NCBI RefSeq assembly: GCF_943181405.1
Contig: NZ_CALPBY010000001.1
Coordinates: 558,001-622,000, forward strand
DNA: 64,000 nt
Origin: Cellulosimicrobium sp. Marseille-Q4280
Lineage (GTDB): Bacteria > Actinomycetota > Actinomycetes > Actinomycetales > Cellulomonadaceae
Reading direction: 5' to 3'
The notes below the pieces were generated by a model that did no database searches, was not told the DNA's origin, and saw only the letters and a list, made by a program, of their open reading frames with translations. Below, piece by piece: positions 1-64,000 of this stretch (the first letter of the stretch is position 1; the number at the start of each line of letters is the position of its first letter). A program made the position numbers and the translations under genes.

Positions 1-42
1 GACCTGCGCGTCGCGGAGCTCACCCTTCAGGAGTCACGATGA
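1..42 (+). CDS. ispD: C-terminal tail of an upstream gene, probably IspD (partial)
   Basis: The first frame is open from base 1 and ends [13 protein letters not shown] before a TGA at 40-42. This stop overlaps the ATG of ispF in an ATGA arrangement, so the two are translationally coupled. The residues DLRVAE resemble the C-terminus of 2-C-methyl-D-erythritol 4-phosphate cytidylyltransferase, which normally precedes ispF in actinobacteria. Only 13 residues are visible, so the name is inferred mainly from position. Confidence 0.55.
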
Positions 43-587
43 CGACGGACCCGTCGGAGACCACCGTCCCGTCCACGCCGCGGGGAGCGCCCACGGCGTT
101 CCCGCGCACGGGCGTCGGGGTCGACGTCCACGCGTACGCGGCCGAGGGCGACGAGCGCCCCCTGTGGCTCGGCGGCCTGCACTGGCCGGGGGAGAGAGGG
201 CTGGCGGGCCACTCCGACGCCGACGTCGCCGCGCACGCCGCGGCGGACGCCCTGTTCTCCGCGAGCGGGCTCGGAGACCTGGGGTCGAACTTCGGCACGT
301 CCGCGCCGGAGTGGGCCGGGGCGAGCGGTGCGAGCCTGCTCACCGAGGCCGCGCGCCGCGTCCGGGCGGCAGGGTTCGAGATCGGGAACGTCGCGGTCCA
401 GGTGATCGGCAACCGGCCGCGCGTCGGCTCCCGCCGGCGCGAGGCGGAGGCCGCGCTCAGCGCGGCGGCGGGCGCCCCCGTGACGCTCACGGCCACGACC
501 ACCGACGGCCTCGGTCTCACGGGGCGCGGCGAGGGCGTCGCGGCCGTCGCGACGGCGCTCGTCGTGGCGGTCAGCCCGCCGGCGTGA
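39..587 (+). CDS. ispF: 2-C-methyl-D-erythritol 2,4-cyclodiphosphate synthase
   Basis: This is the MEP-pathway enzyme that cyclises CDP-methylerythritol 2-phosphate to ME-cPP and releases CMP, in the cytoplasm. The product has 182 residues, slightly longer than the usual ~160 because of a Pro/Thr-rich N-terminus of about 20 residues. The metal-binding signature GVDVHAY lies near residue 30, and the second metal and diphosphate motif GHSDADV follows near residue 58. The C-terminal [13 protein letters not shown] segment is typical of the family. The ATG at 39 has a GGAG about 5 nt upstream and overlaps the stop of the preceding frame. The 3' end overlaps the convergent lipoprotein gene by 17 bp. 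Confidence 0.96.
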
Positions 588-1137
588 CCTGCACGCTCGT
601 CAGGACGGAGCGCGCCTGCTCCGCCCCGGTGGCGTCCTCCACGGCGTGGGACGCGGTGAGGTACACCGTCCACGGCTCGCCGTCGGCGGCGGTCGACCCG
701 ACGAGGAGGACCTCCTGGGCGACCGGCGTCCCGCCGACGTCGACCGTGCCCGAGACGCGATAGGCGGGGGTCTCCCCGAGGGTCGTCGCGCCCTGGCCCT
801 CCGCGTCGGGGACCCAGCCGTCGATCGCGGCGACGCGCTCCGCGGTGGCGGCGCCGGCGTCGTCCAGCGGGCCGCCCGCCGCCTCGCCCGTGACGACGAC
901 GTCGGCCTGGAACGCCGGGTCGCCGAACCCGTCGGGGGAGCGGACCGCGAACGCGCCGTCCTGAGTCAGGCGCTCCCAGCCCGCGGGGGCCGTCACCGAG
1001 ACGGGGACGTCGGGCACCGCGTACGTCGCCGGGCTCGCGGTCGCGTCGGGCTCGCCGGAGGCCCCGCAGCCTGCCAGGACGAGTGCGGACGCCACGAGGG
1101 ACATGGCGAGAAGGGGGCGGTGAGCAGCAGGTCGCAC
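571..1137 (-). CDS. Secreted lipoprotein, LpqN/LpqT-like
   Basis: The protein has 188 residues with a signal peptide and a clear lipobox, LVLAGC (Cys at about residue 24), so it is predicted to be lipid-anchored outside the cytoplasmic membrane. After a short Ala/Ser/Thr linker comes a domain beginning [14 protein letters not shown] that resembles actinobacterial LpqN/DUF1795-type lipoproteins of unknown function. The chosen GTG at 1135-1137 has a GGAG just upstream. An internal ATG at 1102-1104 would leave a shorter n-region and lacks a ribosome site. It ends inside the 3' end of ispF. Confidence 0.8.
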
Positions 1138-1300
1138 GGGGCTCCGTCTCGTCAGGCGCGGTGGCCGGGATGTCCCCGACGCGCCATTCTCGCGCGTGGT
1201 GGGCCCCGCGTGCCAGGCCGATCACGGACCCGTACGATCGGTGGGAAGCCTCACGATGTGTTTCACTTTCCCAGAGCACGACACATGGGATGAACCGCAC

Positions 1301-1924
1301 ATGAACCGTATGTCCGTCGAAGAACGCCGGGCCCAGCTCGTGGACGCAGCGATGACCATCGCGGTCCGCGAGGGGGTTGAAGCGGTGACCATCCGCGGGG
1401 TCGCCGCCGAGGCAGGCGTCTCCCTGGGCGTCGTCCACTACTGCTTCGAGGACAAGGACGAGCTCCTCCAGGCGATGGGCAACAGCCTCGCCCTCGTCGC
1501 GTCCGAGCCGGTCCGCGCGTCGCTCGACGCGAGCACCGACGTCGTCGTCCTCGCGCACGCCGCGGCGGACGCGCTGTGGGAGGGGCTGACACCCCGTCGG
1601 CACATGCGCCTGCTGACGTTCGAGTTCGCGACCGCCGGGGTGCGAAGCCGCGCGCTGCGGTCCGTCGCGCACGCGCACCTCGAGCAGACGTGGAACATGA
1701 CCCAGGGGATCCTCGAGGAGGTCGCCCGGCGCGCCGGGGTGAGCTACCGGCTCGACGTGCGCTTCCTGTCGCGGCTCGTCGCGGGCTACATCGACGGCAT
1801 CGAGATCGCGTGGCTGGTCGAGCAGGACGACGACGTCGCGATCGCGAGCTTCCACGCGCTCGCCGACTACGTCCTCACGCAGGTCGAGCGGCCCGAGGAC
1901 GACGGGGTCCGGGCGAGCGCCTGA
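1301..1924 (+). CDS. TetR/AcrR-family transcriptional regulator
   Basis: The N-terminal helix-turn-helix is visible in about the first 60 residues, with the recognition stretch RGVAAEAGVSLGVVHYCFEDK followed by the family pattern KDELL. The remaining ~140 residues form the variable ligand-binding and dimer region. The frame is open upstream, but the ATG at 1301 starts just before the conserved domain. A second ATG, three codons on at 1310, is equally possible. The gene faces away from the lipoprotein. It may control that gene or the downstream FAD oxidase region, but no clear operator was proven. Confidence 0.88.
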   Translation: MNRMSVEERRAQLVDAAMTIAVREGVEAVTIRGVAAEAGVSLGVVHYCFEDKDELLQAMGNSLALVASEPVRASLDASTDVVVLAHAAADALWEGLTPRRHMRLLTFEFATAGVRSRALRSVAHAHLEQTWNMTQGILEEVARRAGVSYRLDVRFLSRLVAGYIDGIEIAWLVEQDDDVAIASFHALADYVLTQVERPEDDGVRASA

Positions 1925-1997
1925 CGAGTTCCGGCCTTCCGGCCGTACGAGCTCCCGGGCGGCTCGCGGCGACCTGCCGCCCGACCTACCGGCCGAC

Positions 1998-3383
1998 CTA
2001 CCGCCCCGGAGGCGGGCCGAGGACCGTGTCGGTGTACGGGTTCGTGAACACCCCACCGGGGTCGACGGCGTCCCGGACGGCGAGGAAGTCGTCGAACCGC
2101 GGGTAGAGCTCGCGGAAGCGCGCGGCGTCGAGGCCGTGGAGCTTGCCCCAGTGCGGTCGGCCGTCGACCTCGGCGACGATCCTCTCGACCGCGTCGAAGT
2201 ACCGCTCGTGGGACAGCCGGGCGTACTGGTGGACGGCGACGTACGCCGTCGGGCGGCCGTGCGCCGTGGACAGCCAGACGTCGTCGGGTGCCGCGAAGCG
2301 CACCTCGACCGGGAACGGGACGTGCTCGCCCGACCGCTCCAGCCAGTCGTCGATCGCCGTCAGGACGTCGACGAGGCGCTCGCGCGGCACCGCGTACTCC
2401 ATCTCGCGGAACCTGACCCGGCGGGACGTGACGAACACCTGGTACGACGGCGCCACGTACGTGCGCGGCGCGAGCGCGCGGGCCGCGACCTCGTTGAGGT
2501 GCGGCGTCACCCGCGGCACGGCCTTCGCGACCCGGTTGACGAGCTCGAACGCGCCGTTGGAGAGCAGCTCCTCGTCGATCCACGTGCGGGCGCGGGCGAC
2601 GGCGCCCGGGCCGGTGCGCAGGCGCTCGAGCTCCCTCGCCTCCTCGTCGGGCGCGAGGCGGTTGTTGCGCTTGGTGAGCGCGCGCCGCGTGTGCGGGAAC
2701 CAGTAGAACTCGACGTGGTCGTTCCCGCCGACCAGCCCGTCGTGGTCGTCGTCCGGCGCCGCGAGCCCGTCGAGCACCCGGGCGAGCGGCCACGGCTCCT
2801 CCTGCGCCCGCAGGAGGAACGCGGGGACCACCTCGAGCGTCACCGCGGACAGCACGCCGGTCGCGCCCAGCCCGAGCCGGCTCGCCTCGAAGAGGTCGGG
2901 ATCCTGTGTCGACGTCGCCTCGCGGACCGTCCCGTCCGCGCCCACGACGCGCACGCCGCGCACCTGGGTCGGGAGCCCGCCGAGGCGCCCGCCCGTCCCG
3001 TGCGTGCCCGTCGAGATCGCGCCGGCGATCGACTGCCGGTCGATGTCCCCGAGGTTGCGCATCGCGAGCCCTGCGGCGGCGAGGGCTGCGTTGAGCCGGT
3101 GCAGGCGGATGCCCGCGCCGACCGTGACGTGCACCGCGTCGCCCTCGCGGGAGATGCGCTCGACGAGGCTCAGCCGGTCGAGGTCGAGCAGCAGCCCGTC
3201 CGTGACCGCCGCGGGTGTGAAGGAGTGACCCGCCCCGACGGCGCGCACGCGCAGACCCTCGTCCGCGGCGCCGGCCACGCGCGCGGCCAGGTCGGCCTCG
3301 TCCCGCGGGGTGGTCCGACGACGCGGGGTCGCGGTGGCCGTACCGGCCCAGTTCGTCCAGGGGAGGGCGTCGTCGCTGCTCAC
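1998..3383 (-). CDS. FAD-linked oxidase, D-arabinono-1,4-lactone oxidase-like
   Basis: This 461-residue protein has the FAD_binding_4 fold in the N-terminal half, with VRAVGAGHSFTP and GAISTGTHGTG typical of vanillyl-alcohol-oxidase-type flavoproteins. The C-terminal half has the ALO domain, including HWGKLHGLD and a terminal DPGGVFTNPY. Such enzymes oxidise sugar lactones or alditols with oxygen or a carrier. The exact substrate cannot be read from sequence. The frame is open far upstream, but homology begins at LPWTNWAG, so the GTG at 3381-3383 is chosen. It is divergent from the PLP-dependent aldolase-like gene, a pairing I recall from other actinobacteria. Confidence 0.88.
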   Translation of the reverse strand: MSSDDALPWTNWAGTATATPRRRTTPRDEADLAARVAGAADEGLRVRAVGAGHSFTPAAVTDGLLLDLDRLSLVERISREGDAVHVTVGAGIRLHRLNAALAAAGLAMRNLGDIDRQSIAGAISTGTHGTGGRLGGLPTQVRGVRVVGADGTVREATSTQDPDLFEASRLGLGATGVLSAVTLEVVPAFLLRAQEEPWPLARVLDGLAAPDDDHDGLVGGNDHVEFYWFPHTRRALTKRNNRLAPDEEARELERLRTGPGAVARARTWIDEELLSNGAFELVNRVAKAVPRVTPHLNEVAARALAPRTYVAPSYQVFVTSRRVRFREMEYAVPRERLVDVLTAIDDWLERSGEHVPFPVEVRFAAPDDVWLSTAHGRPTAYVAVHQYARLSHERYFDAVERIVAEVDGRPHWGKLHGLDAARFRELYPRFDDFLAVRDAVDPGGVFTNPYTDTVLGPPPGR

Positions 3384-3434
3384 AGCACGTACTGTCTCAC
3401 GCGCGACCCGTGCCGCGGCGAGGTCCCGGTGGCG

Positions 3435-3446
3435 TACGTTTCTCCC
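3435..3446 (+). promoter_or_regulatory. -10 box (TACGTT) of a probably leaderless transcript
   Basis: TACGTT at 3435-3440 lies 6 nt before the ATG at 3447, and no Shine-Dalgarno sequence is visible. This spacing fits a transcript that starts at the initiation codon. Confidence 0.45.
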
Positions 3447-4733
3447 ATGGGCGAGGCCACGACGACGGCGCGAGCGGTGGGGGGCCGCGACGCCGGGACC
3501 GACGAGCAGCACACCACGGGACCCGGGACAGGGACGTCGCCGTCCTTGCTGGCGCGCCTCACCCGGGCGACCGAGCGCCTGGACGGGCCGCTCGCCGTCG
3601 TGGACCTCGACCGGTTCGACGCGAACGCCGACGAGCTGATCGGGCGCGCCGGCGGCACGCCCGTCCGCCTCGCGTCGAAGTCGGTGCGCGTGCGTGCGCT
3701 CGCCGACCGCGCGCTCGGGCGCGGGTTCCGTGGCGTCATGGCGTTCTCGGTGCGTGAGGCGCTGTGGCTGGTCGGGCAGGGGACGCGCGACGTGCTCGTG
3801 GCCTACCCCAGCGTCGACCGCGGCGCGCTCGCCGCCCTGGCCAGGGACGAGGCGGCGCGCCGCGAGATCACGTTGATGGTCGACGACGCCGCGCACGTCG
3901 CGCTCGTCCGCCAGGCGCTGGCCGGGGTCGGCGTCGGGCCGGACGCGGCGCCGGTGCAGGTCGCCCTCGACGTCGACGCGTCCCTGCGCGTGGGTGTCGG
4001 ACCCTTCGTCGCTCACCTCGGCACGCGGCGCTCGCCCGTGCGCACCCCCGACGACGCCGCCGCCCTCGCCGCGCGCGTCGTGGCGGAGCCGGGCCTGCGG
4101 CTGCGCGGCGTCATGTTCTACGAGGCGCAGGTCGCCGGGCTCCCCGACGGCAGCCCCGCGGTCCGCCTCGTCAAGCGCGCGTCGGTCGCCGACCTCGCCA
4201 CCCGCCGTGGCGAGGTCGTGGAGGCGGTGCGGGGCGTCGTCGGGCACGACGTGGAGCTCGTGAACTCGGGGGGGACCGGTTCGCTCGAGACCTCGTCCGC
4301 CGACCCGGTCGTGACGGAGGTGACCGCCGGCTCGGGCCTCTACGTCCCCGGGCTGTTCGACGGGTACCGCGCGTTCCGGCCGCGAGCCGCGGCGTTCTTC
4401 GGGCTCGACGTGGTCCGTGTCCCCGCGCCGGGCTGGGCCACGGCGTTCGGCGGCGGGTACGTCGCGTCCGGGCCCGCGGCGCGCAGCCGGCTCCCGCTCG
4501 TCGTGACGTCCGGGTGGTCGCTCACCGGGCGTGAGGGGGCCGGCGAGGTCCAGACGCCCCTGCACCGGACGAACCGGCGGGCGGCCGACCTCGAGGTCGG
4601 CGACCGGGTGTGGTTCCGTCACGCCAAGGCGGGCGAGGTCATGGAGCGCTTCGACGTCGTGCACCTCGTGCGCGGCGAGGAGGTCGTGGACGTCGTGCCG
4701 ACGTACCGCGGCGAGGGGCGCACCTTCGGCTGA
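3447..4733 (+). CDS. PLP-dependent amino acid deaminase/aldolase, alanine racemase fold
   Basis: The 428-residue protein has the N-terminal alanine-racemase-type barrel found in D-threonine aldolase and D-serine dehydratase relatives. The motif [10 protein letters not shown] supplies the probable Schiff-base lysine near residue 75. NSGGTGS is the likely phosphate-binding loop, and a C-terminal beta domain contains RHAKAGE. The family is usually annotated as amino acid deaminase/aldolase, and its physiological substrate is not known to me. The region up to residue 30 is Gly/Thr-rich and probably disordered. The divergent neighbour is a lactone-oxidase-like flavoprotein, so the two may act together. 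The start lies 6 nt after TACGTT. Confidence 0.82.
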
Positions 4734-4769
4734 CCGCGACGCCGTTCGGACCGGGCAGCGCCGCCCCGG

Positions 4770-4782
4770 TACCCTTGCGGAC
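4770..4782 (+). promoter_or_regulatory. -10 box (TACCCT) immediately before cysS
   Basis: TACCCT at 4770-4775 is followed after 7 nt by the GTG start of cysS, with no ribosome-binding site between. This suggests a leaderless mRNA. Confidence 0.5.
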
Positions 4783-6213
4783 GTGACCCTTCGCCTGTTC
4801 GACACCGCCACGCGGGACGTGCGCGACTTCGTGCCCCAGACCCCGGGCGAGGTCGGCATCTACCTGTGTGGCGCGACCGTCCAGGCCGCACCCCACATCG
4901 GTCACATGCGCTCCGCCGTCGCCTTCGACCTCCTCGTGCGCTGGCTGCGCCGCGCGGGCTCGCGCGTCACCCTCATCCGGAACGTCACGGACATCGACGA
5001 CAAGATCCTCGCGAAGTCCGCCGCGGCCGGCGAGCCGTGGTGGGCGTGGGCCGCGACGTACGAGCGTGCGTTCACGGCCGCGTACGACGCGCTCGGCGTG
5101 CTGCCGCCCACCTACGAGCCGCGCGCGACCGGGCACGTCCCCGACATGGTAGAGCTCATGGAGCGGCTCGTCGGGCGCGGCCACGCGTACACCACCGGGC
5201 CGGGCGACGTCTGGTTCGACGTGCGGTCCTGGCGCGAGTACGGCTCGCTCACCAACCAGCGCCTCGAGGACCTCAACCCCGTGCCCGACGACGTCCCCGC
5301 CGACGCGCACGAGGCCGCCGCGAAGCACGACCCGCGCGACTTCGCGCTCTGGAAGGCGCCCAAGGACGACGAGCCGGCCACGGCGTCCTGGGAGACACCG
5401 TTCGGCCGCGGGCGGCCGGGCTGGCACCTCGAGTGCTCGGCGATGGCCCGTCGCTACCTCGGCGACACGTTCGACATCCACGGCGGCGGCCTGGACCTGC
5501 GCTTCCCGCACCACGAGAACGAGCAGGCGCAGTCGCACGCCGCCGGGTACGGTTTCGCGCGCCACTGGCTGCACAGCGCGTGGGTCACGCAGGGCGGCAC
5601 GAAGATGAGCAAGTCGCTCGGGAACGGGCTGCTGGTGCGAGAGGTCCTCGAGACCACCAGCCCCGCGGTGCTCCGCTACGCGCTCGCGTCCGTCCAGTAC
5701 CGCTCGATGCTCGAGTGGACGCCCGCGACCGTCACCGAGGCACAGACCACGTGGGAGCGCCTCGCCGGGTTCGTCGAGCGCGCCACGGAGCGCGTCGGGG
5801 ACGTCGGCGACGTGCGCGACGCCGAGCTCCCCACGGCCTTCACCACGGCGATGGACGACGACCTCAACGTGCCCGCGGCGCTCGCCGTCGTGCACGAGCA
5901 CCTGCGCGCGGGGAACTCGGCGCTCGCCGACCGCAGCAGCGCGGCAGACGCCGTCGCGCGCCACCACCTCGTCGCGCTGCGCGCGATGCTGGAGGTGCTC
6001 GGCCTCGACCCGGGCGACCCGCAGTGGGCCGACGCCGGCGACTCGCGCTACGCGGCCGCGCTCGACGCGGTCGTGGGCGCCGAGATCTCGGCCCGCGCCG
6101 AGGCGCGCGCCGCACGGGACTTCGCGACCGCCGACGCGATCCGGGACCGCCTCGCGGCGGCCGGGATCGTCGTCGAGGACTCCGCCGACGGCGCGCGCTG
6201 GAGCCTCGGCTGA
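4783..6213 (+). CDS. cysS: Cysteinyl-tRNA synthetase
   Basis: This class I synthetase charges tRNA-Cys with cysteine. The product has 476 residues, the usual length. The first zinc ligand lies in LCGATVQ, followed by the HIGH-type motif PHIGH. Further zinc ligands are in WHLECSAM and [10 protein letters not shown], and KMSKS is intact at about residue 280. The C-terminal helical DALR-like region ends the protein. The frame is open upstream, but the GTG at 4783 matches the start of homology ([10 protein letters not shown]). It lies downstream of the MEP-pathway genes and just before rlmB, a common actinobacterial order. Confidence 0.97.
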
Positions 6214-6323
6214 CCGAGCATGGACCGAGGGGCTCGCGCGAGACCCCCGGCCACCGCCGCCGCCCGCGACCCGCGCGGCGGCGCACCACGACCTGAACGA
6301 CCGACGACACGACGGGCAGACCC

Positions 6324-7316
6324 ATGGCAGGCAACTCACAACGACGCGGCGCGATGCGCAAGGCCGGGAGCAAGAAGGGCGCGACCGTCGGCTCCGGTGG
6401 TCAGCGCCGCAAGGCGCTCGAGGGCCGTGGCCCCACGCCCAAGGCCGAGGACCGCGTCTACCACCCGGCGCACCAGCGCAAGGTGGCCGCCGAGAAGAAG
6501 GCGGCGGGCCAGCGACCGGGCGGTGCGCGCAGCGGACGCGGCGGCTCCCCGAAGGGTCGTGGCGGCGTCCAGGAGATCGTCACCGGCCGCAACTCCGTGC
6601 TCGAGGCGCTGCGCGCCGGCATCCCCGTCGAGGCGGTCTACCTCTTCTCCCGTCTCGACGCCGACGACCGCACCCGCGAGATCCTCGACATCGTCTCCGG
6701 ACGCGGCTACGAGCTGCTCGAGGTGGGCAAGCCCGAGCTCGACCGCCTCACCGACGGCGCCGTGCACCAGGGCGTCGCGCTCAAGGTCCCGCCGTACGAC
6801 TACCGGGACGTCGACGACCTGCTCGACGCCGCGGCCGCGTCCGACCGGGCGCCGCTCATCGTGGCGCTCGACGGCGTGACCGACCCCCGCAACCTGGGTG
6901 CGGTCCTGCGTTCCGCCGGCGCGTTCGGCGCGCACGGCGTCCTCGTGCCCGAGCGTCGGGCGGCCGGCGTCACCGCGTCCGCGTGGAAGGTGTCCGCGGG
7001 CGCCGCCGCACGCGTGCCCGTCGCGCGGGCCACGAACCTCGTCCGCGCGCTCGGCGAGCTCAAGAAGGCGGGCTGCTTCGTCGTCGGGCTCGACGCAGGC
7101 GGCACGACGTCGATCGGCGAGCTCCAGCTCGCGACCGAGCCGCTCGTCGTCGTCGCCGGGTCCGAGGGCAAGGGGCTGTCGCGCCTCGTGCGCGAGGCGT
7201 GCGACGTCGTCGCGTCCATCCCCATCGACTCCGACACCGAGTCGCTCAACGCCGCCGTCGCGACCGGCATCTCGCTGTACGAGGTCGCGCGCCTGCGCGC
7301 GGCGGCGCAGGACTGA
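6324..7316 (+). CDS. rlmB: 23S rRNA (guanosine-2'-O)-methyltransferase
   Basis: This SpoU/TrmH-family SPOUT enzyme 2'-O-methylates a guanosine of 23S rRNA (G2251 in E. coli) using SAM. The 330-residue protein has a basic, probably disordered N-terminal extension of ~80 residues rich in Lys, Arg and Gly. A substrate-binding domain from about 85 to 155 follows, then the knotted catalytic domain. The three SPOUT motifs are visible: NLGAVLRSAGAFG, VVAGSEGKGLSRLV and SLNAAVATGISLYE. The ATG at 6324 is about 110 nt after cysS. An 11-bp perfect hairpin follows the gene. Confidence 0.95.
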   Translation: MAGNSQRRGAMRKAGSKKGATVGSGGQRRKALEGRGPTPKAEDRVYHPAHQRKVAAEKKAAGQRPGGARSGRGGSPKGRGGVQEIVTGRNSVLEALRAGIPVEAVYLFSRLDADDRTREILDIVSGRGYELLEVGKPELDRLTDGAVHQGVALKVPPYDYRDVDDLLDAAAASDRAPLIVALDGVTDPRNLGAVLRSAGAFGAHGVLVPERRAAGVTASAWKVSAGAAARVPVARATNLVRALGELKKAGCFVVGLDAGGTTSIGELQLATEPLVVVAGSEGKGLSRLVREACDVVASIPIDSDTESLNAAVATGISLYEVARLRAAAQD

Positions 7317-7323
7317 CCCGACC

Positions 7324-7351
7324 GGCCGCCGTCGTCACTGCGACGGCGGCC
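7324..7351. terminator. Bidirectional terminator-like hairpin
   Basis: GGCCGCCGTCG at 7324-7334 pairs perfectly with CGACGGCGGCC at 7341-7351 around a 6-nt loop. It lies between the convergent ends of rlmB and the DUF4032 gene and could serve both. There is no long T tract. Confidence 0.6.
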
Positions 7352-7360
7352 TGCCGGCGG

Positions 7361-8626
7361 TCAGCCGTAGTACTCCGGGTCCTTCTCGCCCGGTGCGAGG
7401 CCGAGGATCGACTTCTCGTCCGGACGGTGCTGCAGCACGTTCTCGACGTACGAGCGCGTGGCCTCCGCCATCGGCACGTCGCGGCCCGCGCGCTCCGAGA
7501 TGAACCACCGGTGGTCGAGGATCTCGTGGAAGAGCTGCGCCGGCTCGAGCTTGCGACGCAGGTTGCGCGGGACGGCCTGGATCGTCGGCTCGAACACGCC
7601 GCTGAGCCAGTCGTGCGCGACGAACTCCTCGTCGTCGTTCTGCCGGTCGGTGGCGGCGCGGAACGAGTCGAGGTCGTTGAGGAGGCGCCGGGCCTGGTTC
7701 TCCTGCACGTCGAGACCGGTGAGCCGGATCAGCCGCCGCGAGTGGTGGCCCGCGTCGACGACCTTCGGCTGGATCTGGACGGTCGTGCCGTCGATGTCGG
7801 TCGTGATGGCGAGCTCGCCGACGTCGAAGCCGAGGTCGTTGAGGTGCTCGATGCGCGCCGCGACCCGCCACCGCTCGTCGGCGCCGAACGACTCCGACGT
7901 CGTGAGGGCCTCCCACAGCTCCTCGTACCGCGCGACCAGGGCGTCGCCGATCGCGACCACGTCCACGTCCTCGTCGAGCAGCTCGCCCGCCGCGAGGTCC
8001 ATGAGCTCGCCGATGATGTTCGTGCGTGCGAGGTCGACGTCGTACGAGCGCTGGCCCGGCGAGAGCTCGCGGTGCAGGTCACCGGTCTCCGCGTCCACGA
8101 GGAATGCCGCGAACGTGTCGGCGTCCCGGCGGAACAGCGTGTTCGACAGCGACACGTCGCCCCAGTAGAAGCCCACGAGGTGCAGCCGCACGAGAAGGAC
8201 GGCGAGCGCGTCGATGAGACGCGTCGCGGTGTCCGGTCGCAGCGACTGGCTGAACAGCGCGCGGTACGGCAGCGAGAACTGCAGGTGCTCCGTGACGAGC
8301 ACGGCCTCCAGCCGCTCGCCGTTCGGGTCCTTGCGGCCCGTGATGACGCCCACGGGCACGACGCTCGGCACCTCCAGCCGACGCAGCTGTCGCAGCAGCT
8401 CGTACTCCCGGTACGCGACCGTCTCACCGATCTCCTTGATCGCGATCACCCGGCCCGAGAGGCGGACGAACCGCACGATGTGCCGGGAGATGCCGCGGGG
8501 GAGCGCCGCGAGCGTCTCAGCCGGCCAGTCCTCGAGCGGGACGTCCCAGGGCAGGTCGAGGAGAGCCGGGTCGGGGGCAGACGCGGTGATCTGCAGGTTG
8601 TGCACCGTCACGGGTCCATTGTCCAT
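7361..8626 (-). CDS. DUF4032 protein with kinase-like motifs
   Basis: The product has 421 residues from the ATG at 8624-8626; a GTG at 8609-8611 is an alternative start. The protein resembles the actinobacterial DUF4032 family, which has a lipopolysaccharide-kinase-like fold. FVRLSGRVIAIKEIG suggests an ATP-binding lysine. HLVGFYWGDVSLSNTLF has the H..G..xGDxxxxN form of a kinase catalytic loop, and FLVDAETGD could be the metal-binding DFG equivalent. The substrate is unknown. The frame stays open upstream through a nine-copy heptamer and a dispersed hairpin element, but that extension looks non-coding. Confidence 0.8.
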   Translation of the reverse strand: MDNGPVTVHNLQITASAPDPALLDLPWDVPLEDWPAETLAALPRGISRHIVRFVRLSGRVIAIKEIGETVAYREYELLRQLRRLEVPSVVPVGVITGRKDPNGERLEAVLVTEHLQFSLPYRALFSQSLRPDTATRLIDALAVLLVRLHLVGFYWGDVSLSNTLFRRDADTFAAFLVDAETGDLHRELSPGQRSYDVDLARTNIIGELMDLAAGELLDEDVDVVAIGDALVARYEELWEALTTSESFGADERWRVAARIEHLNDLGFDVGELAITTDIDGTTVQIQPKVVDAGHHSRRLIRLTGLDVQENQARRLLNDLDSFRAATDRQNDDEEFVAHDWLSGVFEPTIQAVPRNLRRKLEPAQLFHEILDHRWFISERAGRDVPMAEATRSYVENVLQHRPDEKSILGLAPGEKDPEYYG

Positions 8627-8627
8627 G

Positions 8628-8690
8628 GTCGTGGGTCGTGGGTCGTGGGTCGTGGGTCGTGGGTCGTGGGTCGTGGGTCGTGGGTCGTGG
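8628..8690. repeat. Nine perfect tandem copies of GTCGTGG
   Basis: The heptamer GTCGTGG is repeated nine times without a mismatch over 63 bp. It stops 1 bp before the ATG of the DUF4032 gene (8626, minus strand). Because 7 is not a multiple of 3, any change in copy number would shift the frame of an upstream start and would move any promoter relative to the ATG. Confidence 0.95.
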
Positions 8691-8702
8691 TGGTCGGGTC
8701 CG

Positions 8703-8805
8703 CCGACGCCTGCGCGGGGGCGGGGCGGGTCTACCATCCGCCGCTCGTTCCTCGCGGCTCCCGCCAGACCCGCCACGACCCGCCCCACCCCCGCTCCGGC
8801 GTCGG
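8703..8805 (+). repeat. Dispersed cruciform element, copy A
   Basis: A 29-nt left arm (8703-8731) pairs with 8777-8805 at 26 of 29 positions around a 45-nt core that begins TACCATCC. The core holds an inner stem GCCGC/GCGGC with the loop TCGTTCCTC and ends CAGACCCGCCAC. Copies B (17204), C (35954) and D (51315) share the core but not the stem sequence. It lies between the end of the ABC ATPase gene and the start of the DUF4032 gene. Confidence 0.93.
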
Positions 8806-8816
8806 CTCGTCCTGAC

Positions 8817-8876
8817 GCCGAACCCTGGGTTGTGGGGCAGAGATGGGCTCCGGTGGCGCGTAAGCCCGGGTTCGGC
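8817..8876 (+). repeat. Hairpin repeat, second family, copy E1
   Basis: Arms of the type GCCGAACCC...GGGTTCGGC enclose a loop ending GGTGGCGCG. The same design occurs at 24724-24783 (E2), with shared arm sequence and a related loop. It sits 11 bp from element A. No coding function is evident. Confidence 0.75.
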
Positions 8877-8898
8877 GGGCTTCGGGGTGGACGACGAA

Positions 8899-8930
8899 GG
8901 GCGGGCCCGACGCGGAGGTCGGACCCGCCC
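8899..8930 (-). terminator. Terminator-like hairpin after the ABC ATPase gene
   Basis: GGGCGGGCCCGAC at 8899-8911 pairs with 8918-8930 with one mismatch. On the minus strand it is followed by TTCGTCGTCC, the same tail seen after the tRNA hairpin at 16255 and, in part, after groEL. Confidence 0.55.
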
Positions 8931-8947
8931 CGTCGGCGGTGCGGAGG

Positions 8948-10072
8948 TCAGCTGAGGCGCTGGCCCGAGGCAGCCGAGAAGACGTGCGAGTTGCCCGGGC
9001 GGATCGCCACGTAGATGCGCTCGCCCTTGGTGGGGACGTTGCGCGGGTCGACGCGGACGATGACCTGGTTGTCGCCGGCACCCGAGTGGACCTCGGCCTG
9101 CGCGGCCAGCTCGCCCTTGAGGGTGCCGTAGACGAACGCGTCGGAGCCGAGCTCCTCGACGATGTTCACCTCGACGGGGAACGCGCTCTCGTTGGCCTGC
9201 GACACGACGTCGAGGGCCTCGGGACGGAAGCCGATCGTCACCTTGCCGTTGTCGGCCTCGGTGAGCTTCGCGGCCACGTCGCGCTCGAGCGGCAGGCGGG
9301 CCGGGCCGACCTCGGCGACGCCACCGTTGACGGTGAACGTACCGATGTTCATGGCCGGCGAGCCGATGAAGCCCGCGACGAACACGTTCTGCGGGGTGTC
9401 GTACATCTCGCGCGGGGTGCCGACCTGCTGGAGCAGACCGTCCTTGAGGACCGCGATGCGGTCACCCATCGTGAGGGCCTCGGTCTGGTCGTGCGTGACG
9501 TAGACCGTGGTGACGCCGAGACGACGCTGGAGCGACGCGATCTGCGTACGGGTCTGGACGCGGAGCTTGGCGTCGAGGTTCGACAGCGGCTCGTCCATGA
9601 GGAACACCTGGGGCTGGCGCACGATGGCGCGGCCCATGGCGACGCGCTGGCGCTGACCGCCGGAGAGCGCCTTCGGCTTGCGGTCCAGGTACTCGGTGAG
9701 GTCGAGGATCTTCGCGGCCTCCTCGACGCGCTGGCGGATCTCCGCCTTCGGCGTGCCGGCGATCTTCAGCGCGAAGCCCATGTTGTCCGCGACGGACATG
9801 TGCGGGTACAGCGCGTAGTTCTGGAACACCATCGCGATGTCGCGGTCCTTCGGCTGGACGTCCGTGACGTCGCGGTCGCCGATGTAGATGTTGCCCGCGT
9901 TGACGTCCTCGAGGCCCGCGAGCATGCGGAGCGAGGTCGACTTGCCGCAGCCCGAGGGGCCGACGAGGACGAGGAACTCGCCGTCCTCGATGTGCAGGTT
10001 CAGCTGGTCCACCGCGGGGCGCTCGGTCCCGGGGTAGAGCCGCGTTGCGTGGTCGTAGGTGACCGTAGCCAT
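8948..10072 (-). CDS. ugpC: Sugar ABC transporter ATP-binding protein, UgpC/MsmK/MsiK type
   Basis: This 374-residue ATPase energises carbohydrate importers at the inner face of the membrane. Walker A is GPSGCGKST, the signature is LSGGQRQRVAMGRA, Walker B is VFLMDEPLSNLDAK, and the H-loop is VTHDQTEA. A C-terminal TOBE/MalK regulatory domain fills residues ~240-374. No permease or binding protein lies nearby. In actinobacteria one such shared ATPase (MsiK) often serves several sugar transporters, so that role is likely here, but this is inference. The ATG at 10070-10072 starts MATVTYDHA. A GGAGG lies 12 nt upstream, a rather long spacing. The trehalose genes end about 210 bp upstream. Confidence 0.9.
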   Translation of the reverse strand: MATVTYDHATRLYPGTERPAVDQLNLHIEDGEFLVLVGPSGCGKSTSLRMLAGLEDVNAGNIYIGDRDVTDVQPKDRDIAMVFQNYALYPHMSVADNMGFALKIAGTPKAEIRQRVEEAAKILDLTEYLDRKPKALSGGQRQRVAMGRAIVRQPQVFLMDEPLSNLDAKLRVQTRTQIASLQRRLGVTTVYVTHDQTEALTMGDRIAVLKDGLLQQVGTPREMYDTPQNVFVAGFIGSPAMNIGTFTVNGGVAEVGPARLPLERDVAAKLTEADNGKVTIGFRPEALDVVSQANESAFPVEVNIVEELGSDAFVYGTLKGELAAQAEVHSGAGDNQVIVRVDPRNVPTKGERIYVAIRPGNSHVFSAASGQRLS

Positions 10073-10285
10073 GATGGGTACATCCCTCCACCGGCAGGTA
10101 CGTGCCGGACGATCCGTTGTGCAGTGACGTGCCACTTCGACGTAGCTGTTCGCGATGGCGGACGAGCGTGTCTTCGACGACACAAATGAAGTCGGACCCC
10201 CACGTAGACAGGGACCCGACGTCATCGTGGAGCCGATACTACCCCCGGCTGCTGAGTGCTAGGTCACACCCCGGTGCCGCCGAGG

Positions 10286-11149
10286 TCACGATCCGGTCCC
10301 GACCTCACCGGCCAGGGCGCGCGCGAGGAGGTCGAGCGCGGCGGCCAGCGTGTCGGCGTCGGGCACGCGCACCGCCGCAGCGGTCTCGCCGGGACCGACC
10401 TTGATGCCCAGGTCGTCGCCGTCGAGGATCGCCAGGGCCGTCTCGTCGGTCGTGTCGTCGCCCGCGTACAGGACGCGCGTGCGGCCGGTCGTCCCGGCGT
10501 CCTGCCCGACGTCGTCGCGCAGCCGGTCCACCGCCTCGCCCTTCGACACGGTGAGGACGGCGATCTCGACGACGTCCTTGCCGTGCATCGCGTGCAGCCC
10601 GAGGTGCTCGGCCACCGCGTCGGCCGCGGCCTCGGCCGCGAGGGTGTCCTCGGCGGAGGCGAGCCGCGTGTGCAGGACGGCGGCGCTCGGCTTGTCCTGC
10701 ACCCAGGCGCCCTCGCGCCCGGCGACCGCGGCGGCCAGGCCGGTCCGCAGCTCGGCGAGCGCGCGCTCCTGGTCGTCGGTGAGCACGAGCGGCACGGCGT
10801 CCACCCCGTGCTCGGTCACGTGCCCGGTCTCGGCGCCGTGGCTCCCGACGAGGAACGTCCCGACCGGAGGTTCCCCGCGCTCGGCGAGATCGGTGAGGTT
10901 GCGCCCCGACACGAGGGCGAGCCGCGTCGTCGTCCCCTGCAGCGCCGCCGCGAGGCGGTCCACGGCGGCGCGGGCCGCGGGCGTCATGCGCGCGGCCAGG
11001 GGGTCGTCGACGAGGGGCGCGAGCGTCCCGTCGAAGTCGAGGGCGACGAGGCGCGCGCGGGGCGGCCGGTCGCCGTCGGCCGCGAATGCGAGGACGGCCT
11101 CGGCGACGTCGGGCGGCAGCGTGACGGGGGCCGGTGCACCCTCGCTCAT
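10286..11149 (-). CDS. otsB: Trehalose-6-phosphate phosphatase
   Basis: OtsB dephosphorylates trehalose 6-phosphate to trehalose in the cytoplasm. The 287-residue protein is a HAD-superfamily phosphatase. Motif I is LVALDFDGTLAPL with the nucleophile and acid/base aspartates. Motif II is LALVSGRNL. The C-terminal motif YAGDDTTDETAL binds magnesium. The ATG at 11147-11149 overlaps the otsA stop by 4 bp, so the two genes are translationally coupled with otsA first. Confidence 0.93.
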   Translation of the reverse strand: MSEGAPAPVTLPPDVAEAVLAFAADGDRPPRARLVALDFDGTLAPLVDDPLAARMTPAARAAVDRLAAALQGTTTRLALVSGRNLTDLAERGEPPVGTFLVGSHGAETGHVTEHGVDAVPLVLTDDQERALAELRTGLAAAVAGREGAWVQDKPSAAVLHTRLASAEDTLAAEAAADAVAEHLGLHAMHGKDVVEIAVLTVSKGEAVDRLRDDVGQDAGTTGRTRVLYAGDDTTDETALAILDGDDLGIKVGPGETAAAVRVPDADTLAAALDLLARALAGEVGTGS

Positions 11150-12642
11150 GCCCGGCGCTCCACGGCGTCGCCCTGCTGACCCCGGTCGGCGGGCTCGGTG
11201 GACCCCGAGGAGCGGCGCGGCACCCGCGACGGCATGGCGGTCAGCACGCCGAGGAACGACTCCGACCACTTGGCGACGTCGTCCGTGAGGACACGGCGGC
11301 GCAGCCGGCGCATGCGCTTGCGCTGCTCGCGGTGGTCCATGTGCGCGGCCGCGACGATGATGTCCTTCATCCCGTCGATGTCGTGCGGGTTGACGAGCAG
11401 CGCGCCCGACGCGAGTTCGTCCGCGGCGCCCGTGAACTCCGACAGGACGAGGACGCCGCGGTCGTCGGAGCGGGCCGCGACGTACTCCTTGGCGACGAGG
11501 TTCATGCCGTCGCGCAGCGACGTGACGAGCATGACGTCCGCCGCGAGGTAGAGGGCGGCCATCTCCTCGGGCGGGTACGAGTGGTGCAGGTAGTGGATGG
11601 CCGCGTGCCCGATCTCGGCGTACTCGCCGTTGATGCGGCCCACGGCGCCCTCGACGTGCTCGCGCAGCTCCTGGTAGGCGTCCACGTTCTCGCGGCTCGG
11701 GCTCGCGACCTGCACGAGCGTCGCGTGCTCGACGTCGAGCCGGCCGTCCTGCAGCAGCTCGCCGTACGCCTTGATGCGGTGCCGGATGCCCTTCGTGTAG
11801 TCGAGGCGGTCGACGCCGAGGATCATGACGTCGGGGTCGCCGAGGTCCGCGCGGACCTCGCGGGCCCGCTGCTGCACCTCGGGCGTGCGCGCGAGCTCGT
11901 CGAACCGCCGCGAGTCGATGGAGATGGGGAACGCGGCGGCGCGCACGTGCCGGTCGCGCCCCTCGGCGGTGGGGACCGTGATCATCGGGCCGCGCGTGGT
12001 GTACGCGCGCAGCCTGCGGACCGCGCGGATGAAGTTCGCGGCGTCGCCCGCCCGCTGGAAGCCGACCAGGTCCGCGCCGAGGAGCCCGTCGAGGACCTGG
12101 CGCCGCCACGGGAGCTGCTGGAAGAGCTCGAGCGGGGGGAAGGGGATGTGGTTGAAGAACCCGATCCGCACGTCGGGCCGCTGCTCGCGGACCATCTGCG
12201 GCACGAGCTGGAGCTGGTAGTCGTGCACCCACACGACGGCGCCCGGCGCCGCCTGCGCGACGGCGGCGTCGGCGAAGCGCTGGTTGACGCGCCGGTACGC
12301 CTCCCACCAGGTGCGGTGGTAGGTGGGCGGCGAGATGACGTCGTGGTAGAGCGGCCAGAGCGTGTCGTTGGAGAAGCCCTCGTAGTAGCGCTCGATCTCG
12401 TCGGCGCTCAGGGTCACGGGGACGAGGCGCATGTCGTCCGCGTCGAACGGCTCGTGCGCGAGGTCCGGGGCGCCGGACCAGCCGACCCACGCGCCGTCGG
12501 ACGCCTGCATGACCGCCTCGAGAGCCGTGACCAGGCCGCCCGGCGAGCGGCTCCACGAGACGTCACCCCCGGCGTCCACCGTGAAGTCCACGGGCAGCCG
12601 GTTGGCCACGACGACGAGATCGAACCCCTCTTTGCCTGACAA
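11146..12642 (-). CDS. otsA: Trehalose-6-phosphate synthase
   Basis: OtsA (GT20) transfers glucose from a nucleotide sugar to glucose 6-phosphate. The protein has 498 residues. Family motifs are [12 protein letters not shown] and [10 protein letters not shown] at the N-terminus, [29 protein letters not shown], and the C-terminal acceptor and nucleotide site region around [17 protein letters not shown]. The start is a TTG at 12640-12642, supported by a strong AAGGAG about 8 nt upstream; no better start exists. It leads the two-gene otsA-otsB operon. Trehalose made here would act as a compatible solute or reserve. Confidence 0.94.
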
Positions 12643-12760
12643 CGGAATTCTCCTTGTGCTTCGATGGAACGCGGATGACGCGTCCCAGGGTAGACGGACG
12701 GTCGCGCACGGCGCGGGTCGACACCGAGCGTCCCGGGCCGCCGGACGTCGCGTCTGCGGC

Positions 12761-12772
12761 TACCTTGTCACC
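12761..12772 (+). promoter_or_regulatory. -10 box (TACCTT) before the Ser/Thr kinase gene
   Basis: TACCTT at 12761-12766 is followed after 6 nt by the ATG at 12773 with no Shine-Dalgarno sequence, which suggests a leaderless mRNA. Confidence 0.45.
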
Positions 12773-14488
12773 ATGGAGGAGTCCACGCAGCGCGTCGCAC
12801 CGACGGCGGGCGGACGCGGGCCGGCCCCCGGCAGCGAGGTCGGCGGCTACCTCGTCGGCGCGCGCCTCGGCTCGGGCGCCATGGGGACGGTGCACAGCGC
12901 GCACGACGGCGGCGGCAACCTCGTCGCGATCAAGTTCCTCCACGCGCACGTCGACGTCGACGCGGCGGCGCAGGGCCGCGAGCGGTTGCGGCGCGAGGCG
13001 CTGGCCCTGCAGCGGCTGCGACACCCCGCCGTCGCGCAGATCCTCGACGTCGAGCTCGACGGCCCGGACGCGTTCATCGTCACCGAGCTCGTCGACGGAC
13101 CGACGCTCGAGGACGAGGTCGCGGACGGCGGCCCGCTCGACGCCTGGGACCTGTACGAGCTCGCGGACCAGCTCGCCGCGGCGCTCGAGGCCGTCCACGC
13201 GGCGGGCGTCATCCACCGCGACCTCAAGCCGAGCAACGTCCTCGTGGCGTCGCGCGGTCCCGTGCTCATCGACTTCGGCATCGCGCAGGGTCTCGAGGAC
13301 GCGCGGGTGACGTCGACCGGACTGGTCATGGGCACGCCCGGCTACCTCGCGCCCGAGCTGCTCGAGGGCGCGGCGCCGAGCGCGGACACCGACTGGTGGG
13401 GCTGGGCCGCGCTGCTCGCCTACGCGGCCACGGGCCGGGCCCCGTTCGGCGTGCGGCCGACCGACGTCGTGCTCGCCCGGGCCCGCAGCGGACGACCCGA
13501 CCTCGCCGGCCTCGGGCCCGTCACCGCACAGGCGCTCGCGGGCGCGCTGCACGCCGACCCCTCCCGGCGTCTCGGCCCGACCGAGGTCGTCGCGGCGCTG
13601 CGCCGGGCCGCCGACACGGGCGACGCCCCCACCCAGCTCGTCGGGCCGCCGACCGGCCCGACGCAGGTCGTGGCACCCGCCGCCGCCGTCGCGGGTGCCG
13701 CTGCGGGTGCCGCGTGGGCTGCTGCGCCCGCGGTCGTGCCGCCACCCCTGCCCGCGTCCCAGACGCAGGTGAACGACGGCCGTACCGTCGCCGTGCCCGC
13801 GGGTGGCCCGGCCGACCCCGACCTGCTCGACGACCTCGGGGCGCCCCCCTCCGACGAGGCCGGCGAGCCGCTGTACGTGCGGCCCGTGCCGGCGTCCCGG
13901 CGCACGGCGCTCATGCTCCTCGCGGTGCCCCTCGTCCTCCTGGGGGCGATGTTCCCCGGGCTCGCGTTCGGCGCCCTCACGCTGTTCGTCGTCCTCGCGC
14001 GCGTCGTCGGCGTCACCACGGAGTCCCTGCACACGCGCCGTGAGCGGCGTGGCGTCCAGCGCAGCGACACGGCGCGCTCCGTCGCCGCGTCGCCCTGGTA
14101 CGTCCTCCGCGCGATCCTCGGCGCGCTCCCGTCGCTGCTCGTCGCGGCGTGCGCGGGAGTGCTGGTCGTCGTGGCGGGGTGGTGGCTCCTCGAGGCGGAC
14201 CGCTGGGTCGTCGTCGAGGGCCCCGACGGCGGCAACCCGCCCGTCGTGACGACCGTCCTGCTCGTGGTCGCGATGCTCGCGGCGGTCGTGCTCGCGTGGG
14301 TCGGCCCGCTCACGTACCTCACGCGCTACGGGACGCGCACCGCGCTCGCCCGGGTCGCCCCCGGGCGCACCGGGACTCTCGTCCTCCTCGGCCTCGGGAT
14401 CGCCCTCACCGTCGTGTGCGTGGTGCTGCTCGCGTCGGACCGCCCCGTCGAGTGGTGGCCGTTCCCGGGCCCGCCGGACCTGCGCTGA
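12773..14488 (+). CDS. Membrane-anchored serine/threonine protein kinase
   Basis: The 571-residue protein has a Hanks-type kinase domain in residues ~25-280. It shows the Gly loop LGSGAMGTVH, the lysine in VAIKFLH, the catalytic loop IHRDLKPSN, DFG and an APE motif. A Pro/Ala/Gln-rich juxtamembrane region (~290-400) follows, then four or five hydrophobic segments up to the C-terminus. Unlike PknB there are no PASTA repeats, so the sensing part is probably the membrane region itself. The ATG at 12773 follows a TACCTT box by 6 nt. It is divergent from otsA, with no direct evidence of a link to trehalose synthesis. Confidence 0.92.
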   Translation: MEESTQRVAPTAGGRGPAPGSEVGGYLVGARLGSGAMGTVHSAHDGGGNLVAIKFLHAHVDVDAAAQGRERLRREALALQRLRHPAVAQILDVELDGPDAFIVTELVDGPTLEDEVADGGPLDAWDLYELADQLAAALEAVHAAGVIHRDLKPSNVLVASRGPVLIDFGIAQGLEDARVTSTGLVMGTPGYLAPELLEGAAPSADTDWWGWAALLAYAATGRAPFGVRPTDVVLARARSGRPDLAGLGPVTAQALAGALHADPSRRLGPTEVVAALRRAADTGDAPTQLVGPPTGPTQVVAPAAAVAGAAAGAAWAAAPAVVPPPLPASQTQVNDGRTVAVPAGGPADPDLLDDLGAPPSDEAGEPLYVRPVPASRRTALMLLAVPLVLLGAMFPGLAFGALTLFVVLARVVGVTTESLHTRRERRGVQRSDTARSVAASPWYVLRAILGALPSLLVAACAGVLVVVAGWWLLEADRWVVVEGPDGGNPPVVTTVLLVVAMLAAVVLAWVGPLTYLTRYGTRTALARVAPGRTGTLVLLGLGIALTVVCVVLLASDRPVEWWPFPGPPDLR

Positions 14489-14547
14489 ACCCCGGGGCGG
14501 GTGACCGGCGTCCGGTCGGCACCCAGGCCCGTCCCAGGCGGCGTGTG

Positions 14548-14560
14548 TAGTCTGGGCGCC
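14548..14560 (+). promoter_or_regulatory. -10 box (TAGTCT) before the small membrane protein gene
   Basis: TAGTCT at 14548-14553 lies 7 nt before the GTG at 14561 and no ribosome site is present. This is consistent with a leaderless transcript. Confidence 0.45.
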
Positions 14561-15139
14561 GTGCTCCGGACGACGGTCACGCGCGGCCTCCCGCGCGGCG
14601 CGACGCGGGCGTCCGTCATGCCCGCGACCGGGCCGTTCCTCGGCCCCGTCGTCCTGCTCCTCACCGTCGCCGCAGCCCTGCTGACGACCCTCGCGGACCG
14701 CGGGTTCGCCGTCGTGCACCAGTGCGTGACCGTCCCCGGCGTCTGGGGGATCGCGGGGATGCACCTCGCGCTCGTCCACGAGACGCCCGACTGCCCGTCC
14801 GGGACGGCGCTCGGCGGTGACGGCGCCACGATGGTGACCGTGCTGGGCGTGCTCGCCGTGCCCGTCCTGCTGGGCCACGCGGTCGCCGCGCTCGTGGCCT
14901 GGGGCGTCTCGGCGCGCGTGCGCCGTGCGCACGCGCGGGCCCGCGAGCTGTCCGCCGGGACACGGCGTGTCCTGGCCGCACTCCTCGCCCGTGTCCTCGG
15001 CGCCTCGCAGGGACGGAGGGTCGTCGGGCCGCGTGCCCAGCGGCTGCCGCGGCCCGACGTCGTCCCCGCCGCGCTGCACCACCTCGCCGACGCCGTGGTG
15101 CGCACCCGGCGCGGACCCCCCGTGGCCGCCCTCGCCTGA
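14561..15139 (+). CDS. Small membrane protein of unknown function
   Basis: I do not recognise this 192-residue protein. It has two hydrophobic segments, around residues 28-45 (FLGPVVLLLTVAAALLTTLA) and 92-118. Between them is a probably extracytoplasmic loop containing two cysteines (HQC and PDC) that could form a disulphide. The C-terminal ~70 residues are Arg/Ala-rich and likely cytoplasmic. It lies between a kinase with a membrane tail and a DsbA-like oxidoreductase, so the paired cysteines may be meaningful. GC-codon use resembles the neighbours. Confidence 0.65.
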   Translation: MLRTTVTRGLPRGATRASVMPATGPFLGPVVLLLTVAAALLTTLADRGFAVVHQCVTVPGVWGIAGMHLALVHETPDCPSGTALGGDGATMVTVLGVLAVPVLLGHAVAALVAWGVSARVRRAHARARELSAGTRRVLAALLARVLGASQGRRVVGPRAQRLPRPDVVPAALHHLADAVVRTRRGPPVAALA

Positions 15140-15226
15140 CGGCTCCCGCACGCCGAGCCCGACGGCGGCACGCCCCGCCCTCCGTCGTCCCCGCACGACG
15201 ACCGCACCGCACCCGAAGGACCCACC

Positions 15227-16084
15227 ATGCCCAGCAACGAACCCCAGACCAAGGCCCAGCGCCGCGACGCCGCGCGCGCCGAGGCCCTCGCGCTCCGCGA
15301 GGCGCAGGCCAAGCGCGACCGCCGCAACCGGCTCATCACGATCGGCGCGCTCGTCGCCGGTCTGGCCGTCCTCATCGGCGTGTTCCTCTACTTCTTCATC
15401 CCCGCGCTGAACGACCAGAACGAGACCATCGACGCCGTCACCGCGGGGAACCTCAGCGAGGTCACGAACCCCGAGAACTCCACCGACGGCGGCATCCCGA
15501 TGGGGGCCGACGGCGCGGCCGGCACCGACAACGGAGCGGACGCCGTCGAGGTCGCGGTCTACCTCGACTACATGTGCCCCATCTGCGGCGACTTCGAGGA
15601 GGCGAACGGCGCGCAGCTCGACGCGCTGCGCGAGTCCGGCGACATCACCGTCGTGCTGCACCCCGTGTCGATCCTCGACCGCTACTCGCAGGGCTCGCAG
15701 TTCTCCACGCGTGCGGCGGCTGCCGCCGGCTTCGTCGCCGACCAGGCCCCCGAGGCCATGAACGAGTTCAACAGCATCCTGTTCGCCAACCAGCCCGCCG
15801 AGGGCTCCGAGGGCCTGACCGACGAGCAGATCGCGGACCTCGCCGAGCAGGCCGGCGTCCCCGCCGACGTCGCGGCACAGATCGCCGACGGCACGGCCAC
15901 CGAGGAGTTCGCCGACTGGGCCGCGACGGCCACGAACCTCGTCACCCAGGACGAGTCGCTCGCCAACCCGCAGTCCGGCGGGTTCGGCACACCGACGATC
16001 GCGATCGACGGTGAGCGCTGGGACGGCAACTGGTCCGACCCGAGCGCGCTGCCCGCCGCGGTCGAGGCCGCACAGCAGGGCTGA
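15227..16084 (+). CDS. DsbA-family thiol-disulfide oxidoreductase, membrane-anchored
   Basis: The 285-residue protein starts with a charged cytoplasmic segment (1-35). One transmembrane helix follows (about 36-60), then an extracytoplasmic thioredoxin-fold domain. The active site CPIC is at Cys117/Cys120, and the cis-proline loop GFGTPTIAI is near residue 250, as in actinobacterial DsbA proteins that form or shuffle disulphides in exported proteins. A GAAGGA lies 7 nt before the ATG. No VKOR partner is adjacent, although the gene just upstream encodes a two-cysteine membrane protein. Confidence 0.9.
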   Translation: MPSNEPQTKAQRRDAARAEALALREAQAKRDRRNRLITIGALVAGLAVLIGVFLYFFIPALNDQNETIDAVTAGNLSEVTNPENSTDGGIPMGADGAAGTDNGADAVEVAVYLDYMCPICGDFEEANGAQLDALRESGDITVVLHPVSILDRYSQGSQFSTRAAAAAGFVADQAPEAMNEFNSILFANQPAEGSEGLTDEQIADLAEQAGVPADVAAQIADGTATEEFADWAATATNLVTQDESLANPQSGGFGTPTIAIDGERWDGNWSDPSALPAAVEAAQQG

Positions 16085-16098
16085 CGTCCGACCGGGTC

Positions 16099-16137
16099 GC
16101 GCCGGACGAGCGGGTATCCTGCTCTCTCGTCCGGCGC
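16099..16137. promoter_or_regulatory. 12-bp perfect inverted repeat spanning the tRNA -10 region
   Basis: GCGCCGGACGAG at 16099-16110 is exactly complementary to 16126-16137. The 15-nt spacer holds TATCCT (16115-16120), a likely -10 box of the tRNA gene. The hairpin could terminate the upstream gene, or it could be an operator over the tRNA promoter. Confidence 0.6.
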
Positions 16138-16147
16138 GAGCCGGTGC

Positions 16148-16220
16148 GCCGCCTTAGCTCAGCTGGTAGAGCACTCGCCTTGTAAGCGAAAGGTCGTCGG
16201 TTCGAACCCGACAGGCGGCT
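16148..16220 (+). tRNA. tRNA-Thr (anticodon TGT)
   Basis: A 73-nt cloverleaf is formed. The acceptor stem GCCGCCT pairs with AGGCGGC, the D arm is GCTC/GAGC, the anticodon loop is CTTGTAA, and the T arm contains GGTTCGAACCC. The discriminator base is T at 16220, and CCA is not encoded. The anticodon stem has a C-A opposition at its first pair. Confidence 0.97.
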
Positions 16221-16228
16221 CCGCGCGA

Positions 16229-16255
16229 GCCCCCGACCTCCACGAGGTCGGGGGC
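16229..16255. terminator. Terminator hairpin after tRNA-Thr
   Basis: GCCCCCGACCTC at 16229-16240 pairs perfectly with 16244-16255 around a 3-nt loop. It is followed by TTCGTCGTCC. It can serve both the tRNA and the convergent SGNH hydrolase gene. Confidence 0.75.
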
Positions 16256-16265
16256 TTCGTCGTCC

Positions 16266-17123
16266 TCAGCCCTCCGCGAGCGGGACCGGCTGGAGCTCGG
16301 GTGCCTTCGGCAGCCTCCCGTCGCCCGACGACGTCCCCGTGAGGCGGCGCTGCACCCACGGCCCGACGTGCGCGCGCACCCACTGCCCGTGCTGCCGCGC
16401 GCGGTCGATCGCGGGCGACGGCGGCAGGGGGGTCAGCGGGTCGTCCCAGGCCGCGTCGTCGGGCGCCTGGCCCAGCCCGACGAGCGCCGCCTGCGCGACG
16501 CGCCGGTGCCCCTCGGGCGTGAGGTGGATCCGGTCGTCGGACCACATGCGCCAGTCCTGCAGCGCGCGCAGACCCCAGAGGTCCACGACGTACGCGCCCT
16601 GCCGCCGCGCGATGGCCCAGATGTGCGCGTTGTAGACCCCGACGCGCGATCGCGTCAGCCCGACGAGCGGCGAGTGCGACGCGTCGAAGCCCGTGCCCAT
16701 CAGCACGTCGATCCCCGCGGCCCGCAGTCGGGCGACCGCGTGCTCGAGGTTGCGCGCGAGGCGGTCGACGTCGGCGTTCGGACGCAGGATGTCGTTCCCG
16801 CCACCGATGACGCTCACGAGGTCCGGCTGCAGGGCGAGGGCCGCGGGCACCTGCTCCGTGAGGATCGACCGGAGCTTGCGGCCGCGGATCGCGAGGTTGG
16901 CGTACCGCAGCGGCTCGTCGCCCGCGGCGACACGGCGCACCGCGAGGTGCTGCGCGAGGAGGTCGGCCCAGCCGCGCTGGTGGTCGTCCTGGCCGGGGTA
17001 CGGGTCCCACAGCCCTTCGCTGAACGAGTCACCGACCGCGACGTAGCTGTTCCAGCGCGGTGGGGCGGTCTCGGGGGCGGGCGTTCCGGCGGACGGGGAG
17101 GTCGTCGGGTTCGGCGTCGTCAC
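16266..17123 (-). CDS. SGNH/GDSL-family hydrolase
   Basis: The 285-residue protein has the four blocks of SGNH esterases. Block I with the nucleophile is GDSFSEG, the block II glycine is in YANLAIRG, block III is IGGGNDI, and block V is DRIHLTPEGH with the catalytic Asp and His. Members hydrolyse esters of lipids or sugars, and the substrate cannot be inferred here. No signal peptide is seen, and the N-terminal ~22 residues are Pro/Thr-rich. The start is a GTG at 17121-17123. Its 3' end faces the tRNA terminator. Confidence 0.88.
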   Translation of the reverse strand: MTTPNPTTSPSAGTPAPETAPPRWNSYVAVGDSFSEGLWDPYPGQDDHQRGWADLLAQHLAVRRVAAGDEPLRYANLAIRGRKLRSILTEQVPAALALQPDLVSVIGGGNDILRPNADVDRLARNLEHAVARLRAAGIDVLMGTGFDASHSPLVGLTRSRVGVYNAHIWAIARRQGAYVVDLWGLRALQDWRMWSDDRIHLTPEGHRRVAQAALVGLGQAPDDAAWDDPLTPLPPSPAIDRARQHGQWVRAHVGPWVQRRLTGTSSGDGRLPKAPELQPVPLAEG

Positions 17124-17203
17124 CCGACCATTCTGCTCCTACCGCTCGCGTGGTCCCGGCAGCTCAAGGGGTCGCGGTGAGGGGCAGTTCCGCGGTGGTT
17201 CCC

Positions 17204-17282
17204 GGGACGCGCGCGCGGTCTACCATCCGCCGCTCGTTCCTCGCGGCTCCCGCCAGACCCACCACGACCGCGCGCGCGTCCC
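17204..17282 (+). repeat. Dispersed cruciform element, copy B
   Basis: A perfect 17-bp stem (17204-17220 with 17266-17282) of CG-alternating sequence encloses the 45-nt core TACCATCC...ACCCACCAC. The stem sequence is unrelated to those of copies A, C and D. GGTGG/CCACC at 17194 and 17285 may extend the stem. It fills much of the 300-bp space between the SGNH hydrolase start and the ung stop. Confidence 0.95.
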
Positions 17283-17358
17283 GTCCACCACCGCTCGTCC
17301 GTCGCCTCGCCACGACCTGCGGTACGGCCAAGACCCAGGACTCTCGCGGTCCAGGCCC

Positions 17359-18060
17359 CTAGGTGGTCGGCAGGTGCCAGTCGACGGGGGCGGCGCCTTG
17401 CGCGACGAGGAGCTCGTTGACGCGCGAGAACGGGCGGGAGCCGAAGAAGCCGCGGCGGGCCGAGAGCGGACTCGGGTGCGCGCTGGCGACGACGGGGGTG
17501 TCGCCGAGCATCGGGCGCAGCGTCGCGGCGTCGCGGCCCCAGAGGATCGCGACCAGGGGGGCGTCGCGCGCGACGAGCGCCCGGATCGCGGCCTCGGTGA
17601 AGGCCTCCCAGCCCTGGCCGCGGTGCGATCCCGGCTCGCCGGGACGCACGGTCAGGACCCTGTTGAGCAGCATGACGCCCTGGTCGCTCCACGCCGACAG
17701 GTCGCCCGTCGCGGGGGTCGGGGCCCCGACGTCGTCCGCGAGCTCCGCGAAGATGTTCTGCAGGGAGCGCGGCACGGGGCGCACGTGGGGCTGCACCGAG
17801 AAGGACAGGCCCATCGGGTGGCCGGGCGTGGGGTACGGGTCCTGCCCGACGACGAGCACGCGCACCTCCGCGAGCGGGCGCGAGAACGCGTTGAGGATGG
17901 CCGACGGCGCGGGCAGGTACTCGCGGCCGGCGGCGACCTCCGCACGGAGGAAGTCGCCCGTCGCGTGCAGCTGCGCCTCGAGGGGCGCGAGCGCCTCGGC
18001 CCAGTCGGGAGCCATGACGCTCGCGAGCGGGGGACGGGTCGTTCCGGGTGCGCTCTCCAC
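17359..18060 (-). CDS. ung: Uracil-DNA glycosylase
   Basis: Ung removes uracil from DNA as the first step of base-excision repair. The 233-residue protein carries the water-activating motif [13 protein letters not shown], the uracil-recognition stretch [17 protein letters not shown], and the leucine-loop motif [21 protein letters not shown]. The GTG at 18058-18060 is preferred because the N-terminal [16 protein letters not shown] aligns with the usual family start. A TACGCT box also lies 8 nt upstream. An ATG at 18013-18015 would cut into that region. Confidence 0.93.
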
Positions 18061-18201
18061 GAGCACCGAGCGTAGCCCGCGCCCGGCGAGGACGAATGAC
18101 ACCGGTGTGGTTCGCTGCGTACCCTGGGGACGGTCCGACGGTCGCGACGCGATCGGGGCGGACGGTTTCGGTGACGAGAACGTGCACGACGGGAGGGAAC
18201 C

Positions 18202-18519
18202 ATGAGCGAGGCGGCACACGTCCTCGAGGGGCCCGGCGCGACCGCGCCCGACGGCAGCGACGACGCGGCGTCGGGACTGAGCGCGCGCGACCGGGAGATC
18301 CTCGACTTCGAGCGGCAGTGGTGGAAGTACGCGGGCGCCAAGGAGCAGGCGGTGCGCGAGCTGTTCGACCTGTCCGCCACCCGGTACTACCAGGTGCTCA
18401 ACGCGCTCATCGACTCGCCGGCCGCGCTCGCGCACGACCCGATGCTCGTGAAGCGCCTGCGGCGCATGCGGTCCACGCGCCAGCGCGCCCGGACCGCGCG
18501 CCGTCTCGAAGGTCTCTGA
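18202..18519 (+). CDS. DUF3263 family protein
   Basis: This small 105-residue protein of the actinobacterial DUF3263 family has a predicted helix-turn-helix-like core. The stretch [19 protein letters not shown] is followed by [20 protein letters not shown], which looks like a DNA-binding helix pair. The C-terminus is very basic ([18 protein letters not shown]). Its function is unknown. The ATG at 18202 is preceded by GGGAGG at about 6 nt. It lies immediately before the LytR_C gene, a frequent association in this phylum. Confidence 0.88.
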
Positions 18520-18579
18520 GGCGGGGCGAGCCGTGGAGAACCGGCGAACCGGACGTTTAGCCATCGGCCTCGACCGGGC

Positions 18580-18591
18580 TACCCTGTCGCC
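18580..18591 (+). promoter_or_regulatory. -10 box (TACCCT) before the LytR_C gene
   Basis: TACCCT at 18580-18585 is followed after 6 nt by the GTG start at 18592 without a Shine-Dalgarno sequence. Confidence 0.5.
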
Positions 18592-19239
18592 GTGACGAAG
18601 AGCCGCTACCCCTACGCGCCCGACGAGTTCGACGCTCCCGCGCCGCAGGGTGCGCCCGTCGGCGTGCACCGCTCACCCCGCACCCGGTGGAGCAAGACCT
18701 GGCCGTTCCTCCTCGTGGCCGTGGTCTTCGCCGGGCTCGCGTACGGCGGCTTCACGCTGCTGTCGGACGGGAACGGCGAGGCGCCGCCCCAGGCGGAGTC
18801 CACCGATCCCGCCGGGGAGTCCACGGAGACGCCGGGCGACGGCGAGACCGAGGCGCCCGCCGAGACGGAGGAGCCCCCGGCCGAGACCGAGGAGCCCCCG
18901 GTCGAGGAGACCCCGGCCGCTCCGGACATCGACGGTCTCATGGCGGTCGCCGACCCGAGCGCGCTCGTCCGCGTGATGAACGACGGCGGTCCGACCGGCT
19001 CCGCGGGGACCGGCAAGGACGCCCTCGACGGGCGCGGCTTCACGAACACCACCGCCGAGGACTTCCCCGGAGAGTCGGGCGCGACGGGCAACGTGGTCTG
19101 GTACACCGAGAACCGCAGCGACACGGCGGCCGCCGTGGCGGCCATCCTCGGCATCCCCGCGGAGCAGGTGACCCAGGAGACGCTGCGTTCCGGCGACGTC
19201 ATGGTCGTCATCACGACCGAGCTCACGCCCGCGGGCTGA
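18592..19239 (+). CDS. LytR C-terminal domain protein, single-pass membrane
   Basis: The 215-residue protein has a short cytoplasmic N-terminus and one transmembrane helix near residues 36-58 ([20 protein letters not shown]). A long acidic linker with repeated ETEEPP units spans about 65-110. The C-terminal LytR_C domain starts near PDIDGLMAV. Such proteins are thought to act at the cell envelope, possibly in wall-polymer metabolism; the function is inferred from the domain only. The GTG start follows TACCCT by 6 nt. Confidence 0.85.
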
Positions 19240-19341
19240 CCGGGCCCGCGTTCTCCTTCCGCCGGCCCGCCGTCGCCGCTAGGCTCGCCGTACCACGAGG
19301 CGGCGGTCGCCCCGTGGGTGACGACGCACGAGGAGATCTCG

Positions 19342-19545
19342 ATGGCTCAGGGCACCGTGAAGTGGTTCAACGCCGAGAAGGGCTACGGGTTCATCACCCC
19401 GGCCAGCGGTGGTCAGGACCTGTTCGTCCACTTCAGCGCCATCCAGTCCGACGGCTACCGCTCCCTCGAGGAGGGGCAGCAGGTCGAGTTCGAGCTCGGC
19501 CAGGGCACGAAGGGACCGCAGGCCGAGGCGGTGCGGCCGCTCTGA
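19342..19545 (+). CDS. Cold-shock protein, CspA family
   Basis: This 67-residue single cold-shock domain begins [23 protein letters not shown]1 is KGYGFI and RNP2 is LFVHF. It binds single-stranded RNA and DNA and acts as an RNA chaperone. The ATG at 19342 has GAGGAGAT about 5 nt upstream. A TAGGCT sequence ~60 nt upstream may be the -10 box. Confidence 0.95.
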
Positions 19546-19590
19546 CCGTGCTGACGACGGTGCGGCCGAGGGACTGAGCAGGCGGGCGCG

Positions 19591-21093
19591 GTGGAGAACC
19601 TCGACGCGGTCGTCGTGGGCTCGGGCCCGAACGGTCTCGCGGCAGCGGTGACGCTCGCCCGTGCCGGGCTGACGGTCCGCGTGCTGGAGGCGCAGCCGAC
19701 GGTCGGCGGCGGTGCGCGGACGCTCGACCTGGGCCTGGCCGACGGGGTCGTCCACGACGTGTGCTCGGCCGTCCACCCCATGGCCTGGGCGTCGCCCTTC
19801 TTCGAGGCGTTCGACCTCGGCGGGCGCGGGGTCGACCTCCTCGTCCCGGAGGTCTCGTACGCCCAGCCGCTCGACGGCGGTCGGGCCGGCATCGCCTACC
19901 GCGACCTCGACCGCACGGCCGAGCGGCTCGGCGGTCCCGACGGCGCGGCCTGGCGTGCGCTGCTCGGGCCCCTCGCGCACGGGTGGCGGGACGTCGTCGC
20001 GCTCGCGCTGAGCGACAAGCGCTCGGTGCCGGCCCGCGTGCTGCGGCCGAAGGGCGCCGCTGTCGCGGCCCGGTTCGGCGCGGCGGTGCTCGAGCAGGGC
20101 AGCCGTGCATGGGACCGTCGCTTCTCGACCGAGGAGGCCGCGGCGCTGCTCACGGGCGTCGCCGCGCACGCCATCACCCCGCTGCCCTCGCTCGCCGGTG
20201 CCGGGACCGCGCTGCTCCTCGCGGGGCTCGGCCACGCCCCGGGCGGCTGGCCGATCCCGCGCGGCGGGTCCGGTGCGATCGTCGCGGCGCTCGTCGAGGA
20301 CCTGCGCGCGCACGGGGGTGACGTCGTGACCGGTCACCGGGTGGCGTCCCGCGCCGACCTGCCCCGGGCCCGGGCCTACGTGTTCGACACCGTGCCGCGC
20401 GTCGTCGCGGACGTCTTCGCCGACCGACTGAACCCGCATGCCGCGGCCTCGTTGCGGCGGTTCCGGCACGGCGACGCCGCGGCGAAGGTCGACCTCGTGC
20501 TCTCGGGGCCGGTCCCGTGGGCGGACGCGGAGGTCGGCCGGGCGGGCACGGTGCACGTCGGGGGATCGCGCGCCGACATGGCTTTCGCCGAGTCGGAGGT
20601 CGCGGCCGGCCGCCACGCGGAGCGCCCGATGCTGCTCGTGAGCGACCCGACCGTCGTCGACCCCGGGCGCGGGGCCGGCGGGCTCCGGCCGCTGTGGACG
20701 TACGCGCACGTGCCCGCCGGGTCGACGCGCGACGTCACGGAGGACGTCGTGGCCCAGATCGAGCGCTTCGCCCCGGGTTTCCGCGACGTGGTCGTGGCGT
20801 CGCGCTGCGTACCGGCCGCGGAGATGAGCCGGCACGACGAGAGCTACGTCGACGGCGACATCGCGGGCGGCGCGGTGACGATGTGGCAGATGGTCGCGCG
20901 CCCCAGCCTCCGCCCGGACCCGTACGCGGTCGGGCTGGAGGGCGTGTACCTCTGCTCCGCGTCGACGCCGCCCGGACCGGGCGTGCACGGCCTCGGCGGC
21001 TGGTACGCCGCGCGCCGGGTGCTGCGCCGCGAGTTCGACGTGCGCGACGCCCCGGACCTCGCGCCGCGGGAGGACCGCAGTCCGGCGACGTAG
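19591..21093 (+). CDS. NAD(P)/FAD-dependent oxidoreductase, phytoene-desaturase-like
   Basis: The 500-residue flavoprotein begins with a Rossmann dinucleotide fold, VVVGSGPNGLAAAVTLARAG. The acidic ribose-binding residue is in VRVLEAQ. The C-terminal FAD motif region YLCSASTPPGPGVHGLGG resembles CrtI-type amine oxidases/desaturases. The bacterial group is widely annotated only as NAD(P)/FAD-dependent oxidoreductase. No carotenoid genes lie nearby, so a carotenoid role is not supported. The start is a GTG at 19591, 46 bp after cspA. It is convergent with the GH15-like gene. Confidence 0.82.
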   Translation: MENLDAVVVGSGPNGLAAAVTLARAGLTVRVLEAQPTVGGGARTLDLGLADGVVHDVCSAVHPMAWASPFFEAFDLGGRGVDLLVPEVSYAQPLDGGRAGIAYRDLDRTAERLGGPDGAAWRALLGPLAHGWRDVVALALSDKRSVPARVLRPKGAAVAARFGAAVLEQGSRAWDRRFSTEEAAALLTGVAAHAITPLPSLAGAGTALLLAGLGHAPGGWPIPRGGSGAIVAALVEDLRAHGGDVVTGHRVASRADLPRARAYVFDTVPRVVADVFADRLNPHAAASLRRFRHGDAAAKVDLVLSGPVPWADAEVGRAGTVHVGGSRADMAFAESEVAAGRHAERPMLLVSDPTVVDPGRGAGGLRPLWTYAHVPAGSTRDVTEDVVAQIERFAPGFRDVVVASRCVPAAEMSRHDESYVDGDIAGGAVTMWQMVARPSLRPDPYAVGLEGVYLCSASTPPGPGVHGLGGWYAARRVLRREFDVRDAPDLAPREDRSPAT

Positions 21094-21110
21094 TGCCGCA
21101 GCTCAGCGAG

Positions 21111-22694
21111 TCAGCCAGCGGCGTCGAGCTCGACGAGTGCGAGGACGACGAGCGCGGAGCTCCACGACAACGGTGCGACCGCCGCGGGGGACCCGTCGGC
21201 CAGCACCTTCTCCGGGATCGCGCCGGACGCCGTGCGGTGCTCGTCGACCCAGCGCAGCCACTCGCGGGCGTCCGCACGGTCCTCGGCGTCGGACGACGAC
21301 GCGGCGGTCAGGGCGTAGAGCGACGTCTGCGGCGTCCACGAGATGCCGTCCTCGCGCCACCCCGCACCGGGGGCGAGCCCACCGGCCGGCCGCAGCATCT
21401 CGGTGACCGAGGCCTGCCAGGCCTGTTGCGCGCCGTCGAGCGGCTCCGGCTGGAACGGCGGGAGGACGAACGCCGTCGAGGCGTCCCGTGGGCCACCGGT
21501 GACGTGCCGCGGGTACCCCTGGCTGCCGAACGCGTCCTCGACGGCGGTACGCAGACGCTCCGCGGCGCGCGACGTCTGCACCACGCGGGTCCACGGGCCC
21601 GCCGTGGCGCTCGCGTCGAGCACGACCTCCGCCGTGCTGCCTGCCGTGCTCTCGGCCGTGCCGGCTGCCTCCGCCGTCGTCGCCGGCCGGGGGACCCTGC
21701 CGAGTCCCGCGCCGTACACCGTCGCGCGGCGCGGGTGCTCGAGCGTCGCCGCGGTCCGGTAGAAGTCGGACGCCGCCTCGAGGCCCGCGAGGAGAGGCCC
21801 TGCGGTGCCGAGCGTGAGCGACGTCGGCTCGACCTCCCAGTAGTCGCTCGACGCCGGCGGCAGCGCGCCGGCTCCGGCGACGAGCGACAGCGCGTGGGCG
21901 GTGGACGCGTCGACGAGGGGACGCAGGCGGGCGACGACGTCGGCCCGGTCCGCCTCGGGAGCCTCGGCGACCACGACGGCCGCCGCCCACAGCGCCCAGC
22001 CGGTCCCGTCGGACTGGAGCCCGCGGTCGTCGGGGACGCCGGTGCCGTCCGGCAGGTACCGCGCGTGGAAGGACCCGTCCTCCTCCTGCACCTGGCCCAG
22101 GAACCCGAGCACGTCGAGGGCCTCGTCGACGTGACCCGTGCGGGCGAGCGCCGCCGCGGTGAACGACGCGTCGCGTGGCCACACGTACCGCCACTTGGGC
22201 GAGGGCGCGGCGAGCGACGCCCCGTTGTCGAGCACGAGGGCACGCAGGTCGAGCAGCGCGTCCTCGCCCAGGTCCGCGTACGGCCCGCCCGCCCCGGGGA
22301 CCGTGCCTGCTGCGAGCCAGGCGCGCGAGGCGGCGGCGGCGTCGGCCGCGGCGGACGCGTCGAGGAGTGCGGCGGCGTCGATGGGTGCGCCCGCGACCTG
22401 CGCGAGGCGGTTCGCCTCGCCGTCGGCGGGGTCGACCCCCGCGGCGAGCACGGCGGCGTCCAGGCTCGCCGGGTCGAGGACGCGGCTCCCCTCGAGATAG
22501 GTCGCGGCGGTCCCGGACGGCAGGCGCAGGAGCGCGCCGGAGGTGACGGCGACACCGTCCTGGTAGAGGTCGATGTGCTCGCCCACCGGTTCGGCGGAGG
22601 CGGTCGCCGCGCTGAGCCCCAGGCTCGGGACCAGCACGAAGCCGGCCACCGCACCGAGGCGCCACGTCGCTGTTGCGCGGATCACACCGCGCAT
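21111..22694 (-). CDS. Secreted glycoside hydrolase, GH15/glucoamylase-like
   Basis: The 527-residue protein has an N-terminal signal peptide of about 30 residues ending LSAATASA. The (alpha/alpha)6 barrel signature of GH15-type enzymes is visible in PKWRYVWPRDASFTAAAL near residue 175. It continues with EEDGSFHARYLPDG and DGTGWALWAA. Family members cleave alpha-glucosidic linkages such as those of starch, dextran or trehalose, and the substrate here is open. A Thr/Ala/Ser-rich insertion lies near residues 315-340. The ATG at 22692-22694 lies inside TAGGATG. The gene is divergent from groEL and shares its upstream region. Confidence 0.82.
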   Translation of the reverse strand: MRGVIRATATWRLGAVAGFVLVPSLGLSAATASAEPVGEHIDLYQDGVAVTSGALLRLPSGTAATYLEGSRVLDPASLDAAVLAAGVDPADGEANRLAQVAGAPIDAAALLDASAAADAAAASRAWLAAGTVPGAGGPYADLGEDALLDLRALVLDNGASLAAPSPKWRYVWPRDASFTAAALARTGHVDEALDVLGFLGQVQEEDGSFHARYLPDGTGVPDDRGLQSDGTGWALWAAAVVVAEAPEADRADVVARLRPLVDASTAHALSLVAGAGALPPASSDYWEVEPTSLTLGTAGPLLAGLEAASDFYRTAATLEHPRRATVYGAGLGRVPRPATTAEAAGTAESTAGSTAEVVLDASATAGPWTRVVQTSRAAERLRTAVEDAFGSQGYPRHVTGGPRDASTAFVLPPFQPEPLDGAQQAWQASVTEMLRPAGGLAPGAGWREDGISWTPQTSLYALTAASSSDAEDRADAREWLRWVDEHRTASGAIPEKVLADGSPAAVAPLSWSSALVVLALVELDAAG

Positions 22695-22774
22695 CCTAGG
22701 GGAGCGCGACCACGGCGGGGACCGGGCGCCGGATTCCGCCCGGCGCGATACCGCGAGGACGGGGGCGGCACTGT

Positions 22775-22801
22775 CTTGCACTCGCAGGGTGAGAGTGCCA
22801 A
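22775..22801 (+). promoter_or_regulatory. CIRCE operator 1 (HrcA site)
   Basis: CTTGCACTC is followed after 9 nt by GAGTGCCAA, close to the CIRCE consensus TTAGCACTC-N9-GAGTGCTAA. It is the distal of two tandem HrcA sites upstream of groEL. Confidence 0.9.
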
Positions 22802-22809
22802 TAATGGCG

Positions 22810-22836
22810 TTAGCACTCTCCTCGTGAGAGTGACAG
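22810..22836 (+). promoter_or_regulatory. CIRCE operator 2 (HrcA site)
   Basis: TTAGCACTC is followed after 9 nt by GAGTGACAG. The left half is perfect and the right half has two deviations. The centre-to-centre distance to the first CIRCE is 35 bp. AATAATGG between the two could be part of the promoter. Confidence 0.9.
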
Positions 22837-22899
22837 AAGTGACCAGCGCAGGCAGCCGTCCAGGCGGGTGCCGCGCAACAACACCAGGTCGACAGGTGA

Positions 22900-24624
<1,725 letters not shown>

Positions 24625-24669
24625 TCCACGCCTGACCCGTCCGGCCCGTCCGGACGCACCAGCAGCACC

Positions 24670-24707
24670 GAAGGCCGTCGGCCGGGTTCGCCCGGTCGGC
24701 GGCCTTC
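24670..24707 (+). terminator. groEL terminator
   Basis: A 17-nt arm (24670-24686) pairs with 24691-24707 around the tetraloop TTCG, with two non-Watson-Crick pairs. It is followed by GTCGTGCCG. Confidence 0.85.
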
Positions 24708-24723
24708 GTCGTGCCGTCCCTGC

Positions 24724-24783
24724 GCCGAGCCCGGGGTTGCGGGCCGATGCTGGCCGCTGGTGGCGCACAACCCGGGGTTCGGC
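24724..24783 (+). repeat. Hairpin repeat, second family, copy E2
   Basis: GCCGAGCCCGGGGTTG and CAACCCGGGGTTCGGC form the arms around a loop ending GGTGGCGC, as in copy E1 at 8817. It stands between the groEL terminator and the ure promoter region and is probably non-coding. The rest of 24625-24924 holds the groEL terminator and the ure operator motif. Confidence 0.75.
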
Positions 24784-24870
24784 GGCATCCTGGGAGCGTG
24801 GTGGCCGCGTGTGGCCCGCGAAGGCTCGGTCCCGGCACGTGGACGACGCCGTCAAGGGTGCGGTACACAC

Positions 24871-24890
24871 GCGTATAACGCCGCGTATAC
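24871..24890. promoter_or_regulatory. Putative urease-operon operator, GCGTATA direct repeat
   Basis: GCGTATA occurs at 24871-24877 and again at 24883-24889 with a 12-bp period, and the second copy contains the palindrome GTATAC. A related pair with the same period lies upstream of urtA (34577-34597). TATAAC within the first copy could also serve as a -10 box, so binding here would block transcription. The cognate factor is not known; the GntR protein of this island is a candidate. Confidence 0.4.
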
Positions 24891-24924
24891 ACATCGGACA
24901 CATGCGACGGGCAGGATCACCGCC

Positions 24925-25227
24925 ATGCACCTGACACCTGGTGACACCGAGAAGCTGCTGCTCGCCGTCGCGGGCATGGTCGCCCGCGACCGGCGCGAGC
25001 GCGGCGTGCTCCTCAACTATCCCGAGACGGTCGCGCTCCTCACCACGTGGGTGATCGAGCGGGCGCGCGAAGGCGTGAGCGTCGCCGAGCTCATGGTCTC
25101 CGGCCGCGAGGTCCTGGGCCGCGACGAGGTCATGGAGGGCGTCGCCGAGATGCTCCCCGACGTGCAGGTCGAGGCGACGTTCCCCGATGGTCGCAAGCTC
25201 GTCACCATCCACCAGCCGATCGCCTGA
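24925..25227 (+). CDS. ureA: Urease subunit gamma
   Basis: This is the 100-residue structural gamma subunit of urease, full length for the family. It begins [13 protein letters not shown] and carries [17 protein letters not shown] and the C-terminal [14 protein letters not shown]. An AGGA lies 8 nt before the ATG. It opens the ureABCFGD cluster, and ureB follows after ~40 bp. Confidence 0.97.
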
Positions 25228-25268
25228 CCGGCGACCCGTACGACCAGCAGCGCAGGACGGAGCCGACG

Positions 25269-25643
25269 ATGGCGGGTATCAGCACGAGCGGGCCGGGCGC
25301 GATCCGGCTCAAGCAGGGCGCGGAGGACGTCCCGGTCGTCCTCAACGCCGACCGCACCGACGACGAGCGGATCACGCTCGTGGTGACGAACACCGGGGAC
25401 CGGCCCGTGCAGATCGGGTCGCACCTGCACCTGCCTGACGCCAACGCCGCGCTCGACCTCGACAGGACCGCAGCGCACGGCTTCCGGCTCGACGTCCCGT
25501 CGGGAACGTCCCGCCGGTTCGAGCCGGGCGCGTCCGCCGAGGTCGAGGCCGTCGCTCTCCGCGGCCGACGCCGCGTGCCCGGCCTCCAGCGCGGCAAGCC
25601 CGACGGCGGTCGGCTCGACACCACGACGACCCCGGAGGACTGA
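25269..25643 (+). CDS. ureB: Urease subunit beta
   Basis: The 124-residue beta subunit contains the family core VVTNTGDRPVQIGSHLHLPD followed by ALDLDRTAAHGFRLDVPSGT. It has the conserved FEPG segment and ends with a short Gly/Thr-rich tail. It packs with UreA and UreC into the (alpha-beta-gamma)3 enzyme. The ATG at 25269 has GGAG upstream. Only 3 bp separate it from ureC. Confidence 0.96.
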   Translation: MAGISTSGPGAIRLKQGAEDVPVVLNADRTDDERITLVVTNTGDRPVQIGSHLHLPDANAALDLDRTAAHGFRLDVPSGTSRRFEPGASAEVEAVALRGRRRVPGLQRGKPDGGRLDTTTTPED

Positions 25644-25646
25644 GCG

Positions 25647-27365
<1,719 letters not shown>

Positions 27366-27368
27366 GCC

Positions 27369-28271
27369 ATGAGCGACACGGGAGAACCGGCACGCCGTGG
27401 ACGCGGCGTCGAGGGCGGTGACACGGGGGGTGACGAGGGGGGTGGCCGGGCCGAGCTCATGCTCGCGCTGCTCGCGGACGCACGCCTCCCGACCGGCGGG
27501 CACACGCAGTCGGCCGGGCTCGAGCCCGCGCTGCGAGCGGACATGGACCCGACGCGTGCGCCCGACTACGTGCGAGCGCGCCTCGCGACCGTGACGCGCG
27601 TCGAGGCGGCGACGGCCGTCGTCGCGCGGCACGCGGTGCTCGCGGGTCTGCCCGACGCCGCGTGTGCGCCCCGCCGGCCCGCCTCGCCGTCGTCCGGGCC
27701 CGACGACGCGTGGTCGCCCACGTCCCGCGCCCTCGCCGACGCATGGCGCGCCTGGGCGGCGCGGACGCCGTCGCCCGCGCTGCGCGAGACCTCGCAGCGG
27801 CTCGGCCGCGGCTACCTGCGGCTCCTGCGCCGGCTCTGGTCTGGGCACCCGGGCGTCGTCGGGCTCGACGACGCGTCCCGCCTCCTCGCGGGCGACCGGG
27901 CGACGTCGGGCATGCCCGCAGGAGAGGACGTCCGGGCGACGTCGGGCCGGACGATGCGCGCGCCGTCGCCACCGCGCCCCGTCGTGCTGGGCGTGACGGC
28001 CGCGTGTGCAGGCCTGTCCGCGCTGCAGGTCGCGCGCCTCGTCGGCTACGAGGACGTGCAGACCGTCGCTGCGGCGACGCTCAAGCTCGCTCCGGTCGAC
28101 CCGGTCGACGCGACCGGCTGGGTCGTCGCCGCACAGCCCGCGATCGACGCGCTCGCCCGCGACGTCGCCCACCTGACCGACCCCCGCGCGATCCCCGCGC
28201 ACGGCGCACCGCTCGTCGAGCAGTGGGCCGAGATCCACGCCCGCACCACCGAGAGGCTGTTCAGTGCCTGA
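27369..28271 (+). CDS. ureF: Urease accessory protein UreF
   Basis: UreF acts with UreD and UreG in GTP-dependent nickel insertion into urease. The 300-residue protein is longer than the usual ~220-230. It has a Gly-rich N-terminal extension of ~28 residues and a central Arg/Ser/Pro-rich insertion at about 175-200. That insertion contains a duplicated RATSG block. Core motifs are [19 protein letters not shown] and the C-terminal [21 protein letters not shown]. It starts 3 bp after ureC and overlaps ureG by 8 bp. Confidence 0.92.
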
Positions 28272-29067
28272 CAACCTGACCGACCCGAGCACCGCCCCCG
28301 TCGCGACGTCCACGAGGTCCCTGCGCCTCGGCGTCGCCGGCCCTGTCGGCACGGGCAAGAGCTCGCTCATCGCGCTGCTGTGCCGCGAGCTGTCCGGAGT
28401 GCTGCAGCTCGGCGTCATCACCAACGACATCTACACCGACGAGGACGCGCGCTTCCTGCGGTCCGCCGGCGTTCTCGACCCCGAGCGCATCCGCGCGGTC
28501 GAGACGGGCGCGTGCCCGCACACCGCGATCCGCGACGACGTCACGGCGAACCTGCTCGCCGTCGAGGACCTCGAGGAGGACTTCGCGCCGCTCGACGTCG
28601 TGCTCGTCGAGTCCGGCGGCGACAACCTCACCGCGACGTTCTCGCCCGCGCTCGTCGACGCGCAGATCTTCGTGCTCGACGTCGCGGGCGGCGGTGACGT
28701 CGCGCGCAAGGGCGGCCCGGGGATCGCGCGCGCGGACCTCCTCGTCGTGAACAAGACCGACCTCGCGCCGTACGTCGGCGTCGACGTGCCGCAGATGGTC
28801 GCCGACGCGACGGCCGCGCGCGACGGCGGCCCCGTCCTCGCGCTCTCGCGGCTCGACCAGGACTCGATCGACGCTCTCACCGGGTGGCTCCACGGCCTGC
28901 TCGCCGAGCACCGGGCCGGCAGCCACGTGCCGCAGGACCCGGGGCCGATGGCGCCGCACTTCCACGCGGACGAGGACGCCGAGAACGGGATCGGGTTCCT
29001 CCACACGCACGAGGACGGCGACGCCGGTCACGACCACGACCACGCGCCGACCGGCGCGCGCGGCTGA
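28264..29067 (+). CDS. ureG: Urease accessory GTPase UreG with His-rich tail
   Basis: UreG couples GTP hydrolysis to nickel delivery. The 267-residue protein has the P-loop GPVGTGKSS, the metal-binding region [13 protein letters not shown] (the invariant CPH), [14 protein letters not shown], and the guanine-specific NKTD. Beyond the usual ~210-residue core, it carries a C-terminal extension with seven histidines in about 32 residues, plus several Asp and Glu. No ureE is present in the cluster, so this tail may store or bind nickel. The start is a GTG overlapping the end of ureF. Confidence 0.96.
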
Positions 29068-29102
29068 GCTCGGCACGACAGCAGAGGACCGGAGAGGACC
29101 GG

Positions 29103-30011
29103 ATGGACGGCACGACGCGGGTCGGGGTGACCCGGGCGGCAGGGCGCGTACGATGCGACCTGCGCCCCGGGGCGCTCAGCGCGCGCGTGCTCTCGACCGG
29201 CCCGGGCGTCGCGCGGGTCGCGCTCGTCGCCACGCGTGCCCTCCTCCTCGGCGGCGACCACGTGCGCGTCGAGGTGCACGTCGGGGAGGGCGTGGAGCTC
29301 GAGCTCGTCGAGGTCTCGGGCACCGTCGCCTACACGGGGCGCGGCCGGGCGGCGTCGTGGACGGTGGACGTCGTCGTGGGGGACGGCGGCCTCCTCGTCT
29401 GGGACGCGCTGCCGTTCGTCGTCGCGGAAGGGGCGGACGTCACGCGAAGCACCGACGTGCGGCTCGGTGCGGGAGCCGTCGCGCTGCTGCGCGAGACGCT
29501 CGTCCTCGGCCGGACGGGGGAGACCGGCGGTCGACTGCGGTCGAGCACACGCGCCGAGCACGTGTCAGGACGACAGGTCACCGGGGTGATCCATGACCCT
29601 GACACGGCGACACCGCTTCACCGCGTGTCAGGGTCACCGACCACCGGGGTGATCCCTGACCCTGACCCGTTGCGCGAGCTGTTCGTCGAGGACCTCGACC
29701 TCGGTGCGCACCGCGCGCTGCCCGGGATCCTCGGGACGGCGCGCGTCGTCGACTCGGTGCTCCTCCTCGGCACGCGGCCTCCGGCCGCCCGCCCGGACGA
29801 CGCCGTCGCCACCGTGCGGCACCCGTTGCGCCTCGACCTCGACGGGCCGGGCGCCGTAGCGCGCCACCTCGGGGCGAGCACGCACGACGCCGGCCTCGAC
29901 GCCGTCGTCGCCACGTGGGCCGCGGCGGCGCGTGCCGCCCGAGCGGCCGTCGTCCCGGACCCCGGCAACGACCCCGATCAGAGCATCATGCTGCAGACGA
30001 CAGGAGCCTGA
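29103..30011 (+). CDS. ureD: Urease accessory protein UreD (UreH)
   Basis: UreD is the scaffold that docks UreF and UreG on apo-urease. The 302-residue protein shows family features such as LLLGGDHVRVEVHVGEGVELEL and WDALPFVVAEGADV. Residues ~154-189, encoded by 29562-29668, have no expected counterpart. They consist of a pair of palindromic repeats also found between genes at 45823-45928, and they stay in frame, joining RAEH to ELFVEDLDLG. Function may be kept because the insertion is in a loop; this is untested. The ATG at 29103 has GAGGACC upstream. Confidence 0.9.
   Translation: MDGTTRVGVTRAAGRVRCDLRPGALSARVLSTGPGVARVALVATRALLLGGDHVRVEVHVGEGVELELVEVSGTVAYTGRGRAASWTVDVVVGDGGLLVWDALPFVVAEGADVTRSTDVRLGAGAVALLRETLVLGRTGETGGRLRSSTRAEHVSGRQVTGVIHDPDTATPLHRVSGSPTTGVIPDPDPLRELFVEDLDLGAHRALPGILGTARVVDSVLLLGTRPPAARPDDAVATVRHPLRLDLDGPGAVARHLGASTHDAGLDAVVATWAAAARAARAAVVPDPGNDPDQSIMLQTTGA
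29562..29668. repeat. Pair of GTGTCAGG...CCTGACAC palindromes inside ureD
   Basis: The first hairpin runs 29562-29605 with outer arms GTGTCAGG/CCTGACAC and an inner GGTCACC/GGTGATCC. The second runs 29625-29668 with GTCAGGGTCA pairing with TGACCCTGAC. The same design, as a pair with similar spacing, occurs between genes at 45823-45928. Confidence 0.9.
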
Positions 30012-30012
30012 C

Positions 30013-31050
30013 ATGCACGTCCCCGACCACTTCCTGAACGACCCCACGTCGGCGACGACCGCCGTCGTCTCCCTCGCGGCCGTCGGGTACGCCGCGTACC
30101 GGGCGCGGGCCGACCTCACACCCGGCCGCGTCGCGCTGACCGCCGCGACGACGGGCTTCGTGTTCGCCGTGCAGATGCTGAACTACCCGGTCGCGGCGGG
30201 CACGAGCGGGCACCTCATGGGTGGGGCGCTCGCGGCGGCGCTCGTCGGGCCGTGGCTCGGCATGCTGTCCGTGACCCTCGTCCTGCTCGTGCAGGCGCTC
30301 GTGTTCGCCGACGGCGGGCTCAGCGCCCTCGGGACGAACGTGCTGCTCATGGCCGTGGTCGGCACGCTGGTCGGCTGGGCCGTCACGCGCGGCGTCCTGC
30401 ACCTGACCCGCGGGCGCTGGTCGCCCGCCGCCGCGGGAGCGGGTGCGCTCGCGAGCGTCCCCGTGTCGGCGGCGGTGTTCGCCGGCCTCTTCGCCGTCGG
30501 CGGGACCGTTCCGGTGCCGGTCGGCGAGCTCGTCGGGCAGATGCTCTCCGTGCACGTGCTCATCGGGCTCGGCGAGGCCCTCATCACCGCCGGGGTCGTA
30601 GGCCTCGTGCTCGCGGTCGCACCGGGCGTCGCGGCGATCGAGCAGGTCTCCCGCGCCGCGCGCGGTGTCGGCGTGCCCGACGGCGCAGGGTCGGCCTCTC
30701 CGGCCCTGTCGCCGTCGGGTGTCGCGACCGCCGCTCCGGCGGGTGGCGTCCGCCGGGCCGTCGCCGCGCTCGGCAGCGGCGCGCTGCTCGCCGCCGTCGT
30801 GGTCTCGTCGTTCGCGGCGGCGACGCCCGACGGGCTCGAGGCGACCGCCGAGGCCGTCGGGTTCGCCGGCGCCGCGCGCGACCACGCCTTCGCCGAGATG
30901 CCGCTCGCGGACTACGGCGAGGTCGGCGGGATCTTCGTGGGCGTCGCCGGGTTCGTGGGCGTCGTGCTCGCCGTCGTGGTGACGTGGGCGCTGCTCGCGG
31001 GTGCCCGTCGGGCGCTCGGTGCGCGGGCGGTCGCCGCACCTGCTGCCTGA
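30013..31050 (+). CDS. cbiM: Nickel/cobalt permease, CbiM/NikM type with PDGLE segment
   Basis: The 345-residue membrane protein begins MHVPDHFLN, the N-terminal metal-binding loop characteristic of the S-component of nickel and cobalt ECF transporters. Six or more hydrophobic segments follow. The C-terminal part has TPDGLEATAE followed by a last helix pair, which is the CbiN/PDGLE-like module, so this looks like a NikMN fusion. No CbiQ or ATPase gene is adjacent, and they must be supplied elsewhere if needed. It sits directly behind ureD with a good CAGGAG site, so it most likely supplies nickel to urease. Confidence 0.88.
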   Translation: MHVPDHFLNDPTSATTAVVSLAAVGYAAYRARADLTPGRVALTAATTGFVFAVQMLNYPVAAGTSGHLMGGALAAALVGPWLGMLSVTLVLLVQALVFADGGLSALGTNVLLMAVVGTLVGWAVTRGVLHLTRGRWSPAAAGAGALASVPVSAAVFAGLFAVGGTVPVPVGELVGQMLSVHVLIGLGEALITAGVVGLVLAVAPGVAAIEQVSRAARGVGVPDGAGSASPALSPSGVATAAPAGGVRRAVAALGSGALLAAVVVSSFAAATPDGLEATAEAVGFAGAARDHAFAEMPLADYGEVGGIFVGVAGFVGVVLAVVVTWALLAGARRALGARAVAAPAA

Positions 31051-31064
31051 CGCCGGTCGACGAC

Positions 31065-31097
31065 GGCCCGTCGCACCCGGAGGGTGTGCGGCGGGCC
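31065..31097 (+). terminator. Terminator-like hairpin after cbiM
   Basis: GGCCCGTCGCACCC at 31065-31078 pairs with 31083-31097, with a few mismatches. It probably ends the ureA-cbiM operon. The remaining bases to 31236 show no gene. Confidence 0.5.
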
Positions 31098-31236
31098 GTG
31101 GCCGTCGGGGCGGGCAGGTCGGAGCAGCACGTGCGCGAGCGTGCTGCCGGTCCGTCGCCCGCCCCGGCACGGCCGTCGCCCGTCGTTGCCCGGGGCCGGG
31201 GACGACGCTCCGTTCAGCGCGGCAAAGCCGGGGGCC

Positions 31237-31248
31237 TACGCTGTCGCC
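31237..31248 (+). promoter_or_regulatory. -10 box (TACGCT) before the large glycosidase-like gene
   Basis: TACGCT at 31237-31242 lies 6 nt before the GTG at 31249 with no ribosome site. Confidence 0.5.
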
Positions 31249-34200
31249 GTGCACGACGACGTCACGTCTACCCGCCGTCCCTGGTACGCCGGCGCCGCCC
31301 TCGCGGTGCTCCTCGCCCTCGGGCTCGGGGTCGCGGCGGGTCTCGACGATGTGCTCGCCGTCGAGGCGACGCCGTCGGTCGCGGCGCCGGAGCACGCCGT
31401 CGCGGCCCCCGCCACAGCCGCCGCCGCTGCGCCCGCGGTCACGACCGTCGTCGTCCCCGACGACTCGCTGCGGCTCTCGCTCGCGGCCGACGCCGTCGTG
31501 GACGCGCTCGCCGCGCGCGGTGCCGCGACGACGGTCCGGGTGGACCCCGCCGGGACAGACCCCGCCACGCCCGCCCCCGCACCGGGCGAGCTGCGTGTGG
31601 ACACCGACGCCGACCTCGGCTCCGACGACCTGGAGGCATACCGCGTCGTGGCGCTCGGGGACCCGACGGGTGCCGGCGCCTGGCGGCTCGACGCGGCCGA
31701 CGTCGCGGGCGCGGCGCACGGGCTCTACGAGGTGGCGGACCGCATCCGCACCGGTCGTGACGCCCTGCCCGCCAGACCCGGCGAGCCGGGCGAGGGCGTC
31801 GTGCAGGAGCCCGCGCTCGGCATGCGGCTCGTCGACAAGGGCGCGACCGGCATCGAGCCCGACGCGCAGGAGTGGCGCGCGGGCGACCCGTACTCGCACA
31901 ACGGCGGGTCGTTCGCCGACGCGATCCTGTCCGACGCCCCGTACGTGGACCAGGCCGAGCTGGCCGACGACGACGCGGACTTCCGGGGCTACGTCGCCTC
32001 GCAGCTCGCGCAGGGCTTCACGGGCGTCGTGATCCCGGGCTTCCTCGAGTACGTGACGTTCGACGAGGTGGGCGACGGTCAGGAGGTGTACGCGGGCGAC
32101 GACGAGCACGTCGCGCGCGCGGAGGCGATGCGCTCCGGGTTCGGCCCGATGTGGGAGTACGCCGACGACGCCGGTATGGACGTCTACCTCCAGACCGACA
32201 TGCTCATGCTCAGCACGCCGCTGGAGGAGCACCTGGCTGCGCGGGACCTCGACGTGCACGACCCCGAGCTGTGGGACGTGTACGCCGCAGGTCTCGACGA
32301 GCTCTTCACGGCGATGCCCGCGGTCGACGGCCTGATGGTCCGGATCGGCGAGGCAGGGCGCATCTACGACCTGCCGGGCTGGGACTACTGGTCCGAGCTC
32401 GCGGTCACGGACGACGCCGCGGTGCAGGCCATGCTCGCGGCCTTCACGCGCGTGGCGGAGGAGCACGGCAAGGACGTGATCTTCCGGTCGTGGTCGGTCG
32501 GGGTGGGCGCGGTCGGCGACATGCACACGAACCCTGATTCCTACGAAGCCGTGCTCGCCGGGATCGACTCGCCGTCGCTCGTCGTGTCGACCAAGCACGT
32601 CGCCGGGGACTTCTACTCGTGGCTGCCGCTCAACCCCACGCTCGAGGTGGGGGACCAGCGGCGCCTCGTCGAGCTGCAGTCACGGCGGGAGTTCGAGGGC
32701 TTCGGGGCGCTGCCGAACGATCTCGGCCCCGCGTACGCCGGCGCGCTCGAGCACTACCTGGCCGCCAACCCGCACGTCGAGGGCGTGTGGGCGTGGGCGC
32801 AGGACGGCGGACCGTGGAAGGCCGGCCCGATGAGCCTGTACCGCAAGTCCGGGTTCTGGCAGCTCTACGACCTCAACACGTACGCCGCGGCGCGCCTCGC
32901 CGTCGACCCGGCCACCGACCCGGGCGAGATCACCGCGTCGTGGGCGCGCGCCACGTTCTCCGACGACCCGGCGACGGTCGCGGCGGTCGGCGAGGCGATG
33001 GCGCTCTCGCGCGACGCGGTGACCCACGGCCTGTACATCGGCGCGTTCGCCCGGAACCAGGTGAAGGCCCTCGGTCTCGAGCCGCCGCCCATGATGTGGA
33101 TCTTCGAGTGGGACATCGTCTCCGGCGACGCCGCCGCGCTCGACTCGATCACCTCGATCGTGGGGGACCGGCCCGAGGACGTCGAGGCCGCCGTCGCGGA
33201 GGGCCGCGACGCCGTGCGGACCGTCGGCCGGATGCGCGACGCGATCGCCGGGACCGACCCGGCGACGTGGCGCGACCCCGCGCTGCGCGAGCAGCTCCTC
33301 GACGCGATCGACTACGAGGCGGACCTGCTCACGGTGCTCGCGGACTATCGCGAGGTCGTGCTGCAGCACGGCCGCTGGCTCGCGACCGACGACGGCGCGG
33401 CCCGGGCGGCGTGGGCGGACGCCCGGGACCGTTTCGAGAGCTCGCGGTCCGCGCACGTCGCCACCTACGGGGACGACCTCTACCTGCCCGCCTACACGTT
33501 CACGGCCGCCGACCTCGGGCTCCAGCGTGCGGAGCGCGACCTTCCCGTCGCGTGGGCCGCCCGCGTGCTGGGGCTCGTGCTCGTCCTCGCCCTGGTCCTG
33601 GGCACGGCGCCGGGGCAGCGTCTTCTCGGGCGGGCCGCCCGCACCCGCACCCGCGTCGGTGCCGGCGACGGTGCCGGCGACCGCGACGCGCCGAGCAGGC
33701 AGGTGCCCGGTGCCCTCGCCCTGCGCGCGCTGTGGCTCGGCGCCACGCGGCCCTGGCGCGTCGCCTCTCTCGCAGGGGACGCCGGTCGCGCCGACCGCGT
33801 GCTCGTCTGGGCGCTCCCGGTGGGCGCCGTCGTGCTCAGCCGGGTCGCGTACACGTGGGCGCTCTCCTGGGTGCACCTCGTCGTCGTGCTCGGAGCATGG
33901 GCGCTGTTCGTCGGGGTGCTGCGGCTGACGGTCGGGCGTGCCGGGTCGTTCGGCCTCGCGGGCGCGGTGGGCGGCGCCGCGATGCTGCGAACGGTGGTCC
34001 TGCTCGCCGCGCTCTCGCCGACCGGGCCGGGCGGCTACTGGTACGGGCTGTGGGCGGAGCCGGGTGCGCGGACGGCGTACGTCGTGCTCGCGTTCGCCGG
34101 CTTCGCGTGGGTCGGCGTCGCGTCGTGGTTCGCGCTGCGGTCACTCGGCGCCGGCGTGCTCGGCGCGACGGGGCGGGTGCTGGTCGCCGCCGCGGCGCCG

Positions 34201-34440
34201 CTCGTCGTCGGCGGGCTGGCCGTCGCCGCCGTCGGGCTCGAGACGACGCTCACCGCCTGGAACGACCAGATGATGGTCCTGCCGTGGGGGTTGTCCCGGA
34301 TCCTCGGGCTCACGGTGCACCTGGGCGTCCCGGCGGCTCTCCCGCTCGCGGTGGCGGTGCTCGGTGCCGTCGTCGGCGTGCTCGGTGCCGCGGCGTGGTG
34401 GTCCGGTCGCGCGCGGAGAGCGACGGGTCCGCCTCGCTGA
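31249..34440 (+). CDS. Large membrane protein with an extracellular glycoside-hydrolase-like region
   Basis: The 1063-residue protein starts with one hydrophobic anchor (about residues 15-35) and an Ala/Pro-rich linker. An N-terminal domain ending AAHGLYEVADRIR resembles the non-catalytic first domain of GH67/GH20-type enzymes. The central region to about residue 760 looks like a barrel-type hydrolase, with acidic stretches such as MVRIGEAGRIYDLPGWDY, STKHVAGDFYSW and VEGVWAWAQDGG. The last ~300 residues contain about seven hydrophobic segments. I do not recognise an exact family. The fusion of a glycosidase-like ectodomain to a polytopic tail is unusual, and it separates the urease and Urt operons. 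Confidence 0.7.
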   Translation: MHDDVTSTRRPWYAGAALAVLLALGLGVAAGLDDVLAVEATPSVAAPEHAVAAPATAAAAAPAVTTVVVPDDSLRLSLAADAVVDALAARGAATTVRVDPAGTDPATPAPAPGELRVDTDADLGSDDLEAYRVVALGDPTGAGAWRLDAADVAGAAHGLYEVADRIRTGRDALPARPGEPGEGVVQEPALGMRLVDKGATGIEPDAQEWRAGDPYSHNGGSFADAILSDAPYVDQAELADDDADFRGYVASQLAQGFTGVVIPGFLEYVTFDEVGDGQEVYAGDDEHVARAEAMRSGFGPMWEYADDAGMDVYLQTDMLMLSTPLEEHLAARDLDVHDPELWDVYAAGLDELFTAMPAVDGLMVRIGEAGRIYDLPGWDYWSELAVTDDAAVQAMLAAFTRVAEEHGKDVIFRSWSVGVGAVGDMHTNPDSYEAVLAGIDSPSLVVSTKHVAGDFYSWLPLNPTLEVGDQRRLVELQSRREFEGFGALPNDLGPAYAGALEHYLAANPHVEGVWAWAQDGGPWKAGPMSLYRKSGFWQLYDLNTYAAARLAVDPATDPGEITASWARATFSDDPATVAAVGEAMALSRDAVTHGLYIGAFARNQVKALGLEPPPMMWIFEWDIVSGDAAALDSITSIVGDRPEDVEAAVAEGRDAVRTVGRMRDAIAGTDPATWRDPALREQLLDAIDYEADLLTVLADYREVVLQHGRWLATDDGAARAAWADARDRFESSRSAHVATYGDDLYLPAYTFTAADLGLQRAERDLPVAWAARVLGLVLVLALVLGTAPGQRLLGRAARTRTRVGAGDGAGDRDAPSRQVPGALALRALWLGATRPWRVASLAGDAGRADRVLVWALPVGAVVLSRVAYTWALSWVHLVVVLGAWALFVGVLRLTVGRAGSFGLAGAVGGAAMLRTVVLLAALSPTGPGGYWYGLWAEPGARTAYVVLAFAGFAWVGVASWFALRSLGAGVLGATGRVLVAAAAPLVVGGLAVAAVGLETTLTAWNDQMMVLPWGLSRILGLTVHLGVPAALPLAVAVLGAVVGVLGAAAWWSGRARRATGPPR

Positions 34441-34576
34441 GACCTCGGATCGCAGGCGGGAGTCGGCGTGACCGGATCGTGACCCTCCGACACGCAGCGT
34501 TAACACGAGGGTGAAACCGCCCGAAACACGGCCTCTCTAGCGTCGACACCAGTGGGCACGGTTGCGGACACGCTCT

Positions 34577-34597
34577 CGTATACATCCGCGTACACCT
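34577..34597. promoter_or_regulatory. Putative urt operator, CGTATAC/CGTACAC direct repeat
   Basis: CGTATAC at 34577 and CGTACAC at 34589 form a direct repeat with a 12-bp period, matching the pair upstream of ureA. A TAGCGT -10-like box at 34538-34543 puts the motif in the untranslated leader, where a repressor could act. The rest of 34441-34657 holds AACAC-N6-GAAAC near 34502-34517, which only partly resembles a GlnR site. Confidence 0.4.
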
Positions 34598-34657
34598 GCC
34601 CGCGGCACGCGGTCCTCCCGCCCCGGAGGCCGCGCCGACCCGCTGAAAGGACCTCCG

Positions 34658-35920
34658 GTGACACCTTCACGCGCCACGACCCGCCTCGCCCCGGCAGCCG
34701 CCCTCGTCGCCCTCACGCTCGTGCTCACCGCGTGCGGCGCGCGGACCGAGAGCGGCGACACCACCGGCGAGACCACCGCCGCCGAGAGCTGCGTCGACAC
34801 CTCGGGCGACACCGTCAAGATCGGCTTCCTCAACTCGCTGTCCGGCACCATGGCCATCTCCGAGCAGACCGTCGCCGACTCGCTCGCCCTCGCGGCCGAC
34901 GAGATCAACGCCGACGGCGGCGTCCTCGGCAAGCAGCTCGAGATCGTCCAGGAGGACGGCCAGTCCGAGCCCACGGTCTTCGCCGAGAAGGCCGAGAAGC
35001 TCATCACGAGCGACTGCGTCGCCGCCGTGTTCGGCGGCTGGACCTCGGCGTCGCGCAAGGCCATGCTCCCCGTGTTCGAGGCGCAGGACTCGCTGCTGTT
35101 CTACCCCGTCCAGTACGAGGGCCTCGAGTCGTCGCCGAACATCTTCTACACCGGCGCGACGACCAACCAGCAGATCGTCCCCGCGCTCGACTACCTCAAG
35201 GAGCAGGGCACCGAGTCGATCTTCCTCGTCGGCTCCGACTACGTCTTCCCGCGCACCGCGAACAAGATCATCAACGCCTACGCCGAGGCCAACGGCATGG
35301 AGGTCCTGGGCGAGGAGTACGCGCCGCTCGGACACACCGACTTCTCGACGATCGTCAACAAGGTGAAGTCCGCCGGCGCCGACGCGGTGTTCAACACGCT
35401 CAACGGCGACTCCAACGTCGCGTTCTTCAAGGAGTACAAGAACGCGGGCCTCGGCCCGGACGCGATGCCGGTCGTGTCCGTGTCCATCGCGGAGGAGGAG
35501 GTCGGCGGCATCGGCGTCGAGAACGTCGAGGGCCAGCTCACCGCCTGGAACTACTACCAGACCATCGACAGCCCCGAGAACGCCACGTTCGTCGAGGCCT
35601 TCCAGGCCGAGTACGGCGACGACCGCGTGACGTCCGACCCGATGGAGGCCGCGTACACGTCGCTGCACCTCTGGAAGGGCATGGTCGAGAAGGCCGAGTC
35701 GTTCGACGTCGCCGACGTCCAGGAGGCAGCGGGCGGCGTCACGTTCGACGCGCCGGAGGGCTCGGTGACCGTGAACGGCGACAACCACCACATCGCCAAG
35801 ACCGCGCTCATCGGGAAGATCGGCGCCGACGGCCTCATCCACACCGAGTGGAGCTCCGAGGAGCCCATCGAGCCCGACCCGTTCCTCGAGGGCTACGACT
35901 GGGCCGAGGGCCTCTCCTGA
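34658..35920 (+). CDS. urtA: Urea ABC transporter substrate-binding lipoprotein
   Basis: UrtA captures urea outside the membrane. The 420-residue protein has a signal peptide with the lipobox LVLTAC near residue 25. A Thr/Glu-rich linker and then a periplasmic-binding type I fold follow. Motifs typical of UrtA are [14 protein letters not shown] and [19 protein letters not shown]. The GTG at 34658 has GAAAGGA at 8 nt. It leads urtABCDE, but a hairpin element (copy C) separates it from urtB, so it may be made in excess over the permeases. Confidence 0.95.
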
Positions 35921-35953
35921 CGGTTCCGCTCGTCCCGCCCTGCTGAGTCCGGC

Positions 35954-36054
35954 GGGGGCCGGGGGTGCGCGCGCCGGGTCTACCATCCGCCCGCTCGTTC
36001 CTCGCGGGCTCCCGCCAGACCCACCACGACCCGGCGCACGCACCCCCGGCCCCC
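35954..36054 (+). repeat. Dispersed cruciform element, copy C
   Basis: A 27-nt stem (35954-35980 with 36028-36054) has one mismatch and encloses a 47-nt core. Relative to copies A and B, the inner stem has one extra C on the left and one extra G on the right, keeping it paired (GCCCGC/GCGGGC). It lies in the 203-bp space between urtA and urtB. Confidence 0.95.
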
Positions 36055-36123
36055 ACCTCGTCTGGCCGGTCGCCTCAGCCCTCGTCCACCTCCCGCACGC
36101 ACCCACCGGAAGGCGCGCCGCCC

Positions 36124-37008
36124 ATGGATGTGCTGTTCTCCCAGCTGTTCGCGGGACTGAGCCTCGGCTCCGTCCTGCTCCTCGCCGCCCTCGGGCTGGC
36201 GCTCACGTTCGGCCAGATGGGCGTCATCAACATGGCGCACGGCGAGTTCATGATGGCGGGCGCCTACACGGCGTTCGTCGTGCAGGGGGTCGTCGGGAGC
36301 GCCGGCGTCTCGCTGCTCGTGGCGCTGCCGCTCGGGTTCCTCGTCGGCGGGCTGCTCGGTCTGCTGCTCGAGGCCACGCTGATCCACAGGATGTACAAGC
36401 GGCCCCTGGACACGCTGCTCGTCACGTGGGGCGTCGCGCTCGTGCTGCAGCAGGTCGCGCGCGACGTGTTCGGCGCGCCGAACGTCGACGTGCGGGCACC
36501 GTCCTGGCTGAGCGGGGCCTTCGACCTGTTCGGCCTCGCGGTGCCGAAGACGCGCCTGTTCATCCTCGCGCTGGCCGTCGTCGCCGTCGTGGCGCTCGCG
36601 GTCGTGCTCAAGGCGACGCCGCTCGGGCGCCGGATCCGCGCCGTCGTGCAGAACCGCGACCTGGCCGAGGCGAGCGGCGTGTCCACCCGTGCCACCGACC
36701 GGCTGTCGTTCTTCATCGGCTCCGGTCTCGCCGGCATCGCGGGCGTCGCGCTCACGCTGCTCGGGTCCGTCGGCCCGACGCTCGGCACGAGCTACATCGT
36801 CGACGCGTTCCTCGTGGTCGTCGTCGGCGGCATCGGGCAGATCAAGGGCACCGTCATCGCGGCGTTCGCGCTCGGGCTGCTCCAGGCCACCTTCGAGTAC
36901 TCGACGACCGCGAGCATCGCCAAGGTGCTCGTGTTCGTCGCGATCGTCGCCTTCCTCCAGGTGCGACCCCAGGGCCTCGTGTCGGTCCGGACGAGGAGCC
37001 TCGCATGA
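36124..37008 (+). CDS. urtB: Urea ABC transporter permease UrtB
   Basis: The 294-residue LivH-type inner-membrane permease has about eight hydrophobic segments. Family motifs are LTFGQMGVINMAHGEFMMAGAY near residue 28 and GVSTRATDRLSFFIGSGLAG in the cytoplasmic loop that contacts the ATPases. It lacks the long N-terminal extracytoplasmic domain seen in some UrtB proteins. Its stop overlaps the urtC start in an ATGA arrangement. Confidence 0.95.
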   Translation: MDVLFSQLFAGLSLGSVLLLAALGLALTFGQMGVINMAHGEFMMAGAYTAFVVQGVVGSAGVSLLVALPLGFLVGGLLGLLLEATLIHRMYKRPLDTLLVTWGVALVLQQVARDVFGAPNVDVRAPSWLSGAFDLFGLAVPKTRLFILALAVVAVVALAVVLKATPLGRRIRAVVQNRDLAEASGVSTRATDRLSFFIGSGLAGIAGVALTLLGSVGPTLGTSYIVDAFLVVVVGGIGQIKGTVIAAFALGLLQATFEYSTTASIAKVLVFVAIVAFLQVRPQGLVSVRTRSLA

Positions 37009-38189
37009 CCGCCGTCACCGAACGGGCTCAGACCCTGTTCCGCTCGTCGCGCGCCCGCGTGATCATCGGGTTCGCCATCGCCGCCGTGCTGCTCTTCGCG
37101 GTGGCACCCGCCACGCTCTCGACGTTCCGCCTCGGGCTGCTCGGCAAGTTCCTGTGCCTCGCGATGGTCGCGGTCGGCATCGGGCTCGCCTGGGGCCGCG
37201 GCGGGATGCTCACGCTCGGGCAGGGCGTGTTCTTCGGCCTCGGCGCGTACATGATGGCGATGCACCTCAAGCTCGCCGACGCCGCGCAGGTCGAGGGGTC
37301 GGGCGGCGTGCCCGACTTCATGATGCTCTACGGCTCCGGCGTGGTGCCGGGGTGGTGGGAGCCGTTCCGGTCGCCGGTCGTGACGATCCTCGCGATCCTC
37401 GTCGTCCCGGCCGGGGTCGCCGCGCTGCTCGGCTGGGCCGTGTTCACGCGGCGGGTCCGCGGCGCGTACTTCGCGATCCTGTCCCAGGCGCTCGCGGCCG
37501 CGTTCGCGATCCTGCTCATCGGTCAGCAGGCGACGACGGGCGGCACCAACGGCCTCAACGGCTTCCGGTCGTTCTTCGGCTACGACCTCGCCGACCCGGT
37601 GAACAAGCGCATGCTCTTCTTCATCGCCGCCGGGGCGCTGCTCGTCATGGTCGCGATCGCGCGCCAGCTCATGGTCTCCCGGTTCGGCGAGCTGCTCGTC
37701 GCCGTGCGGGACCAGGAGAACCGTGTGCGGTTCCTCGGCTACGACCCGGCGAAGGTCAAGGTCGTCGCCTACGCGGTCGCCGCGCTCATGGCGTCCGTCG
37801 GCGGGGCGCTGTTCGTTCCGATCGTCGGCATCGTCTCGCCCGCGGACGTCGGCGTCGTCCCGTCGATCGGGTTCCTCATCGGCGTCGCGATCGGCGGCCG
37901 CGCGACGCTCCTCGGGCCGGTGCTCGGGTCGATCGCCGTGAGCTGGGCGCAGACCACGCTGTCCGAGCAGTTCCCGTCCGGGTGGATCTACGCCCAGGGG
38001 GCCCTGTTCATCGTCGTCGTCGCGTTCCTCCCGGGCGGTCTGGCAGAGCTGTTCACCCGGTGGCGCCGCTCGCGCGGAGCTCCGGAGCCCGACGCCGGTC
38101 CCGCCCCGGGCGGCGACGTCACCTCCGGCGCCGGTCCCGACGAGACCGAGCGCACCGCCGTCGACGCACCCTCGGGGAGGGCCTCATGA
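37005..38189 (+). CDS. urtC: Urea ABC transporter permease UrtC
   Basis: The 394-residue LivM-type permease has about nine hydrophobic segments. Motifs include GRGGMLTLGQGVFFGLGAYM and ATTGGTNGLNGF, and the loop DQENRVRFLGYDPAKVKVVAYAV contacts the ATPase. The C-terminal ~45 residues are Pro/Gly/Asp-rich and cytoplasmic. It starts in overlap with urtB and ends in overlap with urtD, so the permeases and first ATPase are tightly coupled. Confidence 0.95.
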   Translation: MTAVTERAQTLFRSSRARVIIGFAIAAVLLFAVAPATLSTFRLGLLGKFLCLAMVAVGIGLAWGRGGMLTLGQGVFFGLGAYMMAMHLKLADAAQVEGSGGVPDFMMLYGSGVVPGWWEPFRSPVVTILAILVVPAGVAALLGWAVFTRRVRGAYFAILSQALAAAFAILLIGQQATTGGTNGLNGFRSFFGYDLADPVNKRMLFFIAAGALLVMVAIARQLMVSRFGELLVAVRDQENRVRFLGYDPAKVKVVAYAVAALMASVGGALFVPIVGIVSPADVGVVPSIGFLIGVAIGGRATLLGPVLGSIAVSWAQTTLSEQFPSGWIYAQGALFIVVVAFLPGGLAELFTRWRRSRGAPEPDAGPAPGGDVTSGAGPDETERTAVDAPSGRAS

Positions 38190-39139
38190 CCGAGCAGCAC
38201 ACCGCACCCGAGGCCCTCGAGGAGGGGGTCGCGGGAGACGGCCTCGACCTGGAGGCGGCCCAGGCCGTCCTCGGCGTCGACGACTCCCGGTTCCGGCACG
38301 ACTATCTCGAGATCCGCGGCCTTCGCGTCGAGTTCGACGGTTTCGTCGCGGTCCAGGGCGTCGACCTCACGGTGACGGCGGGCGACCTGCGCTTCCTCAT
38401 CGGGCCGAACGGTGCCGGGAAGACGACGATCGTCGACGCGATCACCGGACTCGCGAAGGCGTCGGGCTCCGTCCAGTTCGGCGGCGTCGAGCTGCTGGGG
38501 AAGAAGACGCACCGGGTCGCCCGCGCAGGAGTCGGGCGCACGTTCCAGACCGCGAGCGTGTTCGAGGAGCTCAGCGTCCTGCAGAACCTCGACATCGCCG
38601 CAGGTTCCCGGCGCGGGCCGCTCACGCTCCTGCGCCGGCGCGGACAGGTGCCCGAGTCCGTCGAGCAGGCGCTGGAGACCGTCGGCCTGACCCACCTGCG
38701 CGACACGCAGGCAGGGATCCTCGCGCACGGGCAGAAGCAGTGGCTCGAGATCGGCATGCTCCTCGTCCAGGACGCGCGCCTGCTCCTGCTCGACGAGCCC
38801 GTCGCGGGCATGAGCCAGGCCGAGCGCGAGCAGACGGGCGAGCTCCTGCAGCGCATCGGCGCCAAGAGGACGGTCGTCGTCGTCGAGCACGACATGGAGT
38901 TCCTGCGGGCGTTCGCCTCCTCGGTGACGGTGCTGCACCTCGGCCAGGTGCTCGCCGAGGGCACGTACGCCGAGGTCCAGGCCGATCCGCGCGTCCAGGA
39001 GGTCTATCTCGGCAGCGCCGGGGCGACCCGCGGCGCGCGACGACCCGGGCGGGACGCACCGGAGGGCGGGCCCGCGGCGTCGGGCACGCGGCCGACGGCG
39101 GGGCCGCAGGGCGCCGCGAGACACGAGGAGGAGGCGTGA
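38186..39139 (+). CDS. urtD: Urea ABC transporter ATP-binding protein UrtD
   Basis: The 317-residue ATPase of the LivG type has Walker A GPNGAGKTT, a degenerate signature LAHGQKQWLEIG as usual for UrtD, Walker B LLLLDEPVAGM and an H-loop VVVEHDMEF. An N-terminal acidic extension of ~40 residues and a Gly/Pro/Arg-rich C-terminal tail of ~45 residues lengthen it. It overlaps both neighbours. Confidence 0.95.
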   Translation: MTEQHTAPEALEEGVAGDGLDLEAAQAVLGVDDSRFRHDYLEIRGLRVEFDGFVAVQGVDLTVTAGDLRFLIGPNGAGKTTIVDAITGLAKASGSVQFGGVELLGKKTHRVARAGVGRTFQTASVFEELSVLQNLDIAAGSRRGPLTLLRRRGQVPESVEQALETVGLTHLRDTQAGILAHGQKQWLEIGMLLVQDARLLLLDEPVAGMSQAEREQTGELLQRIGAKRTVVVVEHDMEFLRAFASSVTVLHLGQVLAEGTYAEVQADPRVQEVYLGSAGATRGARRPGRDAPEGGPAASGTRPTAGPQGAARHEEEA

Positions 39140-39831
39140 TGCTCGAGCTCACGGGACTGCACGCCGGCTACGGCCGGACCATGGTGCTGCACGGCGTGGA
39201 CGTCACGGTGCCCGCGGGCGGCGTGGCCGCCGTGCTCGGCCACAACGGCGCGGGGAAGACGACGCTCCTGCGGACGGCCCTCGGCCTCCTCAAGCCGCGC
39301 TCGGGCACGGTCGTGCTCGACGGCGAGGACGTCACCCGGCTGCCGACGTACCAGCGGGTGCGGCGCGGGCTCGCGTACGTGCCGCAGGGCCAGCAGTCGT
39401 TCGGGGACCTCACGGCCCGCGAGAACCTGCAGCTCGTCGCCGACACGTCGCGCGAGGGGTCGCGCCGGCTCGACGAGGCGCTCGACCTGTTCCCGGCGCT
39501 GCGCGGCCTGCTCGGGCGACGCGCGGGACTGCTCTCGGGCGGGCAGCGCCAGCAGCTCGCGATCGCCCGCGCGCTCATCACCGGGCCGCGCGTCCTCGTG
39601 CTCGACGAGCCGACCGAGGGCATCCAGCCGTCGGTCGTCACCGAGATCGAGGACGCGATCCTCACGCTGACGGACGCGGGGGGGCTGTCGGTGCTGCTCG
39701 TCGAGCAGCACGTCGGGTTCGCGCTCGGCGCGGCGAGCGACTACGTGGTCCTGCAGTCGGGACGCGTCACGAGCCGCGGAACCGGCGGCGAGGACGCCGA
39801 GGCCGGGGTCCGTGCGGCGATGGCGGTCTGA
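39139..39831 (+). CDS. urtE: Urea ABC transporter ATP-binding protein UrtE
   Basis: The 230-residue LivF-type ATPase has Walker A GHNGAGKTT, the signature LLSGGQRQQLAIARAL, Walker B VLVLDEPTEGIQPS and an H-loop VLLVEQHVGF. The DEPTEGIQPS form is characteristic of UrtE. The ATG at 39139 overlaps the last base of the urtD stop and is preceded by GAGGAGG. It is the last transporter gene. A GntR regulator follows on the same strand. Confidence 0.96.
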   Translation: MLELTGLHAGYGRTMVLHGVDVTVPAGGVAAVLGHNGAGKTTLLRTALGLLKPRSGTVVLDGEDVTRLPTYQRVRRGLAYVPQGQQSFGDLTARENLQLVADTSREGSRRLDEALDLFPALRGLLGRRAGLLSGGQRQQLAIARALITGPRVLVLDEPTEGIQPSVVTEIEDAILTLTDAGGLSVLLVEQHVGFALGAASDYVVLQSGRVTSRGTGGEDAEAGVRAAMAV

Positions 39832-39905
39832 CGGCGTACGGCGGGCGCACGGTGCGGGAGGATGGGGCAGGGGACGCAGTGGCCGGACGAGCCGGGAGAG
39901 CCAGC

Positions 39906-40607
39906 ATGGACATCGTGACCGCGACGCCCGGCTCGGCCGCGCGCTCCCTCCGGGACACCGTCTACACCCGGCTGCGCGCCGAGATACTCAACGGGCGCGT
40001 CGACCCGCGCGAACGGCTCACCGAGCCCAAGCTGAGCAAGCTCTTCGACGTCTCCCGCACCCCGGTGCGCGAGGCCCTGTCCCGCCTCCTCTCCGACGGG
40101 CTCATCGAGCGGACCGACTTCGGCTACGCCGTCGTCGTGCCGAGCCTGCCCGAGCTGCGCGACCTCTACGAGCTGCGCGTCACGCTCGAGCTGCGCGGGG
40201 TCGAGCGGATCATCGAGAACCCCGAGCTCCGCTACGACACGGGCGCGCTGTCCGCCGAGCTCGAGCACTGGCTCGGGCTGCGCGCCGACGTGCCCGAGCC
40301 CGACCCGAGCTTCGTCATGCTCGACGAGCGCTTCCACACGGTGCTGTCGCGCGCGGCGGGCAACGAGCGGCTCACCGAGGCCCTCGTCGCGGTCAACGAG
40401 AAGGTCCGCGCGGTGCGGATGTACGACTTCGTCGAGCCGGAGCGCATCCGCATCACGATCGACGAGCACGTCGAGATCCTCGAGCTCGCGCTCGCGGACC
40501 GGCTCCCCGAGGCCCGCACGGCCCTGCACAAGCATGTCGGGGAGTCGCTCGCCGTCGTCATGGAGCGCGCGGCCCGGGCGCTGTCACGCATGGCTCTCGC
40601 CGTCTGA
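39906..40607 (+). CDS. GntR-family regulator, FCD type
   Basis: The 233-residue regulator has an N-terminal winged helix (residues ~12-80) with KLSKLFDVSRTPVREALSRL. An all-helical FCD ligand-binding domain follows, with LRVTLELRGVERI, LDERFHTVLSRAAGNERL and DEHVEILELALADR, whose histidines usually bind a metal. FCD regulators commonly repress catabolic operons and respond to small acids. Between urtE and the urea carboxylase gene it probably controls urea use, and the shared CGTATA motifs are possible targets. A GGGAGAG lies before the ATG. Confidence 0.9.
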   Translation: MDIVTATPGSAARSLRDTVYTRLRAEILNGRVDPRERLTEPKLSKLFDVSRTPVREALSRLLSDGLIERTDFGYAVVVPSLPELRDLYELRVTLELRGVERIIENPELRYDTGALSAELEHWLGLRADVPEPDPSFVMLDERFHTVLSRAAGNERLTEALVAVNEKVRAVRMYDFVEPERIRITIDEHVEILELALADRLPEARTALHKHVGESLAVVMERAARALSRMALAV

Positions 40608-40705
40608 GACCCGCGTCCGGCGGGGGCTCGGCGGGCCTAGAGTGGCGTCGTTCGACCCGACGGCGAGGCGCGCTCTCGCCCGCCCGCACGGCACCCGGGA
40701 GGGCG

Positions 40706-43700
40706 ATGACCGCCACGCTCCTCGTCGCGAACCGCGGCGAGATCGCCTGTCGCATCCTCCGCAGCGCCCGTGACCTGGGGTTGCGGACGGTCGCCGTGCA
40801 CTCCGACGCCGACCGCGGGGCGCGTCACGTCGGCCTCGCCGACCAGGCGGTGCGCATCGGGCCGGCGCCCGTCGCCGCGTCCTACGACGCGGCGGACCGG
40901 CTGCTCGCCGCGGCGGCGTCCGTCGGCGCCGACCTCCTCCACCCCGGGTACGGGTTCCGCTCCGAGGACGCCGTGTTCGCCGCAGCCGTCGAGGCCGCGG
41001 GCGTCGCGTTCGTTGGCCCGACCCCCGAGCACCTGCGCGCGCTGGGCGACAAGGCCCGGGCCCGAGAGCTCGCCGCGGCCTGCGGGCTCCCCGTGCTCCC
41101 CGGGTCGCCGCTGCTCACGGGCCCCGAGGACGCCGCCGCGCACGCCGCGGCGGTCGGCTATCCCGTCGTCCTCAAGGACGCGGCCGGGGGCGGCGGCACC
41201 GGGGTCCACGTGTGCCAGGACCCCGACGAGCTCGCGGCCGCGTGGCGGCGCGAGTCGTCCCGGCCCGGAGCCTCCGGCCGGCTGTTCGTCGAGCGCCACG
41301 TCGCCCGCGCGCGTCACCTGGAGGTCCAGGTGTTCGGTGACGGCGCGGGACGCGTCGTCACGCTGGGCGACCGCGACTGCTCGGTGCAGCGCCGTCACCA
41401 GAAGGTGGTCGAGGCCGCACCCGCGCCTGGGCTCGCCCCGGAGGTCCGGGCCGCGCTGCACGACGGCGCTCGCCGTCTCGCGGAGGCCGTCGCGTACCGG
41501 TCGGCCGGGACCGTCGAGATGCTCCTCGACGTCGACACCGGCGAGACGTGGTTCTGCGAGGTGAACCCCCGCATCCAGGTGGAGCACACCGTCACCGAGG
41601 AGGTCACGGGCGTCGACCTCGTGTCGTGGATGCTCCGGCTCTCCCTCGGCGACGCGAACGTCCTGGACGGGGTGGCAGCGTCCGGACCGTTGCCGGTCGG
41701 CGTCGCGGTGCAGGCCCGCGTGTACGCGGAGGACACCCGGCACGGACGACCCGCCGCGGGCACGCTCACGCGGCTCGAGCTGCCCGACGGCGTGCGGGTC
41801 GAGACCGGCGCGCGGGCAGGCGACGAGCTCGGCGGCCACGCCGACGCGCTCGTCGCGAAGCTCGTCGCGCACGCACCGACCCACACCGGGGCCCTGGACG
41901 CCCTCGGCACGGCCCTCGCGGCGACGCGCGTCGAGGGCGTGCCGACGAACCTCTCGCTCCTGCGGGCCGCGGTCGTCGACCCGGCCGTCCGTGGCGGGAC
42001 CGCGACGACGAGCACGCTCGCCGGGCTGCAGGACCCGACGCCGTGGGTCGACGTGCTCGACCCCGGCGTGCTCACCACGGTCCAGGACTGGCCCGGTCGC
42101 ACCGGGTACTGGGCGGTGGGCGTGCCGCCGTCGGGACCGATGGACGACCTCTCGTTCCGTGCGGGCAACCGCGCGCTGGGCAACCCCGAGGGCGCGGCTG
42201 GGCTGGAGTGCACGCTCTCGGGCCCGACCCTGCGGTTCTCGCACGCCGCGACGGTGTGCGTGACCGGTGCGCCGGCGCCGGTCACCGTGGACGGCGAGCC
42301 GGTGCGCCAGTGGGAACCGGTCGAGGTCCCGCCCGGGGGCGTGCTCGCGGTGGGCGCGCCGCACGCCGTCGGGCTCCGGACCTACGTGCTGGTGCGCGGC
42401 GGGCTCGACGTCCCGGCGTACCTCGGGTCGTCCGCGACGTTCCTCCTCGGGGGTGTCGGAGGCTACGCCGGCAGGGCCCTCGCCAGGGGCGACGTGCTGC
42501 ACCCGCGTCGACCCGCGGACGCCGGTGCCGACGCCGACGACGAGGGCGTGGGCCTGGGCGACGGGTGGCCGAGGCCGCGGGCCGTGCCCTCCGACGAGCG
42601 CCCGCGCATGGGTCACTCCTGGGAGATCGCCGTCGCGACCGGGCCGCAGCCGACGCACCTCACGGCAGCTGCGCTGCGCCGGCTGCGCACCGCGTGGTGG
42701 CGTGTTCTGCCGCACGCCGACCGCACCGGGATACGGCTCTCCGGGCCGCCCCTCACGTGGGTGCGAGCCGACGGCGGCGACGCCGGGCTGCACCCCTCGA
42801 ACGTGCACGACAACCCGTACTCCGTCGGCGCGCTCAACGTCAGCGGCGACACCCCGATCCTGCTCGGCCCGGACGGTCCGAGCCTGGGCGGGTTCGTGTG
42901 CCCGCTGACCGTCGTCGTCGGTGCGCGCTGGAAGCTCGGACAGCTTCGACCGGGCGACGTCGTCCGGTTCGTCCTCCTGGACGCCGACGAGGCGCGTGTC
43001 CTGCGCACCCGTGCCGCGGCGCGTGCCGTGGCGCGGGTCCCCGCCTCGCGGCGTACGGTCCCGGACGACGGGGTGCTCGCGCGCCGCCACGGGAGCGGGC
43101 CCGCCGGACGGCCCGCGGTGCGGTACCTTCGCGGCGCCGAGGACAACGTGCTCGTCGCGTACGGCGACGACGAGGGTGACGGGAGCAGCGGCGACCCGCT
43201 CCTCCTGCGGCTGCGCGTGCACGCCCTGGCGCAGGCGCTCGCGGCGCACGCCCCGCGCGGCGTCGTCGACGTGACGCCGGGCGTGCGGACGCTCCACGTC
43301 CACGTCGACCCGGACGAGCTGCCCGTCCGGCGCCTCGTGGGGCTGCTCGGCGAGCTCGAGGACGACCTCCCGCCCGCCGCGGAGATCGAGGTCCCGAGCC
43401 GCGAGCTCCACCTCCCGCTGAGCTGGGACGACCCCGCGATCCACGAGGCCGTCGAGCGGTACGCGGCGGCCGTCCGGGAGGACGCGCCGTGGCTCCCGTC
43501 CAACGTCGACTTCGTGCGGCGTGTGAACGGGCTCGGTTCGGTGGACGACGTGCGCCGCACCGTGCTCGACGCGCAGTACCTCGTGCTCGGTCTGGGCGAC
43601 GTGTACCTCGGCGCGCCGCTCGCCCTGCCCGTCGACCCGCGGCACCGCCTCCTCACCACGAAGTACACGCCCGCGCGGACCTGGACGCCCGCGGACACCG

Positions 43701-44482
43701 TGGGCCTCGGTGGCACGTACCTGTGCGTCTACGGGATGGACAGCCCCGGGGGATACCAGCTCGTCGGCCGCACGGTGCCGATCTGGGCGCCCCACGCCCA
43801 GCGCGGCCCGTTCGAGCCGGGCGTCCCGTGGCTGTTCCGTGCGTTCGACCGCATCGTGTGGGACCCGGTCGACGCGACGGAGCTCGCGGAGCGGCGGGCC
43901 GCCGCACGGGCAGGGGTCCTCGACGTGCCGGTGACCCCGGGAACCTTCTCCGGGCGCGCGCATCTCGACCTGCTCGCGGAGCACGCCGACGAGATCGCGA
44001 CCGTCGCCCGGTCGCGCCGTGCCGCGTTCGACCGCGAGCTCGAGGCGTGGACGGGCGCGGGCGAGCTCGTCGGTGCCCCCGGGCGCCGTGACCGACGGCG
44101 CCGCGGCGCCACCACGGACCCACCGCCTCCTGACCGGGCCGTGGAACGACGGGCCGCTGCCCGCACCACGGAAGGCAGCCCGAGTATCGTCGTGGAAGCG
44201 TCCCGCCACGCCGACGCGTCCGAGCCCGGAACGGGCCCGGACGGACGACCCGGCCGGGGACGGACAGTGCTCCGGGCCCCCCTCGGCGGCGTCGTCTGGC
44301 GGGTCGAGGCGCAGGCGGGTGACCGGGTGCCCGCGGGAGGCGCCGTCGTCGTGCTCGAGGCGATGAAGCTGGAGCTGCCCGTGACGACGACCGTGCCGGG
44401 GCGGGTGACCGAGGTCCTGGTCCGCCCCGGCGACCACGTCGCACCCGGGGAGGGGCTCGCCGTCGTCGTCACCGACGCGTGA
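40706..44482 (+). CDS. uca: Urea carboxylase (biotin-dependent, BC-KipA-KipI-BCCP)
   Basis: The 1258-residue protein carries the full module order of urea carboxylase. A biotin carboxylase (residues 1-~445) begins LLVANRGEIACRI and has HPGYGFRSED and EVNPRIQVEHTVTE. An AHS2/KipA domain begins VLDPGVLTTVQDWPGRTGY. An AHS1/KipI domain contains YLVLGLGDVYLGAP. The C-terminal biotinyl domain has EAMKLE with the biotin lysine at about 1221. It would make allophanate from urea, ATP and bicarbonate. No allophanate hydrolase gene is in the window, so a related substrate such as guanidine is possible. A GGGAGGG lies before the ATG. Confidence 0.9.
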   Translation: MTATLLVANRGEIACRILRSARDLGLRTVAVHSDADRGARHVGLADQAVRIGPAPVAASYDAADRLLAAAASVGADLLHPGYGFRSEDAVFAAAVEAAGVAFVGPTPEHLRALGDKARARELAAACGLPVLPGSPLLTGPEDAAAHAAAVGYPVVLKDAAGGGGTGVHVCQDPDELAAAWRRESSRPGASGRLFVERHVARARHLEVQVFGDGAGRVVTLGDRDCSVQRRHQKVVEAAPAPGLAPEVRAALHDGARRLAEAVAYRSAGTVEMLLDVDTGETWFCEVNPRIQVEHTVTEEVTGVDLVSWMLRLSLGDANVLDGVAASGPLPVGVAVQARVYAEDTRHGRPAAGTLTRLELPDGVRVETGARAGDELGGHADALVAKLVAHAPTHTGALDALGTALAATRVEGVPTNLSLLRAAVVDPAVRGGTATTSTLAGLQDPTPWVDVLDPGVLTTVQDWPGRTGYWAVGVPPSGPMDDLSFRAGNRALGNPEGAAGLECTLSGPTLRFSHAATVCVTGAPAPVTVDGEPVRQWEPVEVPPGGVLAVGAPHAVGLRTYVLVRGGLDVPAYLGSSATFLLGGVGGYAGRALARGDVLHPRRPADAGADADDEGVGLGDGWPRPRAVPSDERPRMGHSWEIAVATGPQPTHLTAAALRRLRTAWWRVLPHADRTGIRLSGPPLTWVRADGGDAGLHPSNVHDNPYSVGALNVSGDTPILLGPDGPSLGGFVCPLTVVVGARWKLGQLRPGDVVRFVLLDADEARVLRTRAAARAVARVPASRRTVPDDGVLARRHGSGPAGRPAVRYLRGAEDNVLVAYGDDEGDGSSGDPLLLRLRVHALAQALAAHAPRGVVDVTPGVRTLHVHVDPDELPVRRLVGLLGELEDDLPPAAEIEVPSRELHLPLSWDDPAIHEAVERYAAAVREDAPWLPSNVDFVRRVNGLGSVDDVRRTVLDAQYLVLGLGDVYLGAPLALPVDPRHRLLTTKYTPARTWTPADTVGLGGTYLCVYGMDSPGGYQLVGRTVPIWAPHAQRGPFEPGVPWLFRAFDRIVWDPVDATELAERRAAARAGVLDVPVTPGTFSGRAHLDLLAEHADEIATVARSRRAAFDRELEAWTGAGELVGAPGRRDRRRRGATTDPPPPDRAVERRAAARTTEGSPSIVVEASRHADASEPGTGPDGRPGRGRTVLRAPLGGVVWRVEAQAGDRVPAGGAVVVLEAMKLELPVTTTVPGRVTEVLVRPGDHVAPGEGLAVVVTDA

Positions 44483-44508
44483 GCCGCAGCCCACCGCGAC
44501 CGCCGCCG

Positions 44509-44802
44509 CTAGCGGGCCACGAACAGGCGCGACGCCTGGGCCTCGGCGTCCGCGTACGTCTGCGCGGCCGACCCGAGGGCGGCCGTGATCGCGTCGAGCG
44601 CGGACTCGACCTGGACCTGCGTGCCCTGCCACTGGGCCATCACGCCCGTGAAGGCGTCCGCGGCGCCGCCGCGCCACGACGCCTGCAGGTCCGTGAGGTG
44701 CCGCATCATCGCTGCGACCTCCGTGCGGATCGCCGTCACCGACCCGCTCACGGCCGTGCTGGCCTGCGCGACGCGCGCGCTGTCGACCTCGTACCTGCTC
44801 AT
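44509..44802 (-). CDS. WXG100 (ESAT-6-like) family protein
   Basis: The 97-residue helical-hairpin protein has the WXG turn as LQASWRGGAADAF near residue 43 and ends SRLFVAR. WXG100 proteins are exported by type VII secretion or form the N-terminal part of toxins. No ESX genes or partner WXG protein are adjacent, so export partners must lie elsewhere. GGAGG lies just before the ATG at 44800-44802. Confidence 0.9.
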   Translation of the reverse strand: MSRYEVDSARVAQASTAVSGSVTAIRTEVAAMMRHLTDLQASWRGGAADAFTGVMAQWQGTQVQVESALDAITAALGSAAQTYADAEAQASRLFVAR

Positions 44803-44932
44803 CGTCGTCCTCCGTCGTGTCCGGCGGCTCGTCAGGGCCGCGTGGCCCGGGCGTCCGCCGGGCTCGTCGAGGACGCTAGGGGAGCTGGTCGGTGGCCGGG
44901 CTCGAGGAGGCGGTGCGCCTGTGGACGGCCGC

Positions 44933-45664
44933 TCAGGCCGTGGAGGGTGTGGACGGCGCGGACCGTTGCGCCAGCTTGATCTGCTCCTTGCGCAAGCGCT
45001 GGAGCTCGGCATCGAGGTTCTGCCGAGCGGGCTCCTCCCAGGCCGTGCCGAGCGGGCTGGAGAACAGCGACCGCCGCTCGAGCAGCTTGGTGAGGATGGC
45101 CATGCGCGCCCGGACGTAGTCCTCGGGCGGGATGTGCGCGTACTCGTCGCGCACGTCCTTGAGGTATTCCTTGTAGCGCTGGGGCTCCGCGGCCAGCACC
45201 GCCAGGTCGGCGTCGCACAGCACGGCGCAGTCGAAGTCCGTGGGGTCGGGTGCGTGCCGCACGAGGGCGTTGACGAGGTGGGCGACGCGGCGCGCCGCGT
45301 CGTCGGGGACGCCGAGCTCCGTCAGCTCGGCCAGCGCGAGCGCCGCGCTCGCCGTCTCGTCCTCGCCGCCCTTGTTCGCGTACGTCGCGCGGCCCTTCGC
45401 GTCGAAGACCGCGCCGTGGTACCAGGCGGCGAGCCGGACGAGGTCGGGGTCGTGGGTCTCCTGGGAGAGCTCGTCGACCCGTCCGAGCACGTCCGCGAGG
45501 TGGCGCAGGTTGTGGAAGTTGCGACCCGGGGTGTCCCAGCGGTCGAGGAGTCCTTGCCCGACGCCGCGGATCGCATCGTCCGACGCGGTCGCTCCGGCGC
45601 CCCTGGCGCTGCGGACGAACGAGGAGAGGAACCACTGCGGTGCGTCGATGCTCGTGACGCCCAT
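44933..45664 (-). CDS. HD-domain-like predicted phosphohydrolase
   Basis: The 243-residue protein resembles a group of predicted metal-dependent HD phosphohydrolases. HNLRHLADVLGRVDEL supplies the first histidine region. RLAAWYHGAVF stands where many homologues have an HD pair, so the aspartate appears replaced by Gly, and VLCDADLAVLA supplies a later aspartate. Loss of the HD aspartate could mean altered metal use. The ATG at 45662-45664 has AAGG upstream. An upstream ATG at 45797-45799 would add 45 low-complexity residues. Confidence 0.72.
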   Translation of the reverse strand: MGVTSIDAPQWFLSSFVRSARGAGATASDDAIRGVGQGLLDRWDTPGRNFHNLRHLADVLGRVDELSQETHDPDLVRLAAWYHGAVFDAKGRATYANKGGEDETASAALALAELTELGVPDDAARRVAHLVNALVRHAPDPTDFDCAVLCDADLAVLAAEPQRYKEYLKDVRDEYAHIPPEDYVRARMAILTKLLERRSLFSSPLGTAWEEPARQNLDAELQRLRKEQIKLAQRSAPSTPSTA

Positions 45665-45822
45665 GGAATCAGCCTTCTTCGACGACGAGGGAGGAGCGGC
45701 ACCGGTCGGGGAGAGCCGACCGGCAGACCCGACGTCGGCAGCGTCCTTGCCGGGCCTTCGGTCCCAGCCTAGGTCGATCCACCGACGACGACGCGCCATC
45801 GTAGCCCGTGCCCGACGGCGCG

Positions 45823-45928
45823 GTGTCAGGACGAGAGGTCACCGGGGTGACCTCTCGTCCTGACACGAGGCGACGGGGCGCCGTGTGTCAGGGGCACAGG
45901 TCACCCGGGTGACCCGTCGCGCTGACAG
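45823..45928. repeat. Pair of GTGTCAGG...CCTGACAC palindromes, intergenic
   Basis: The first is a perfect 21-bp inverted repeat, 45823-45843 with 45846-45866. The second has GTGTCAG/CTGACAG at 45885 and 45922 around the 16-bp palindrome GGTCACCCGGGTGACC (45899-45914). It lies between the HD-domain gene and the end of the sensor kinase gene, and it matches the pair inside ureD. Confidence 0.93.
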
Positions 45929-45935
45929 GGTGTGG

Positions 45936-47621
45936 TCAGGACGCGAGCGGGAGCTCCACACGGACGGTCAGCCCGCCGTCGTCGTCGGTCGAGCGCACCG
46001 AGACGTGGCCGCGGTGCGCGGCGACGATCGCCGCCACGATCGCGAGCCCGAGGCCCGAGCCGCCCGACGCACGGTTGCGGGACGAGTCCGCCCGGTAGAA
46101 GCGCTCGAACACGCGGTCCTCCTGCCCGGCGGGCACACCGGGGCCGTGGTCGCGGACCTCGAGCACCGCCGTCGCACCGCGAGCCGTGCCGTGCGGAGCG
46201 CGCTGGACGGTGCCGTCCGTCGGGAGCGGGGGCGCCTCGACGACGCCGAGGGCGATCTGCGCGGCCGTGCCGCGCGGCGTGTGCCGCGCGACGTTCCCGA
46301 CGAGGTTGGCCAGCACCTGTCGCAGCCGGTCCTCGTCGCCGACGACGCGCAGCGGCTCCGGCGCGACCGACCCCGCCGCGAGCCCCACGACCTGCACGTC
46401 CCGCGACGGGTCGAGCGCGTGCAGGTCCTGCGCGGAGTCCTTGGCGAGCGCGGCGAGGTCGACGGGCTCGTGCCGCAGGGGCCGCCCCTCGTCGAGCCGC
46501 GCGAGCGCGAGCAGGTCGTTGACCAGCGCCCCCATGCGCGTCGCCGAGTCCTCGATGCGGCCCATCGTGTCGTCGACCTTCTCGGGCGTGTCGAGCGCTC
46601 CCATGCGGTACAGCTCGCCGTACCCGCGGATCGTCGCGAGCGGCGTGCGCAGCTCGTGGCTCGCGTCGGACACGAACGTCCGCATGCGCGCCTCCGACGC
46701 CTCCTGCACGGCGAAGGCCTCCTCGATCTGCGACAGCATCGCGTTGAGCGACGTCGCGAGCGAGCCGACCTCGGTCGTGGGCGGTGCCGGCCGCACGCGT
46801 CGGGCGAGGTCGCCCCCCGCGATCCCGGCGGCGGTCTCCTCGATCTCCCGCAGCGGACGCAGCGCGCGCTGCACCGCCATGTACGCGACCGCTCCGCCGA
46901 TGAGCGCGATCCCGAGCGCGGACAGCGCGAGCGTGCGGCCCAGCACCTTGACCGTCTCGTGGATCCCCGTGAGAGGGAGCGCGACGAACGCGGTTCCCTG
47001 GACCTCGCCCGTCAGCTCGCTGCGGATGAAGAAGGGGACGACCCGCCACTTCGCGGGGTCGGACCCGCCGCTCGACGACACGGTGAACGGATCACCGGCG
47101 CGATCCCTCACCTCGGGGTCGGACATCGCCGGGATGTCCGGCTCGCCGTACCGCGAGACGGTCTGCGGCCAGCCGAGCGCGCTGCTGTTCCCGTCCCGGT
47201 CCCGGGCGACCACGTAGTAGTCGCTCGGGAGGACGCTGCGGACCGGCCCCTGGTTGAGGGTGGACTCGGCGACCTCGCTGGCCGAGCGCTCGAGCTGGTC
47301 GTCCACCTGGTCGACGAGGTACTGCGACACGACGGTGGTCGTCAGGAGCGCGGCGATCCCCTGCCCGGCGGCGAGCAGCAGCACGATGATCCCGACGAGC
47401 CGCGCCCGCAGCGGCACGCGTGCGAGCCAGCTCCAGCCCTCGGTAGGGACGCGCCGGCCGAACGGCCGCTGCGCCGTCGGGCCCGGGTCGCTCGTGCCCC
47501 CGGCCGCCGCGTCGCCGGACGTGCCCGACGCCGTGTCACCGGCAGGGCGCACGGCGTCGCCCGGGGGAGAGGGCGGCACCGCGCGCGCGTCGGTCGCCGT
47601 GCGGTCGGACCCTGCGCTCAT
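45936..47621 (-). CDS. Sensor histidine kinase, PhoR-like
   Basis: The 561-residue kinase has a Pro/Gly/Thr-rich cytoplasmic N-terminus of ~65 residues. It has two transmembrane helices (about 73-95 and 220-245), with an extracytoplasmic sensor region of ~125 residues between. A HAMP domain, the phospho-acceptor H-box FVSDASHELRTPLATIRGY, an N-box NLVGNVARHTPRG, and G-boxes RDHGPGVP and GGSGLGLAIV follow. It overlaps the response regulator gene upstream by 4 bp. The signal sensed is unknown. Confidence 0.94.
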   Translation of the reverse strand: MSAGSDRTATDARAVPPSPPGDAVRPAGDTASGTSGDAAAGGTSDPGPTAQRPFGRRVPTEGWSWLARVPLRARLVGIIVLLLAAGQGIAALLTTTVVSQYLVDQVDDQLERSASEVAESTLNQGPVRSVLPSDYYVVARDRDGNSSALGWPQTVSRYGEPDIPAMSDPEVRDRAGDPFTVSSSGGSDPAKWRVVPFFIRSELTGEVQGTAFVALPLTGIHETVKVLGRTLALSALGIALIGGAVAYMAVQRALRPLREIEETAAGIAGGDLARRVRPAPPTTEVGSLATSLNAMLSQIEEAFAVQEASEARMRTFVSDASHELRTPLATIRGYGELYRMGALDTPEKVDDTMGRIEDSATRMGALVNDLLALARLDEGRPLRHEPVDLAALAKDSAQDLHALDPSRDVQVVGLAAGSVAPEPLRVVGDEDRLRQVLANLVGNVARHTPRGTAAQIALGVVEAPPLPTDGTVQRAPHGTARGATAVLEVRDHGPGVPAGQEDRVFERFYRADSSRNRASGGSGLGLAIVAAIVAAHRGHVSVRSTDDDGGLTVRVELPLAS

Positions 47622-48361
47622 GAGGACGACGGCGCGCCCGGCGGCTGCCGCAGCAGGTATCCGACGCCGCGCTTGGTGTGGATGAGCGGAGGCAGGGCGA
47701 CGGGCGCTCCGTCGGGGCCGGGGACGGTGAGGTTGTCGATCTTGCGCCGCAGGTAGGAGATGTAGGACTCGACGATGTTCGCGTCGCCACCCCAGTCGTA
47801 CTGCCACACGTGGTCGAGGATCTGCGCCTTGGAGAGCACGCGGCCGGCGTTGAGCATGAGGTAGCGCAGGAGCTTGAACTCGGTGGGGGACAGGTCGACG
47901 TCGATCCCGGCGCGGCGGACCTCGTGCGAGTCCTCGTCCATCTCCAGGTCGGCGAAGCGCAGCACGGCGTCGTCGACGGGCTCGGCGTGGGTCCGGCGCA
48001 GGACCGCGCGGATCCGCGCCACGACCTCCTCGAGGCTGAACGGCTTCGTCACGTAGTCGTCGCCGCCGACCGTCAGGCCGGTCACCTTGTCGCGCGTGTC
48101 GTCCTTCGCGGTGAGGAACACGACGGGCGTGCGCTGGCCCTTCTCGCGCATGCGGCGCGTGACCGTGAAGCCGTCCATGTCGGGGAGCATCACGTCGAGC
48201 ACCACGAGGTCGGGCTCGACGTCGCGTACGAGCTTGAGCGCGCTCTGGCCGTCCGCGGCGGCGTGCACCTCGAACCCCGCGAACCGCAGGGACGTGGCCA
48301 GGAGCTCGCGGATGTTCGGCTCGTCGTCGACGACGACGAGGCGTGCCTCGGGAGTGCTCAT
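47618..48361 (-). CDS. OmpR/PhoP-family response regulator
   Basis: The 247-residue regulator has a receiver domain with the acidic pair VVVDDEPNI, phospho-acceptor Asp in LVVLDVMLPDMDG, conserved Thr in VFLTAKD and Lys in YVTKPFSLEEVVARI. A C-terminal winged helix with the recognition helix in GGDANIVESYISYLRRKID follows. It resembles mycobacterial PhoP. It is translated first and overlaps the histidine kinase gene by 4 bp. Confidence 0.95.
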   Translation of the reverse strand: MSTPEARLVVVDDEPNIRELLATSLRFAGFEVHAAADGQSALKLVRDVEPDLVVLDVMLPDMDGFTVTRRMREKGQRTPVVFLTAKDDTRDKVTGLTVGGDDYVTKPFSLEEVVARIRAVLRRTHAEPVDDAVLRFADLEMDEDSHEVRRAGIDVDLSPTEFKLLRYLMLNAGRVLSKAQILDHVWQYDWGGDANIVESYISYLRRKIDNLTVPGPDGAPVALPPLIHTKRGVGYLLRQPPGAPSSS

Positions 48362-48454
48362 GGATCCAGTGTGCGCGCGTCCTCTGGGAGCTGCCTGGGA
48401 GACCCCTCCACCGGTGCCGGCGCGGTCGTGGGCGGTGGCGTGCAGGATGGCGGG

Positions 48455-49702
48455 GTGCGCATCACCGTGGAGCAGCGGCGTCGTCTGCTCGTGGCCCGTC
48501 AGCTCGCCCTCGGCGTCGACCACCCCGGCCTGCCCGCCGCGCGCTCGGTCGAGGACGTGGTCGGGCGGGTCCTCGCGCTGCACGCCACCGACGCGCCGAG
48601 CGTGTACCTGTCGGTCCTCGCGCGCGTGCCCGACCTCGTGCTCGCGGACGTCCGCGACGCGCTGTTCGGGCGCCGCACCCTCGTCAAGGTGCTCGCGATG
48701 CGTCGGACGATGTTCGTCGTACGGCGCGAGCTGGTCCCGGTGGTGCACGCCGCAGCGGGGGCGGCCGTCGGGCGGCGGCTGCGGACCCGCCTGCTCAAGG
48801 AGCTCGCGACCCTGCCGACCGACCCGCCCGTCGAGGACGCCGACGCGTTCCTCGCGGAGGCCGAGCGTCAGGTGCACGCCGCGCTCGCGGAGCACGGGCC
48901 GCTGGACGGCGCGAGCCTCTCCCGGGCCGCGCCCGCGCTCCGCACCGCGTTCCTGCCGACCACCACGAAGTCGTGGGACGTGCGCCGGACGGCGACGAGC
49001 CAGCTCCTGTCGATGCTCTCTGCCGAGGGCGTGGTCGTGCGCGGCGAGCCGCGCGGCTCGTGGTCGTCGAACCGGCACGTGTGGACGCCGATGGACGACT
49101 GGTTCCCCGGCGGTATGCCCGAGCTCGACGAGCCGACGGCGCGCGTCGAGCTCGCGCGCGCCTGGCTCGCCGTGTTCGGGCCGGCGACCGAGAAGGACCT
49201 GCAGTGGTGGACGGGGTGGAACCTGCGGGACACGCGCGCGGCGCTCGGCGCTCTCGACGTGCGCGAGGTCGACCTCGAGGTGGGCGCGCGCGGCGCGACG
49301 GGAGAGGCGGCGGTCGCGCGCGGCGTCGTGCTCGCGCAGGCGCTCGACGACGGGTCGCTGGACCTGCCGGAGGACACGGCCGAGGGCGTCGTGTCGCTCG
49401 TGCCCTCGCTCGACCCGACGACGATGGGGTGGTACGTGCGCGACTGGTACCTCGGGCCGCACCGCGACCAGCTCTTCGACACGATCGGCAACGCGGGCGC
49501 GACCGTCTGGTGGGAGGGGCGGATCGTCGGCGCGTGGACCGTGCGGCGCGGCGGGGAGCCCGCGTACCGCCTGCTCGAGGACGTCGGAGCGGACGCGGAG
49601 GCTGCCGTCCAGGCCGAGGCGGCACGCATCGCCGCCCTCCTCGGCGGGGACGGCACGACCGCGTCGTTCCCCACGCCTCTGTACCGCGAGCTGCAGGCCT
49701 GA
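48455..49702 (+). CDS. Winged-helix DNA-binding domain protein (AlkZ-like HTH_42)
   Basis: The 415-residue protein begins RITVEQRRRLLVARQLAL and resembles the HTH_42 superfamily that includes the DNA-crosslink glycosylase AlkZ. A QxQ-like catalytic motif is expected near the N-terminus. Here the region reads RVLALHATDAPSVYLS, where AlkZ-type enzymes have Q, so glycosylase activity is doubtful. The C-terminal part has WWEGRIVGAWTVRRGG, typical of the family. The GTG at 48455 is chosen because homology starts there. It is divergent from the response regulator. Confidence 0.8.
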   Translation: MRITVEQRRRLLVARQLALGVDHPGLPAARSVEDVVGRVLALHATDAPSVYLSVLARVPDLVLADVRDALFGRRTLVKVLAMRRTMFVVRRELVPVVHAAAGAAVGRRLRTRLLKELATLPTDPPVEDADAFLAEAERQVHAALAEHGPLDGASLSRAAPALRTAFLPTTTKSWDVRRTATSQLLSMLSAEGVVVRGEPRGSWSSNRHVWTPMDDWFPGGMPELDEPTARVELARAWLAVFGPATEKDLQWWTGWNLRDTRAALGALDVREVDLEVGARGATGEAAVARGVVLAQALDDGSLDLPEDTAEGVVSLVPSLDPTTMGWYVRDWYLGPHRDQLFDTIGNAGATVWWEGRIVGAWTVRRGGEPAYRLLEDVGADAEAAVQAEAARIAALLGGDGTTASFPTPLYRELQA

Positions 49703-49723
49703 GCGCGCAGCCCGCGGCACGCG

Positions 49724-50326
49724 TCAGAGGTAGCGCAGCGGGTCGAAGTCGGCGAGCGGGATGATCCGCACGCGGGGCAGCATCGTCGTGAACGCGCCGG
49801 CGTGGTCCTCGAGGTCGAACACCTCGAGCCCGCGCGCGGTGAGCTCCGAGAGCCGCACGTTGACGAACTCGCGGAACGCGAGCACGCCCACGCGCCGGTC
49901 GGGGTCGCCCAGGAGGTTCTCGACCTGCGGCAGGAAGTCGCCGTCGTGGCTCGCGAGGAGGACGTCGCCCGGCCGGTCGCGCAGGGCGTCGAGCGTGCGC
50001 TGGATGCCGATGTCCACGACCTTCTCGCTGCCCGACCCCGCGAGCGGGATGGGCCGGTAGCCCATCGCGAGCAGCGCCTGCACGAACGACATCGGCATCT
50101 GCCCGGATGACGCGTTGAGGAAGAACAGCGGCGTGACGTCCTGACCCCACGCCTGACGCGCGAAGTCGACGATCCGGTCCCAGCGCGGACGCTCCTCGGG
50201 CGCCGGGCGGTGCCCGAGGACGTTCATGCCGAGCGTCGCGTCGATGTTCTCGCCGTCCACGACGAGGTACGTGCGGCGCGGCTGCTCGACGACGGGCGGG
50301 GGCGCGACGATCTGGGGGTCGGACAT
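49724..50326 (-). CDS. NYN/PIN-like domain protein
   Basis: The 200-residue protein has the NYN nuclease-like fold. Acidic residues of the predicted metal site lie in YLVVDGENIDATLG, EKVVDIGIQRTLDAL and VLLASHDGDFLPQVENL. NYN domains are PIN-related RNases, and the family function in actinobacteria is not established. It is convergent with the winged-helix gene and divergent from the amidotransferase. TAGGCT (minus strand, 50333-50338) lies 6 nt before its ATG, so the mRNA may be leaderless. Confidence 0.87.
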   Translation of the reverse strand: MSDPQIVAPPPVVEQPRRTYLVVDGENIDATLGMNVLGHRPAPEERPRWDRIVDFARQAWGQDVTPLFFLNASSGQMPMSFVQALLAMGYRPIPLAGSGSEKVVDIGIQRTLDALRDRPGDVLLASHDGDFLPQVENLLGDPDRRVGVLAFREFVNVRLSELTARGLEVFDLEDHAGAFTTMLPRVRIIPLADFDPLRYL

Positions 50327-50413
50327 GCGGTCAGCCTAGCCGTGACCTGCGTGCCAGGTCCCGGCGGGCGGCCGTGCGACGTCGCGGTTTGCGTCCTCCG
50401 GGGGGCCACTGGG

Positions 50414-50427
50414 TACGGTCGTCCTTC
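50414..50427 (+). promoter_or_regulatory. -10 box (TACGGT) before the amidotransferase gene
   Basis: TACGGT at 50414-50419 lies 8 nt before the GTG at 50428 without a ribosome site. Confidence 0.4.
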
Positions 50428-51231
50428 GTGACCACGTTCGACACCTCGCCCGGCTCCGCCGGAGCGCCGTCCGGCACCGCCGGAGCCCCGCTCGACCTCG
50501 AGCGCCCCGCCGTGCGCGTGACGGTCGTCCAGAGCTCGCCGGACGTCACGCTCGACACCTACGCCGACCACCTCGACGCGGACCTGCACGTCGTGCGCGC
50601 CTACGACGGCGAGCCCGTCCCCACGGCGAGCGAGGTCGGTGACGGGCTGGTCGTGCTCGGCGGCCACATGTCGGCGTACGACGACGCCCGCGCACCCTGG
50701 CTCCCCGCGGTGCGGGAGCTGCTGCTCGGGGCGGCGACGTCCGGGGTCCCCACGCTCGGCATCTGCCTCGGCGCCCAGCTCCTCGCCGTCGCCGGTGGCG
50801 GACGGGTCGAGGTGGCCGCGCCCCCGGGCCGCGAGGTCGGCGCGACGCGCGTGTTCTGGCGGCACGGCGCCGAGGCCGACCCCGTCCTCGGGGCCCTCGC
50901 CGCCGGCGGCGCGCCGGTCCGCTGGGCTGCGAGCGCGCACGGCGACGCCGTCGTCGACCTGCCGGCCGACGCGGTGTGGCTCGCGTCGTCGAACATGTAT
51001 CCCTACCAGGCGTTCCGCCTCGGCTCGGCGCTCGGCGTCCAGTTCCACCCCGAGGTCTCCTGGGCGAGCCTCGCCGGGTGGTGCGACCGCTACGACGACG
51101 TCGACACCGCGGCCGTGCTCGCTGGGTTCGACGAGCACGCCACCGAGATCGCGGACGGCGGACGCCGCCTCGCTGCCGCGTTCGTCGCCGAGGTGCGTAC
51201 CGCCGTCGAGCGGCGGTTCGTCACCGCCTGA
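50428..51231 (+). CDS. Class I glutamine amidotransferase (GMP-synthase-like)
   Basis: The 267-residue protein is a free-standing GATase1 domain. The nucleophile is Cys113 in LGICLGAQLLA, and the catalytic His-Glu pair is in GVQFHPEVSW. An oxyanion-type LGGHMSAYDD lies earlier. Such stand-alone proteins hydrolyse glutamine or gamma-glutamyl compounds, and no ATP-pyrophosphatase partner is adjacent. The N-terminal ~25 residues are Ser/Gly/Ala-rich. The start is a GTG. Confidence 0.88.
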   Translation: MTTFDTSPGSAGAPSGTAGAPLDLERPAVRVTVVQSSPDVTLDTYADHLDADLHVVRAYDGEPVPTASEVGDGLVVLGGHMSAYDDARAPWLPAVRELLLGAATSGVPTLGICLGAQLLAVAGGGRVEVAAPPGREVGATRVFWRHGAEADPVLGALAAGGAPVRWAASAHGDAVVDLPADAVWLASSNMYPYQAFRLGSALGVQFHPEVSWASLAGWCDRYDDVDTAAVLAGFDEHATEIADGGRRLAAAFVAEVRTAVERRFVTA

Positions 51232-51240
51232 GGGTGAGCC

Positions 51241-51296
51241 GCTGAGGCGCTGAGCCGCTGAGCCGCTGGGGCGCTGAGGCGCTGAGGCGCTGAGGC
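51241..51296. repeat. Octamer tandem array GCTGAGGC/GCTGAGCC, seven copies
   Basis: Seven contiguous 8-bp units run from 51241 to 51296 with variation at two positions. They start 10 bp after the amidotransferase stop. The 505-bp gap 51232-51736 holds this array, element D and a 38-bp array, with no gene. Confidence 0.9.
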
Positions 51297-51314
51297 GGGG
51301 CGGCGTCGGTCCGC

Positions 51315-51425
51315 GGTCGACGGCTCCACGAGGAAGGGGCCGGGTCTACGATCCGCCCGCTCGTCCCTCGCGGGCTCCCGCCAGCCCCGCCACGACCCGG
51401 CCCCTTCCTCGCTCCGCCGTCGACC
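51315..51425 (+). repeat. Dispersed cruciform element, copy D
   Basis: A 32-nt stem (51315-51346 with 51394-51425) pairs at 28 positions, with one 4-nt internal loop. The 47-nt core has the same extended inner stem as copy C (GCCCGC/GCGGGC) and a few substitutions (TACGATCC, TCGTCCCTC, CAGCCCCGCCAC). It lies between two convergent genes. Confidence 0.93.
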
Positions 51426-51460
51426 GCTCGGCGGGGTGGCGCGCCGACAGGCTGTGACAT

Positions 51461-51592
51461 GGCGGACCAGCGGTCGCGCGGTGGACGAGCGGTGAGACGG
51501 CGGACCAGCGGTCGCGCGGCGGACGAGCGGTGAGACGACGGACCAGCGGTCGCGCGGCGGACGAGCGGTGAGACGACGGACGAGCGGTGGGG
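51461..51592. repeat. 38-bp tandem array, about 3.4 copies
   Basis: Units begin at 51461, 51499 and 51537, with a partial unit at 51575. Each contains GGACCAGCGGTCGCGCGG and GGACGAGCGGTGAGAC, differing at one or two bases. No promoter or gene is evident. The remaining stretch to 51736 shows nothing I can identify. Confidence 0.9.
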
Positions 51593-51736
51593 GCGACGTC
51601 GGATGCGAAGGGCGTAGACGCCGCGCTCCGGAGACCGGAAGCCGACGGGCCGAGGCGACGGCGCGGCAGCCCGAGCACCGACGGCGCCCCCACCGCGGAC
51701 CGGACGAGCGCCGATCTGCGGCGGGGACGCGCGTTC

Positions 51737-52543
51737 TCACCAGCCCGACGTCGGCGCGTCCTGGGTGCTCGTGCCGGACCCGATCTCCGGGGTGACCTGG
51801 GTGGGCGCGACCTGGGGCGCCGTCGACGCCGTGCCGCCCTTGAGCGCCGCGAGCCGCGCCTCGATCTCGATCGTCTCGCCCGACGACTCGAGCTCGGCGA
51901 ACTGGGCGTCGATGCTCGACGCCGCGACCTCTGCCTGGCCCATGGCCATCGCCTCCTCGCGCCGCACCATCTCCTCGTAGCGCGAGATCTCGCTCGTCGG
52001 GTCGAGGACGTTGATCGAGCTGATGGCGCCCTGCACGGTCTGCTGCGCCTGGGCGCTCTTCTGGCGCGCGACGAGCGAGTCGCGCTTCGAGCGCAGCTCG
52101 CCGAGCTTGTCCTTCATGAGCGCGAGTCCGGTCTTGAGCTTGTCGACCGTCTCGCGCTGGGAGGCGATGAGCGGTTCCGCCTGCCGGACCTCGCCCTCGG
52201 CGGCGATCTGCTTGCCGAGCGCGAGCTTGGCGAGGTTGTCGAACTTGTCGGCGTTCGCGGAGTCGCCGGCCTGGCGGTAGCGGTCCGCCTGCGCGGACGC
52301 GGCGACGGCCTTCTGCCCCCACTCCTGCACCGCCGCGACGTCCTCGTTGTAGTCCTGCTCGGCGAGGCGCAGGTTCCCGATCGTCTGCGCGACGGCCTGC
52401 TCGGCCTCGGCGATGTTGTTCGTGTAGTCCCGCACGAGCTGGTCCAGCATCTTCTGCGGGTCCTCGGCGCTGTCGATCAGCGCGTTGATGTTGGCCCTCG
52501 TGAGCTGGGCGATGCGCCCGAAGATGCTCTGCTTCTCCGCCAT
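51737..52543 (-). CDS. PspA/IM30 family protein
   Basis: This 268-residue, largely coiled-coil protein belongs to the ESCRT-III-like PspA/Vipp1 family, which binds stressed membranes. It begins MAEKQSIFGRIAQLTRANIN, the usual amphipathic start. It contains DPQKMLDQLVRDYTNNIAEA followed by long heptad stretches rich in Ala, Glu, Lys and Gln. The last ~35 residues are a Pro/Thr/Gln linker. AGGAG lies 7 nt before the ATG. The TPM-domain gene is just upstream on the same strand, as in other actinobacteria. Confidence 0.94.
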   Translation of the reverse strand: MAEKQSIFGRIAQLTRANINALIDSAEDPQKMLDQLVRDYTNNIAEAEQAVAQTIGNLRLAEQDYNEDVAAVQEWGQKAVAASAQADRYRQAGDSANADKFDNLAKLALGKQIAAEGEVRQAEPLIASQRETVDKLKTGLALMKDKLGELRSKRDSLVARQKSAQAQQTVQGAISSINVLDPTSEISRYEEMVRREEAMAMGQAEVAASSIDAQFAELESSGETIEIEARLAALKGGTASTAPQVAPTQVTPEIGSGTSTQDAPTSGW

Positions 52544-52620
52544 GGTGCGTCTCCTGTCGATGCGTCGTGCCGTGACCGGGTCGTGATGCCTGCTGTCTCG
52601 TGCCGTGCCGTCTTGCCGTC

Positions 52621-52680
52621 GTGCCGAGCCCTGCCGAGCCCTGCCGTGCTGTGCCGTGCTCTGCCGTGCTCTGCCGTGAC
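52621..52680. repeat. Decamer tandem array, CTGCCGTGCT type, six copies
   Basis: Six 10-bp units fill 52621-52680 between the end of the TPM gene and the start of pspA (minus strand), differing at up to three positions. Less regular TGCCGTG copies continue to both sides. Confidence 0.85.
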
Positions 52681-52725
52681 GCGGGTGCCGTGCGAGCCAG
52701 GTGCCCGACCGGGAGCACCAGCTCG

Positions 52726-54848
52726 TCAGAACCGCCCGCCGCGCCCCGAGCGGCCGCCCGACGACCTGCCGCCGGACCGCCCGCCCGAGCGTCCACCCCC
52801 GAATCCTCCGCCCCCGGACCCCCGCCGAAGCTGCCGCCGCCGAAGCCCCCGCTGCGACCACCCCGTCCGCCGCCCCCGCGCAGGATCGAGTCGAGCAGGA
52901 TGCCGCCGAGCACCATCCCGCCGACGTTGCTCCCTCCACCCGACCCATAGCCGCCGCCACCGCCGAAGCCGCCGAGCCCACCGCCCTGCGAGGCGTCCCA
53001 CCGGGACGCGTCCTGCTGGGCCAGCTGCGCGGCGGCCTGCGCCTGGGCGTCGGCCTGCTGGGCACGCTGCAGGGCCGACACGGGGTCGGTCGGCTGGAGG
53101 GAGCGCGCCTCGCCGAGCAGGCGGATGGCCTCCGAGAGCCTGGTCCGCGCCTCGGGGCCGACGGCGCCGCGCCGGGTCTCGATGAAGTCGTGGGTCGCCC
53201 GGACCTGGGAGTCCACGCGCGAGAGCGTCTCGCGCAGCAGCGCGTTCGCGCGGGCAACCTGCTCCGCGCGCTCCCGGAACGGGGCGAGCACGGTGTCGAG
53301 GGCGGCCTCCGCGTCGGTGAGGCGACGCAGGGCGGCGAGGGGGTCGCCGCCGTCGTGCACCGTCGCGGCAGCCTCGGCCGCTGACTGCGCCTCGGCGAGC
53401 GCGGGTGCCACGGTGGCGTCCTGCGGCGCGAGCCGACCGGCGTCCGCCACGTCCGCGCGGATCGAGGCGAGTCCCTTGTCCAGGCGGGCACCGGCCTGCG
53501 CGAGGTCGGTCCCGGCGCGGTCGACCGCGTCGAGGAGCGTGACCGCCTGGCCGACCGCGTTCTGGGCCGCACGCGCCAGCGCGACGGCAGCCGCCCGGTC
53601 CTTGCGGGCCAGCGACTCGCGGCCCCGCGCCACCGAGTCCTGCGCCCCCGCGACGAGCGCCTCCGCCTGGTCCGGGTTCTGCGCGACCGATGCGAGCGCC
53701 GTCGCGGGATAGGTGCGGGCGAGGGTGTCGAGCGTCGTGCGGGACGCCGGTACACGCGCCAGCACCTCGGTCGCGCGCTGGTCCGTCTCGTCGAGCACCT
53801 GCGGCGCGCGGGCCTGCAGGTCGCGCAGCTCGTCGAACGTCGCGGACTGGGCGTCGAGCTCGTCGGCCACGTCGTCGCACAGCGTGACGATCCGCGCGAG
53901 GAGGGCGCGCGCCTCGGGCTCCGTCTCCGGGATCGAGTCGTCGAGGCGCCGGCGCAGCGCGAACGCCTCGGTCACCTTCTGCTTGCCCGAGGCCAGGACC
54001 GCGGAGAACTGCTGCGTCGCCTCGAGCCCGAACTGGGCCTGCGCGAAGCCGAGCTCCTGCTCTGAGGTCTTCAGCGCGTCGTCGATCGCGACCAGCGCCG
54101 AGCTCGCCCGACGGTCCAGCTCGTCGGTCGGCAACGACTCCAGGCTGCCAGGGGCAGGCCCGCCCGCGGCGCCACCGTGAGCGCCGCGCTCCTGGCGACG
54201 TCGGCGGTTCGCGACGGCGCGTACCACGAGCACCACGACCAGCACCAGCAGCCCGCCCACCGCGAGCACGAGGAACCAGCTCACCCCGCCGCCGTCGCCG
54301 CCGGTCGCCGACTCCCGCGCGGTGTCCGCGGCGGCGATCGCCGCGCCCGCCCAGTCGTCCTCGCGCAGGTGGTCCTCGACGGTGGACGTGATCCGGTCGA
54401 TGCCGGCGTCGCTCAGCGCGATGTTGTTGTCGTACGACAGCCCGTACCGCCGGTCCTGCGTCCCGACCGCGAGCAGGAGGTCGTCGACGCCGAGCCCCGA
54501 CGCGTTCGCCGTCGCGTTCGCCCAGTCGATGCCGTCCATGCCGCCGAGGTCGGGCACGTACACCACGAAGAGCTGGAGGTCGGTGTCCGCCGCGAGCCGG
54601 TCGAGGGCCTCCTCGACCTCGCCCGTGCGGTCGCCGAGCACGCCCTCGGGGTCCGTGATCTCGCCCTCGACGTCGAGCGGCGCCTCGGCACGGACCGGTG
54701 GCCCGGCGGGGAGCGCCGAGGCGAACGTCGGGCCAGCCGTGAGCAGCACACCCGTCAGCAGCGTCAGGACGACGGCGACGCCGCGCCGGAACCCGTCGCT
54801 CGCCGTCGTGACGGGGGCAGGGGCGGTCGTGCGCACGAGCGGTCTCAC
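52726..54848 (-). CDS. TPM-domain membrane protein, apparent -1 frameshift near the C-terminus
   Basis: The protein has a signal peptide (about residues 20-45) and a TPM/TLP18.3 domain with ITDPEGVLGDRTGEVEEAL, LFVVYVPDLGG and DDLLLAVGTQDRRYGL. A transmembrane helix (~175-198) and a long Ala-rich coiled-coil region follow, then a Gly-rich tail. The frame from the GTG at 54848 loses the expected tail at a run of five C (52819-52823). In the frame one base over, the tail GGGFGGGRSGGRSSGG ends at 52726, next to pspA. Adding one base would give a 707-residue product. It is either a real mutation or a sequence error. AAAGGA precedes the start. Confidence 0.8.
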
Positions 54849-54916
54849 GCGCCCGATCCTTTCCCAGCGGCTCCCTGCCTGCAATCGCTGGCACGACCTG
54901 CCGTTCCGTGCCGGGC

Positions 54917-54942
54917 GGGGACCGTGCTGCGCTGCGGTCCCC
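54917..54942 (-). terminator. Terminator hairpin in repeat copy 1
   Basis: GGGGACCG at 54917-54924 pairs with CGGTCCCC at 54935-54942. It is the most distal of three such hairpins behind the XPB gene. Confidence 0.6.
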
Positions 54943-55010
54943 ACCCTCTACTGCACGACGCCCAGGTCCTCGTTCTCGTGGTCGGACCTGGGCACCGTTC
55001 CGTGCCGGGC

Positions 55011-55036
55011 GGGGACCTTGCTGCGCTGCGGTCCCC
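55011..55036 (-). terminator. Terminator hairpin in repeat copy 2
   Basis: This is the same hairpin as in copy 1, shifted by 94 bp; one base change (CCG to CCT) shortens the stem to 7 bp. Confidence 0.6.
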
Positions 55037-55104
55037 ACCCTCTACTGCACGACGCCCAGGTCCTCGTTCTCGTGGTCGGACCTGGGCGCCGTTCCGTGCC
55101 GGGC

Positions 55105-55130
55105 GGGGACCGTGCTGCGCTGCGGTCCCC
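55105..55130 (-). terminator. Terminator hairpin directly after the XPB stop
   Basis: An 8-bp stem GGGGACCG/CGGTCCCC lies 5 bp beyond the XPB stop codon. It is the first hairpin that transcription leaving that gene meets. Confidence 0.65.
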
Positions 55131-55135
55131 ACCCT

Positions 55136-56815
55136 CTACTGCACGACGCCCAGGTCCTCGGCGTCGACGATGCGGTAGGCGTACCCCTGCTCCGCCAGGA
55201 ACCGCTGGCGGTGCGCCGCGAAGTCCTGGTCGACGGTGTCGCGCGCGACGACGGCGTAGAAGTGCGCCGTCCGGCCGTCGGCCTTGGGGCGCATGACGCG
55301 GCCGAGGCGCTGCGCCTCCTCCTGGCGGGACCCGAACGAGCCCGACACCTGGATCGCCACCGACGCCTCCGGGAGGTCGATGGAGAAGTTCGCGACCTTC
55401 GACACCACGAGCCGCGAGATCTCGCCGGAGCGGAAAGCCTCGAACAGGCGCTGGCGCTCGCGGACCGTCGTCGCGCCGGTGATGAGCGGAGCGTCGAGGT
55501 GGTTGCTCAGCTCCTCGAGCTGGTCGAGGTACTGGCCGATGACGAGCACCTGGTCGTCCGGGTGCTGCGCGACGATCTGCTCGACGACCCGGTTCTTGCC
55601 CGTCGCCGTGGCCGCGAGACGGTACTTGTCCTCGGGCTCCGCCACCGCGTAGGTCATGCGGTCGGACTCGGGCAGCGTGAGCCGCACCTCGACGCAGTCG
55701 GCGGGCGCGATGTAGCCCTGCGCCTCGATGTCCTTCCACGGCGCGTCGTAGCGCTTCGGCCCGATGAGCGAGAACACCTCGTCCTCGCGGCCGTCCTCCC
55801 GCACGAGCGTCGCCGTCAGCCCGAGCCGGCGCCGCGCCTGCAGGTCCGCGGTCATGCGGAAGATGGGCGCGGGCAGGAGGTGCACCTCGTCGTAGACGAC
55901 GAGGCCCCAATCGCGCGCGTCGAGCAGCTCGAGGTGCGTGTAGACGCCCTTCCGCTTCGTCGTGAGCACCTGGTACGTCGCGATCGTGACCGGCTTGATC
56001 TCCTTGCGGGCGCCCGAGTACTCGCCGATCTCGTCCTCCGTGAGGCTCGTGCGCCGCACCAGCTCGTCACGCCACTGCCGCGCGCTCACGGTGTTCGTCA
56101 CGAGGATCAGGGTCGTCGTCCCGGACCTCGCCATCGCACCGGCCCCGACGATCGTCTTGCCCGCGCCGCACGGCAGCACGACGACGCCGCTCCCGCCGTG
56201 CCAGAACCCGTCCACGGCCTGGGCCTGGTAGGGACGCATCTCCCACGGCTTCGGCGCGTCGCCCTCGGTGCGCGGCGGCGTCGTCGGGCTGAGCGCGATG
56301 GCGTGCTTCTCGCCGTCGACGTAGCCCGCGAGGTCCTCGGCGGGCCAGCCGAGCTTCACGAGGACCTGCTTGAGGTGGCCGCGCTCGGAGGGGTGCACGA
56401 CGACGGTCGTGTCGTCGACCCGCTCGCCCACGAGGCCCGCGGTCCGCTTCGACTTGAGCACTTCCGCGAGCACGGCGCGGTCGGTCGCCTCGAGCACGAG
56501 CCCGTGCACCGGGTGCTGCGCGAGCGTGAGGCGCCCGTAGCGCGACATCGTCTCGGCGATGTCGATGAGCAGCGCGTGCGGCACCGGGTAACGCGAGTAC
56601 TCGATGAGCGTGTTCACGACCTGCTCGGCGTCGTGGCCCGCGGCGCGCGCGTTCCAGAGCCCCAGCGGGGTGAGCCGGTACGTGTGGACGTGCTCGGGGG
56701 CGCGCTCGAGCTCGGCGAAGGGCGCGATGGCGCGCCGCGCGTCGCCGCCGCGCGGGTGGTCGACCTCGAGGAGCAGCGACTTGTCGCTCTGGACGATGAG
56801 GGGGCCGTCGGTCAT
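55136..56815 (-). CDS. DNA repair helicase XPB/Ssl2-type (superfamily 2)
   Basis: The 559-residue SF2 helicase has an N-terminal domain that begins MTDGPLIVQSDKSLLLEVDH. Walker A is VVVLPCGAGKT. The DEVH box is LVVYDEVHLLPAP, motif III is LGLTATLVREDG, and motifs V-VI include VSKVANFSIDLPEA and GSRQEEAQRLGRVMRPK. It corresponds to bacterial XPB, a 3'-5' translocase thought to act in repair or transcription. The upstream neighbour on the same strand is the helicase-associated protein with which it is usually paired. Its 3' end is triplicated in a tandem repeat. Confidence 0.95.
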   Translation of the reverse strand: MTDGPLIVQSDKSLLLEVDHPRGGDARRAIAPFAELERAPEHVHTYRLTPLGLWNARAAGHDAEQVVNTLIEYSRYPVPHALLIDIAETMSRYGRLTLAQHPVHGLVLEATDRAVLAEVLKSKRTAGLVGERVDDTTVVVHPSERGHLKQVLVKLGWPAEDLAGYVDGEKHAIALSPTTPPRTEGDAPKPWEMRPYQAQAVDGFWHGGSGVVVLPCGAGKTIVGAGAMARSGTTTLILVTNTVSARQWRDELVRRTSLTEDEIGEYSGARKEIKPVTIATYQVLTTKRKGVYTHLELLDARDWGLVVYDEVHLLPAPIFRMTADLQARRRLGLTATLVREDGREDEVFSLIGPKRYDAPWKDIEAQGYIAPADCVEVRLTLPESDRMTYAVAEPEDKYRLAATATGKNRVVEQIVAQHPDDQVLVIGQYLDQLEELSNHLDAPLITGATTVRERQRLFEAFRSGEISRLVVSKVANFSIDLPEASVAIQVSGSFGSRQEEAQRLGRVMRPKADGRTAHFYAVVARDTVDQDFAAHRQRFLAEQGYAYRIVDAEDLGVVQ

Positions 56816-56828
56816 GCGTCTCCTTGCC

Positions 56829-56873
56829 GAGGTAGGACCGGGGTCGTGCGAGGCAGGACCGGGGTCCTACCTC
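56829..56873. repeat. Inverted repeat at the end of the helicase-associated gene
   Basis: GAGGTAGGACC at 56829-56839 pairs with GGTCCTACCTC at 56863-56873, and AGGACCGGGGTC is also directly repeated. It overlaps the last bases of the minus-strand gene that ends at 56867 and may act as a terminator or attenuator before the XPB gene. Confidence 0.65.
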
Positions 56874-59422
56874 GCCGGGTCGTGGTCACCCGCGCGGGCG
56901 GGGGTGACGGAGGCGATGCGGTGCACCGCGACGGTGAGCTCGGCGTCGCGCGCAGGGTCCTGCGCGCGCAGCCGCCCGGCGTCCAGCGTCAACGGTCGCA
57001 CGAGCCGTCGGGTCGGGGACCCGACGACCTCGAGCCACACCGACGCGCCGTCGGCGATCGCCTCGCGCAGGAGACCCAACGCGGCCGCCGGGTCCGTTGT
57101 TCCATCGTCCCCGGCCTGCCGGACCGCGCCCCGCACCGCTGATCCCTCCGCGTCCCCGAGCGCACTGTCCGCGTCACCCGCGGGCGCCGTGCCCGTGCCC
57201 GACGACGCCCGCGCGCCACCGCGACCCGTCGCGCCTCCCGGGGCGCCGGGCAGGGCGGAGCCGCTCTGCGACCGCCGGGAGGAGGAGGCACCGGGACGGC
57301 CCGACGGCCTGCCGTCGTCCTGCCCTCGGGCCGCCGCGTCGTCGGCCGCGCGCAGCCGCGCGACGAGCGCCGCGTACCTCTCGCGAGCCGGCCCGGGGCG
57401 CCCGTCCCCGGCCCCCGGCCCGTCGTCGTCGGCGCCGGGACCGAACCCCGCCGCCGCGGCGCGGGCGCGTCGTCGGCCGACCACGTGTCGACCGCCACCC
57501 GGCGGACCGGTGCGCCGGCCGCCGTCGGCCACCAGCACCCGCCCGTCCGGGCCCTCGACCGCCGAGACCACGCCGCGGTCGCGCAGCGCAGCCTGGAGCT
57601 CGCCCGCCGGGACGGCCGCGACGAGCACGGTCGGCGCGATCCGCACGAGCCCGAGGTGCCGGAGCGCGGGCGCCTCGACCATGCCGGCGAGCAGGGCCGG
57701 GTCCTCCGCGCGGACGTAGCTCGACGCCGATCCCACCCGCACGCGCCCGTGCCGGCGCGCGGCGTCGCGCACGAGGTACTCGAGCGGCTGGGGGACCGGC
57801 GTGCGGGAGTGCGCGGCGAGGTCGTCGAGCAGGTCGTCCGCCGTGCGCCCGTGGTCGAGCGCACGTACGACCGACTCGGCGGAGAACCGGACCGTCGTCG
57901 CGGCGCCGCGCGACTCGACGTCGGCCGCGATCTCCACGAGCCGGCTCAGCGCGCCCGACGGTCGCCCCGGCACGATGCCCGTGAGGTCGCCCTGCAGCAG
58001 CAGCTCGTCGACCTCGGGCGGCAGGACGGCCTCGAACGCGGCGGGGAGCGCCGGAGCGCTCTCCTCGCCCTGGCCGAGCAGCGCGCGCCCCGGCGCCGAC
58101 AGCGCCCCCGCTCCCGTGACGCCCAGCAGCGCGGCCTCGCGCAGCAGCCCGGCGACGGCCTGCTCCGGCGGGACAGCGCGCGGCGTGCGCCAGCGCAGCA
58201 CCTCGACGACCTCGGGCGCGCCCGGCCCGCGCCCGGGGAGGTCCGCGAGGACGTCCAGCACGGTGCTCCGCAGCCGCGGCACCCACGGACGCCACAGCTC
58301 CGGGTCGAGCGCGCCGCGCAGCGCACCCTTCTCGTCGCGGCTGCCCACGAGCCACGGCGTGCGTCGGGAGCGCCACCAGCCGCGCGCGAGCGCGGCCCAG
58401 CGATCGCCGAGGTCGTCGTCCAGCCAGTCCTCGGCCGCAGCGGTCGCGGTGAACGACGGCGGGTCGTCGCCGTCGTCCGCGACCAGCCCTGCGGCGGCGG
58501 CGAGCTCGACGACCGCTGCCGCCGTCGCGTCGTCGACCTCGAGCGTCGTGGCGGCGCGGCGCAGCTCCCGCACGCCGAGCCCGCCGGAGCGCAGCACGCC
58601 GGGCGGGTCCTGCCACGCCGTGACGAGCCGGGCCACGAGCCGCACGGCCTCGATCCCGGCGCTCGCGGACTCGGCGTCGACGGTCGTCGCCGGGACCTCG
58701 CGGACGTCCGGCACCGATGGGCTCGTGCGCACGTCACGGTGGGTGCGGCCGCCGCGCAGCGCGAGCCCGACCTCGCGCGGCAGGACGACGTGCCGGTCGT
58801 CGGTGGCGTGCAGGTACCCGCGGTCGACGAGCCATCCCACGGCGCGCCGGGCCGCCGGGTCGGTACGCGGTGCGACGCCGACGGGTGGCCCCCACGTGAG
58901 CGCGTCGAGGATGGCCGTCGCACCGGGCGGGGCGTCGGCGGGGAGCGGGACCGCCGGGACGTCGTCGGGCGCGACGCCCGCCGCAGGGCCGAGGCCGGCG
59001 GGGTAGGGCCCGAGGATCTCGGCCAGGCCGGGAGCGGGGCGACGGCTCGCGGGCCGCGCAGGGTCGGGGGACCAGACGAGCGCGGCCTCGGCGAGGTGCG
59101 CCAGAGCCTCCGTGGTCGACCGGACGCCTGCCGTGCCACGCGTGCCGAGCGCGGCGGCGACGTCGCGCGCCGTCGTCGGACCGGTCACCGGGTCCAGCAG
59201 CAGCACGGACTCGAGCACGTGCAGCTCGAACGCGCTCAGCCCGGCGAGAGCCCGCTCCAGGCTCGTGCGGCTCGACGCGCGGGCAGCGAGCGACAGGAGC
59301 GTCGACGGCGAGGGCGTGGCCAGGTCAGGGCGTCTGGTCAGGAGCGCGACGAGGCGCGCGTCGTCGCTCGAGCGCAGCGTGTCGCTGAACGTCGCGGACC
59401 GCCCGGACGTGGAGATGGCCAT
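56867..59422 (-). CDS. Helicase-associated domain protein (XPB/Ssl2-like partner)
   Basis: The 851-residue protein belongs to the actinobacterial family called helicase-associated domain or XPB/Ssl2-like. It lacks ATPase motifs. Several winged-helix-like repeats are suggested by LVDRGYLHATDDRHVVLPRE and similar stretches. The XPB_DRD-like segment VDELLLQGDLTGIVPGRPSG lies near residue 510. Residues ~670-780 are a disordered Gly/Ser/Arg-rich linker before a final small domain. It precedes the XPB gene in the same direction, so the two likely form an operon. TAGCAT (minus strand, 59430-59435) lies 7 nt before the ATG. Confidence 0.9.
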   Translation of the reverse strand: MAISTSGRSATFSDTLRSSDDARLVALLTRRPDLATPSPSTLLSLAARASSRTSLERALAGLSAFELHVLESVLLLDPVTGPTTARDVAAALGTRGTAGVRSTTEALAHLAEAALVWSPDPARPASRRPAPGLAEILGPYPAGLGPAAGVAPDDVPAVPLPADAPPGATAILDALTWGPPVGVAPRTDPAARRAVGWLVDRGYLHATDDRHVVLPREVGLALRGGRTHRDVRTSPSVPDVREVPATTVDAESASAGIEAVRLVARLVTAWQDPPGVLRSGGLGVRELRRAATTLEVDDATAAAVVELAAAAGLVADDGDDPPSFTATAAAEDWLDDDLGDRWAALARGWWRSRRTPWLVGSRDEKGALRGALDPELWRPWVPRLRSTVLDVLADLPGRGPGAPEVVEVLRWRTPRAVPPEQAVAGLLREAALLGVTGAGALSAPGRALLGQGEESAPALPAAFEAVLPPEVDELLLQGDLTGIVPGRPSGALSRLVEIAADVESRGAATTVRFSAESVVRALDHGRTADDLLDDLAAHSRTPVPQPLEYLVRDAARRHGRVRVGSASSYVRAEDPALLAGMVEAPALRHLGLVRIAPTVLVAAVPAGELQAALRDRGVVSAVEGPDGRVLVADGGRRTGPPGGGRHVVGRRRARAAAAGFGPGADDDGPGAGDGRPGPARERYAALVARLRAADDAAARGQDDGRPSGRPGASSSRRSQSGSALPGAPGGATGRGGARASSGTGTAPAGDADSALGDAEGSAVRGAVRQAGDDGTTDPAAALGLLREAIADGASVWLEVVGSPTRRLVRPLTLDAGRLRAQDPARDAELTVAVHRIASVTPARAGDHDPAR

Positions 59423-59513
59423 CCGTTCGATGCTACGCGGACGGAGCGCACGCGACGGCACGGGCCGTGGCGTCGTCGTCCGACATCGCGAGATCGCGAG
59501 ATCGGCAGGAACG

Positions 59514-59648
59514 CGCGAGACCGGTCCTAGCAAGGACCGATCTCACGTGGAGGGACCGATCTCGCGTGGAGGGACCGATCTCGCGTGGAGGGACCGATCT
59601 CGCGTCGACGGACCGGTCTCGCGTCGACGGACCGGTCTCGCGTGGACC
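59514..59648. repeat. Left flanking hairpin and 19-bp array of the AbiEi-like gene
   Basis: A hairpin (59514-59527 with 59534-59547, 12 of 14 paired) is followed by six 19-bp units starting at 59535, 59554, 59573, 59592, 59611 and 59630. Each reads GACCGATCTCGCG plus a variable end. The array runs to within 6 bp of the stop codon of the AbiEi-like gene. Confidence 0.92.
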
Positions 59649-59653
59649 ACCTG

Positions 59654-60631
59654 CTAGCGGCCGTGGGCGGTGACCCGAGGGAGCGGCGGCAGCAACCGGT
59701 CCGGGCGTAACGACCGGACGACCTCGGGCGGCAGCGCCGCCAGGACGCGGTGCTCGACGGACGCCGCCGAGTCCGACGCCATGAAGCGCAGCATCCGCCA
59801 CCGGGCACGCTCGGCGGCTTCCTGACGGCGCTTCTCCTGGACAAGGACGCGACCCGGGTCGTCTAGCGGCGCGAGACCGTCGCCGGAGGTCCGGTACTTG
59901 ACCAGCCCGTCGAACTCGAGCAGCAGCCGCCACTGCTCCCAGCCGGCGTCAGCGCGGACCCGGCCGATCGACGTACGGATCTCGAGCTGCGTCGTCGGAC
60001 GCGGCAGGCCGAGACGGAGCACCACGTACCGCAGCCACGACTCCCACGCGGACTCGGCACCGGCGTCGGCGAGCTCGAGGACGTGCCTCGCCCGGCGGAC
60101 GCCGCGCGCTCCGGGAACCTGGCGGTCCAGCACGGCGGCGACGTCCTCGCGTCGTATGCCGGACGCCAGCGCCGAGTCGGCGACGACGAGACCGTCGAGC
60201 GGGGGCGACGTGCGCAGGCAGTCCGCCACGGTGCGAGCGGGCGACGTCACCGGCAGACCGCCGAGGATCACACGCTCGCCCGCGCCGAGCGGAAGACGGT
60301 GCCGTGTCACGTCGTCCGCCGAGACGCTCGACGCGTTGTACGCCTGGACCACGTGCGTCGTCCGCGGTGGTGTCCACAGGCGGAAGCCGTGGAGGAGCGC
60401 GGCCGTCGTGTGACTCAGCGTGTGCTCGGCCGAGAGCTGGAGGTGGAGCGCCCGGGCGCGGTCGGCGGCGAGCTCGCGCTCCGCGACGTGTCGGGAAGAG
60501 GGCGGCGGGGACTGCGGGCGGTACGCGCCGCGTCGCACCCGTTCCCACGCGCCGTCGTGCACGGCCTGGGCCGCGGTGCCGGGCGGGTGCTCACGGGCGA
60601 GGAAGATCGGGCGGTCGTGGTCCGGGCTCAT
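59654..60631 (-). CDS. AbiEi-type antitoxin-domain protein with DUF559/nuclease-like C-terminus
   Basis: The 325-residue protein begins with a winged-helix-like region (about 1-60) of the AbiEi antitoxin type. A middle domain contains HTTAALLHGFRLWTPP and VTSPARTVADCLR. The C-terminal domain has the acidic pattern of a Vsr/DUF559 restriction-like fold: ESAWESWLR, RVRADAGW, LLEFDGLVKY and EKRRQEAAE. No AbiEii toxin gene is adjacent, so a classical two-gene toxin-antitoxin role is not supported. Such single genes are frequent in actinobacteria and their function is unsettled. Mirrored repeat arrays flank it. Confidence 0.82.
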   Translation of the reverse strand: MSPDHDRPIFLAREHPPGTAAQAVHDGAWERVRRGAYRPQSPPPSSRHVAERELAADRARALHLQLSAEHTLSHTTAALLHGFRLWTPPRTTHVVQAYNASSVSADDVTRHRLPLGAGERVILGGLPVTSPARTVADCLRTSPPLDGLVVADSALASGIRREDVAAVLDRQVPGARGVRRARHVLELADAGAESAWESWLRYVVLRLGLPRPTTQLEIRTSIGRVRADAGWEQWRLLLEFDGLVKYRTSGDGLAPLDDPGRVLVQEKRRQEAAERARWRMLRFMASDSAASVEHRVLAALPPEVVRSLRPDRLLPPLPRVTAHGR

Positions 60632-60771
60632 GGAGGGAGCGTGTCCCGCGCGCTCGCTCGTCGTCTCGAGCGAGCCGCGTGCCTGTGGACGGGCTCACCA
60701 CCGCCGGGCCTCTGGACGGCCAGGACCCTGCCATCACGCCGTGACCCGTTGGCGCACGGGGGATGACCGTC

Positions 60772-60840
60772 GAGATCGGTCGGGCGGCGCGAGATCGGTC
60801 GGACGACGCGAGATCGGTCCTGCAGAGGACCGATCTCGCG
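60772..60840. repeat. Right flanking 19-bp array and hairpin of the AbiEi-like gene
   Basis: GAGATCGGTC begins at 60772, 60791 and 60810 with a 19-bp period. The last unit is the left arm of a perfect 14-bp hairpin (60807-60820 with 60827-60840, loop TGCAGA). Orientation is opposite to the left array, with the hairpin on the outer side. Bases 60632-60770 show no further feature. Confidence 0.92.
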
Positions 60841-60899
60841 CCAACCGGCCGATCTCGGTGCCGGGTCTTCGCACGCCGTCTCCCCGTACCCCGGGAGCG

Positions 60900-61832
60900 T
60901 CAGCCGCGCGCGGTGCGCCGGCACACCTCGTCCCATGGCGTCGGCTCGATGCCGAACCGCGCCCGAGCCGCCGAGTCGTCGAGGACGTACGGGCGCTCCC
61001 ACTGGTAGATCAGCTCGCGCAGCTCGCGGAGCAGCGGCGAGAACAGCCCCGCGGCGGCGAGGCCCGGCCCGCGCAGCGACCGGACCCGCACGGGCGGCAG
61101 CCCGACGCTCGCGAGCACGTCCGTGAGCGCCTGCGCCTGGCTGCGAGGAGCGTTGCTCGGCGTGTGCCACGTGCGGCCGTGCGCGCCGGGGTCCTCTGCG
61201 GCCGCGACGAGGGTGCGCGCGGCGTCCTGCACGTCGGTGAAGGTGTGGGGCAGATCGGTGCGCCCCATCATCGTCACGCTCCTCCCGCGTGACGCCGCCG
61301 GGACGACGCGCGACACGTGGCCGTTCCCGCCGACACCCGGCCCCATGAAGTCGGAGCTGCGCACCTCGACGGCACGGACCCGGCCGGCCCGGTGCGCGGC
61401 GAGCGCGTCGGCCCACAGGCGGGCACGCAGCATGCCCTTGTGGTCGGTCGCGGCGTCGGGCAGGTCCCCCGTCATGGGGCCGTCGACGGGTCCGTACGGG
61501 TAGAGGTTGCCCGTGATCGCGTAGACCGCGCCGCTGTGCCCGGCGGCCGTGAGCATCGACGCGGCGAGAGGCGGCCAGACTCGTTCCCACTGCGTGTAGT
61601 CGCCGGGGTTCGCGCAGTTGTAGAGGACGTCCGAGCCCTCGGACAGGCGGCTGAGGGCGTCGGCGTCGGACGCGTCGAGCGCGACGTGGCGGACACCGGG
61701 GATCCCCGCGTCGCGCCCGCTGCGCGTCACGACGGTGACGGACGACCCGCGCGCGGCGAGCAGCTCCGCGACGTGGCGGCCGACCGGGCCCGCGCCGACG
61801 ACGAGGTGGCGGTCGAGAGGGGTGCTGGGCAT
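60900..61832 (-). CDS. NAD(P)-dependent epimerase/reductase (extended SDR-like)
   Basis: The 310-residue protein begins with a Rossmann fold, LVVGAGPVGRHVAELLAARG, followed by VTVVTRSGRD for the cofactor ribose. A later ITGNLYPYG segment holds a tyrosine near the usual active-site position, but no clear YxxxK is seen. Similar proteins are annotated as NAD-dependent epimerase/dehydratase, and the substrate is unknown. It is divergent from a TetR regulator with three palindromic sites between them, so it is probably repressed by that regulator and induced by its ligand. Confidence 0.85.
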   Translation of the reverse strand: MPSTPLDRHLVVGAGPVGRHVAELLAARGSSVTVVTRSGRDAGIPGVRHVALDASDADALSRLSEGSDVLYNCANPGDYTQWERVWPPLAASMLTAAGHSGAVYAITGNLYPYGPVDGPMTGDLPDAATDHKGMLRARLWADALAAHRAGRVRAVEVRSSDFMGPGVGGNGHVSRVVPAASRGRSVTMMGRTDLPHTFTDVQDAARTLVAAAEDPGAHGRTWHTPSNAPRSQAQALTDVLASVGLPPVRVRSLRGPGLAAAGLFSPLLRELRELIYQWERPYVLDDSAARARFGIEPTPWDEVCRRTARG

Positions 61833-61848
61833 GACGGTCTCCGTTTCC

Positions 61849-61933
61849 GAGAGCGGTGCTCTCACTTCGAGGAGCCTGACACGGTCCGCCGGACAAATCA
61901 AGAGCAGTGCTCTCGTTGGTGGGCAGCGCTCTC
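61849..61933. promoter_or_regulatory. Three operator-like palindromes, AGAGCNNTGCTCT type
   Basis: GAGAGC-GGT-GCTCTC lies at 61849-61863 and AGAGCAGTGCTCT at 61901-61913. A degenerate third site, 12 of 15 matches to the second, lies at 61919-61933. They fill the 120-bp gap between the divergent epimerase and TetR genes and are the likely TetR targets. Confidence 0.75.
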
Positions 61934-61952
61934 GTCTGCCACGCTGGACCGC

Positions 61953-62696
61953 ATGGCAGCACCCCGGAACGCCCGCGCCCTGGCCCGAGAGACCCTGACG
62001 CGCGAGATCCTCGACGCCGCGCGCGCACGGCTCGCGACCGACGGCCCAGGCGCCCTCTCGCTCCGGGCGGTCGCGCGCGACGTCGGCATGGTCTCGTCGG
62101 CCGTATACCGGTACTTCCCGAGCCGCGACGCGCTCCTCACGGCGCTGCTCGTCGAGTGCTACGACGAGCTCGGCGCCGCCGTCGAGGGCGCCGAGGCCGC
62201 CGTCGCGCGGGACGATCACCAGGGCCGCTGGCTCGCCGCGTCCCGGGCGCTGCGGGCGTGGTGCGTCGGGCGGCCCGGCGACTTCGCGCTGCTCTACGGC
62301 ACGCCGGTGCCCGGCTACGCCGCGCCGCGCGACACCGTCGAGCCCGCGACGCGCGTCGTGCGGGTCCTCGTCCGGATCGTCGGCGACGCATGGGTGGCCG
62401 GGCGAGAACCCCTCCCGGCGCCGGAGGGCGCCGACGACGCCACCGCGCTCGTCGCCGACGCCCGCGCCTACGTCGCCGCGCGCGGGCTGGTCGGGCCGGA
62501 CGCGCCGACGGAGAGTGTCGTGCGGACTCTCATCGCCTGGACGACCCTGTTCGGCACGGTCTCGTTCGAGCTGTTCGGGCACCTCGAGCGTACGGTCGGG
62601 GACCGCGCGTCGTGGTTCGACGCCGTCGCGCTCCGGCTGGGCGCGGACCTCGGCGTCGTCGGGCGCGCCGCCGACCCCGGGAGCGGTGCGCCCTGA
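61953..62696 (+). CDS. TetR/AcrR-family transcriptional regulator
   Basis: The 247-residue regulator has an N-terminal helix-turn-helix with LSLRAVARDVGMVSSAVYRY and FPSRDALLTALL. A C-terminal TetR_C_13-like ligand domain carries FALLYGTPVPGY and TLFGTVSFELFGHL, a form common in actinobacteria. The ATG at 61953 begins MAAPRNARA. Palindromes in the divergent promoter region suggest it represses itself and the epimerase gene. Confidence 0.92.
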   Translation: MAAPRNARALARETLTREILDAARARLATDGPGALSLRAVARDVGMVSSAVYRYFPSRDALLTALLVECYDELGAAVEGAEAAVARDDHQGRWLAASRALRAWCVGRPGDFALLYGTPVPGYAAPRDTVEPATRVVRVLVRIVGDAWVAGREPLPAPEGADDATALVADARAYVAARGLVGPDAPTESVVRTLIAWTTLFGTVSFELFGHLERTVGDRASWFDAVALRLGADLGVVGRAADPGSGAP

Positions 62697-62789
62697 GCTG
62701 CCGTCCGGCGGGCGGTATCGATGCGGCGACTGCCCGACGAGGCCGGTAGCCTGATGGCTCTGGTCCCTACGAGCACGAACGAGGTCTAC

Positions 62790-63173
62790 GTGCCCACCGG
62801 CAAGGTCAAGTGGTTCGACACCGAGCGCGGCTTCGGCTTCATCGCCGACGACGACGGCGGCGAGGTCTTCCTGCACGCCTCCGCGCTCCCCGCGGGCGCG
62901 CCCGCCCCCAAGCCCGGAGCGCGCGTCGACTTCGGCGTCGCCGACGGCCGTCGTGGCCCCCAGGCCCTGGCCGTCAAGCTCCTCGACCCCGCGCCGTCGG
63001 TCGTCAAGGCGAAGCGCCGCTCGGCCGACGAGATGGCCGTGATCGTGGAGGACCTCATCAAGGAGCTCGACGGGATCGGCAACGGCCTGCGCCGCGGCCG
63101 CTACCCGGAGAAGGGCAAGGCGACGAAGGTCGCCGCCGTGCTGCGCGCGGTCGCGGACGAGATCGAGGCCTGA
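62790..63173 (+). CDS. Cold-shock-domain protein with C-terminal extension
   Basis: The 127-residue protein begins with a cold-shock domain (PTGKVKWFDTERGFGFIADD). RNP1 is RGFGFI and the RNP2 equivalent is EVFLHASAL. The conserved C-terminal extension contains VKAKRRSADEMAVIVEDLIKEL and LRRGRYPEKGKATKVAAVL, as in a widespread actinobacterial family. It probably binds nucleic acid. The GTG at 62790 matches the family start and follows GAGG. Only 2 bp separate it from the DUF3027 gene. Confidence 0.92.
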   Translation: MPTGKVKWFDTERGFGFIADDDGGEVFLHASALPAGAPAPKPGARVDFGVADGRRGPQALAVKLLDPAPSVVKAKRRSADEMAVIVEDLIKELDGIGNGLRRGRYPEKGKATKVAAVLRAVADEIEA

Positions 63174-63175
63174 GC

Positions 63176-64000
63176 ATGAGTGCCGTGGCAGCTGCCGAGG
63201 AGCGCGTACGCGGGGTGTCCGCGCGCGCCGCGCGCGACGCCGTCCTGACGGGCGCCGTCGACGTCGCCCGCGCCGCGGCCGAGGAGGTCGCGGAGAACCC
63301 TCAGGACGTCGGCGAGCACCTCGGCACGGTCGCGGAGGCCGACCGGCTCATCTCCCACCGGTTCGCGTGCACGATGCGCGGGTACTCCGGCTGGCACTGG
63401 ACCGTGACCCTCGCACGCGTGCCGCGCGGGCGCGTCGCGACCGTGTGCGAGGTGGAGCTCTTGCCCGGCGACGGCGCGCTGCTCGCGCCCGCGTGGCTCC
63501 CGTGGTCGGAGCGCCTGCGGCCCGGCGACGTGGGCCCCGGCGACGTCCTGCCCTTCCGCGCGGACGACCCGCGCCTCGAGCCCGGCTACGTGCCGACCGG
63601 CGACGAGGAGGAGGACGCCGTCGCGATCGAGGAGCTCGCGCTCGCACGGGCGCGCGTGCTCTCGCCGGAGGGCCGGGACGAGGCCGCCGAGCGCTGGTAC
63701 CGCGGCTCGCGCGGCCCGACGACGCGTGGCGCCGTCGCGTCGGCGGCCGAGTGCGGGTCGTGCGGCTTCCTCGTGCCCCTCCAGGGTGCGCTCGGCCAGG
63801 TGTTCGGCGTGTGCGCGAACGCGTGGTCGCCCGACGACGGCAAGGTCGTGAGCCTCGACCACGGTTGCGGCGCGCACTCCGAGACCGACGTCGACCCCCA
63901 GCCGAGCGACTGGCCCGACGCCGCGCCGCTCATCGACGAGATGCACGTCGAGCTCGTCTCGATGCTCGAGGCGGCGGCTCCGGCCGAGCCTCCGGCCGCG
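63176..64000 (+). CDS. DUF3027 family protein (partial, runs off the window)
   Basis: From the ATG at 63176 the frame is open for 275 codons to the window end without a stop. It reads MSAVAAAEERVRGVSARAAR at the start, then FACTMRGYSGWHWTVTLARV, LPWSERLRPGDVGPGDVLP and a zinc-ribbon-like AECGSCGFLVP followed by FGVCANAWSPDDGKVVSLDH and a further CGAH. This matches the actinobacterial DUF3027 family, of unknown function. It is coupled to the preceding cold-shock gene. Confidence 0.85.
   Translation, partial: MSAVAAAEERVRGVSARAARDAVLTGAVDVARAAAEEVAENPQDVGEHLGTVAEADRLISHRFACTMRGYSGWHWTVTLARVPRGRVATVCEVELLPGDGALLAPAWLPWSERLRPGDVGPGDVLPFRADDPRLEPGYVPTGDEEEDAVAIEELALARARVLSPEGRDEAAERWYRGSRGPTTRGAVASAAECGSCGFLVPLQGALGQVFGVCANAWSPDDGKVVSLDHGCGAHSETDVDPQPSDWPDAAPLIDEMHVELVSMLEAAAPAEPPAA

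Follow-up and report, generated by a model that had tools for sequence, protein, structure and literature searches.

Four hairpins in the window, the 64,000-nucleotide stretch of Cellulosimicrobium sp. Marseille-Q4280 DNA that was analysed, belong to a dispersed family in which every copy is a long hairpin and conservation is confined to the unpaired bases. The element is probably a non-autonomous, hairpin-forming interspersed repeat of the REP/RPE kind that spreads and comes to lie at the 3' ends of mRNAs. All four copies proved to be real and to lie where the earlier note had placed them. They are listed here with their scores from model R2, which holds 46 rows, among them copies B, C and D but not A.

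Copy A, 8703 to 8805, + strand: left arm 8703-8731, core 8732-8776, right arm 8777-8805; 83.9 bits; flanked by DUF4032 and MalK-type ABC genes, each called on the - strand, with the core strand antisense to both.
Copy B, 17204 to 17282, + strand: left arm 17204-17220, core 17221-17265, right arm 17266-17282; 82.2 bits; flanked by genes for a GDSL lipase and a UDG-family protein, which are likewise called on the - strand, with the core strand antisense to them.
Copy C, 35954 to 36054, + strand: left arm 35954-35980, core 35981-36027, right arm 36028-36054; 92.8 bits; flanked by a gene for a periplasmic binding protein, whose stop is at 35920, and one for a BPD_transp_2 permease, these genes being on the + strand and the copy in sense orientation.
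Copy D, 51315 to 51425, + strand: left arm 51315-51346, core 51347-51393, right arm 51394-51425; 81.8 bits; between a GATase gene (+) and a PspA gene (-), which are convergent.

The pairing of the arms noted previously was reproduced, by count for copies A (26/29) and D (28/32) and from RNAfold folds for copies B (17/17) and C (26/27). RNAfold drew long outer helices that enclose a core with an inner stem-loop in all four copies, the hairpins measuring 79-111 nt and their cores 45-47 nt. When folded within its flanks, copy C adopts the structure as drawn (z -3.19); for the sense strand of copy A (z -2.05), the MFE structure retains the outer helix only in its inner portion, although the centroid shows that helix. 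A scan of the window for arms with at least 15/16 Watson-Crick pairs around a spacer of 45-49 nt returned copies A-D and one unrelated palindrome at 45852. Likewise, model R2 found the same four copies with E < 1e-15, the next match having an E of 0.25. Rfam 15 gave no match on the element, either in the window at gathering scores or at six loci with E up to 5.

Across the family, outer arms with a median length of 25 bp surround an inner part of 42-63 nt. The conserved unpaired bases are TACCATCCG, the loop TCGTYCCTC and TCCCGCCAGRCCCRCCAC; the outer arms and the inner stem vary in sequence and keep their complementarity. Since family identity resides only in unpaired bases, most relatives would escape a search with stem sequences, and a covariance model is called for. 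The arms are not fully copy-specific: the innermost GGGTC/GACCC is often common to copies, and some copies elsewhere in the same genome share whole 16-bp arms. An alternative pairing of GGGTCT with AGACCC was discarded, as by eye it is impossible wherever the inner arms are different (L002 and L010, for example). Duplication of a palindromic target, an idea taken from the infB-rbfA sequences, was likewise dropped as a source of the arms, those of copies B and D not looking self-palindromic by eye.

The genome that contains the window carries about 47 copies (E<0.02), and 58, 34 and 22 copies were found in three other Cellulosimicrobium genomes (G088, G098 and G049, respectively). In the family search, which scored at most the best 35 candidates per genome so that its counts are lower bounds (as are those of further searches limited to the best 10 and 13), the element was present in all 11 genomes of the genus that were searched, out of 17. 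Outside the genus but within the same family, at least 25 of 110 genomes were positive, 8 of the 25 through a single weak match (E between 1e-5 and 1e-3) that was mostly not read, and further actinobacterial families contain at least a few relatives. The earlier note's proposal of a dispersed family with a conserved core is thus supported: a wider search might have yielded no further copies, or copies with non-complementary arms, and it yielded further copies with complementary arms. Identical hairpins at different loci within one genome, among copies chosen for equal scores, point to bursts (10 copies in G098, 6 in G088 and 4 in G065). Within the literature searched, no description of this hairpin element was recognised. 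Carriage by phages or plasmids was set aside after a search with copy C alone, which matched none of 72,556 plasmid and 50,697 phage records, a collection that may leave out records near this genome.

As to position relative to stop codons, the copies lie mostly near gene ends. Among the 31 copies in the genome of the window with both neighbours called, by our own hexamer caller, 15 are in tandem gaps in sense orientation, 5 in tandem gaps in antisense orientation and 11 in convergent gaps. This makes 20 tandem, 11 convergent and no divergent sites, a location of the REP/RAYT type, downstream of genes; the 213 background gaps comprise 140 tandem, 47 divergent and 26 convergent ones. A mixed set of 85 matches was distributed over 38 tandem gaps (24 sense vs 14 antisense), 27 convergent and 3 divergent gaps, 13 positions inside ORFs and 4 sites with one neighbour. 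The distance from stop codon to hairpin was at most 90 nt in 26 of 45 cases, with a median of 84. The neighbouring genes are unrelated to one another and, as Rfam gave no match either, a riboswitch or regulon RNA was rejected.

These positions speak for the main rival of a repeat that spreads, namely a cis-element of the host that is kept by selection, in which a hairpin at mRNA 3' ends or operon junctions, acting as stabiliser, attenuator or bidirectional terminator, would present its unpaired core to a conserved actinobacterial factor. We regard this as possible, though unlikely. In its favour are the short distances to stop codons, the lack of divergent sites and the excess of sense over antisense copies in tandem gaps (15 vs 5), and also the place of copy C between binding-protein and permease genes. 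Furthermore, several genera have the element in sense orientation at the junctions infB-rbfA, nrdE-nrdF and kdpA-kdpB (gene names that, like 'RecB-like', were read from the proteins, the last being only RNase_H_2 by domain search). At infB-rbfA in G000, G007 and G032, the cores are alike while the flanks do not, by eye, look alignable, and in 20 of the 30 infB-rbfA gaps that were read a simple hairpin takes its place (L201, from the genome of the window, L218 and L219 were not resolved; in a further comparison, which covered nrdE-nrdF, the genome of the window, G040 and G056 were not resolved). Such actinobacterial gene-end hairpins, for example those after infB, resemble the element in being long, G+C-rich and placed directly after the stop codon, but they have short simple loops and no conserved core, and the element can occur together with them (G007, G032, copy A).

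Several observations speak against a host hairpin of this kind. In copy A, another hairpin already follows the upstream gene and precedes the element; copies occur inside ORFs and in both orientations; identical sets occupy different loci; and G-U pairs are nearly absent. Moreover, T-tracts are rare, only 3 of 114 rows (a set that counts some loci twice) having at least 6 T in 12 nt, even though the mean of 2.57 exceeds the expected 1.63. An intrinsic terminator was rejected on the same rarity of T-tracts, on a scan of 8500-9100 that found none, and on the hairpin that copy A follows.

The earlier claims of covarying arms and of a paired insertion in the inner stem were both borne out. In alignment A2, 149 cells were changed on both sides versus 0 on one side, and in alignment A1 the counts were 108 versus 1. 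Sliding the partner removed the covariation in A2; one of five covariation measures, the number of pair types, was not above shuffles there (293/500). The wobble count covered 97 rows with duplicate loci merged, and its boundary was movable, rows being kept only with at least 12/16 pairs and the first three paired, so that the percentage paired is inflated. The mispairs in the arms were 5 GU, 17 CA and 24 others among 1552 cells, or 12 CA, 5 GU and 24 others when counted by distinct context, and 0 of 177 inner-stem cells were GU (2 of 30 inner stems, L082 and L274, were parsing failures). By comparison, tRNAs (8, from fetched loci) had 10 GU and 0 CA among 176 cells. The variable helices thus lack the G-U tolerance expected of ordinary selected RNA and seen in the tRNA control. 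Because G-U pairs are almost absent, the covariation is not ordinary RNA covariation, and the excess of CA over GU in the arms leans mildly to the opposite strand.

At fixed sites, paired changes were observed in 29 of 266 pair comparisons and one of the two compared was mispaired in 23 of 266, counts for which it should be noted that the 14 comparisons are not independent and that the out-of-register infB-rbfA row of G007 contributes 6 of the 23 mispaired cells. In an arm alignment with a fixed core boundary, 10 of 61 rows, shifted in register, were dropped. Among strains that are about 99% identical (G112, 15 of 17 hairpins aligned), the 10 orthologous pairs whose two flanks each reach an identity of 90% or more showed 2 single-sided and 0 paired changes in the main helix, a third single-sided change lying in a less certain pair. 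The earlier note had read the covariation as a sign of selected structure or of a structure made by the mechanism of spread. The covariation itself stands; in view of the single-sided arm mutations between close strains, however, manufacture by the mechanism of spread is not favoured over selection.

The same strain comparison bears on template-switch (quasipalindrome) correction, a mechanism described in PMC8794818, which alone could make the arms and keep them complementary with neither folding selection nor mobility. Two-sided changes do far exceed one-sided wobble, and a paired one-base indel distinguishes G011 from G043 at nrdE-nrdF. Yet the strains that are about 99% identical show single-sided and no paired changes, and the conserved unpaired bases and the dispersal would be left unexplained, which makes such correction alone improbable.

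Presence or absence of the element varies at the same site between species, and in one of two strains about 99% identical the hairpin is precisely missing. This clearest polymorphism reads as a loss, since the strain lacking the hairpin retains the element's outer flanks. Clean gains, at empty sites otherwise untouched, were not seen in these comparisons. In the presence/absence comparison, 16 of 17 genomes were resolved, and the 12 that lack the element do not represent clean empty sites, because by reading they seem to have a different neighbouring gene.

The observation that all four copies have the core on one strand does not extend to the whole genome, in which 30 copies lie on the + strand and 17 on the - strand; contig C1 alone has 15 vs 4, without a known origin. 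A replication-oriented motif was accordingly rejected, no orientation pattern being found about any possible origin in three chromosomes. Nor was the suggested REP-associated tyrosine transposase found: Y1_Tnp (PF01797) matched in 0 of 17 genomes of the genus, the positive control giving a match in 5 of 14 reference genomes. Target-site duplications were not above chance, with a mean longest shared word at the hairpin ends of 4.14 versus 4.10 in shuffled sequences (n=114 rows, ends set by our own pairing rule; 71 of 200 shuffles gave at least this value). Also improbable is a classical prokaryotic MITE, a DNA-transposon remnant that has terminal inverted repeats and depends for its movement on a transposase acting in trans: the element is indeed short, multi-copy and bounded by inverted repeats, with sets of identical copies, but its arms differ between copies and subfamilies and so provide no common TIR, no TSD exceeds chance, PF01797 yielded no partner transposase, and copy C matched no plasmid or phage record.

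The repeat of the REP/RPE kind that we prefer resembles REP/BIME sequences, described in PMC3733652 as dispersed hairpins downstream of genes, at tandem or convergent ORFs and in some cases inside genes. The REPs described there are 20-40 bp long, tagged by GTAG/CGTC, often accompanied by a RAYT and with GT pairs noted in their stems, in contrast to the hairpins of 79-111 nt in the window. Recognition and copying of such an element would act on the folded strand, by way of its unpaired bases, and copies that have ceased to fold would drop out of the spreading population. The arms might change in pairs through folding selection, replacement of the hairpin from other copies, or template switching between arms. 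When located after a gene, the element would be transcribed into a very stable hairpin at the mRNA 3' end or operon junction, which could block 3'-5' exonucleases or attenuate read-through. A role of this kind would explain both the location at gene ends and the scarcity between divergent genes.

More tentatively, the element may be an old actinobacterial mobile element with neither RAYT nor TSD, recognised as a folded single strand purely via invariant unpaired bases and spreading to gene ends and, in frame, to protein linkers by an undescribed mode of replication. Recognition through unpaired bases alone would leave the helices free to be rewritten in pairs. As regards mobility, no mobilising enzyme was identified, and the presence at junctions in several genera fits a selected host function equally well. 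If mobile, the elements would allow the copying of a folded strand in the absence of a RAYT to be studied in a clean system; if selected, they would mark gene ends across a family of Actinobacteria.

Lastly, 11 of the 47 copies in the genome of the window lie inside called reading frames (L161 at the end of its ORF, L069 at the edge of a contig), several of them in interdomain linkers. The insert is flanked on either side by Pfam domains in several proteins, among them LigD, biotin carboxylase, a DNA polymerase III alpha and a permease-ABC fusion. Rickettsia palindromic elements likewise insert in frame into proteins unrelated to one another, and PMC10969869 describes them as dispersed, palindromic and about 150 bp long. 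The likeness is one of description: the phylum is another, the arms of the present element vary between copies, and its core is read in different frames by different genes, so that no single conserved peptide results. In-frame copies such as those in LigD and a DNA polymerase III alpha would extend the protein-linker idea beyond Rickettsia, the one such case in the literature read. One such insert, in a TlpA-NHL protein, was absent from 26 of 30 loci and present in 4.

The window (C1:558001-622000 of a 4.86-Mb genome in 12 contigs; G+C content 74.6%) contains the four copies of a dispersed hairpin repeat that had been recognised in the earlier note. With filters off, a search model built from 46 copies (R2) recovered exactly these four, with E-values of 1.4e-18 to 4.4e-16 and the next match at 0.25; three of the four had served as building rows of the model.

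8703-8805, plus strand, copy A, core strand antisense to the neighbouring genes
17204-17282, plus strand, copy B, core strand antisense to the neighbouring genes
35954-36054, plus strand, copy C, sense, between a binding-protein gene and a permease gene
51315-51425, plus strand, copy D, in a convergent gap

In the whole genome, 47 matches were found at E<0.02 (30 on the plus and 17 on the minus strand), and three other genomes carry 58 (G088), 34 (G098) and 22 (G049) copies. The proposal that the copies are oriented relative to replication did not hold in these three genomes: whichever origin was assumed, the strongest leading/lagging asymmetry was equalled by 153 (G098), 208 (G088) and 361 (G049) of 1000 strand shuffles. 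An exact 27-base core pattern gave 12 matching stretches in the public genome collection searched, all from Cellulosimicrobium. The element was detected in at least 36 of 121 family genomes, namely in all 11 within the genus and in at least 25 of 110 outside it. Among the resolved genomes of the genus, the site of copy A is occupied in 4 of 16. A class-wide search that included the own genome found the element in at least 8 (model R1) or 7 (R2) of 394 genomes. G398, from another family, matched with 92 and 72 bits, and its core was visible on reading, as were those of G498, G328 and G337; the matches in G228 and G345 showed no core and that in G343 a partial one. This dispersal, together with the bursts and the patchy presence, fits a spreading repeat, which we regard as the somewhat favoured reading.

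Copies A-D fold into an outer helix, an inner stem-loop and unpaired C-rich segments. The outer arms have a median of 25 bp (range 12-36; 114 rows). Inward of the left arm lies TACCATCCG; the inner stem is mostly 5-7 bp, the 9-nt loop is TCGTYCCTC, and TCCCGCCAGRCCCRCCAC separates the loop and inner stem from the right arm. Conservation resides in the unpaired bases and variation in the paired ones. In an alignment of 46 diverse copies, 95.9% of 666 cells were paired, with 149 both-side changes and no one-side-only change, and pairing fell to 31-43% when the partner was slid by 1-3 columns; the number of pair types, one of five measures, was not above shuffles (293 of 500). An alignment of 26 copies gave 108 both-side changes versus 1 one-side change. 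The paired inner-stem insertion noticed previously was indeed seen, but the inner stem has many forms, with about 28 usable ones among 30, and the insertion is one of these. Invariant unpaired bases combined with free helices suggest that the element's reader recognises the folded strand, the candidates being an enzyme that copies the element and an RNA-binding factor of the host. In one copy of the own genome (C7:78027; locus L043, 1490-1720), the right part is in tandem with a 65-nt period and GCCAGACCCGCCACGA occurs three times.

Selected RNA helices normally pass through G-U. The outer arms (97 copies, 16 pairs each) had 1506 Watson-Crick, 5 GU, 17 CA and 24 other mispaired cells, where CA equals GU on the opposite strand, and the inner stems had 0 GU, 4 CA and 4 other among 177 cells. 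A small control of eight distinct tRNAs from fetched loci gave 166 Watson-Crick, 10 GU and 0 CA. The near-absence of GU relative to tRNAs implies that the helices are kept at the DNA level, or that the hairpin must act from both strands, or that only near-perfect stability suffices. In PMC3733652, the frequency of GT pairing in REP stems is cited as support for an RNA role, so the scarcity of GU sets the element apart from REPs.

Eleven own copies lie inside called ORFs, a location that recalls the Rickettsia palindromic elements. As reckoned from ORF and Pfam coordinates, Pfam domains flank the insert on both sides in LigD, a TlpA-NHL protein, a permease-ABC fusion, biotin carboxylase, DNA polymerase III alpha (two inverted copies), a P-type ATPase and a GntR-aminotransferase regulator; the insert forms the tail of a branched-chain permease and of an MMPL protein, and in an RNase_H_2-domain protein it lies at a contig edge. 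The core reading frame differs from gene to gene. Of 30 TlpA-NHL homologues, 4 carry the element as an in-frame insert (own genome, G032, G023 and G059). It is lacking in the other 26, including G007 and G049 from the own genus and G043 from that of G023, the last retaining a piece that resembles the right arm. Between the own genome and G023, this insert shows four paired arm changes within the ORF, two of which are synonymous on the left side and Thr-to-Ala on the right. A similar pattern holds for the own-genome inserts in LigD (3 paired and 3 mispaired versus G007) and in the RNase_H_2-domain protein (8 paired and 1 mispaired versus G044).

For 31 own copies, a gene was called on each side of the gap: 15 of these gaps are tandem with the copy in sense, 5 tandem with the copy in antisense, 11 convergent and none divergent. 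A further 5 copies have a single neighbour in view. As background, gaps of 60 nt or more in two 260-kb stretches were 140 tandem, 47 divergent and 26 convergent. Of 85 copies in a mixed set from several genomes, 24 lay in sense and 14 in antisense in tandem gaps, 27 in convergent and 3 in divergent gaps; 13 were inside ORFs and 4 had one neighbour. The hairpin follows a stop within 90 nt in 26 of 45 cases (median 84). In genomic location the element resembles REPs, one of which stabilises the E. coli malE mRNA. A hairpin function at gene ends, be it a rival to spreading or its by-product, is a less probable explanation. Several sites are recurrent, with the core strand as sense strand at infB-rbfA, nrdE-nrdF and kdpA-kdpB. 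Among 30 infB-rbfA loci (27 resolved, the own genome being among the other 3), the long core is present in G060, G044, G007 and G032 and a short core in G059, G043 and G023, while 20 have a simple long hairpin after infB instead. The short-core variant consists of TACC plus GCCAGRCCCACCAC with a different inner hairpin, and precedes rbfA in genera g23 and g25. The own copy at C2:85221-85314 lies 101 nt upstream of an rbfA match. At nrdE-nrdF, 8 of 30 loci (27 resolved) have the long and 1 the short core, and the kdpA-kdpB junction is occupied in loci L094 and L097. The arm sequence of the simple infB-rbfA hairpin varies among genera (L192-L221).

As to dynamics, G098 and G112 are 98.8-99.4% identical in their main aligned blocks. 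One G112 hairpin, situated between two CGCCCTG repeats, is lacking in G098, which reads as a loss because the outer flanks of the element are kept in G098. The burst copies have uniform or nearly uniform hairpins and mosaic-variable outer flanks, a pattern that points to exchange between copies. Arms compared between G098 and G112 showed single-sided changes and no paired change; paired changes were seen in between-species comparisons. Template switching (PMC8794818) is able to supply paired changes, but it is not sufficient for the element.

The burst copies (L073-L121, from G065, G088, G098, G049 and G118) are preceded by at least one unit of about 20-26 nt resembling CGAGGTAGAGCCGTGGTC; such units are often in tandem and form a second repeat family. 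Loci L106 and L110 (G098, 4.01 and 4.59 Mb) have the same flank on the left, with a called gene at equal offset, and differ on their right sides, suggesting a recombination or duplication that ended at the element. Lastly, the window holds two adjacent near-perfect palindromes (45826-45867 and about 45886-45926) with TGTCAG...CTGACA-like ends, which are flanked by two minus-strand called genes, do not match the element and look like operators or terminators. Rfam matches on the minus strand were msiK (10076-10135) and 5_ureB_sRNA (25802-26091).
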